NCBI GenBank assembly: GCA_026387335.1
Contig: JAPLLX010000004.1
Coordinates: forward strand, 141,955-189,484
Length of the DNA stretch: 47,530 nt
Direction of reading: 5' to 3'
Source of the DNA: Candidatus Omnitrophota bacterium
GTDB lineage: Bacteria; Omnitrophota; Gorgyraeia; Gygaellales; Profunditerraquicolaceae
Part shown: positions 1 through 47,530 of the stretch, one piece after another
How the letters are laid out: every line of letters begins with the position of its first letter
How positions within the stretch are numbered: the first letter of the stretch is position 1
Notes under the pieces: generated by a model
What the model was told of the DNA's origin: nothing
What the model saw: the letters and a program-made list of their open reading frames with translations, nothing else
The model's database searches: none
Program-made: the position numbers and the translations under genes

Positions 1-634
1 GTATGACACGGGCAAAACCGCCTAAGAGGCGTTGCAGAGCATCGCCATGAAAAGTAATCACCGGGCCCAAACCGCCTTTCCAGACCTTACGCCCTTCGGG
101 AGATACAACAAATATTACTTTATCCTTAAGATACGAAACATGCTTCTCAGCCCAATCTTCAGGAATATCGCCAAGTTTTAAAAGTATAAAGTCAATTAAA
201 GGAATCTGACGCAGGTAAGGTTGCTCACTCACTACGGTTTTTAAATGTTTAAGCAATACATCCTCTTCCTCTTTACCTAAAAACGTTACTGCCTTGAGCA
301 CAGGGTAACGGCTTTCTATCGGAGCGGTATGGGCCTTAGCGCTATATTGCGCTAAAATATCAGCCGCTGCCACAGCATACCTACGATCTTGTATTTCCCG
401 GTATTCATTCTCATGCTTGCCATCAATAACCCATATTTTTCTGGCACGTTCAATAACCTCTGCTACAAGTTCCTCTGAATTTCTATCAATAACCATGCCT
501 TCACGTACTGCCTGGTCACATTGTTTTAAGAATTCCATCAGAACCTTCGGGTTCTGGCTGTTTAAACAAACCCGTAACTCTTCAAGTAGTCTCTTAACAT
601 CTTCTTTAAGCATCGCCCGGGCAATGTCTTTACT
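1..634 (-). other. Unit cut by the left edge: helical repeat, then probable start of a second GT5-type domain
   Basis: About 150 residues of helices (VKRLLEELRVCLNSQNP, AVTFLGKEEEDVLLKHL; HEAT-like) are followed at 1-135 by KVIFVVSPEGRKVWKGGLGPV and LLGGFARVI. A strand ending in S-P/E, then V-x-KGGLG-x-V, then an L..G..A.VI strand is how starch/glycogen synthases begin, so a second GT5-like domain probably starts here and continues outside the window. Only the first 45 residues can be seen. Confidence 0.5.
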
Positions 635-3600
635 TACCGGACTGGAGGATTTTTCTTTTTCATTAAGCAAACCGAAAAGCTGTCTAGAGAAAAGGTCATT
701 TGTAATCTCTAACCTTATAGCGCCTTTACGCGCCTCCTCTAAGGCCTTAGGATGACCTGATTCTATAAACTTCTCGTAGAAAGCATAAGCTAATGCTGGA
801 TCTTTAAATGCTAATTCCAGGCCTATTTTACAGGCTTTGATAATATCTTTGTCTTTGTTTAGGTAGGAGATAGCTTGTTCATAAAGCTTTTGGACGGGTA
901 AATCCTTTTCTACCGGGCTGCTACTGCCCGCCCATTTTTCCATATCGTCGTTAATAAATCCCTGCATCAGGCCGACAGCCTTATCTAACCTTCTATTGAG
1001 CCTGACAGCGTGCTTCTCGTCAACCTCCCCCTCAGGAGTCTCAAATATCTCATCTAGATAGGTATATAAGTTACTAAACTGCTCGGAATATTTATCCATC
1101 AGGGTAACCCAAACTTTGAATTTCAATATAGACCTTTTGCTTAAACTCGGCAATAACTCCAGGCCCTTATCTCTGAAATACTTCCAAATGAACCAGAAGC
1201 TGGGTTTAGCCATCATCTCTCCGCAAATACTCCATTCGAATTCTTTGCCTTGGCGTTTAGCCAACATAATCTTATCACCCGCAGCATAAAGCAGTTTAAC
1301 AATAAGCGGCCTTATCTTTTCGTAATACTCCTTATAGGATTGCACATCGCTCCTGCTAATGCCATAAACTTCCGCAATAAGATCATTGCTGCCTACGCTC
1401 ATAAAGTTAACCTGAGGGTGGCCTAAAATTAACTCGAGATTATCTATCGCCAGCATTCTCTCAAGCATAATTCCAAAAGGAACATTGCGCTGTTCCAGCC
1501 CTAATTGTTCCAGAGCTTCATCAATAAGCTTTGAACATTTTTCCAAATCTTCCTTTGGCCCAATCATAGGAAACATAATGCGGGGATTGGTATAACCTTC
1601 TTTATATACCAACTCCAATATCCTGCTTATCTGCGTACGGGAAAGAGCCTGTCCTAATTCGGTTTCAAGATACCATTTGTTGCCTGAATACTTAACAGAC
1701 GACATAAGCGATAAAAGCAATTTATCCATTGCTAAACCTGAAATATCTAGACCGAAAGCATCTAGAATTCTAACAACGACTTTATAGACGCCTGCTGCCG
1801 ATAAATTATCCTTAAATTCCTTCCGGATTTCATCCGGAGACGGGATAACGCGTTGATTGTAGGTCTCCTCCATCTCACTCCTGTGTAATCCGACCCCCTG
1901 TGCGCCCAAGGCTATGGCCTCCCGGATCTCCTCAGGACTATCTGCGTTGGCATATACGCTAAACGGAAATTCTTCTAATTTAGCTGCCTTCTCTAAATAG
2001 TATCTATGTTCTAACTCTTCCTTCTCCTTCTGGAGCTTAAACTCCTGATTCGTTGCATCTGTAGGATTTAGCACTATGCGTTGTCCTTGAAAAATCAGCG
2101 CTTCCTGGCTAGACAAGAGTCTTTCCAAACTAACGTTATCTTTTAAGAAGAGGACTGGCTTATTTTTGGATGTTGCCAAGATAGCGAAGTGAGATTGCGG
2201 GCTGCCCATATTGCTTACGAAAGCAACCGCATTGTAGGTTTTACGGATAGCCTCCAATTCAAATGGAGCCGGCGTGAAGTTAAGAACTATAATGGTTGGC
2301 TGTCTTCCGTCTATTTTCCTTGTAGTCTCACTCTGACTCAAGATACGGATAGACTCAATATCCGAGACAAAGGCATCCGCAAAATACGCCAGCATTTCCC
2401 TTACATTAATCTCTTTTTCTATATCATCGTACGGTTCACTCAGGGTATCGTCAATCGCCTCTCTAAACATAATCTGCCGGTAACTCTGGTTCTCCTTAGC
2501 ATCTAACATTATGAATGCTGTCTTAAGGTACGCCCTTTTGATTAGAATAAGGCGCTCAATAATCTTTTCCTCTTTTTTCTTATTTATTCTCTCCTTTAAG
2601 ACCTCATCCCATTTTCTTATGTTTTGTTTCAGAAGTCCGGCCCGGGCCTGCGCATCTTTAAAGATAATATCAAGTATGTCCTTATGGTGGTATTCGTAGG
2701 TAAGGATAAGCTCGCGTAAGATCTCTGCTAAATAGTATTTAATTTCTTCAAAAAAACCAATTTTTTGGGCTAAATTTGCGGCATTTACACCCTCGGCTTT
2801 TTTTAGCCTTTCCTTGAGTCCACCGGTTTCATCAAGCCTTTCCGCAACAGACCCCATCATATCTAGAACAATAGCCTCAGCCCATTTATCTTCTTGAGGT
2901 TTTTTGTTACAAGCTTTTTCAATCTCATGTTCTATGGCTATATTATACGCTGCAATAAATTCTGGCTGGCGTTGCCTTTTGAGCGTTCTTTTAACTCCCT
3001 CTGTAATTATGGTAGCGGCTGTATCCAGGCGCTTACGCTCCCGCTCTAACTTATCCTGGAGGCCTGCCTCAATAAGAACCCGGGGAATAATAAACGGTTT
3101 CTCTAATGCTTCCCTGACAATTGTGTATAAGGTTGTTGAACCAACATTATAACTTTCTAATTCCTTTTTTAACTTGGGGGCTTCTGAGAATACTTCATCC
3201 AACAACCGCTTCACCTCATCGCTATTGCTCAATGTGGGAAGCTTATTTAAAATAAATGGTAGGAGGCTTTCGGTTAAAAGGTTATATATGTGCTCTTCAA
3301 ATTTTTGGGTTGATATCGCGCGACGGATAGTATCGCGTAACCGTGTCTCGCTGATTTTTCCTTTGCATATCTTTAAAAAGTAATCCAGATTTCTTAAAAC
3401 CAGGGATTGGAAAGCTTCTTTACTCTCTAGCGTCACTCTCTTGACGCTAACGACCTGCCCCCTTAAGCTGATTCCAAGGTTATTATTGGAGTAACTTTCA
3501 ATAATTGTTTCCGCAGTTACCGGCGAACTGGTGCCACTGCCATCAATCTTTGCCTGCGCCTTATCCTTAACCCAAGATAGGCTTGCTGCTTTGCGCAACG

Positions 3601-6600
3601 GGTAAACAACCCCTTTGAGTAAACCAAACTTAAGATATGCCCTCCATAATCTTAGGCGCGCTCTAGCTAAGCCAGGAGTAGCCAGATAACTGTCCCATGA
3701 CTCTCTCGCCAGTTTCCGCATCTTTCTTTCCAGCGGCTCTACGGTTATTATAAAGATTTGCGTATATATTAACTCTAACTGCTTACGTATTCTTACCGGG
3801 GAATTAAATTTATTATCCCAGGACCTTCTCGCTTCTTTACGCAGTAATTTATATAAATATTCTAATGCCCGTTGGAAAGTAGCAATGCTCCCCACCAGCC
3901 ACGGAAGGTAAAGCAAGGCTTTTTTGATCATAACTTTCCAACGGGACAAATCTATAGACGAACTGGTATCATCGCTGGGTTTCTGGGGATTCCAATTCTC
4001 TATAGTAACTTTTGGTTTATTGTCGGCAAGACTAAAGGTATGGACTGCTGCATCTTGGATGTTGACGAAAGGAAGTATAAATACGACTGTTATGCCAATA
4101 AGGAAAGGAAGGATGACGCGCATAATAACGTTAGGGGCGCGGGGCATATTGGAATAAGAAACCGCTTTCTCTTCGGGCCTAAAAAATAAAACTCTGGGAT
4201 CTTTATAATCTTTACCCTGCACCGGCGAACCGGATTGCTTAGATTTATTTAAGATAAACTTACGTGTCCCTAATTTTCTCTCTATAGTAAAATCTGTAGT
4301 AAAAGGAAAAGCGAGTCTTTGTTCTTTGTTCTCGCGTTTCATTGATACAACCCATAAGCCTCCTACAGCATCAGTAAGGTTCTCCTTAATTTGAATATTA
4401 ATGCCTTGTTGCTGCTGAATATCGCGGAAGATATCCTCAATAGGAATTAATCGTAACCCTACCCCATTATTCATCACAGGCAGCTTATCAGTTTCTATAT
4501 TAAGGTACGCTCGGCCTTGAACGTCAAGTGCCCTAAAAGCTTCTTCAAATACAAGCAATGGATGCTTAGAGTAATACGCGGCTGCCCAATGAGAAACTAT
4601 TAGATTGAATTTATTATTCCATTGCTCTGGAAGTTTTTCTGCCGTTATCCCTCCGTAGACAAATATTCCTCTTTCGCGCAAAACTTCAAAAGACGGATAA
4701 TCCACTATATCTATACCGAATAATTCTATTTTCCCCGCTAACACTCTTTCTTTAGTAAAATTATAAATGTATTCAAGGAAATCCGCCTTCTCACCTATTC
4801 CTAAGTCTAAAATTGAAATTTTCCCGGCTGCCTCTATAATATCTAACAGCATAAAGTTTGAAAAAACGGAATCCGGTGCAGATAGATATTCAAAATAATG
4901 GTCTGCGCGCCAAGAAACCCCCTGCCCTCCATCTTCTCTTAACCAATCCAGGTAACTTCCTGGCAGGATAATTTTTTTAACGGGCGAGCCGGCGAGCTGC
5001 GCTACGCGTATTATCTCTGCCCTGATTACTTTGCCTTTTTCTGTTACTCTGATTCTACGGAATGGAGGTCCTATTTCTTCTGCAGATATATCAAAAAGCT
5101 TACGGCTCTTCCTTACGTTGCGATAAATTGCTCTTAATTGGTCCGTTCCTTTCGCAGGAAAGCTTGTATCTTCGGGATAATATTGATTTAGTAATTCAAT
5201 AAGCTTTTCGCGGCCTAAAGATCTACAGGCAGATATAGGATAAGGGTCGCTATGATTGACCCATAACTTATTATTATCTACTATATCCCTATACTGCGTT
5301 AAGATTTCAGCCAATTTTTCCTTGATTATCTTCTGGTATTTTTTATTTACGGTGCGAAATGTATAAGTAACCTCACCCATAATATCCGGCTTTGGCGCAG
5401 GAGTAGGTTGGATAATCACGCTGCGAGGTGGCCTCTTGTGAGCCGCCAATTCCTCAGGAGAAGGTTGCGGTTCAAATAAAAGTTGCTGTTCAATTATCTT
5501 GTCTTTTTGGGCTTCAATAGGTTTCTTTTTTCTCTCAATACGCCCTTGTCTATTCTTTAATAATCCATCTACCTGGTCAAACCTCTCCCTTAGTCCTTCC
5601 GTTACCCTTCCTCCTGAATCCTCTAAATCCTTTAAAATTAAATCAATCTCATCACACACCAAAACTATTTCATTTGCGTATATTGCTTTTCCTTTTGTTA
5701 AAATTTTGCGCGTACCTTTCATCTTTTTTAAAATATCTTTTATCTGGAGCAATGCCACAGTAAACTCTTTGATTTCTTCTCCAGATAAATTATACGGCCC
5801 GTTTATAAATAAGGATACTGTCAATAAAGCTCTACCGACTTTCTCCCTTAATGGGCTTATCAGTCTTAAGGCCTGTTCAATTATTTCCAAAGAGTCGACA
5901 CTACCTCTATATTTATAGAAAACTTGTCTTTGCTTACCACTAGGGAGTTTTTTAATGCACTCCATACTGTATTCCACCGGCGAGCTGGTCTTATTCTTCT
6001 CTAAAGGTATTTCTATGGCGAATGTTCTAGCGGCGAGAGAAGCATTTTCCTGAGACGGAAAACTGGCGTCGGGATAAATTGACTTGATTTCTATCTTGGC
6101 TAGAGATAAATTCTTATCTAAAATATCTTCTCCATTAGCGCTTATTGATATACGCAGGCTATCGCTTACTATCTTAAGGCTAACATCAACTTGGGCACGA
6201 AAACCCTTTAGCCATAATTCCGGCTGGTTCTTTTTAAGCCAGGATGTGTTGAAAGAACTACTATTCAAAATTCCCCGGATAATACCAGCTAACTTCTTTT
6301 CGCTCTCTAATGGCCTGTAGCCTGTCTTATTTAAAGCCGCATTTAATCTACTGGTAATGTAATCAATAACTGGCTTAATTACCTGTGTAACCTCAAAATA
6401 TTCCCCATACTCAGGAAACACTATACAGAAGTTCGGCAATAATTCGTTCTTGCTATTTACCGGAGAGCTGGAGCGGCGAACTGCTTTGGTTTTGTTATTT
6501 ATCGGACTACTTCTTATTACCTTGATTATCTCCTCTATAAACTGTTCCCGTTCATCCAACTCGCCAGGTTTAATAAGACAACCCGGTGTCGTCGCCCGCG

Positions 6601-9600
6601 AAGCAACGGGTATAATCGCAATCTGCGCTACGCTACCATCTTCCCATTTATCTCGGGAGCTAACTACAGGATAAGGCACATTCCCATAGCTGGTTAACCC
6701 TTGGGGATGGCCAAATTGATGGTATACCAGCGAAATCTGGTCTCTTAGTTTATATATACCGCCGATTTCTTCCGCGAGACGCTGTGTATAGTACCAACCT
6801 AACTTTCCGGATACAATAATCTTGCCATCTTCAGCCTCACCTACTTTTCCGATAACCAGGTTCAAATCTCTAACAACTGCAACTGGTAAGCGATGTTGGC
6901 TACCGTAAAAAAGATCAAAATTAACTCTGGGCTGGGAAGCGTTTTTGATAGCAACTGTAAATTTAGTCGCCATTCCACTGGAATAAAATACCATCTTGTA
7001 CTCTTTATCAAGATTAACTTGAGATAAAAAAGAGGCTAATGGAACGGCTATTCGCTCTAGAGCAATCTTAGAGTCGTTATCGCTAAAGATAACTGTCGTG
7101 ACTCCGCGTTTTATCAATTCAACAAGAGCCTTTGCTACTTCTATTTGCTCAACAAGCAGAGTATCTTTTACTGCTTTTTTTCGGCCCTGTACCTCGATAA
7201 TCTTCAAGTCTAAAATTGTACCATCCACATCTAACCCCAAGAAACGGGGTAAATCCTTATCCGGTAAAGCCAAAAGGCGCTTAAGTTCAATAAGGGTTGC
7301 CTCAGGGCCAACCCCAATAGCTTCTGCCTCCGGAATTACATTAGCTTGTTCTGCATCTACTGCCAGGATCCGCAACCCAGTTATCAGGGTAAGAACTCCG
7401 TCACGCTCATCAGCAGAAGAATTTTGGTTTCCTATATACACGCCCTGATTAGGCAGGAAACCAGTTTCAGCAAGAAAATTTTCCATAGCTGTTTTCTTAG
7501 TCGGAACGGGAAAGCGGCTAAAATCTATACTGGCATTACCAGCTGCCCTGATTTCCACGGCAATATTGCGAATATTCACTACGGCTCGGAATACTTCAAT
7601 AGGAGAAGAGGAAGAAGCTGCGTCAAAGAAATCCTCAACCCCGTAGATGCCGTAAGGCGCGTATTCTTCAGTCCCGCTATTATATATACGCACATTCTCC
7701 AAAATATTTTTCATCAATTCCTCTCTAAAATAAATTCCCTGAAATTCAGGAAAGGCCTTAAGGACTTTTTCATTACCTTTTCCGATAACATATACCTGGC
7801 TACCTTCAAATATGGGCTGTTTGTTTTTTATCTGCTCCTTATTTAAGGCTCGCAGGATATCTCTTATGACTTCTTCGCGTTTTACATATATTATCCGGAT
7901 ATTGATCGCTCCGCTTCCTGGGGCTTTTTCAGCTACGAAAGGAAGCTTCCGCCTCTCAAATTGATAATTTAAAAACTCTACTACGGCATCACGCTCATCA
8001 TTCAAAACTACTTTTTTGCTGATCTGAGGTATTTTCTTATTTTTGGGGTCGTTGTCTTTTTTGCTAAGCATTTGGTTTAATTCTGCTGTCGTTTCCACTG
8101 GCAGATCCCTACGCTTAGCCATTTCAAGATTAATAAGAATGTCATCCCTGTTATTGCTTACAACCGGATCATCAATATGTCGACCATCCGGGCCATATAA
8201 GTGACGGTCCAGCTCATATGTTTTTATAGCATCTTCACAGATTTGCTTCAAAGCAATTATCTGATTATCAGTAACCAATTTACTGTGGTCAATTTCAGCC
8301 TTATCCCTGATTTCGCCATTTTCGTTAAACCTCCATACTTGTGCGCCGGCATAGGGAACAAGAATAACCCGAGACAATAATTTCTTGTGCTCTTCTGAAA
8401 AATGGTTGGTAAACGCATCTTGCAATTCTTTTTTTGAAAGTGCGGTTTCAACAATAAGGATTCCTCCGAATCTTAAATAATTAATTATCTTTTCACGCAT
8501 CCTATCAGTTATATCAAACACTGCTATTTTGCTTTCTAATGTAGGCTTATGATATCTTAAAATAGTATGGGCAGCGTTAGTAATTATTACTTTGGGAGGA
8601 GATTTTCTAACTTCCTCCCTATTTATATAAATATCTTTAATATTTTTCCTTCTCTGGTCAATCTCCTTTAACACCTCTAAAGACGTCCTCATAGTTGTGC
8701 CGGGAGTAAATATCCAACAGCCCTCTTTTTCATCAACCTCATGTAGAAGGCGCTTGATATCCGAATCCAATAGGTCAATATCTGATTCTTTTTTACTCGT
8801 AACTTCATTTTCATAGGTATAATGTTTTTCTAATATCTCCTTGAACAACGGCGCATCCTTGAGTTTTTTACGCTCCTGCTCTAATATGAGATATTCAATG
8901 ATTTCGCCTAATTTTTTCGGGTTGTAACCTACGCCTTTTTCGAACTGGGCCTTACCGGCCGTCCGTTTTTCTTGATTAAATACAAAAGCCAGGTCTTCTT
9001 CGTAAATCTTTACTCGACTGGAATATTTTATCTTCTCCTCCGGCGTGATGCCTAATGGGCCGCGGGGAACCTTGGCCGCAAATGAAAAATCTCCTTTTTC
9101 GCGGGATTTAGACATAATTTCAGCAAGTTTTTTATCGGTCATTTTATTCATAAGCGGTATTACTTCTTTTTGATCGTTTTGAGCGGGGTCATTCACGATA
9201 ATATGGCTGATGAAATCCTCAACTCTTCGCCCGGTGATTTTTTCAAGTATACTTATATTTCGGGTTATTGTGGCGTCAACTGACTCATTATCTTTGGTAG
9301 GATTAACTATATAGATAACAGGGATACCCTCCATTTTTCTCTTAGCTATAGCCTCCACGATCTCCAAAAGCATAAAAACAGTATCAATGCTGGTTATATT
9401 ACTGCCCGGCCCTAAAATAATCGCTTCTTGGACATTGTTTATTAACTCTAATACTTTCTGATTAACAGTTGGTTGAGCATAGTCAATAAACCCGGTTTGG
9501 ATAATGCCTGAAGTATGCACGCTTTCTGTTATATTGGTCTGTTCAATAATCAATCGGCCTCTAAATGTGACGGGATTATCATTAAAATAAATTGTGGTCC

Positions 9601-12600
9601 CCTGGCCCTCAACATCTAAACGCACAATCACTTTATATACCCCAGTATTTTTACCCTCTTGGACCAATTTTATCCGCGCAGTTCTAATGTCTGTAGATTT
9701 TCCTATGATTTTCTCTTTATCTAATTCTAATTTGATTGTTTTTCCTTTTTTTTCAGACCCTTGTTTCAAATTTAGATATAAATTGCTATTTTTTACAAGT
9801 AATGTTGCCGTAAAATTACCTTGGCTTACTTTAAATTCGTCCTGAATAGATGGCTGCCACGGCAAGGTCACTGTAGTCTGGGTATCTTTTGAATTAATAT
9901 CTTGGTCAAAATCTTCCTTCAGGATTGCTTCGATTCCATCAATTTTAACAATATATGCGTTTTCTCCGATTATCTCGATTTTAACTTTGCTTTGACCCAT
10001 ATCAAGAGTAAGCTTATTTCCTTGATGAAGGGTAGATACTATACCTTGCGATATCAGTTCGGTTTTAATCGTTATTTCTTTATCCTTATCATTATCTTTA
10101 AGCCTTCCATCCGTATCCTCAATCCTAATCTTCAAACTTTCTTTGTTGATTAACAATTGCAATGCTTCAAGCTTGGCATAGAGAGTAGCCTGGTCTAAGG
10201 TAGAGGGTAAAACAAAACCATTATTCAAGCCTAAAGCCTGGGCCAAGGATTTCATAGATTGATTAAATGGTTTCACGCTTGGCCTGCCTGCACTTTTCAT
10301 AAGACTTTTTTCTTTGATATGATGGCCGATAAAGATAAAATTAGCAAGACTTCCATTAGCAAGTCTTAAATCCCCGGGTTTAATCAATTCCTGATCAAGG
10401 TATTTTGCTATTTCCAGCAGATAACGAATGAAATATAGCAGATCAAGAGGAGCTTCTTCTATGCCATAACCGATCTCCTCTTTAAGAATCATTTTTAAAT
10501 GGTTTTTTAAGGTCTTTTTTTGAGAAAAATCTTTGGGAAAACGATACCTAAGCACAGTGCGTTTAAATTGGGACTTATCATTTTCTCCAATCGTAAGATA
10601 TGACAATACATTCATTGCATCTCCCATAGAAATAACATACCCCCACAAGGCTTTCTTAAGTTGCTCCTGGGCAATGCGGGAACTACCGCCATCATCATGA
10701 GTCCCAAATATAATTGCCATATTTCTTTTTTTGCCAAAAATCTCGCTTAACAGATTTTCCATGGATAAAGTTGGTATGCCACCGGAACCGCCCATTATCC
10801 CTAAGAACATTGGTTTATTCCAGACATCATCCTCCTTTTCTGGCTGGATATGGGAAAGGGGATTTTTCTGAGAAAGGATAATTTCTTTAAATGTCTGCCC
10901 TGTTCCGGCCATGGCTTTACCTATGAAACTATTTAGCCTGCTTCTTGCTCCACCAAATATCTCAAGGAATTCCTGGTACTCCTGGTTAAATAAAACCAAC
11001 CCAAGGCTCTCCTTGAGCTGCTTAACCCTGTCTTCTTTGTTTTTAACCCCCAGAAAATGTTCTAAAGCCACTTTTCCAATCAGGGCTTCAATGATTATTT
11101 GTACATCCTCGGGTAGTTTATCCGACTTCTGCCAGATTTCTACTATATCCTCAATTAAGTCCTTTCTGAGACTTTGCCTATAAAGAGTATGAATGCGCCT
11201 ACCGTCAATACTATGGTTTTCAATAAATTCAGCCAAAATCTCTCTTTTTCTCGAAGGATTGATTCCGGATTTTCCCAGTATATTTTCAAAAAATTTATCT
11301 GTTTTGTGTACTGCCTTATCCAAACAAGGATCTTTAGTGGCCTTAGAATAGAAATCCATCAATAGATTAAAATCTATTAACCGTTCATCAATAGAATCAA
11401 CAATAATACTATTGTTGAATGTTTCTGCAACTAATAGTTTATTATTTATAAGCGACACTAAACCAAGAAACGCAGGTTGCTTTTTAAGAACCAGAGAAAT
11501 AGCTATCGTCTTTCGGAGCAATTTCGCATAAGTATTTATATCGTTTTTGTATAAATTTATCAAATATGCGCTTACTTCTATTTCGCCACTCGTTTTTTCT
11601 AACATTTTTATTAATGCTGCGGGGAAATCCAGATTGTTCTGAGGCCTATTCTGAACGGCTCTAAACAACTCTCTTGCTGATTCAAAAGTAAAATCTTTCT
11701 TTTTCCCATCCCAACAATCCCATGTATCGATTAATTGACAATCTCTAGCAATCCTAACCGGCCCTTCAATAAAGACATTGGACAATTGAACGTTATCTTC
11801 TACGATAACCTCTCCCTGCAATCTCACGTTGTCAAGACTGACACCCTTACCGATCTTTACCCGGCAATCCAGATAAATCTCCCCCGAGATTGTTGCATTT
11901 GAGTTTTCGCCAAATATTTTACCCACGCTACTAAGCCTGAAATCAGCATTATTGCCTAAATAAACCAGTACCTGCGTGTTATCTTTTATGGTTATACCCG
12001 GGGTTTCTTTCAGGTATTGCATAATTTTGGCCCTGTATTTCTGACTAAAAGTAAGCTGGCGGTCCATGTCTTTTAAGCTATCCGGGGCATTCCCTACATC
12101 TACCAAACCTAATGGCCAATCCGCATCCCTTAATCCTTTATTTTTTAATTCATCGCTCACTAGTTTAATAAAATCCCAGGCAAGGGCCAGGGGTATCTCG
12201 GTCTTTCCGTCCAACACCCAGATTTCAGGGTGGCTCTCCCGTTTATTAAATTCATCAAAATAATCCTGGATGCGATTATTGAAAATAACCGTATTTGAAT
12301 TAATCAGGATATTCCCTTTGGAATCAATGGCAAATTCACGCTGTAGTTCATTCCGCGCAGAAACAGGTAAAGCATGCCAATACTCGGACTTTCCCTGAAT
12401 AAGCTCCAGCCTTTTCTTTTTATCTTCGGGGATCCGGTCCCAGTCTGTTAAAGCCGTTAATTTGTTAACTTCTAAGAAAAAGTTTCCTTTATTAACTATT
12501 TCAAGCTTTCCTTGCTTTGACCGGCTTGCTTTTTTCCCGCCGGCAGTGATAAGTTTATTCCCGACTACTGCTTCCATATAAGTTATCAAGCTGGCATTAG

Positions 12601-15600
12601 ACTTATTTAAATCCTGGGAGCTGGCCATTTCACCAAAAACAATCTGCTTATAAGCTGTATCCTCAAGAAGGCCTTTTTCTTTAAGAATGCCCATACCCAG
12701 GCAAAGATAATGGCCAGGGCCTAAAGGCCTGGAGAGTATAATCAAGGCATCTTCAGTAAAATACCTCTTACGCTTTTCTGAATCTATCTTATCTTCCGGT
12801 AATACACCCTCTTGCCATCCGGAAGGTAATTCTTCTAATTTAGCGCCATCTATCCTCTTGATTTCTTTTGAAAGCTCGGAAACAAACTCATCCTTGACAA
12901 TCCAGCGCAGCTGATGCATAGAAACAAAAATAACCGGCCTTGTTCCCGGCGTCTTATAGGAACCATTAATGGCTAAACGTAGATTAGATTCTCCCTGAGA
13001 CCCAATGTAAAGGCCCTTATGGACTAACTTAGAGAACCTCTCTCCCCTGCCAGCTACGGCTACAAATTGATTGGCCCCGAATTCCCGGTTGAATTCTTCT
13101 TGGGTTACGCTATTCCACGGTTTCTGAAAAACCCTTGCTGACTTTATCGACACTGCCCTTAAATATTTATATGCCCTGTCTTCAGCCTGTTTTTTATTCT
13201 TCTCTTCTTCTTTAGAAGATTGCGCCCTATCCTTATCATAAATGCGCTGGTCCTCTATCAGATCTTCAATGCCTGCATACTCTTCCACCTTCCTCCAAAA
13301 CTCGCTTTTTCCGGATTGCCCCCTCGGGATTATTTTATTTATAAGACTTGCTCTTTCGGTTTGTCTATCTGCTCTCTCAATTAACCGCAGCTCAACCAGA
13401 CTCTCATAAAGTTCTGCATCGTAATCAAATACCACCTCAGCGAAAGTCTTTCCTTCTTCATAAGCTATTTGCATAATTTCCCTATTCACCCTTCGCTCGC
13501 TGTTAGGTTCTTTAATAAATTCTTCCTTAAAGAGTTCGGGTTTAAACACGCCATTCTCGTAGAACCAGAATTTATTATCAACCACATCCTTCTTAGAGAG
13601 AAGTTCATAGACTAAATTCCTGAAGGTATCTAAGTCAAGGGTGCGGGGATCAACATCGGAGAGTTTCTTAAACAAATCTAATTCTTCACTGCTGATATTA
13701 TTTTTAATCCAAGCTAGAGCTTCTAATTCCTGATACTCATCAGAATGGATTGCCTCTTCAAATTCCAGCAGGGTCTGGCGTACTTCGGAAGTCTCTTCTC
13801 CAAATTCGTTTTTCAACCCGGTTTTTTTGAAATAGCTGTTGCCGGTTCCTACACAAATTCCGGCCGGGATATAGGCGAAAATAAATGCTTGTTTATCTCT
13901 AGGAAAACCTGTGGATTTAGACGCCACTACGCCTTTGGCAATAAATTTGTAGTAGCGCTCAATATTCCATCCCTGGGTAGTCTCAAAATTAGCCTGACCG
14001 GCAAATATACCAATGACTTTCCCTTCTTCGTTTTCTTCAAGCACATCTGCTAATTCTTGAGAGATCCTAGTTCCATCAACCCCCTGGATAGACGATCCCT
14101 GTTTAATAACATGGAAACGTTTATCTTCCTGAAAGTTTCTAATAGAACTAAAAATTTTATTTTCAACATTCCCAATAATCTTTTCCGCATCCTCAGACGA
14201 AACATCATTGCCTAATGTTTGTTCCTTAGCAACCACATAAACATGAAGGTTAGGGTTTTGTTTTAACAATTCCTGGATAAAAAATAAATCAAAAACTACT
14301 TCCCCATTATTATTCAGAAAATATACTAATTTTATTTTGGGGTTTAAATATACAACCTGGTTATAAAATCTATCAAAATCTCTCCCGAAGTTCTCATCAG
14401 CAAGTTCTGTCCCCGCAGCTTTACTGAAATGATATTCAATAAAATATTCTGGATCGGCCTCATAATCAGCACGGACCTGCGGGCTGTTCAAATCAATTAC
14501 GCCGCCGCCAATAGCCATTTTCAGCCAACGCAAAATCTTGCCTTTATCGTGATAATCAAAACTTCTGTTTTCTTCTTTTGCGATCTCTAACGCGCATTCA
14601 TTAGCATCAGAATTAGTATCTTTGTATGGATTGAAAGGCGCCTTGGGATCATTTAATAACACTGCCTTAATCACGGTGCGGACGACATTGAGAGCGTAAA
14701 GATTAGTTAAATCTTCTCTCAAGCAATGCCTTAATTTCTGGGGCTGCCAATCTAAAACAAGCTCTATAGCCCTTCTAACAGTATCAAAATATTTCTTATG
14801 AAGCTTTTCGGTCTCTTGACAAAATATTTCTTCTTTACGGAACTCCTTAAGTTTATTTTTCAAGAGACCTTCGCGTTTATCTTCTGATAACCCATTGATA
14901 TTTGTTTTTAAACGATTGAATTCAATTCTAATAAGATAACTTTTTAATTTGTCTTCATTTTCGTTACCACCTTCACATACATCATTTCTTAACTCCTGCT
15001 TACTGACTCTAATACCATTCAATTCACCTTCACTGATAGCATCTAACCTCCTTTTAACGGCTTGCAAATCCTGCTGACTGATCTGCCTTTTTATCGCCTT
15101 CTCTAATTGCTCAAGTAGCTTATCCTCGTCACTCTTAAAATCATCTATCTGTTTTTCTATCCGATCAATTCTTCTCTTTGCTGCTCCATCCTTCTCAGCT
15201 TCTTTACGGGCAAAAGCTCTAAGTTCTCCTTTGGCAAACTCATTTATCAGGTAATCCCGATAAACTTCCCAGAAAGCCATGTTTTTCATTTCTCCGTGAC
15301 GATAGAGCCCTGGTTTGTAATCCTGCGGCAGTAAATCAATTATCCTTATATAATCAGGAACTTTTGCTTCCAAGATATGCAGATCAAGGATATTCTTGAT
15401 AATATCTTCTTCAATATTCTGGATTTCCCTTCCGGTAATCTGAACGCCATTTAAAAATCCGGTTCTTGAGCGGAAAATATAAAAGACGGAAAATCCTTGA
15501 GCGATAGCATTGATTTCTTTTTTTAATTCTTGGGTCCAGCTGATTTTATTCTTGAGGGCGCTTTGTTCAGCAGCCAATAGAATGGCTTGTTCAGTGATAA

Positions 15601-18600
15601 TCTGAAGTAATCCTAAGTTAGAGATTATATCTAGAGAAGATACAATCAGGTAAATTGCCCTTCTTTTTGCATTAGCATAGCCTTCTATGGGCGGGGCGCG
15701 GGGCTGGGCCTGAACCCAAATGATAAAATTAGATTTTAGTGTTTCGTTAATATCTACCTCGCCCAATCCTTTGGGCAGTTTAACCAAAGACAAGCCTTTC
15801 GTTGTTCCTATGGCTGTTTTAATCCTTTGTGCTTGCCTTTGCGACGTTTTTTCTCCTGAATTCCTGAATGGTTTAGCGCGGAACTTACCCTGATGGAGAA
15901 GCTTCTTGGACGACTGAACAATAAGCTTTTCTATTTCTATATTATCAACCACCGGGCTAGAAGTACTTCCTAAAGTGCCGGCTAAGCTTTGATGATATAA
16001 ATCAAGTTGCTTTTGAGCAGATGCCTCCCAGCTAAAATTGGTCTTTAACCCATTGCTGATTATTGCTTTGCGGAGCCTCTCGTCTCTGATTACTGCCAAT
16101 CCTCTATCAGTGGCATAAAATAATCCATTGTCATCAAAATGTTCGAATACAAATCCGGTACCAGCCAATGTTTCAAAATTAAAATCCACCACACTATTAT
16201 CAAGGCCGCCGGTTCTGAAAACAATTGGGGGCAGACCATACCTAGCAATACCGAACATCTGAGTTTGGCCGCATGGCTCACGCCGGGAAGTCATCATCAA
16301 TAAGTCTCCTCCGGCTAAAACCAGCTTATCCAGCGTTTCTATCATATCGTCTTTCTCTCGAATATACATTTGACTGCCAGTACCAAAATTAATACTTACC
16401 CTGCCTTTATAATATTCATCTTGAGCAATTCTTGCAAATCCATCTATTATTCTTCTGTCCCCGTAGGTGCTACCGATAAGCGCAAATTGGATCCCTTTTT
16501 TCATCATCCTGTGAAAATTATGCAAAACTAAATCTAGGCCCTTTTGTTCCACCAATCGGCTGATAACCGTTACAATCGGCATTGTCGAAGATTCTATAAG
16601 GCCAAGTTCTCTTTGAAGTTTAATCTTATAATGTTGTTTTGCCGCTAATACATTTTCTAATGTATATTCTTCTTCTCTTGGAAACAAACTCCATACCTCG
16701 TAATCTACGCCATTAAGAATTCCGAAAAGGATATCCTTTCTTCGCAGCAATGCGCCTTCTAATTGATGGCCGAATTCCGGAGTCAATATCTCCCAGGCAT
16801 ACCTGGGGCTGACTGTTATCAAAACATCGGCAAAATTAATACCTGCTTTCATCAGATTAATCTGGTCATAAAATTCTAGGCCTTCTTGCGCGTTAAATAC
16901 GTCCCAACCCAAGCCGGCAAGCCAGAGCAGATGTTTATCGAATACCCCCTGATTCTCCAGATTATGGATCGAGTAGAATATTTTACTGCCTCTAAATGTT
17001 GCGTCTTCCCGGTATCCATATCCGGTCTTGAGCAACGGCGCAGCCAATGCTGCCTGCCAATCATGCAGATGGATAATCTGGGGGTTAAGGCCAAATACCT
17101 TTGCTACTTCTAAAGCTCCCCGGGACAAAAATACAGCCTGCATAAAATCAAGATTGCGGTCGCCTGTTTTACCCCCTAGGTATATCTGTCTGGAATAAAG
17201 GTAATTCTGTAGTAAATATATCTTTATGCCATGGAGGTCGACAAACCAAACCGGGCACTCTTCTCTGTTGTTGCCGATTGCAATTGAAACTGTCCTGCCC
17301 GTAGGTTGAATATTGTATTTTTCTTTATCAATAAAATCGTAGAGAATAGTAACCGCGGATACATCATGGCCTAATTTTGCCTGGGCCCTGGCTAAACCCT
17401 TGGGCGCATCCGCAAGGCCTCCTTCTTTTGAAAATGGGTCCCACTCGGGGCTGACATGCAGAACGTTCAATTTAGAGAATATAGGGGAAGAAGTGCCTTT
17501 TAATTGGTTCAAGCATCTTGTAAATATTTCTCTTTCAATATTACTTATTATCATCTCTCTTTCGATATCGCTAGCTGTGATTCGGTCAAAATCTTCCCGG
17601 GTATTCGTATAAGCAAAACCATCCATTTCATAAGTCCCCAGACTCGAAACCATAAATTCGTATTCATCTGTTCTGACTACTTCAGGCCGGATATAAACAA
17701 AACTGCCTAACATAGAAATGGGATGAGAAATGTCTTCTCTCTGGAGCAACTGGATAGCAGTTAAGAACAATTTTGAGAATTTATTTTTCCGGTCTATTGC
17801 AAAACCAAATAAAGACGCGGGATAACTAACTAATGTGTAGACATCTGTCCCTCTCGCCCTAAACTCAATTCTTTTATCTGCATTTTCTAAAGGCATAGCC
17901 GCTTCATAGTAATTCCCCTGTAAATGAAGATGATTCACAGACGCCAGCCCTCCCCATGGATTAAAGCCTAATTTTAATCTTGGCGATTTACTAAATTTTC
18001 TTATAGTTAGCATTGTATCTAATACAACTTCATTAAAATACTGTAAGTATTCTTTTTCGGGTTCCGGAATAATCAAGATATGACTTCTGACACTGGCGTT
18101 CTTATTAACGTCTATAGCGATGTGTTTACCATTGATAATTAAATCAAGGAGCCGTCTTCCAGGGCCTTCTCGTTCCAGGAATTTGTTAAAATTTTTATCA
18201 CGATCATATGGCGGTGGAATGATTGAGGGATTTTTCAGGGCTAAACAGTTCTTCTCCGATTCCTTATCATAATCTGCGCGGCCAGACGCAAACCTTACTT
18301 TCCATATACCAACATCTCTATGCGAGACAGTGTTGGGGTTATAACTAAATACGCCTTCTTGACGCGCTCTCTGCGCCCAAAGCGTCTGGACAACCGTATC
18401 AAAATCCAATACGCCTTCGGTAACTAATTTTCCGAGAATCCAGCTGCTGCGCTCAACCCATAATGCGCCTATCGCTTCAGCAAACTTATTTTGCCATTCA
18501 TCATTTTCCCGTGCTGCCTTAGAATTAACCATGTCTCTGCCAAGGCTTAAAATTAACTCCTCCTTTAAATCTGCATCCAAAATTTCATTTTTCACTAATG

Positions 18601-21600
18601 CTTCTACGAACTCAAACAACATAGTGTCTTCTGGCGGCACTGCAGGAATCTCTTCCTTTTCACCAATCCCCTCAGGATGATGTTTATGCCACTCCCATGC
18701 GCTTCTAATAATATCCTCGAGGCCCCGTGTAGGTTTAAGGCCAAGTTTCTCTGCAGCCTTGTGATAACTAATCACCAACCTATCCACTTCGTGAACGGGC
18801 TTTCCTTCCAGGCGGCCAATAAACACATCCCTATCTTCAAGAATAATCTCTTGCGCAGTCTCAACGATTTGCTTTGCAGAAAATCCCTTTCCGCTGCCAA
18901 AAGCAAAAGTATCGGATTCTCCGGTAGCCTCCAGATATCCCAAAGAACGCACAAATAGCTGCGCTACATCCTTCACAGAGACATAATCACGGATGGCTGT
19001 GCCATCCGGAGTCGCAGCCTGAATACGCTGTTTCAAGTCAGGATTAGCGATAAGTTCTTCTTCGGAATAAATACGCTCCACCAAAGGAAGCCTCTTATTT
19101 AATGCCACCAGTAGTAATCTGGGAATAAGATGCGTTTCAGGATTATGGTCTTCTCCGATTTCCCTGCTCCCACCGGCAACATTGGCATATCTTAAGGCAA
19201 TATATTTTATTCCTCTCTTGAGGGCATACTCCTGCAGTAGAAGTTCAACAAAAACTTTTGTTCTGTTGTAAGGATCAGACGGAACCAGTTCTGTATCCTC
19301 ATCAAAGACCTCGCCTTCCTTAAGGCGGGCATTCCCATACACAGCGCCGCTTGTGGCCTGAACAATATATTTCACGCCCGACTTAACCAATACGTCTAAG
19401 AATCTGATCTCATTGAGCACATTATTGTAGTAATATTCCAGAGGTTTATCTTTAGATTCAAAGGTCAGAGTGTTAGCCGCGAGATTGAAAACGGCTTCAG
19501 GCATATGCTCCTGGATCACTTTTTCCAGATGGTCTGTATCTCTTAAATCTCCTCTTTCAAATACGACCCCCTCCAGATCAATAGCCTTCTTATGCCCCTG
19601 CCTAAGATTGTCATAAACCACAACTTTATACCCTTCGCCAAGCAAAGTTCTCACAACAAAACTTCCGATGTAACCAGCGCCGCCGACAACCATCACAGTA
19701 CCAATTGTAGCAACAACTGCTCCCCTGGGATCAGAAGTTATTGGTGAAGAGACGGCGACGATCTTCACCTTGCCAGCTTCATCGTAATCAACCGTAAAAA
19801 TGGCAGCTGTAGAATTAAGCTTCTGAGCCTCATTGACCAAAAGATTGATGTCGTAGGATTTACCGGTTAAGTTGTCCACGAAGACGCGACCTAACAAAGT
19901 CATGTCCTTAGCGCCTTGCGCCTCTGGGCCCAGGAGGATTTCATAGTTACGGTTGAAATCGGAATAACCCCAGATATCCCTTGGTTCGTGTGGCAGATTA
20001 TTGAACCAATTGAATCTCGAATAAGGATCATGAATCTCTCTCCCTAAGAAGACCGCCTCGGAGATGCTGCGCTCATTTTGATGGTAAGGATTGTAGATAA
20101 GGAAGGCTTCTCTAAGAGCTGAGTTCTCGATGAATTTTAAGAGAAGTTGATAGACCAGCTCGATCTCTTCGGCCCGGCGCTGCATCCTGGCCACATTGTC
20201 AAAACCGACGATGCTGGGGCGCTTATCGCCGTCAAGAACAAAGCCTCCTCCAACTGGAGTCTGAATAGGCCAACGCCGCAACTGAAGCATAAGCTCTGCG
20301 AAGGAAGCAGGAATCCTGCCTTGGACTAGTTCGTGCATGATCTGTTTGGCGGTGTTTTCATCCAAGATCCTAGTGGTAGGAATATTTCGGTTCATAAATG
20401 GAACCGCGGCTTCCTCTGACGCGGGTTGTAAAGCGGCTTGTTTCTTGATCTGTTCTTTCACCCAGATAGCAGCTCTGTAGAGACTGGTATCCTGTCTTTC
20501 CTGTAAGGCGTATAAAAGGAGTTGATCGATAAGCATCCTCTGTTCCGAATTAGCTTCTTCACAATAGAAACGTATCACTTCAGGGGCCATGTCGAACCTA
20601 GCCAGCATATCGTGGATAGGAAGGCCTATCTTGTTGCTCAAGGCATTGATTGTTTCATAACCTTCCCCGCTGACGCCGTGGCCTGTATACCAACGCATGG
20701 TCACATCATCAATATACTTAATAATCTCTAGCGATTCCTCCAGATTTCTCATTTCTTTAAAGTCGCGGATGGCTGCGCCTTGGCCGGAATTACGAACATA
20801 ATGCTTACTCTCTTTTACGATACCGCTGTCAATAAGGGCATCGTATCTACGTAACACCCCCTTAGTTCTTACACCTGGCATGCTCGTGATATCACCCGAA
20901 GGGATCTCAGGAGAGATAGCACCCTTCTTATGTTTAATGGATATAGGCAGGACTCCGCCGTTTCTATCTAAAGCTTCCTGGATCTGAGCGATATCAAAAT
21001 ACATATATAATCTGTTATAAGGAACACCCAGCATAGGGATTGTCTTGTCATCAGTAACCTGCTTATTCAAAGCTACCATGGCCTTATCGGCGATTGTGGT
21101 TCTGATGGCCAGGTCTTCGATAAGGTACATGAATTCGCCATATTCTTCCATCGTCACAGCAAGACCGCCTTTCTGTGCCTCAGGGTTATTCATAACCTCA
21201 ACCATACAGTTAGCGTCTGTGGCGCGCGTAATTTTCTTCCAGAGCGCCAGCATATCCAGATCCACTGCTTGTTCTCCCACAAGAAGAATCAAGTCATTCA
21301 TCCTGTGGACAATAGCGGTTTTACCGCCTCGTTCCTTCAAGTAGTCAAAACCCTTCTGGGGTATCGGCTCAAATCTCCCCGTGAACTCGCGATAGACATA
21401 ACTGGACCCTTCTATGTTGGCATTGATCAGGTTAAAACCATGGTTATAATTAGTCTTATGCTTGGCGTCTGTAGAGAGTAAGAATGCGCCGTCTTTGATC
21501 ACAAAACCATTCAAGAGATCGTTTAAGATAAGCATGACGTTTTTAGGATCAAGACCGAAGAATTTATTCTTAATAAGATCATTTTCCACATAAGGCCTAA

Positions 21601-24600
21601 TGTCGTTGTTGACGGTAATGACGAATTTGAGATTGGCTTTGGCTTGGCGGATATCGTCATTGCCTTTTCCGGCTTTCCTAAATTCATCTTCCAAGCCGCC
21701 CAAATAAGACTTGATATGCCGTATTCCGAGTCCAATGTTACGGGTACCAAAAGGTATATAGTATTGAGCTGGAGTTTTAAATTCTCTGGCTTGCTCTAAA
21801 CTGATTCTCTTCTGGTTGAATCTGTCCGCTACATCCCAAAGGTCTAGATTCCACATCTTGAAACCAGGACCTCTCTTCTCCTCTTCTGTTATAATACCCA
21901 ACGCAACCAAAGAATCAGCTAAGCGAGAGGCCTCTCCTGCGGCATAAAGCACAACGACATTCTCGCCGCTCAATAGAGAATTTACGGCTTCGTTATTATT
22001 GAGGCTTGATTTCTCATCCTCAAGATAGACAACGTTCGGGGCCTTTGCCGCCGCTTTTAATTTTTTGGAAATGGATAAAACCCTGCGGGCATTCAGGAAG
22101 TTGATCAAATCATCCAGCTCATCTGCTCTTGAGGGATCATTCATGAGCTCTTCTATAATAGAGACGTATCGGCCGCAGAAGTCAGCGAAGAGTTTCTCGT
22201 AATTGATAGGCGAAGAAGATCCTTCTTGAGTAAATAAATTTGTTAATCTGTTGGCTATTTTGCCCATCTTGTCTTCATCGGCATAATCTTTATCATTTTT
22301 TATGGGGAGAAAATGGCGGTTTCTATCTATCACCAAAGGTACCCAAGGAGCAACCGCCGTGATATCCCCATAGATACGCTCAAATTGATAGGCGGAAATC
22401 TTTTTGGAAGGATCGCTAATATCCGGAGTTTCTTTAATATCCATATAAAGAGGCATCTGGGCTGTCACATTATCAACTCTATGCACTATCTCTTCAAAAC
22501 TAAGACGCTTATCATAATTTTCGGGTAAAGAAAATAAATTCATAAGGCCATCCACATAAAGCAGGAAACTGGCGGTATTAAAATATGGAAATAGTGTTTT
22601 GAATATGTGCATGCGGCTCTCTTTGTCCAGAGGCATAGCCTGGCTTAAAATCAACTCTTCCTGTTCCGAAGTTAATTTTTCTGCGGTGAGCGCTTCAATT
22701 AAATCTTTTATTTCCTTGGGTAAACCAACGCCTTCTACTAGCTGGAATATCCTCCTGCCGTCATCATGATATGTTGCATTGGTTGCTAAGCCTCCCTTCT
22801 CTCCCAGGTTATCTCCCAAGAGAAACATGCTTAAGGGCACGGGCTTACGTTCCTTTCTGGCCTTTTCGATTTCACTATAGAACTGGCCTTTGAGGGTATC
22901 ATCTACCATGCCAGCAGGATTATTCATATTTGAGTGGAAAACGAAAAGTATGCCTTTGCGTTTTAACTCTGCTAATACGCCCGATATGGCCAACATCCGG
23001 ATAAAATTCCAGTGTCCTGGAGGCTGAATAACATAAGTGCCATCGGAATTTCTAGTGTATTCACCGTCTTCGGTAATACGCGGCTGAACTGTCTGACTGA
23101 TAACATAAACAGTCAGACCTTCCTTATTAAAGATATGGTAGCCTTTCTTCCAAATATCTCTAGAGATAGCCTCCTGGCTAGCCCCTAAAGACTCGGCTAC
23201 TTCAGCTAATCTCATCTGGCTGGTCATGATTATAAAAGGAAGACCTACTTCCGGATAAAGATTGTGTTCTTTTTTAGCCGTAGCTAATTTAATATCAATG
23301 AAGGTCCTACCGCCGATTACCGGTAAATAGAAGGGATGGTGATATGCGGCATGCATCATCCCTCCCGAACGGGTAGACAGGCCGCCGGCAGAAGTAGCGA
23401 TTGCCACCCGGATATTCTTACCTGAATCAGAAAGTTGATTAAATTGCTCGGTGTCAGGCTTAGGATAGAATTTCACTTGTCCTGGCAACGGTGGCGATAA
23501 TTTAGCCCTCAGAGGATTATTTTCACAAGGCCTAAGGCCTTCTTTGACTCTCTTTTTAAGCTCCCTCACCACATATTCTTCAGTAAGAAAATACTCATGT
23601 AATTTTAAATCAGCGAGCTGCTTAATCCGCGTCCCTAATTCAACGTAATAGTTATTCTTAACGCTATCTCTTAATGGCAGGAGGATATTGAGCCATTCTT
23701 CGCCGTAAAGATTAAATATCTGGGGATTTTGGAGAATAAAAATCTGAGAATCAAGAAGTTCCGGATTACGACTAAGCAACTCGATAGTCATCTCTAAAAC
23801 ACGTAATTCCGATAGATTAGGATTGATTAAATGGATAATTTCATGGAACAATATAGCTGTTAAGAAGTCTAGGGCCTTTTGGCGATAATCAGCGATTAAA
23901 ATTAAAAGCATCCGGTTGATCTTGATATATTCACTTACGCTCCAGCGGCCAACCTGCCTAAAACCGTAGGAAAGCTTAAACCTAATTGTTGTCTGAGGGA
24001 GGATAGAGCCAAGGTAAGTAGTAGCTTGCTCCAAGGCTTCAAAAAATAGTTTTTCTGCTTTTAGGTTGAAGAACCTTTCTTCACCAATATATTTACAAAT
24101 TATTTTTCCTTCGGAGAAGGTTACATCTAGGCTTAGGGCAGGTCTGCTAAGATAACTGATATCTATTTCATCTAAATCTACAACTACGGGATAATTTAAG
24201 CCAGGAGAAGATAGCTGTGGCGGCGATCTAGGTAAAACCTGATCAGTAAAAATGAGTGAGTTGGGTTGAGGTATAGATTCTGTTGCCGGGCTGCTGGTTA
24301 AAATATTTACAAAACGGATTGGGCCGGTTAAACGCTGATAAGCCTGTTGTAATAAGGAAGTATTGCTTTCTTTATTAAAATCAATCAGTAATCTATCTAA
24401 TGAATTCCTTAAATCCTTATGGGTGTCCCGATACTCTATCACTAGCTTTTCTATATTATTAGCTTTTATGGCCGCAATTACTTTGGATAAAGTAACAGAA
24501 TAATCATTGATATCCCCAAAGTAGAATTGCAGCTGTAAGATTTGTTTCATAAAAGGCAGGCTCTTGCCGTAGATTTCTGCAGGAGGGATCTCGTCTTCAT

Positions 24601-27600
24601 CCCAGGCCTGAGTACGCTGGCGGTCATTAAAAATTCTTCTTATGGTACTTAACAACTCTTGTGTAGTTTTCTTTTGATCCGTTGTCTTGACAATAAAGGT
24701 GTGGAAATATGGCAGCTGATTCCAATCAAATACCCGAGTAATATCTTTAATAGAAACTCCGTCCTGAGCTTCTATCCTCTGGATAAGCTTAGCATTAAGA
24801 TAATATTCAAATTCTCTATCAACCACAGAAACCAGCATAAAGTCATCTTTATTTACATTTTCTCTTCTTTCAATTTCGGGCTCCTGAGAATAACTAAATT
24901 TCATTGACCTCCATACATCAGTGGCTTCATTATCAGGTAAACCAAACTGAACTAAGATATCAACATCGGTTTGTAGTTTCTTGGTTAAAACCTCGTCAGC
25001 TTGCACATAGCGCCTGCTTCCCACAATATAGGCCCTCACTGGAATATCATAACCCAGAACTTCTTTTATTTCTCTTGATATGCTATTTGCTACTCCATTT
25101 ACCAGGTCCTGTAAACGTATGATGTCGATAGTTTTATTACCCAGATCAAATATTTTATTTTCGGTAATCGGGCTGCTGGATTTGTTTGTTTCTTTCAAAA
25201 CGATAGACGAAGCGTAAAAATTACGACTTTTTAATACAGATTCTATTTTATTGTAATTCTCTCTACCATTAGATTCGGTTAATATATTTTCTAAGATATC
25301 TAAATTCTGTTTAAATCGTTCCAAATCTCCTTTTGAAAAATTAGCAACTAAGGAAACTAGTGCGCGCTGCATTAACCAAGGATGATTTTTCTTATTGACT
25401 AATCTTATATTTGATTCAATAAGCATTCTAAATGCTTCCGCTTGATTCTCAACAGGAAAATATTCAGTTATTTCCTCTTTTGCCATTGAAATATCTTCAA
25501 TATCTATAAGGATGTATCCATAAATGGGCATAATATTTTGCTGTAAAGCTTTTATAAGCGGAGTGGTTTGGGGAAAATTCTTCTTAAGTTTCCTCAAATC
25601 ATATGCTTCTTCAGATTTTCTCCAAACATAATCCAACCCTTTCCCTATTCCCCCCATAACCTTCAGCATTAAGACTATAAATAACATGAATATACCGAAA
25701 ATAGCAAAACTTGTTGATACAAAATATCCAATAATAATAAGGATAACCGTGGCAATTCCTGCTTGCGTATCCGGAGATAGCTGCTTACAGCCTATTAAAC
25801 AGTCTACAAATAACAAAAGCAGAGAAATAATAGAAAAACTTTTTAGCGTTTTAATTATGAGTCTCCGAAATTCTTCTATGCCCTGACTCGTCATTTTTAA
25901 TGGGCTGGAGGACTTAAAATTATTAACTCTAAAATATGTAACATGTTCTACGGTATATCCTAAACGCTCAAATGCTTTAACCAGTGCAGAATAATCTCTG
26001 GTACTAAAAGAACTAACTCTTCTCAATGCTGATCTTCTAATAAATGCATGTCCTTTTCCTTCTCCGTGAACCATAGCCACGCGTTCATTATTAAATTCCA
26101 TTAGCAAATTAGGTATAAACACTTGCTCTTCAATAGGAATTGATACTCCGGGCTCAACTATTTGTATTATTCCCGTACTGATGTTCGGAAGATTAATAAA
26201 TAATGTTTTAATTGACTGAGGAGAGAGCATCTCTTCTGTTTCAAGATTTGCCTTTATTAATTTCTCCATCGACCTCTTCAATACTCCTGATAATTTTAAA
26301 GCAAGCAGAGTAATTACGAATAAAACAAAAACTGTATTAAGTTCGCCTTGCGTACAACCTGTAAGAGAAAATAACGAAGAAACGGCGGAAAACAAAATAA
26401 TAAGATTAAGCCGGAGGGAGGACTTTTGCTCTTTAACTGGTGAAGAGATTTTTTGCTTAGAAGAATCTTGTAGCGGGCTACTTGATGATTTCTTAGAAGA
26501 CTGTTCCTTGCTCTTTATAACCGCATAGGCATTATTCCTTGCATCGGTCTCATTGCCATCATAGATCCTTAAAAGAGCTTTTTTAATTTCAGGGGACAAC
26601 GTACTATAAAGCTCTCTTGTTAACAACTCAACTTCTGTACCATAATAATTCTTTTTCTCTTCGTAGTCTTTAATAATCTTATAAACATTGGAGTGTTTTA
26701 AAATTAAACTACCATCTCCTTCTATAGTACTTACTCCGGATTTAATATCTTTGCTAAGTCTTCTGAGTTTCCACAGGAGCACGACTGACGGGTATCCTTT
26801 TAACCTGCCGGAAAGGTATCCTTGTAAGGAATAATGGAAATCTGTAGTAAATACTTTTAATATACCAGGAGGATTTAATCCTATCTTCTTGAGAGCTTCT
26901 TGCGCTTCTGCTATTTTTGTTAATGTTCTTGCGCCTATAGGATTAATCCGCTTTTCAATCTTTATTTTAGAGAGTGACCAATTCACAGGATTACGTACTA
27001 GCACAGAATAAGCCTTGAAAACTACAAACGCTAAAATGTCAACGATGCTATATAAACCAGCGAGTAACGGATGAAGTAAAATGTTCTGGAATTTTTGCCA
27101 TATAAACAATTTTGGATTTGCTTTGAAGGTAACCGTTGGATTCAATAAGAATGGCGACATCCACCAGCCAAAAATCACGCTCATAATCGGGAAAAACCAA
27201 GTTATAACCTTTAATGGATCAAAAGAAGAAAGGAGGATCAATAAGCTCAAGATAAACCCTCTTTTTACGGAATAATTAGTAAAGAGATACAAGTTAGTAA
27301 CATTCTCTCTCTGCTGAGTTCCTGCTCTTAAGGCGGTCCGGATAAATTTAGCAAATTTTCCATAGCCCCTGGTTACAGCATCGCCATATTGAGGGATAAG
27401 ACCTGTGCAGAACGTAAAGAGATAACTAAAGAAGGCTTTTATAAATTCCATGGTTCCTTTCCTAAAGCCGTATCTTTCAATGAAAGTATAATAACCGGCA
27501 TAACCTATAGCCTGCGCCACAACAACGCTATAGAGCCACATTAACATGGCTAAGCCAAACCAGAAATTAAAGTTAAGCACATAGAATATAACGATTAATT

Positions 27601-30600
27601 GGGCAGTAATCCTTGTTATAGAAGGCTTCTTTAAATAAAAATCAAAACTTATTAAACTGCCTAATTTTTTATACCAGGGGATGTTCGGACTAAGCCAATA
27701 CTTTATGGAATTAACCCCAACTACAGTTTCTGGAGCATCTCCTGACCATTTCTTAAGAGGGACAATGGCGCCGCTGTAAAGACTGGGCATTTGTTTTTCA
27801 GTTGCGAAGTAATTGAGAGTTGAGGTATTAGCCCCAAATGCGGCAATATTCATTGCTGAAACAGCATCCTCGGCAACATATTCCTGAGGAGCGCCCATAA
27901 AGTGGCGCATATGCGATATTCTTATAACGCCCTTTCCATAGAACAAAACCTGGTCAACCTCATCTTTTGAGACTTGTTCTCCGCGGATCCAGCCTTCTTC
28001 CATTACGCCCATTGCCTTAGCGGTCTTAGATAGAGGCTTATTGCTGATGAGAACGCTATAAGGCGCAATGCCCAATTTTTCATCCATGCTAAAATGCACT
28101 CCTACATTGGGAACGGCCCATAGCTCTTCTATGGGATGGAAATGATCTATATCCATAGCGATCATAAATTCCGAGCGCATAAGGCTGGCGTTCCCCTTCC
28201 AACTAGTGTATTTCTCATCGCCGATAGAAGCCCTGGACTTAATCTCTCTTCCCTTTGAAATAATAACGCCATATTCTTTTGCCAGCTTAAGGTATATATA
28301 TAATTTTTTGAGGTCCCTGTTCCCTTCTGCTACGCGATACTTGCTTTCATCTGCATGATCGATAATATCCCTTAAATCCTCGAAGACTTTTAACGCCCCC
28401 TGCTCACCTTTGCGGAGGCCGTCAAGAAAATCGTACAAATCCAGCTTACTGTCTCCAGTAACCCTTTGTAGATACTTCTCAAGCAAAACTCCGTCTTTAT
28501 CATTTGATAATACCAAATGGATTAATTCATCTTTTAATCTTTCTTTTAATTCTTTTCGGCGTGCGCTTTCTTGATCACCAGGAAATATCTTTAATAAGAA
28601 TTTCTCCAGATAATAATCATAGACCACTTCTTTGGCATTTGCCGCTGACCTGATATTGGCATAAGGCCCAAGAATACGCATATTAGCCCACTCTTCAATA
28701 AATTCACGGACAGGCCTCGAAGAAATGTTATTAAATAATTTTAAGACATAATCCGGCTTTGTTTTGAGCCTCTTTAACTCATTTGTCTGCTCATCAGATA
28801 ATTTCAAGTATTCAGGATTATTTAAGCCCAGTTTTCTCCTCCACTCCAATCTGTCCATTAAGGCATCAAACTCATCCGGATAAGACCAGGCAAGCATGCC
28901 TAACCAGGTCTGCAGCCCGCTGACCTTATTCAAATCTGAAAAGTAATTCCAGGGATTATCTCCCAAGGATGTTATAACAAACACCATTGCCCTCAACTCT
29001 TCAATCGAGCGCGGATCAGGGGCCATATCCCGGCGGTAGAACTTATTCACAAAGTTTTTAAGATAAAATTCCTCTTTCTTCACGATTAAAGAACTCAATT
29101 TGTCCTTAAGTCCTTGTATTTTATTATTATCCCTTACTCCTTCTTCCTTTGACATTTCGTTTACAAGCTCAATAAGGTTATCCCGCTCAGTACCGGTTAA
29201 TTTTACTTCCCCATAAAGAACCTCTATAGTCCTTCTTAATTTTTCGCGCATATCTTCATTCTTTAATAATTCACCGGTTAAGCAATCCAGCGCTTGCTTG
29301 TAAGATGTGGTATGCGTAATATCATATTTCCTATTAGCATACCAGCGGATCAAGGCTTTTCCGATAAACTGCAAACCCGGAAGGGTTAAACGGAACATGC
29401 CAAATAAAGGCACAAGCGCTAAAGCGTAAAAAAGGATTTTCATCCAGCCCGGTAGAAATAGAGAACGGCCTAATAAGTTAGCCTCAAAAGGAATAGGCAT
29501 AAACATATAGCTACCCCATATATGCCAAGCTACAAATAGCATAAAAATTCCCCAAACCGCAAGGATTGAGCCCCAGAATAAAATTGCCCTCCTAGACTTA
29601 GTCTCATTTTTATTGCTATCCTTGCCAGTCCAGAACCGCCAATCAAAAATGATATTGCGAATAAACCACCACCAGAACCCAGCTTTACCCTTTTCTTTAT
29701 CATAACGCGGTATACGCAGTTGTTTTCTCACGCTTAAGATAAATGGCTTGAAATAATTATCTACAAAATCTTGTATTTGTTCACTAGTTAATTTGACATC
29801 TTTATATTTTCCGCCACCTTTATTAAGTTCTGCTAAAATATTATTTTCTATTACTAACTTTCTTTCTTTAAATTCAGTGCTGTCGGTAATACTCTTAGGT
29901 AATGAGCCGAAATCATGCTCTCCCATTAAATACCTGAATAAATCATTAAGCTCTTCAGGCAGGAGGAAAAATTTCCATTGCCTTATTTTTTTGTTCTCGT
30001 AGTTTTCCCCCTTGGATAGTATGTCGCGCATCCCAGGCATTTTGACTTTCACCTGGTCATCTAATACCATATAGAAGAAATTAAAATAAGCATCGAGGAA
30101 TTCTTTTATGCCTTTTTTTAAGTTTTCTGCTATACCTACTTCGGATTTAATTAATTTCTTGGATTCTCTTAAAAGCCACCTTATAACCGCAGTCTCAAAG
30201 GCAAAGAAAGGTATATGCTGGCATATTAATTTATACCCTAATATATAGTCCTCTAGGGCTACCGGCTTCCAGCCTAATTCCTGGTCTAACATCCACATAT
30301 GGCTATCTAAAGATACGCCTCCCTCAAAAGGAGTCTGATTTGGATAAACATATTCTACCGGCCGTAATATAGAAATCTCTTTAATAATACTTTCAATATA
30401 GCTATCTAATACTTTAATTTTGCTATCCGCAAATATTTTCTTTATAGCCTCTGTAAATTTATCTTTAACTATATCTTTTAATAAACCATGCTCATCCCAA
30501 TAAGCCATCCTGAATAACCAGTGTAATATTTTTGCCTCAAGTGTCTTCTTATCCATATCGCCTGGTTGTATTTTAGCCGCAAAATCATTTATAATATTCA

Positions 30601-33600
30601 GTACTTCATCGCTAGTTAAGAATCCCTGGCTTATCAGGTCGCGAATATAAATCTTGGAATTTGACAAAATAGTATTATCTATGGAAGAAGATACGGCAGG
30701 TTCAATATCATCTTTTGAAATTCTTTTTAAGGACTCTAAGTCTTCTCTTACTATGGCATTGATAGCTCTGTGATCCTCCAATATCAAGCGGCCATTAGCT
30801 ATAAGATCATCAAATTTTCTCACATCTTCTCCCGCATCCTTAAGCCTCTTTCTTAAATTAGAAAGGTCTTCTTTCATTATAATACCCTTTTCCCTCCGGT
30901 ACTGGACTACTATGCCAGCGCCTCTTCTGGATAACGCCTTTTCCAGCTCTTCTTGTGTGGCAGAATTAAGATTAATCTGCTTTAAAGATATACCTAATTT
31001 ACCGATTATCCACCATAATAGAGTCACGATAGCTAAAATAAAACCAATTACCCCAAACACTACGCCATTCGACCAGCCTAATCTCCACCAACGGTTATAA
31101 TTAGCCTGCTTTATGTTATCTAAATTGGTAGGCACATCCTCTAAGGTAATATATTTATTATTCCTAATAACCTCTTCCCGGATTCCTTTTGCTTGAGCAA
31201 TTATGTCTCTAGTAAATGCCCTACCAGGCATACTGTTAGCCACGTCTTCGGCAAAATCCTTGGTTCCTTTATATTCATGGGTTGAGTAATCCCATTTATC
31301 GGTGCGGGCAAAGAATGTCCCATTCTTGTAAATAGCCCAGCTAAGTTCGGGATAAATAAACTTTTCTATGAAATTACGGCCCACAGGGTCAATTTCTTCT
31401 ATAATCAAATATTTATCATTCCCTTTCTTAACTGCCGCTATCTGGTATTTACGCCATATCTCTTTTGATTTTCCTTCTTCATCAGAACCTATAGCATAAG
31501 CAGGCAGTTCCCAAGGAGAACAATATGTTCTAATGAGCGACGGTTCTCCCGGCTTGCCCAAATAATCTTTTGAAACCAATCTTCCGTCATAGAATGAAAA
31601 ATCTATTGCTTTTAAAGAAGCTCCTTCCCTACGATCTTTAGTCTTATACCCCATTGTATCGTCTTCAGGATGATTTTTGTCTAACATGAAATCTAACTCA
31701 AAGAAGTTGGCGGCTGGATTGGTAGGGTCATATGTCCATTTTTCTTCATCAACCTTATAGATATCGCTCTCTAAAGTGAAATTGATAGCCGGATTTTTAT
31801 TATATTTATTTATCGTTAACCATTTATAATAGCCGGATGGAAAGTTATTTTTATCAACGTCTCTAAAACCATTCATAATATGAGTTGGGCGGCCATAAAC
31901 ATCCTGAATTTCTCCGGATACACTGGTTGGGATGAAATTTGAACTAAATTCTTCACTTTCAATCATCCCTCTTATTTGATTATAATCTAGGTTCTTTCTT
32001 GGGATAAGCCTGTTGTTTGCAAAATCAAATTCCAGCCCCTTCTTCATCTTAAAGTGAAGTTCTCCATTGGCAGAATCTAAACTGGTAAAGTTAGATATAG
32101 AGAAATAGTACGTGTTGTCCTTGTAGAATATCGGTTTTACAGAAAGCTTAGGCACGTCTATCTCTCCGTATTGCTCATTGCGCTCAGCGCTTTCCCTTCC
32201 ATAAGAGTAAAGTAAGAAAATAACCGAGCGAGAATAGAAAATACCATCTTTCAAATAACCGAAGTATTTCTCTTCAGGGTTGCCGTATTTGTTGTTTACT
32301 TCCTGGGTATGCCTGATCAAATTTTTATTTTTATATATATATTCATTGTACAACTGTGACCTTATCCGGCCGCTTTCGTCAAAGACTTGTTTTATATCTT
32401 CTTCGGTCAATACGCCGTTAATGTCCAAAGAGCTGCCGTCTTTCCTAATCGGGAAGGAATAACCTTTTATCTTCTTGATTGGATCGTCCCTAAAGTAATC
32501 GTCCTTAGATGGGGTAGCCTCAACCAAGGTTGGGACATTTAATGCCCCTAATACTCCTATATAATCCAGTGATCTTCTTTCAAATTCAATCTCGCGCGCC
32601 TTACCATATTTATCGACTACCAACAATAAACCGACTACCCCCCTTAACTGGTCATTTTTATCTTTAGTTTCTAACCATATTAATCCCTTTAACTTATGAT
32701 TGATAATCTTAACGGTTAACTTTCCGCTTTTATTATCGTAATTAACCACATAAGAAGTTTTGTATAAGTCTACTTGAATGCCGGTTGGTTTATAGTAAAT
32801 ATTGTTTACCCGTGACTGTTCAGGTATGTCAAAAAGAATAGAGTATTCTCCCTTATCATAGGTATGTTCGGTTTTTCTTTCTATGAGCGTCCCGTCCTTG
32901 CCGGTAAAATACACACTGTTGCTCTCTGTCCGGTTACGCTGACTAATATTTTTACCTTCTTTCCATTTTAACACTCTAAACCTGTCTTCTAGCTCTAAGG
33001 TGAGAATGCCATTCAAAACTCCGTCTTTTTCAACTACCTTAAAATCTTCTCCTTTGGAGAAAGTCCAATCTATAACTATTGCTTTTTTATTGCCGATTTT
33101 AACCAATAAGCTGGTTTTCCCGCCTGTGGCAATCAAAGGAGAAAGTTCCGGAGATTTACCATACTCATATTCAATCACTCTCTCCAAATAACCTATCTTT
33201 TTATTGCTTTTACTATATAAATCCAGCTTAAGATTGATTTCTTTGACCGGTAAGCCTACAGCATTTATAGTTTCCGGAACTACTTTGTTGCCATTGTTTA
33301 ATTCAACCCTATCCCGCAGTGTATTTCCTTTATTCCAACGGTAATTAATATAATTAAACTCGTCAAACCAACTGTTGTTGCGAGGATCTAATCTTCGGCC
33401 TTTACCGTAGGTTATCCTTCCGGAGTTATCATATTGCGGAACATATTCCCTATCTATATTATCGACAAAATGGGTACGTTCAGACCTTAATCTCCCATAA
33501 GGGCTAAGAACAATATCATGTAACATAGCAAGTATCTTTTTCTCCTTACCCCAATAAAGATATTCATCGGTTTTCAACCATCTATCTCCCTTATAATTAG

Positions 33601-36600
33601 CCACTGTATTCTTCACAGCTATGCCTGAATAGAAAACAGTAGCTTCAGTATGAGTTTCCTCCCGATTATGCCGCAAATCGGTAATCCATTTTCCGTTTTC
33701 CATCCTGACCGGCGCTTCCCAGCGATAATCAAAGGTTTCTATACTGACTGCGCCGGTATAATCGGTCTTTCTCCCAATCAGCTTATGGTTCTTTGCATCA
33801 TAACCAATAGTTACAATATTAAAGAGGAATTTACCGGTATCCGCGCTAGTTACGGTAGTAATATAAGGGATGTACTTGAAAAGCGTATCCAGCCCTTGAG
33901 CTTTAAGCCTATTCTTGGTGGCTATGTCTAAATCTTCATAATATTGCTTTTTGGACTTGATATTTAATCTTTTGCCGTCTGATAGTATATCTGTATAAGA
34001 TTCTCCTTTTTCCCTCCCAAAGTTGTCGTTGTCGAAAATAATGTTCCTAGTTAGATTCTTAACTAAATCTCTCCTTGCCACTGTGGTCTTGTAATCATAA
34101 CCCTTTAGATTATTTAAATCCCTGAGTTTTTCCGCAGGTATGGTTGAGTTGAGCTCAAATCTGGCTTTGCCTTGAATAGGCTTGATTAATTTATCTTCAA
34201 GCGACCTATCAAAATGAGCCTTTGTCTCTCCGTTATCGAATGACTCTGCCTTACTAAATAATCCGTAATCATTATAATGGGTATCGGTAACGTAAAGGTC
34301 ATTTGCCGACTTTATCGGTTTGGTATAATAACCGTAGGTATCAGCGAATATTTCACCGGTTAGATAATTTATCTCTACCTTAACACTAATGGCTTGGCGA
34401 GGGTCTTTTATTTCGGCATAGGGGTCAACAAGGTAGAACTGATAGGTGAATGTTTCTTTAGCTGGCTTGAGCTCAGGGTTTGCAAAATATCTTTTAAGGT
34501 TGGCTGAGGTTCTAAGCTCCTTTAATAATTCTTTACCCGTCATTAACTTACCCTTATACTCAAAAGGACCAAGATAAGTGCGCGTGCCTTTCTCTACATT
34601 CTTCTTTAAATCATAAGAAATATCCGTAATTTCAATATCTGAAACTATAATCTGCGGCTGTTCATCTTGATAAATACGTACCTCGTCTCTACTACTATCA
34701 GGGTTAGTCCACGGTATAGGAAGTTCTTTATCAATAGCAGAAATTATGGTAGCCAAAACTTCCCTTTCTTTACCATCGCCATTAACATCCATCTTCAACA
34801 GGAAATTAGCAAACTTCTTACGATGGATAAGAGTCCGGTCAATAGACTTCAAACTTCCGATAACATCCATAACTTTATTAACTTCAGCTTCTCCCCGCAC
34901 GATGCGGCCTTCGGCATTCTCTATGGGCCGGCCGATCTTAATCCTACCGTCTTCTCCTCTTTCAATCTCATTAAAGATTACTGCTCTACTTTCTTTATAA
35001 GCCAATGATTGCGCTTCGGCATCTTTAGTATTCTTAAGGGTGCGGCCAAGATGGGCTTTTGATTCTTCTAAAGAAGATATGAGAACGATATGCCTGCGGA
35101 TGCCTTTTTCGTCAATATAAACGAACTCCTGGCTATTAAACTGATCGTAAAAATCAATCTCTCCCGGCACGGCTGTTAGTTCGCTTAAGCTTTTCTCTTC
35201 CGCGGCACTTAATCCTTCCTGGGCTTTCCTTTCGGTTAACTGCCTTCTCTTTACTATTTTATCCAGGCGCTTCTTTACCGTTTCTCTCTCTGCCATACCG
35301 TATATCTTGGCATAGAGGAAATCATCTTTAGTTACGGCCTGCTCCGGCCTGACAATCTTAGGCAGAGGCCTGGAAAACTCATCTTGCTCCACCACATCTA
35401 AAGTCCACATATTATCCCCGGCTACGACACTTAAATCATACTGCGCAATCGGAGCTAAGGAATTATCGCCTAAAACAGTGTAGTTATAAAGACCGGTGTA
35501 TGCTCCTCTGTGCGTTGATTGAGGAAGAGTATGGTTCTTCCCTTTTATCTTATCTAATTGCTGGGTATAATATTGCATCTTAGACTCTGCTTTTTTAGCT
35601 AAATCCTGGCGGCCTAATTTATTAAAGGCGTTTCTTGCCTCGCGGTAAACACCCACCATTTCAGAGGTAACTTCGGGGAATCCGATGCGCAACAGCTGAC
35701 CATTCTTTGTTGGCCTCGTAGCTGCCCTTGTTTCATCAACCAGATCCAGCAAGTCCACTGTATCAATAATTTTTCCGGACAAAGCCGCGTAATTCTTGAC
35801 TGTAACTTTAAAGGTATTCTCAATCCTCTCTAAATAAGCCCAGAAGGTATCAGGGCTCATATTTCCGAATTCTTCCATAAATTTAGGTACGCCTAAAACC
35901 ATTATCCAGCGGGTCTGGGCATCCGCGGTAAAGCCTTCTTTACCCTCTCCGTAACGTATCAACAGCTTATCTTTATCCCACATATCGCGTTTTGCCCACT
36001 CTAATATATCTTCGGCGTGTTCTTTATCTATGGCGTTATATTTCCGGGCATAATTATAAAGGAAGGCATACGCTACGGCATTAGGTTCGGCAAACTTCTG
36101 CCTTAATTCCGGGTAATCCTGTAAAATATCGCTGGGAGGAGTCTGCTTTAAGGCATTGCCGCCGGAGGCCTTCTTCATCTTTAATAACCAATCCGCGATA
36201 TCCTTAAGCATCGGGCGATATTCTGTATTACCGGTTTTGGCCTCATAGAACATTATCAACTGGCCTAAACCAGCAGCAGAAGCAATATCCTTACCCGCAG
36301 GCTCCTTAGTATAAGCGTGGAAAGCTGTCGGCACGCCGTCAAAATCAAAATCGTCATTTTTCTTGACTGCCGCAAAATAGTCCCTATAGAAATCCAGAGC
36401 AGCCTTAGTTATGTCTAAGTTTCCTGAAAGCAAAGCCCTATGCCCTATTAAGACCATATCCCAGGTATAAGAACTGGGGTAATAATTATCTGCCTGGCGG
36501 CTGTGGGACTCAAAAAGTCCGGTGATTATCCTCTGGAAATAAGTCCCTGCCTGGGCAGAAACGCGCTCGATATAACCGCCATTTTTCAGTTTCTCTCCAT

Positions 36601-39600
36601 AGTCATCATAGAGCTTTATATCCTTTTGCACTTCATCTTTGTATTTGCTAAGGCCTTTCTTAGTCAATATAAATACGCGGTATTTTTTCGCGCCGGTTTC
36701 TTTCTCGTTAACAATAAGATATACAGGAGCCTTTAATTCCTTATCTCCTCCCGGCACGCCTACCATACCTAAGGGGATACGTTTTACTCCCGAGCCTTTA
36801 GGTAGCATAAAGAACATATCCTCGGTATACTTTATGGCCTTACTCTTAAACCAACCATGTTGTATCTCATAAGCATAACTTGTATTATCTTCTTCAATCC
36901 TTATAAGTTCATTTACCAGCTGCCTTTCAAAAATCAGCGATATGGGGAAGCCGGCTAAATAGAGATTTATGCGTGGCGTAGTAGGAGCATTCTTAAAGAT
37001 AGGATCCCAGGATTCATCAGTAGAACCCAAAGCCTGATGCACGGCGTTAACTGCGGATTTAAGGTCCACAGTTAATCCAACATAGCTGAAGATTTTCTCT
37101 AATACTGAGTAGTCCCCGGCAAAATCCCTTAAGGAAACAAAAGACATCCCTTTGCCCTGCGTGGCAAGGGCAATAACCTGCGGGATACTAAACTCGCCAT
37201 TCAAGGAAATATATTTCTGTTGCAGGATTTCTACTAACGCCCTATGCCGCGGTTGTTCATAAGCAATCTGCATTGTGCCTACAAATTTATCCGTAAAAGA
37301 CAATTCTGTCTGCTGGGCAAGAACCGTACCGCCTATATCCATAACTAAAGAAACTAAATTTAAATAATATTCGGCTTCACTCTGGCCCTTGCGCTGCTCC
37401 AAATAATAATCCATCTTCAGGGCATCCTTAGGAGTAATCAATCCTTTAAATCTTTCTTCGGCAACCTGGAGATACGACCTTGGTTTCCCTTCTTTGATTT
37501 CGGCAACTTCAGTTGCTAATCTCTCTTTGCTGATCTTCTTCAATTCTTCATCCAGAGATGCCCTGTCAGCAGCATTAAGATAGTTTTTACCGGTTTCTTT
37601 CTCTAATTTTTCCAGATAGAGGAAACGAGCGAGAAATTCAATTTTTTGCTTCTCGGAAGGCGCTCCGGGCAATATCTTGTTCGGTTGATATATAATATCA
37701 AAAAGCAGCCGGCTCATGCTGCTTACCGGCAGCCATACGCCGCTCCAGTTAAAAAGAAGATTCGCCGGAGCAAGCAAAAGCTCTAAAACCATCCTCTTAT
37801 TCAAATATTCCGCGCGCTCCTTATAAGACAATACCTCTCTCTGCCTGTTATAAATATCAACCGCGGTCTTAATCTGCTCCTTTTTATTAAAGTTGTTGCC
37901 TAAGAAAATATCTCCTCTCTCCTCAGGCGCCTTGAACTCTTTGTCCCCCCTGTCCTCTCTGGAGAAATGGGCGAACTCCGAATACATCAGTTCCGGATCC
38001 TTTTCCCGCTCTAATTCCTTCGGGGTCTTAATGCTAAAGATCTTCCATACCTGCTCGCGTTTCAAAGGCCAGTATTTAAGCTCGGTCTTTTTATCCAGGT
38101 AAAAAGTCATCAACCCGGTAAATACGTCTTTACCGACTTTCTTGACAAAGGTTGTCTTCCGGTCTAATTCTATCCTTCCGGATTCTATGAAACCCTCTAC
38201 CTTATAGATACTTCCCCATTCATTGGTCTTTATCCTGGCTGCTTCAAATAGACATTTGTTATCGGGGAGAGGGACATCGGGGAATAAAACCTTTATTTTC
38301 CTTCTCTGCTCTTCAACATCATCTATATTAAGGACATCGGCTAATTTAGTTGTTATTTCCCTGTCTTCCCAAACCGAGCGGATGAAATTCTCGTTTTCTT
38401 TTTGCGCCTTTATCCCTGACCAGAGGATTCCCTCAATGATCTTTCCTGTTTCTTTATCAACTCCGCTAATCAAAATAACCGGGCTGCGTCTTTGTTTTTC
38501 ATAGGCCTCCGGAGTTAAGATACCTTCAACCGGCTCCCAAGTTTTAACTTTAGATAAATCCAACTGGCCTTTTGGCTGGTAGGGCGGCATAAAAATCCTT
38601 ACACTGGTGCCACCTTCGTAGTAAAAACCCTTAAGTTCCTTAAGGCTTTTGAATGTCTTTACCGGTCTATTAAGATCTTTCTTATCTACAGAGCTGACTA
38701 TAAATACAACACCTTCTCTAACTAAAACATTTACCTGCCTCTGAATATCCTTGAATCTTTTATCCGCTTTCAAAACTCTCATATACTCATCGACATCCCC
38801 TACGTAATGAATATCTTTACCTTTTATTAATAATTTGGCGATTAAATCTTTAAATTTTGCCTCCTGCTCTTCTCTGTACCCGGCAAATAAAATATTCCTT
38901 ATTTCTCGCTTCTTCGTCTCAACAGGAGTCAGAGTAGCCTTAGCCGGCTGGACAATTTCGTCTTTTTTCTCTAACGCTCCAAGCCCAAGCATTTCAGCGG
39001 GATTTATAATGATAATTTCACCCTTTCTTAACTTTTCCTTATCCAGGGCTTCTTCTATACTAGTTATCTTTTTCCCGTCTATTCGCTTTCTAATCTCAAA
39101 ATGAACCATCTCCCCTACCTGCTCAGCATTCCCGCTCTTACCCGAGATAGCTATGATTAGATCCTTAGTGACCTTATCTCCTTGTTTTACATAATTCTCT
39201 TCATTATGGGCATAAAACGTAACATACCCACCCTCATGGCTTACTACAACTATATTGCCAAAACCGTTCTTTTCGTCGGCATAAATAACTTCCCCCTCTT
39301 TAACAGGATATATAGGTGTGCCCTTGGGGACGTATATATCAAATCCCCTATGAGGATACTTATTACCATCCTTATCCTTTCTCCCGGCTTCGAATTCTCC
39401 TTCGGGATGACGCTCAAAAAGAACTCTTACCGGAAGCTGTAATGAAGCAGGTATTTCTGCTTTAATAGATTCGTATTGAGCCTTAATAGCCTCTTCCTCA
39501 GTCTGATATCCTTCGTGTATAGTAACCAGGTCAATACTGCGCTGGATTTCTTCGGGGGAGAATTTATGCTGTAGTAATATGCGGGAAATTTCTTGCGGGC

Positions 39601-42600
39601 TTACATTCCAATGATTTTTGCCATCTTGTGTACGGTAAGCTACTACCGGAGGACCTTTAATCTTGCCGGAATCAGCTAAATACTTCTCCAATATCCCTAA
39701 TCCTTCTCCTAAGCGGTAGAACATCTTGAATACCTCTGGCTCAGACGCATATTTTTTGGCTGCCTCAGACATCGCCTGCGCAGTAATGTTATGATTGACC
39801 TCAGTTGAAGCAGACCTGGTTGAATCCTGCGTGGCTTTATCCGATCTTACCCTGATATCTCCAATTACTTTATCCTGCGTAGTTTTATCCCATATGCCGG
39901 TAGGAGTTATTCCTAAAACCTTCTGCATAAATTCAATTTTTGATTTTAAGGCGGGGGTAAAGCGGTCATCATTACCAATATACGTATCCAATATAAATGG
40001 GTCTTCAAACATTCCGGATAAACCGCCGCCTAAAGCAGGTAACCCGTTCTTTTCTGACCAGAATTTAACTGTATCGCGAATCTGATTCACCTCCCAGCCC
40101 TTATAGCCAACCTGGTATACTTCACTACCCTTAATAAATTTCATTTTGTCCAGATTTTCCTGCTCTAATTTAGCGAATAATCTTCTTTCTTCTTTCTGGT
40201 TAGCTTCTAGTTTTCCGGCCAACTCTTTCTTCTTAGATTCATTTTCAGTTAATTGCATCTCGCTGGTTATCTTCCTTCCTTCTAATTTAAGTTCGGCTAA
40301 TTTATACTGTTCCCCTGTCAATTTTGACTTTAATCTAGACAATTCGCCTTTCTCTAACTCAATCTCCTTAAGCGCTAATTTAGCCTCTAATTTATGCAAT
40401 TCCCCATTCTCTTTTTTAAGGCTTGCTTCTTTTTGAGCATCATTATTCTTTTGCTCTAATTCCAGAATATTTAATTTAATATCAATAATTTGCTTTCCAA
40501 ATCCTCTTAATTCCGGCTTGATATTCTCTATCCGGGCAAGTTGATTCAAAAACTCCTTCCTTCTTTCTACTACTTCCTGCGCAGGGCTTGTCCTTCCGGA
40601 TTCCCTGGCAATTAACTCATCAATAAGCATCTGCCAATGCGATTTATCAAATATAGAAGGTTTCGCTAAAAGATTGGCCTTGAAGAAAATCTCCGTGTTG
40701 CCATAGCCAGTTTCTTGCAAGAAGTAATTAAGCAACTCTGCGTCTTTGCTGGCTAATCCCGGAATTTTATTCCACCAATTCAATCCAACGCTATCTACCG
40801 ATGCTTTAGCCTGTTTTAATTTGTTTAATATTTCAACCTTAATATTCCCTATTTCCTTCTCTATTTCTACTCTTCTGGCCTCTAATTTCTTTGCCCCTAT
40901 CTCCATCTTTTCAAGTTCTTTCATATCATCAGTAGAATCTAGGGCGCCTAAAATCTCTTTGCGCTCATTGCCTATGACGTTATCTCGCTCAATATTTCTT
41001 ATGACTATCTTCATCCTCGCCAGCGTTATTTCTTCCTGAATGCTTCTGGGTGATTTAGCGCTCAGCTCAGCAAACTTAGCCTGTAATTCTTCTTTTTTCG
41101 CAGACGCAAATAATTCTGCTAACTCTTTTTGCAGGCTCATGTATTTATACTGCCCTTGCGGCAAAGAGCTTATATCGCTATCGCTTAGTTCAGCTAACTC
41201 CCGGACAATCTTTCTTGCCCGCTCTTTAGCAACGCTATTTGGCAGGCTTGAAATGATTCCCTGTGCTCTAACTAGATATGCATAATCGCCCTTGCCGCCA
41301 AAAGCCCTAAATAAGAATTCTTGTCCTTTGTATAATGCCTGCTCTGCTCCGGTAATACTGCTAACGCCCTCAATAGCCAACCCGCCAAAATTAAGAGCGC
41401 AGTACTTAGCCTGTTCAGGAGAATTTGAATCCGGTTCCAGAGAAGTGAAAAACATCTTTATGATTATCCCGACAACCGGGATAAGGCTTCCTAACCAAAT
41501 TCCCAGCTTAACTACTAAGAATATTTCAAACCCGATCATAAATAAACCTAACCATAGAACCCAGAATTTACTCATAGCATCGAAATGACTCCATAGCTTG
41601 CTCTCTTCTTGAGTAAGTTTTAAGCCATACTGCAACTTAGCTGAGATTGTCCTAAAGGATCCGCCCCTAGCTTTAAATATAGCTGCCCTTGCCAATAAGA
41701 CGGGGATACTTACAGGTAGAACATACCAGACTGTTGTGAGTAACCCGGTTACATACTGCCAACCTGCCCAGCGTAAATGGCGGGCTTTCTCAGACGCCAA
41801 AGAGAAAATGGTCAGAGGCTTATTTATTTCCAATAGCCCTCTTAAGACAAAACGCAGATGTCTACCGGTAGGAGAAGTCCATAGTTTATTGGCGTATATC
41901 TCTTGGAGCTGTTCCTTGGTGAATTGTTGACTATTTCTTAAAATATAATGCGCGTCTAAAGACGGTATCCCTTTATTTTTTGCTTTCTCAGCGATATTTG
42001 ACCGGCTCTTAGCTAAAACCATTCCTCCTAAAATTAACATAATCGTAACCAAGGTAGTATGTAAGATTGCCTCGATGGTAGTTAAAAGATGGACTTCGCT
42101 CATTGCGGCTAAAACCTCTTTTACTGCTATAGTCCCCCAGGCGAAATTAAACGATAAGTTATAAAACCAGGGTATTATATATTCAAAGAAGTTTAAGTTA
42201 GGTATGCCTAACGCTAATAAGATATTGGAAGCAATTATTCCGCTAATGACATATAAACTAATACGGCTACCGGTAAAAGAAACTATTCCCCGCTGATAAG
42301 GTTGATTTGACCATCCCCAGGCTATTTTTTGATATAACCTCGAAACTTGCAAACGATAAATCGCTTTACGCGCGATGTTATTCGAATTTTTCCTATCTAA
42401 TAATTCTCCTCGTAAGCCTTCTACCTCTCTTTTGATAAACAAAGGTAATTCTATTTCTATCTTCTTCTCTAATTCTTTATCCAGTGCTTCCGCGAATAAT
42501 TTTTTATCTTCCAAAATTTTGTCTCTCTTAATTATCTGCTCTGTCACCTCTGGCTTTAAGGAGCGCGTTAAATAACCGTGAAGAATATTCCTGACAAAAT

Positions 42601-45600
42601 CCTCCTCTTGAATTAAAACATGGAAATTAATAAATGGGGTTATCCGGGCGGCAAAGAAACCGCTAAAACCTTTTGTTATTCCATGGGCTAATTTAAAAAC
42701 AAAATATAGCAAGAAAGGCGCCCCTAAGACTAATAAAGCAGTAGCTAAAATCGCGCTTCCCTGGGCAGCAAGGATTAATCCTATAATAGAGATAGCAAAG
42801 CTTCCTAACACAACCTTGCCCGTGTAAGCAGGTAAATTTTCCTCTATGTGCTTAAACAAGCCTTTCTCGCCCGCGGATAATTTATATGCTTTAAATATTG
42901 ATCCATAAAGCAATCTTCTTAGTATATGGCTTTTTTCTTTCTCTAAAAGGCCAACGAATAAATCTTTATCCATTTTAATCAATTCTGATTCAAGCGTGCT
43001 TAAAACTGTCTTTTCATTTAAAGCGCGTAACGTAATATTTTTATCTTTAATAATATTCCTCACAGTGCTAGCGAATACAACAATTGTGGCAATTGAGGCT
43101 AGGGCAAAAACCGCGCTCATAATATAAGCGGCAGTAACAAAATAAACTGGTAAAGCTGCAGCCTGGGCGATGCCGCCAAGGATAGCGGAAATTACAAATC
43201 CGCCAAATATCAACCAGGTTTTAGTAAATAATCTGTAATAAAGCTTTACCGTATTCCCTAACCCCGCCACCACCGCGCCGAGGTTATACTTAACCGGGGA
43301 GGAAATAGCTTGAATCAACACCCGCTCTTTCATCTTATTGCCGGATCTAGAAGATAAATAATCAGAATCAGTATGTAATAAAATGGCGGTTATCTCTTTA
43401 AAACCTGTCTCACTTAATATATTTTCCCAATCTGCTTTATGTACTTTATTATTAGCTATTACAAGTCTAAATTGTCCCGAGGGTTTTAAGAGACGGAGGA
43501 TTTCTTTGGCGGCAGGCCTTATTTGCTCCAAGAAGAAAAGAGAAGGGTGGTTAAATAATACAAGGTCAAAGTATTGATCGGAAAACTGATGATTTTTCCG
43601 CATAATATCGCCATATTCAAAATTTAAATGTGGGTAATTTTTCTTTGCCGATCTTATCATCTCAGGATCATTATCTATACCGATGATTTCAACTGTAGGA
43701 TTTTGCTCCCGATATTTTTCCATAAAACTGCCCCCACCAAAACCAACCTCTAGTACTCGTTTATCTTTGTCTTCAACAATGGCCACGCCTGAACTTATGG
43801 AGCTGGAGGAAGCGAAAGGAACAAGGAATGACTCAAGCTCTTGAGTGCCAATTTTAACAACCCGGTTATTCTCCATAATCGCCTTTACGATATCCCTACC
43901 GTTTAAGGCAAGCCGCTCTTTAATCTTAGGGAATTGCTGACTAACGCGGACAGTAACATTCTCTAAGTGTTCGGGCGACAGATCAAGTTTATACCCCATA
44001 TACCTGTGCACAATGAGATTCTCAGCGCTCTTCTCGTTTAAACTGTCGGCTCGCCTTCTGGATTTCTCCTGCCTTGCCAGGAAACCCCGCGCAAATTCGG
44101 CACATATTGTTTTCAGCATCTCTTCGCCTAAACCCTCCTGCCTGCCTTTGGTTAAAAGTTCGTTAAGCATACCCGCTGACTCCCCGATTGACCCGGCGAG
44201 AGAATTGGAAAATACGAAGGAAATAGTTAAATCAATATTGGCAACCCAGACCGGTATACCATTAATAATCTGGATAACGCAATTAGCTGAGCTTCTATCA
44301 GCTATCGCCAACACAAAAGCGGCAAAGGCAGCTTCTCCCGTTCGCCGGGCCAGGCGACGGATAAATGTCTCCTGCTTTAGATGTTCGCTATTTAACTCCT
44401 GGCAATTTATGCCTCCTATATGGCGCGAGACGAAATATTCGCCGATAGTCACGGTTTCGGGATTAAAGATGTGTAATAAAGAGAGCGCGACAGACGCCGT
44501 CTCTTCCTCTTCGCGAGTCCAAGTTCTCCTGCTCTTCGCAAAGAATATCCTTCTGCCAATAAGAATCATAAAGGTCAGTTTGTTCTCGCCGGCATCCCCA
44601 AAATGTTTCTCCGTGATATTGATTACTTTTACATCCCCCATCTCTTTAGCGCCGTAAAATCCGGAGTTGGCGATGGCCTCTTTTAACTGCTCTGCTCGTG
44701 CGTCGAGCGGGCTGGAGCCGACCTTAAGCAGACTAGAGGAAATTACTGTCGTATTTCTTGCTTTCTTGGCTTCATATAAAGCTGCATCGGCATTCTCAGA
44801 TAACTGTTTTTGCGACATCGCGTTACGATAAGGAGCTATGCCGGCGCTGAATGTAATAACCCATTTCTCAAGTTTATTGTAAGGCAGCTGCTCCAGGGTT
44901 AATCCACTTAACCCCTCTTTATCTTCTATTAATCCCTGCACAAACAATTGCAGGACAATAGCAGAATGAATCTTCTCTCTAGTTGATTTATCCTCAATTT
45001 CTTCTATTCTATTTTTCATCACAACCTGTAGAGTCTCGCCGCGCAATTCCGGTAATTCTAAGCTTCTCACAGCATCACGGCATCTACCAAGTATCGTCGT
45101 TTTTGCCGTCTCAATATCTACGCCGACCAATAGGAACGCAAACTCCTCGCCACCGTAGCGAGCCAGTATGTGGATTTCTTCAGGTCTTATTGAACTCTTA
45201 ATTGTCCTGCCAAACTCCCTTAATACCTCGTCACCTGTAGAATGACCAAATAAGTCGTTAACCGCCTTAAAATGATCAATATCTACCATTACAAAGTATA
45301 AACGCCTGTCCGGGTATCTGCCGACAATTCTCATCGCTGCGCTAATGCTTTCGTCAAAACCTCTTCTGTTAGACAGCCCGGTCAATACATCAGTAACGTT
45401 AACTACCCTAAGTTCTTCTATTTGCTTTCTTAATTTCCTAATTGTTGCCTTTAATTCTCGATTTTCTTTCTCCAGCTCATCAAGTCTTGTCCCAACTGGG
45501 CTGGAGGTGGTTTTCTTGATTAAAGTAAGGCGGCTGATATCTTCTTCATACACTAGCAAAGACGCATTCTCCCGGCCAACGAATGTAAATTTAAGATAAT

Positions 45601-47530
45601 TGACGCCGGAATCGCCTTTTTCTACTCCGACAAATTCTACTTTTTGTTTATTTATCTTCTTTTCGGCCTTATTTGCGGCTGGCCAGATAATCGTGTAAAG
45701 CTGCCCAGCTTCTAAATCAAACACCGCCTCCAGCATTATTTGTAATTTCTGCTCTTCTGTGCTATTTATGAAGGAACGCTCCCATAATTCATTAAAAAGG
45801 TTAAGACGAGTATCTAATGGCATATTAAGTAACTTTTCTGTGTCATCATTCGTAATAATAACTCTATAATTCCCCACAAAGTCTTCAATGAAAATGCTAT
45901 GTTCTTCAATATCTCCCTTTGTTAAATCAACCTTTCCCACCGGGCTGGAGGCCTGAGTTAACACTAATAATTCCGCAACCTGTTTAGCAAATACCTTTAT
46001 ATTATACGGCTTGCTGACATTCTTTATCAGCCGGGTTTCAGCTATTCTCTCTGTGCCGCTCATAAATATAATCGGCAAGTCAGGATTTATCTTAAGTAAT
46101 TCTTCGACTAAAACCGTGCCACACATCTCAGGCATACGGTTATCTGTCACCACTAAATTAAATTTTCCTGCCTTAAATTTAGCTAAAGCCTCTCTTCCGT
46201 TCACCGCTTCTTCTACCTCATAACCCTCCCCTTCAAGAACCATCCTGACTAACTCACGCTGCGTTTCTTCGTCATCTGCAATCAAAATTCGCGCTCCCAC
46301 CGGGCTGGAGGTACCAGCCAAATCCTTATAGGCTTCCTCCTTGCGCTGACGTTCTGCTTTACTTATTGCTTCACTTACACCCCCCCGGGGGTTAACTAAG
46401 AAGAAAAACCCGATGGCGGGTAATTCCACCAAGAAGTCAGTCCAATCATTACTTACTATCACCTCAACGAAATATGCACCAAATAATGCAAATATGGTGG
46501 CGAGAATAGTTCTCATAAGTCTGCTAGATTTAGGAAAGTAGTTCTCCCATATCACATCAAAGGCATTTAGCAACCCAAAAGGTAGGAATATGTCTGAAAG
46601 ATGCCATCTTACCCAACGAGAGGCTATGGTTGGGTCTTCACGTGCATAGAGACTAAAAGCGATACCCCCTATACATATTAGCAGTAGTAATACTCTTAAA
46701 AAGAACCAATAATAGGGAGCGAATGCTTTATGGAGGCGGGTGATTTCGCTGGGGAGATTTTTCAGTAAATTTGCTCCAATCGGGCTGGAGGACTTAGCCT
46801 GCTTATCCCAAAGCCCTTGAATAAACCTTACAAACTTGTCATTATCCGATATATTGGCCTTCTTAAATTCGCTTACTACACCTTTAAATTCGCTAATTCC
46901 CTTAACTTCTCTTAAGAAACGCAATTGATTAGTGTAGGCTTCTATTTCTCTCTCGTCTTTTATATATGCGTCGATACCGCCTGATAAGTTACCGGTGAAA
47001 TCCTGAGGCTGTATTATCCATTGTCCATAATGAGAACCCTCGTGGACTAAAACATGGTCAATTAGATTTGAAATCAATATTACATGCTCTTTATCGCCAA
47101 ATATAAACTCGCTTACTATTTTGGCTACCCTGGACGGAAGAGTCTTAAACGCCTCTGGCTTTACCCCAAATCCGCCAGCCATTCCTAGCAAGCCCATTTT
47201 TTGATTACTATTATTAATTACCTGCATCATTGATTCTTCAACCATAACAATCCGCATATCCTTAATTTTATTTATATGTAACGAATCCTTCATAAACTTA
47301 AATGCTTCGGGGAATTCTCTATGTATAGCTAAAGATACATCTATAAACTGATCCTTAAGCAGTCCCATTATCTTAGATAACTCCTCATCGCTCATGAGGT
47401 TCAGTTTAAATAGCATTAGGTCCTCATTGCAAGCTGTGAGGGAGGGAGATGCTAAAATTATAGCCAACCAAGCCAGGAAGTTCCTGCGGTTGAGCCTCAA
47501 TTCGAAATCGCCTATAGAAGAAATACCTTT
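1..47530 (-). CDS. Internal part of one giant multidomain protein (about 15,843 codons visible, both ends outside the window)
   Basis: One minus-strand frame (plus-strand triplets at positions equal to 2 modulo 3) stays open from edge to edge. I translated it throughout and met no TAA, TAG or TGA. Domain motifs at both ends and throughout fall in this same frame, so there is no frameshift. Local residue number is (47530 - position)/3 + 1. The chain carries more than 25 recognisable domains separated by SSP-type linkers (separate entries). No start with a convincing ribosome binding site is visible; a TTG at 47498-47500, just before a signal-like segment, is the only start candidate near the right edge. 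Giant genes of this type are known from Candidatus Omnitrophota. What is seen: the open frame and the domains. What is inferred: that it is translated as one chain and that the host is an omnitrophote. Confidence 0.95.
650..910 (-). other. Unit: short helical (TPR-like) module, 87 residues
   Basis: Lies between SSSPV linkers at 911 and 635. Reads as three helix pairs with small residues at packing points (LYEQAISYLNKDKD, KIGLELAFKDPALAYAFYEK, ALEEARKGAIRLE). It resembles a TPR/Sel1-type element, too short for a firm call. Confidence 0.4.
926..3517 (-). other. Domain: PTS enzyme I/PEP-utilising phosphotransferase
   Basis: About 290 residues of helical lead-in precede an enzyme I-like core: NMGSPQSHFAILAT (phospho-His in SHFAI, codon 2189-2191), NADSPEEIREAIALGAQGVGL with HRSEME, VVVRILDAFG, RIMFPMIGPKEDL, GIMLERMLAI, VNFMSVGSNDLIAEVYGISR and SICGEMMAKP (active-site Cys, codon 1223-1225). 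Enzyme I takes phosphate from PEP and passes it to HPr, starting sugar uptake or regulatory phosphorelays. The usual Arg positions of the PEP site and the NDL motif are kept, so it may be active. No HPr domain is visible. Total unit length is 864 residues, against about 575 for standalone enzyme I. Confidence 0.85.
3530..4219 (-). other. Unit: membrane segment and basic helices
   Basis: A strong hydrophobic helix (VILPFLIGITVVFILPFV, about 4080-4135) is followed by a Pro/Ser/Asp-rich stretch containing the degraded linker TSSSI (3953-3967), a second weaker hydrophobic segment (KALLYLPWLVGSIATF), and Arg/Trp-rich helices with two similar motifs, ARRSWDNKF and ARESWDSYL, about 45 residues apart. 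A small internal duplication is possible. No family is recognised. Confidence 0.45.
4232..4978 (-). other. Domain: second class I SAM-dependent methyltransferase
   Basis: ISILDLGIGEKADFLEYI is motif I, IELFGIDIVD motif II, FNLIVSHWAAAYYSKHP motif IV and FRALDVQGRAYLNIE motif V. About 249 residues long, between AGSPV and SGSPV linkers. The motif I glycines are reduced (GIGEKA), but the fold is clear. Substrate unknown. Confidence 0.75.
4991..5974 (-). other. Unit: helical domain with proline-rich middle, 328 residues
   Basis: A helical bundle (IEQALRLISPLREKVG, EIKEFTVALLQIKDILKK), then a basic stretch and a Pro/Gln-rich tract (LLFEPQPSPEELAAHKRPP, IIQPTPAPKPD) that looks disordered, then a small domain with NHSDPYPISACRSLGREK. 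Ends at AGSPV (4979). No family is recognised. Confidence 0.4.
5987..6457 (-). other. Unit: small unrecognised domain, 157 residues
   Basis: Bounded by SSSPV (6458) and TSSPV (5975). Begins FCIVFPEYGEYFEVTQVI, followed by a helix and then two antiparallel strands (VDVSLKIVSDSLRISISANG) and IEIKSIYP. This suggests a compact alpha+beta fold. No family is recognised. Confidence 0.4.
6512..7597 (-). other. Domain: end of one HAD fold followed by a second HAD domain with intact DVDGT
   Basis: The first 90 residues contain PVPTKKTAMENFLAETG (motif III-like Lys) and GVYIGNQNSSADERDGVL (motif IV-like acidic loop), expected near the C-terminus of a HAD phosphatase. Then LPRFLGLDVDGTI (Asp-x-Asp-Gly-Thr, 7217-7231) starts a second HAD fold, with TTVIFSDND as motif II. 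Such enzymes dephosphorylate or isomerise phospho-sugars through an aspartyl-phosphate. The unit ends in two tandem linkers at 6500 and 6458. Confidence 0.65.
7616..9229 (-). other. Domain: HAD-family (phosphomannomutase/SPP-like) hydrolase fold
   Basis: After a helical part come KIAVFDITDRMREK (motif I region, though DxDGT is replaced by DITD), FGGILIVETALSKKEL, and a cap-like VILVPYAGAQVWRFNENGE, which closely follows the LYANGGAxxYxFDxxGN pattern of eukaryotic-type PMM and sucrose-phosphatase relatives. Loss of the second Asp of motif I suggests a non-catalytic or altered domain. The SSSSPI linker (7598-7615) lies before what look like HAD motifs III and IV of the same fold (next entry). 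Confidence 0.5.
9230..10829 (-). other. Domain: YvcK/CofD-family (gluconeogenesis-factor-like) domain with an insertion
   Basis: Family motifs appear in order: GIMGGSGGIPTLSMENLL (glycine loop), FGTHDDGGSS (DDGGSS at 10679-10696), GDAMNVLSYL, LRYRFP, GDLRLANGSLANFIFIGHH, VLPSTLDQATLYAKLE, then AIILGPGSNITSID (about 9375-9415) and IPVIYIVNPTKDNE. YvcK binds UDP-sugars and controls carbon flux and cell-wall synthesis; CofD makes the F420 precursor. The UDP-sugar-rich context favours a YvcK-like role. Between VLPST and GPGS lie about 220 residues of beta-rich sequence (about 9520-10190), far longer than normal. Confidence 0.8.
10830..11739 (-). other. Region: helical segment before the YvcK-like domain
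   Basis: About 300 residues of helix pairs (LIKMLEKTSGEIEVSAYLI, KREILAEFIENHSIDG, EDVQIIIEALIGKVALE). No family is recognised. It carries no linker motif and runs directly into the CofD-type fold. Confidence 0.4.
11740..13799 (-). other. Domain: GlmU-like nucleotidyltransferase with left-handed beta-helix
   Basis: A helical lead-in (13100-13800) precedes an N-terminal Rossmann-like domain with the nucleotide loop VAVAGRGERFSKLVHKG (about 13018-13068), resembling A-G-x-G-x-R...K of sugar-1-phosphate nucleotidyltransferases. The middle part has VIFVSMHQLRW and ALIILSRPLGPGH. At 11750-11950 hexapeptide-type repeats form a left-handed beta-helix (ATISGEIYLDCRVKIGKG, then DNVQLSNVFIEGPVRI). A nucleotidyltransferase followed by LbH is the GlmU/GlgC layout. 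The substrate is unknown. Confidence 0.6.
13800..14809 (-). other. Domain: DUF89/ARMT1-like damage-control phosphatase
   Basis: Order of motifs matches DUF89 proteins: NPYKDTNSDANECALE, LKMAIGGGVIDLNS, KLVYFLNNNGEVVFDLFFIQ, then YVVAKEQTLGNDVSSEDAEK. Members are metal-dependent phosphatases acting on reactive phospho-sugars and related metabolites, which fits the sugar-nucleotide neighbours. The usual DNAGE metal site reads NNNGE (14300-14314), so the first Asp is Asn while the following Asn and the later Asp (GND) are kept. Activity is therefore uncertain. Confidence 0.65.
14810..15949 (-). other. Region: helical and coiled-coil segment ahead of the DUF89 domain
   Basis: About 380 residues, starting with a basic tail (LHQGKFRAKPFRNSGEK), then mixed alpha/beta (FSVFYIFRSRTGFLNG), then long Lys/Glu/Arg-rich helices (AAKRRIDRIEKQIDDFK, LEQLEKAIKRQISQQ). 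No family is recognised. It opens the second longest linker-free unit (15949 down to 7616, about 2,780 residues). Confidence 0.4.
15962..17479 (-). other. Domain: complete GT5 glycogen/starch synthase
   Basis: 506 residues between two linkers, against about 480 for bacterial GlgA. All landmarks are present: LHVSPEWDPFSKEGGLAD (ADP-glucose loop K-x-GGL), IIHLHDWQ, IHNLENQGVFD, VLITVSPRYAWEI, ILNGVDYEVW, VISRLVEQKGLDL, MTSRREPCGQTQM (catalytic Glu, about 16262-16291), and ARYGLPPIVFRTGGL. It transfers glucose from a nucleotide sugar to an alpha-1,4-glucan. It is clean enough to be functional as an independent enzyme, and it is bounded by TSSPI and TSSPV. Confidence 0.95.
17492..18679 (-). other. 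Domain: GalT/GDP-galactose-phosphorylase-like HIT domain
   Basis: The core reads RSHILIIPEPEKEY, then LGFNPWGGLASVN and HLHLQG. HLHLQ (17918-17932) is the H-x-H-x-Q signature of galactose-1-phosphate uridylyltransferases and plant-VTC2-like GDP-galactose phosphorylases, whose middle His forms the nucleotidyl-enzyme intermediate. The preceding ASVNHLH is especially VTC2-like. An N-terminal helical part of about 200 residues links it to the epimerase. The predicted chemistry is nucleotidyl transfer or phosphorolysis on a hexose nucleotide. The exact substrate is open. Confidence 0.75.
18680..19738 (-). other. Domain: UDP-glucose 4-epimerase (GalE-type SDR)
   Basis: A full-length (about 350 residues) extended SDR epimerase immediately after the SSPI linker. 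Visible: NAD loop VVGGAGYIGS, VVVYDNLRQGH, LAANTLTFESKDKP, the catalytic Ser/Tyr region ATSGAVYG, YNRTK (Tyr-x3-Lys, 19256-19270), LRYANVAGG and RDYVSVKDVA. This is the classical GalE pattern. The predicted reaction is UDP-glucose to UDP-galactose, or the GlcNAc/uronate equivalents. All catalytic residues are present. It sits between the uridylyltransferase-like domains and a GalT-like domain, a Leloir-type grouping. Confidence 0.92.
19751..22204 (-). other. Domain: probable second nucleotide-sugar pyrophosphorylase-like domain with long C-terminal part
   Basis: An 818-residue unit. Near its start VVVLYAAGEASRL (about 21922-21962) and, 20 residues on, RGPGFKMW recall the AGGxxTRLG...PK loop of UDPGP enzymes. 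Later strands (LKFVITVNND, VMLILNDLLNG, TAIVHRMNDLILLVGEQAVDLDMLALWKK) would suit the same Rossmann-like fold. The second half (20900-19800) is largely helical and unassigned (YTGHGVSGEGYETINALS, DKRPSIVGFDNVAR, PRDIWGYSDFNRNYEILLG). The family call is uncertain. Confidence 0.4.
22220..23499 (-). other. Domain: UDPGP-family sugar-1-phosphate uridylyltransferase, divergent
   Basis: Follows the pattern of UTP-glucose-1-phosphate/UDP-GlcNAc pyrophosphorylases: a nucleotide loop SAGGLSTRSGG (23360-23392), VIGGRTFIDIKL, VGLPFIIMTSQM, YVISQTVQP, QPPGHWNFIRML, SGVLAELKRKGILFVF and HSNMNNPAG. These enzymes make UDP-sugars from UTP and a sugar-1-phosphate. The loop differs from the usual GGxGTRLG...PK: the Gly before Thr is Ser and the lysine is not apparent, so activity may be altered. 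The unit ends at SSSPI (22205). Confidence 0.7.
23500..24283 (-). other. Domain: second HExxH zinc-peptidase-like domain
   Basis: After SSPA and a proline-rich stretch (containing LSSPG at 24200-24211) comes a beta domain (YPVVVDLDEIDIS) and then a helix with HEIIH at 23831-23845 (preceded by LTAILF), followed by NPNLSELRVLEMTIE, where a downstream Glu could complete zinc binding. This pattern is seen in small gluzincin-like peptidases. Exact family not recognised. It is fused directly to the UDPGP domain with no linker between them. Confidence 0.5.
24296..25165 (-). other. Domain: pol-beta-type (MNT-like) nucleotidyltransferase
   Basis: The signature GSRR (25010-25021) followed 15 residues later by DVDILV (Asp-Val-Asp at 24959-24967) matches the hG[GS]...Dh[DE]h metal-binding motif of the nucleotidyltransferase fold. 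A further acidic strand (FEYYLNAKLIQ) may supply the third carboxylate. A helical C-terminal half follows (about 24300-24620). Such enzymes transfer a nucleotide to a protein, RNA or small molecule; the target is unknown. Confidence 0.7.
25181..25897 (-). other. Unit: second lipobox-like membrane segment plus helical repeat-like domain
   Basis: Follows SSSPL immediately with KMTSQ (Met at 25892-25894) and then a hydrophobic segment, SFSIISLLLLFVDCLIGC (Cys at 25787-25789), again lipobox-like, and another helix (GIATVILIIIGYFV). The C-terminal 150 residues are helix pairs reminiscent of HEAT/TPR-type repeats. No Shine-Dalgarno sequence precedes the Met, so an internal start is not supported. 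Confidence 0.5.
25913..26434 (-). other. Unit: lipobox-bearing membrane segment plus small alpha/beta domain
   Basis: Right after SSPVKEQ comes a basic-then-hydrophobic segment, SSLRLNLIILFSAVSSLFS, ending LTGC (Cys at 26354-26356). It looks exactly like the signal peptide of a lipoprotein, followed by a second helix (TVFVLFVITLLALKLSG). The rest is a small domain with strands FINLPN, IIQIVEPG and MVHGEGKGHAFIRR. A lipoprotein signal in the middle of a chain suggests that this unit was once a separate protein. Function unknown. Confidence 0.55.
26489..26959 (-). other. Region: C-terminal helical tail of the glycosyltransferase module
   Basis: About 155 residues (RTLTKIAEAQEALKKIG, then FTTDFHYSLQGYLSGR, then acidic helices) end in a Lys/Ser tract that leads into SSSSPL at 26471-26488. 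Only nine residues separate that linker from the next one (SSPV at 26435-26446), so the two form a tandem pair. Confidence 0.5.
26960..28259 (-). other. Domain: membrane glycosyltransferase-like core (GT2/GT84-type)
   Basis: The stretch contains a DxD-like MDID (DID at 28145-28153), then RISHMRHFMG, an acidic AEDA (Glu-Asp at 27866-27871) where inverting GT2 enzymes carry the catalytic base, and KKWSGDAPE (27728-27754) where they carry the Q/RxxRW motif. A cluster of transmembrane helices follows (TAQLIVIFYVLNF, GLAMLMWLYSVVVAQ, FFSYLFTFCTGL, LLILLSSF, WFFPIMSVIFGWW). The order DxD, ED, K/RxW, then membrane helices matches cellulose-synthase-like and cyclic-glucan-synthase enzymes, but motifs are divergent. 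The product cannot be predicted. Confidence 0.5.
28260..30679 (-). other. Region: N-terminal part of the glycosyltransferase module
   Basis: About 800 residues from the degraded linker at 30680 to the glycosyltransferase core. Mostly helical, with the segment PVEYVYPNQTPFEGGVSLDS and a membrane pair (ILFWGSILAVWGIFMLFV and WMKILFYALALVPLFGMF, about 29380-29600). A long charged helical part precedes the core. No family is recognised. The two membrane helices before a cytosolic catalytic core resemble the layout of processive membrane glycosyltransferases. Confidence 0.4.
30868..31109 (-). other. Transmembrane helix followed by a ComEA-like helix-hairpin-helix motif
   Basis: A strong hydrophobic helix (VVFGVIGFILAIVTLLWW) is followed at once by INLNSATQEELEKAL and then RRGAGIVVQYRREKG. 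INLN-A-EEL...A..I..YR is the signature of the ComEA/T2SK-type HhH motif, which usually binds DNA or mediates secretion-system contacts. The usual GIG turn is degraded to RRGAG, so nucleic-acid binding is doubtful. Confidence 0.6.
31110..35359 (-). other. Region: very long beta-rich surface-type domain, about 1,400 residues
   Basis: The first 200 residues are helical. From about 34700 to 31150 the sequence alternates short strands and turns rich in Y, N, D, G and K, with recurring YG-type turns (YGRLRSERTHF, NSGRITYGKGRR, DVYGRPTHIMNGF, YDGRLVSKDYLG). These recall RHS/YD-like or other wrapped beta structures, though no strict repeat period was found. A calcium-loop-like DVNGDGKERE lies at 34760-34789. 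It probably lies outside the membrane, since a single transmembrane helix follows. Possible jobs are adhesion or glycan binding; this is inference. Confidence 0.45.
35360..36530 (-). other. Domain: alpha/alpha-toroid (six-hairpin glycosidase-like)
   Basis: About 390 residues of paired helices with aromatic and acidic residues in the loops: YPSSYTWDMVLIGHRALL, FDFDGVPTAFHAYTKE, SAAGLGQLIMFYEAKTG, AEPNAVAYAFLYNYA, FTADAQTRWIMVLG and AYTGLYNYTVLGDN. This rhythm (W/D-rich loops, one helix pair per about 50 residues) is typical of (alpha/alpha)6 glycan-active domains such as GH families or polysaccharide lyases. No catalytic pair can be assigned, so the family is open. Confidence 0.5.
36540..39040 (-). 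other. Region: unrecognised, mainly helical, about 830 residues
   Basis: Begins with a short alpha/beta part (IRNILFAGYREEQEAKF, VFIVSSVDKKD), then a beta-containing part with repeated W/F (YKVEGFIESGRIELD), then long charged helices and a segment with hydrophobic LLLAPANLLFNWSG. From 37200 to 36600 it reads as mixed strands ending in KYRVFILTKKG. No family is recognised. It bridges the M23 domain to the toroid-like domain. Confidence 0.4.
39050..39430 (-). other. Domain: M23 (LytM-type) endopeptidase fold, one catalytic His replaced
   Basis: The beta-sandwich core is clear. HRGFDIYVPKGTP carries the first zinc ligands (His at 39350-39352 and the Asp three residues on). GEVIYADEKNGFGNIVVV and YVTFYAHN follow, then QGDKV and GEMVHFEIR. 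M23 enzymes cut peptidoglycan peptide crosslinks. The usual HxH is here M-V-H: the zinc His is present (39101-39103) but the catalytic His is a Met (39107-39109). Like EnvC/NlpD-type relatives it may therefore bind or regulate rather than cleave. Confidence 0.85.
39840..39985 (-). other. Domain: peptidoglycan-binding-like helical motif
   Basis: The segment around ALKSKIEFMQKVLGITPTG followed by IWDKTTQDKV matches the pattern of PG_binding_1 domains, in which a helix containing a core Phe/Leu-Gln is followed by a Gly turn and a second helix starting W/F-D-xxT. It lies about 140 residues before an M23 peptidase domain, the usual neighbour of such motifs. It is short, so the family call is moderate. 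Confidence 0.6.
40130..41419 (-). other. Region: long coiled coil
   Basis: About 430 residues are almost entirely charged helix with heptad-like Leu/Ile spacing. The densest part, about 40150-40480, has repeating K/E/L segments such as LEAKLALKEIELEKGEL. A short interruption near 40700-40800 (GLNWWNKIPGLASK) splits two coil segments. A TSPA near 40585 may be a weak linker. Such coils precede the M23 domain in many EnvC/NlpD-like envelope proteins, which fits the peptidase that follows. Confidence 0.7.
41420..43291 (-). other. Domain: polytopic membrane region
   Basis: The largest linker-poor block opens with about 620 residues carrying several paired hydrophobic segments. Examples are WLIFGGFVISAILGG, VTAAYIMSAVFALAS, KVVLGSFAISIIGLIL, SLYVISGIIASNILLALG, TTLVTIMLILGGMVLA, YVLPVSIPVLLARA and WVLWLGLFMIGFEIFLVV. 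Helical amphipathic stretches with many Lys/Glu separate them. No transporter family is recognised. It probably anchors the peptidase part that follows. Confidence 0.65.
43304..43795 (-). other. Domain: class I SAM-dependent methyltransferase
   Basis: Motif I reads VLEVGFGGGSF (about 43724-43756), the SAM-binding glycine loop. Strand 2 ends in the ribose-binding acidic residue of IGIDNDPEM. FEYGDI supplies motif III, FDLVLFNHP motif IV and LLKPSGQFRLVIAN the later strand. The core is compact (about 164 residues) and ends at the ISSPV linker at 43292. The substrate is unknown. Confidence 0.8.
43811..44704 (-). other. Domain: possible PI3K/HipA-like protein-kinase-fold domain
   Basis: About 298 residues between the SSPL linker at 44705 and the degraded SSSSI at 43796. 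The segment IADRSSANCVI (about 44279-44311) followed 20 residues later by NIDLTISF (about 44218-44241) resembles the catalytic loop DR(H)xxN and the metal-binding Asp motif of phosphatidylinositol/HipA-type kinases. A basic helix (KSRRRADSLNEK) and a helical tail follow. No clear P-loop lysine was identified, so activity is uncertain. It could also be an unrelated helical domain. Confidence 0.35.
44741..45493 (-). other. Domain: coiled coil plus GGDEF diguanylate cyclase
   Basis: A heptad-like helix (LDELEKENRELK onward, about 45390-45490) leads into a GGDEF domain. Visible landmarks are DVLTGLSNRRGFDE, the metal/substrate strand VDIDHFKAVND, and the catalytic GGEEF at 45140-45154 (residues 793-797), an accepted active variant. 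The C-terminal TFSAGIA and ADAALYEAKKARN motifs are present. The predicted reaction is 2 GTP to c-di-GMP. No inhibitory RxxD precedes GGEEF. The stretch between GGEEF and TFSAGIA is longer than usual. The coiled coil before the cyclase is typical of dimerising, receiver-controlled cyclases. Confidence 0.92.
45506..45937 (-). other. Domain: unrecognised alpha/beta unit, possible sensor
   Basis: This is a 144-residue unit between two SSPV linkers, placed between the receiver and the cyclase. Alternating short strands and helices (FVGNYRVIITND, then a helix, then VEFVGVEKGD and FTFVGRENASLLVYEED) would suit a PAS-like fold, but no diagnostic PAS residues stand out. The role is inferred only from position. 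Confidence 0.4.
45950..46297 (-). other. Domain: response-regulator receiver (REC)
   Basis: This 116-residue unit is flanked on both sides by SSPV linkers and is a complete receiver domain. It starts ARILIADDEE (acidic pocket), has the phospho-acceptor aspartate in VVTDNRMPEM (Asp at 46142-46144, residue 463), the Ser/Thr position in FMSGT and the conserved lysine in SKPY. Receiver domains accept phosphate from a sensor histidine kinase. No kinase is visible in the window. With the GGDEF domain that follows, it resembles PleD/WspR-type regulators in which phosphorylation controls c-di-GMP synthesis. Confidence 0.9.
46310..46777 (-). other. Domain: small integral membrane unit, about 155 residues
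   Basis: After the first linker come hydrophobic segments typical of three or four transmembrane helices: one rich in L/I/C after APYYWFF, then LPFGLLNAFDVIWE, then a TILATIFALFGAYF helix and an ELPAIGFFFLV segment. A charged tail (KAERQRKEEAY) leads into the next linker. The layout recalls small VanZ-like membrane proteins, but I cannot assign a family. It may hold the following receiver and cyclase domains at the membrane. Confidence 0.55.
46793..47530 (-). other. Domain: lipoprotein-like signal plus HExxH metallopeptidase-like domain
   Basis: This is the most N-terminal visible part. Residues 15-16 are a twin arginine (RRNFL), followed by a hydrophobic stretch ending in LTAC (Cys at 47429-47431, residue 34), which looks like a Tat-type lipoprotein signal. 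About 130 residues later comes HEGSH (47030-47044, residues 163-167), a zinc-binding HExxH, with EIEAYTNQ downstream offering a glutamate as a possible third ligand. It is probably a short zinc-peptidase-like domain on the outer face of the cytoplasmic membrane. The family is not recognised. The unit ends at the SSSPI linker at 46778. Whether the true N-terminus lies just outside the window or far away cannot be seen. Confidence 0.6.
47429..47494 (-). other. Tat/lipoprotein-type signal segment
   Basis: NRRNFL, a 15-residue hydrophobic stretch and LTAC form a twin-arginine plus lipobox pattern (Arg codons 47483-47488, Cys 47429-47431). If this is internal, it would act as a membrane anchor. 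If it is an N-terminus, the start codon would be the TTG at 47498 or just upstream, but no Shine-Dalgarno sequence is visible there. Confidence 0.55.

Follow-up and report, generated by a model that had tools for sequence, protein, structure and literature searches.

This locus raises the question of whether a frame that stays open across 47.5 kb of bacterial DNA is a single gene and, if so, whether one such gene yields one protein. The window (the whole stretch of 47,530 nucleotides that was analyzed) is C4:141955-189484, window base 1 being C4:141955, of a Candidatus Omnitrophota genome labelled G000, which comprises 1.38 Mb in 7 contigs and is 92.7% complete. Giant open reading frames (ORFs) of Omnitrophota are reportedly the subject of a preprint by West-Roberts et al. 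(10.1101/2023.11.21.568195), known to us by citation only. An ORF of 39,678 aa has been published for Ca. Velamenicoccus archaeovorus (Seymour et al. 2023, PMC10066038), in a paper where riboswitch, c-di-GMP, signal peptide, and cleavage are all unmentioned. In PMC12057145, a protein of ~85,800 aa is cited from a preprint; PMC13104272 cites a preprint in which processing of the giants into smaller proteins was reportedly proposed. Such proteins have been described as holding polysaccharide enzymes, receiver relays, papain-like peptidases, and methylases (PMC12419801), in agreement with the ORF studied here.

The frame is one coding ORF of 90.6 kb

Computed translation of the minus strand over window positions 2..47530 gave 15,843 codons with no TAA, TAG, or TGA and no ambiguous bases, which confirms the stop-free frame claimed by the original prediction; the longest open runs in the other five frames of the window were 62-238 codons. 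Recognizable domains occur in this frame throughout the window, as had also been claimed from the first to the last kilobase, and in both flanks. The check proposed at that stage, recovery of the flanking contig sequence, located the true stops: the whole ORF is C4:118493-209047 (30,185 codons, 90.6 kb), with a TAA at either end, no N, and its first ATG at residue 5. The window covers approximately residues 6522-22364 of the 30,185. The size criterion for an Omnitrophota giant ORF, a single open frame >20 kb, is met. The claim that this is one of the longest known genes held as far as a giant gene is concerned, but 30,185 codons are fewer than the 39,678 aa and ~85,800 aa mentioned above and than a related frame of 57,756 codons.

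Wherever it could be computed, dN/dS was well below 1 (for the head of the ORF, G000/G005: dN 0.12, dS 1.14), thus the giant frame is read as protein. A chance open frame was excluded by the zero stops in 30,185 codons and by the purifying selection, and stop-codon reassignment was ruled out, as none of the three kinds of stop is in the frame. That an assembly artefact or a degenerate non-coding frame explains the ORF has a close to negligible probability. The relatives are MAG-type data and there is no long-read support here; against an artefact stand the contig without N, the absence of stops across all codons, the selection on the frame, and a head that opens thousand-codon frames in independent MAGs, most of them reaching the end of the contig or locus. 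Misassembly was rejected on these comparable frames, which is evidence without long reads. Indeed, relatives with the N-terminal head reach 57,756 codons, so a single misassembly is no sufficient explanation. Two apparent ORFs of 24,260 and 19,843 codons on C3 and C2 are N runs and no genes. The proteome counts for G000 leave out sequence reading N, namely the whole of C2 and C3:15416-88195 (72,000 N on C3).

Giant frames with the same head in other genomes

The conserved head (the first ~285 residues) was found in 64/128 genomes of the order, in frames of 225 to 57,756 codons. Among the 40 head loci in named genomes, 38 belong to Candidatus Omnitrophota/Omnitrophica MAGs and two are named only "bacterium", so the phylum assigned beforehand was right. 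Most head ORFs leave the locus or the contig; the only clear stops are those at 409, 415, and 1,107 aa. The longest frame read (57,756 codons, G016:C2) is truncated by the contig end and has one 100-N gap inside. The genome search gave a frame of 70,450 codons in G068, for which gaps in the frame were not excluded, and the giant of G003, of the same genus as G000, has 35,009 codons.

A short peptide recurs between the units of the chain

A peptide with the consensus [S/A/T/V/G]-S-S-P-[V/I/L/A] recurs along the chain. The giant ORF contains 45 SSP[VIL] vs ~1 expected (SSPV 27 vs 0.28, SSPI 12 vs 0.37, SSPL 6 vs 0.49), i.e., 45 of the 64 in the assessable G000 proteome, where 3/64 are in one protein of 2,164 aa. 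None lies in residues 1-4834 and 7935-13537. The window holds 21 of these junctions, given here with the units of the chain.

46778, 46298, 45938, 45494, 44705, 43292, 26471, 26435, 25898, 25166, 22205, 19739, 17480, 15950, 7598, 6500, 6458, 5975, 3518, 911, 635, minus strand: first bases of the 12-base SSP[VIL] motifs
635..646, minus strand: last SSP[VIL] junction in the window
46301..46780, minus strand: unit 8, hydrophobic, 160 aa, bounded by SSPI (46778-46789) and SSPV (46298-46309)
45941..46300, minus strand: unit 9, response-regulator (RR) receiver, with SSPV at 46298-46309 and 45938-45949
45497..45940, minus strand: unit 10, 148 aa between two SSPV motifs, no family match
44708..45496, minus strand: unit 11, GGDEF diguanylate cyclase domain with an intact GGEEF; G005 has a homologous unit
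43295..44707, minus strand: unit 12, SAM-dependent methyltransferase domain
26474..43294, minus strand: unit 13, 5,607 aa, no junction motif, many hydrophobic segments, PG_binding and M23 domains
25901..26437, minus strand: unit 15, lipoprotein-type signal, lipobox LTGC 24 residues past SSPV
25169..25900, minus strand: unit 16, lipoprotein-type signal, lipobox LIGC 34 residues past SSPL
22208..25168, minus strand: unit 17, UDPGP (UTP-glucose-1-phosphate uridylyltransferase-like), homologues in G052 and G015 giant frames
19742..22207, minus strand: unit 18, 822 aa, no family match
17483..19741, minus strand: unit 19, GalE-type epimerase and GalT-like part
15953..17482, minus strand: unit 20, complete glycogen/starch synthase GlgA (TIGR02095 2-476 of 477)
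7601..15952, minus strand: unit 21, 2,784 aa, ARMT1-like and CofD-like domains
6503..7600, minus strand: unit 22, 366 aa, weak HAD-like match
5978..6460, minus strand: unit 24, 161 aa, no family match
3521..5977, minus strand: unit 25, 819 aa, no family match
914..3520, minus strand: unit 26, PEP-utilizing enzyme (PEP synthase / EI type), phospho-His motif present

Further domains in the whole chain are methyltransferases, an alpha/beta hydrolase, CheR-like, HAD and Asp/Glu racemase, radical SAM, and PCMT. Read by eye, the catalytic motifs of RR, GGDEF (GGEEF), GalE (YxxxK), GlgA (KxGGL, EPCG), and the PEP-utilizer (SHxAI) look intact, and the HxH of M23 seems incomplete. Hydrophobic segments are visible in unit 13 and others, without topology prediction. 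No NRPS/PKS modules (condensation/adenylation, ketosynthase) were among the Pfam matches of the scanned giant ORF, and tandem adhesive repeats were not dominant, since the scanned units are distinct enzymes and the k-mer scan was dominated by the SSP motif. A single-sequence AlphaFold model of the RR unit with both junctions had low confidence (pLDDT 46) and carries no evidential weight.

Across nine genomes, the position before SSP (-1) is a small residue in 203/228 cases vs 32/90 controls and the position after it (+1) is V/I/L in 153/228 vs 25/90, with little fixed further out. Both serines are coded by TCN and by AGY, with several unrelated codon strings for one peptide; the use of both codon types indicates that the peptide is the thing kept. 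The codons are biased to CCG and TCG, and recurrent codon strings include AGCTCGCCG and TCCAGCCCG; this G+C-rich bias suggests partial DNA templating, or some copying, as a possible contribution. A pure DNA element was rejected: codon variety and genome-wide counts of 9-10-mers describe a motif that is mainly peptide-level and partly DNA-templated.

The motif is enriched in the giants of G004, G005, G015, G018, G041, G052, G063, and G121. No enrichment was found in those of G003, G016, G080, G086, G130, and G048, so the motif is dispensable for a giant ORF; a k-mer scan of the motif-poor giants found no alternative junction motif. The motif-poor giant of G130 (C6, loci L142-L144; 16,498 codons) contains ~16 copies of an IWGIDLD repeat, so giants with the head differ in architecture. 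The tetrapeptide RAPP is enriched in two giants (12 vs 0.3 in G016, 5 vs 0.17 in G003), probably from a repeated domain.

Other repeated sequences were also recorded. The peptide GAVVA/GAVVG, unexplained, occurs 1-8 residues past SSPx in G000, G015, G018, G052, and G063, with only mild enrichment in motif-rich giants (52 vs 19 expected). In a 5,921-codon frame of G052 (C78, locus L093), SSPV junctions have copies of the interspersed repeat ERLLRRRVANRGLLAMTDNGNGRDESRPYNGVLGAVVG next to them, in the same frame, as if the element had been turned into a linker. The 14-mer TAGGGACAGCGACC is an interspersed repeat of unknown nature with 49 copies genome-wide in G000. The same genome has large ORFs at C4:10809-21635(-), C6:117188-123679(+), and C1:64576-68847(-), of 3,609, 2,164, and 1,424 aa, which have in common an N-terminal head (~LSLALTISLLFQQIGFAxIATELNL) distinct from that of the giant; SSP[VIL] is present in two of the three.

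Unit boundaries and exchange between genomes

The match to GlgA lies wholly inside one motif-bounded unit, and no Pfam match spanned a motif in scans of pieces that had not been cut at motifs. The edges of inter-genome homology fell at motifs in both genomes in 3, 4, and 1 cases vs 0.09, 0.11, and 0 with shifted motifs. The RR units of G000 and G018, which are of different genera, are 84% identical in nucleotides and 78% in amino acids, and their DNA identity begins shortly ahead of one motif and stops shortly behind the following one, the neighbors being unrelated. The heads of the two giants are ~68% identical in DNA, so the unit passed between giants as a piece delimited by the motifs. G005 and G018 share a unit matching at both motif ends. 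In general, the homologues of a unit in other genera also stop at this motif and have different neighbors: GlgA follows GalT in G000, and in G121 it comes after SSPM and ahead of a GalT-like part. In a 3,884-codon frame of G004 (C17, locus L096), the start of a PFK-like unit, SSPIHRIGILTGGGPASGHN, occurs twice, at residues ~1838 and ~2494, and identical DNA repeats are present elsewhere in the contig.

Tat and lipoprotein signals normally act at a free N-terminus. In G015 and G121, Tat-type signals begin 2-18 residues past the motif; lipoboxes lie 22-34 residues past it in G052, in G005, and twice in G000. These cases are few: a first automated search gave only weak enrichment (Tat 3 vs 0.8, lipobox 4 vs 0.6), and a stricter listing was clearer but small. 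A ribosome-binding site precedes the +1 codon in 1/45 junctions vs 4.9 at random, the +1 codons are mostly non-start codons, and downstream of the junctions there was no excess of Met or of a start plus a binding site.

N-terminal head and upstream riboswitch

Two features at the start of the gene lie upstream of the units described above.

C4:208184-209035, minus strand: head (residues 5-288), export-type signal and C39-type peptidase, outside the window
C4:209208-209305, minus strand: c-di-GMP-I-GGC riboswitch RF03167, 66.9 bits vs a gathering score of 59, followed by an overlapping terminator, outside the window

The head consists of a hydrophobic segment, then AQA-VEYDW, a composition suggesting that it may be exported, and gives a Pfam C39 match with invariant Cys136 and His221. 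An AlphaFold model built from 27 relatives (mean pLDDT 70) had C39 peptidases as its best PDB matches, and Foldseek against a C39 peptidase structure gave probability 1.0 and E 9e-6. In the model, the head is a C39-like fold with catalytic Cys and His; there are no data on its cleavage activity or specificity. C39 enzymes are known for double-glycine sites. The C39 peptidases of AMS/PCAT and ComA transporters have the same fold and invariant Cys and His; unlike them, the giant's head is joined to an export-type signal and not to an ABC transporter, at ~19% identity, and SSP is no double-glycine site. The same head also tops motif-poor giants.

The riboswitch, a full aptamer, lies 173 nt upstream of the start and is the only RF03167 match above the cut-off in the G000 genome. 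A weaker match (51.4 bits, below the cut-off) is at C3:222874-222954(+), ahead of an ORF of 530 aa whose N-terminus has a signal-like segment. Riboswitches were present in 11/12 head loci in each of two partly overlapping sets and at no fewer than 31 of 52 heads, all but one within 300 nt among the matches listed, and in 119/128 genomes of the order vs 0/14 control genomes. In most of 20 loci, the riboswitch is followed by a terminator, a hairpin plus U run. The sequence CCGGGCUG serves both as the 5' arm of this hairpin and as the 3' arm of an aptamer helix, therefore aptamer helix and terminator are mutually exclusive. The simplest reading of this pairing is a putative ON switch, in which ligand binding would prevent termination; the binding of c-di-GMP is inferred. 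Known c-di-GMP-I riboswitches (RF03167, RF01051) are alike in the full aptamer and in the score past the curated cut-off; the difference is that a 90-kb gene is controlled here and that the ligand of this subtype is inferred.

Embedded enzymes and their stand-alone homologues

Stand-alone homologues of the giant's units in the G000 genome are only 22-44% identical to them. A normal GlgA of ~450-520 aa is present in nearly every genome, with 35-40% identity to the embedded one, whose closest relatives (44-56%) sit in giant frames of 21,950 and 37,731 codons. The PEP-utilizer follows the same pattern. The embedded GlgA is a paralogue specific to the giant and distinct from a housekeeping copy, and the giant carries a second enzyme set, evolving separately.

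A proposed switchable polyprotein and its alternatives

Whole enzymes set at a recurring junction, together with a c-di-GMP-type RNA switch, make the giant gene look like a switchable polyprotein. Frame, unit boundaries, motif statistics, motif-bounded sharing between genera, riboswitch, and C39-like fold are established by observation. A riboswitch-gated modular polyprotein cut at SSP junctions is, if only by a little, a probable account of them, in which cleavage, the bond cut, protease, ligand, and unit location are inferred. The c-di-GMP-I-type riboswitch would gate transcription, the ligand preventing termination. Translation from one site would yield the head, with its export-type signal and C39-type peptidase domain, and then complete enzymes in a string. 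A protease would cut the chain at [S/A/T/V/G]-S-S-P-[V/I/L/A], most simply as SSP|V, and free units with fresh N-termini, some of which would be Tat or lipoprotein signals. Two marks of a polyprotein are present: a site that recurs where functional proteins adjoin and, as far as sequence signals can tell, no internal translation starts there. The main objections are that cleavage has no proteomic or biochemical evidence, that the protease is unidentified, and that a giant of the same genus lacks the motif.

The alternative that deserves most weight, although we consider it unlikely, is a giant multi-enzyme protein that stays uncut, with SSP[VIL] as a short linker and the chain as one membrane or surface assembly. 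Proline/serine linkers are common between domains, some giant ORFs of close relatives lack the motif, and long stretches are motif-free; moreover, published work treats the giants as adhesion or surface proteins (PMC10066038). However, a linker needs neither residues of a fixed class flanking SSP on either side nor exact placement at protein ends, and enzymes fused in the chain have little use for Tat or lipoprotein signals right after the motif. Improbable in our judgment is that the motif is an uncut scar, or micro-homology, of gene capture, with the units exchanged by recombination. It would fit the motif-bounded units with different neighbors in different genera, the motif-to-motif identity of the RR unit, the recurrent codon strings, and the interspersed repeat adjoining junctions in G052, but several unrelated codon strings encode the same peptide, and units with as little as 35-40% identity still end in it, a divergence at which a scar without selection would be expected to have eroded. 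Finally, each unit could be translated from its own internal start, the open frame being incidental: the residue after SSP is at the place of a start Met, and in a few cases is Met (SSPM, in G121 and G010). The deficit of binding sites, the lack of a Met excess, and the mostly non-start +1 codons make this very improbable, and nothing would hold 30,185 codons stop-free.

The polyprotein reading can be compared with known systems. Published Omnitrophota giant ORFs (>20 kb) are similar in phylum, size class, and hydrophobic segments; the defined junction peptide, the motif-bounded units common to genera, the C39-type head, and the riboswitch are added here. Giant Omnitrophota genes and the idea of their processing are already published, whereas neither the SSP junction nor the riboswitch link in Omnitrophota was found in the literature searched, which left preprints and most subscription journals outside its scope. 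Viral polyproteins have in common with the giant one long ORF, a recurring short site between functional proteins, and a peptidase domain in the chain; the giant differs in being a far larger, cellular enzyme gene, without shown cleavage or a link of the head peptidase to the site.

A more speculative extension, possible but doubtful, is a cellular polyprotein system in which the second enzyme set is held as motif-bounded cassettes swapped in frame between genera. The array would be c-di-GMP-switched, and its chain would be exported via the head, SSP|V-cut, and released as separate enzymes beyond the cytosol, conceivably while the cell is attaching to a prey or host.

The anatomy of the gene points to a polyprotein, so one gene need not mean one final protein, and the defined junction sequence makes product integrity testable in metaproteomes through peptide ends at SSP junctions. 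The riboswitch is a concrete regulatory input, of c-di-GMP-type signalling, which ties the giant genes to a lifestyle switch. A polyprotein at such a scale is unexpected in bacteria; if cleavage is true, this would be a very large one and an example in bacteria of a strategy familiar mainly from viruses.
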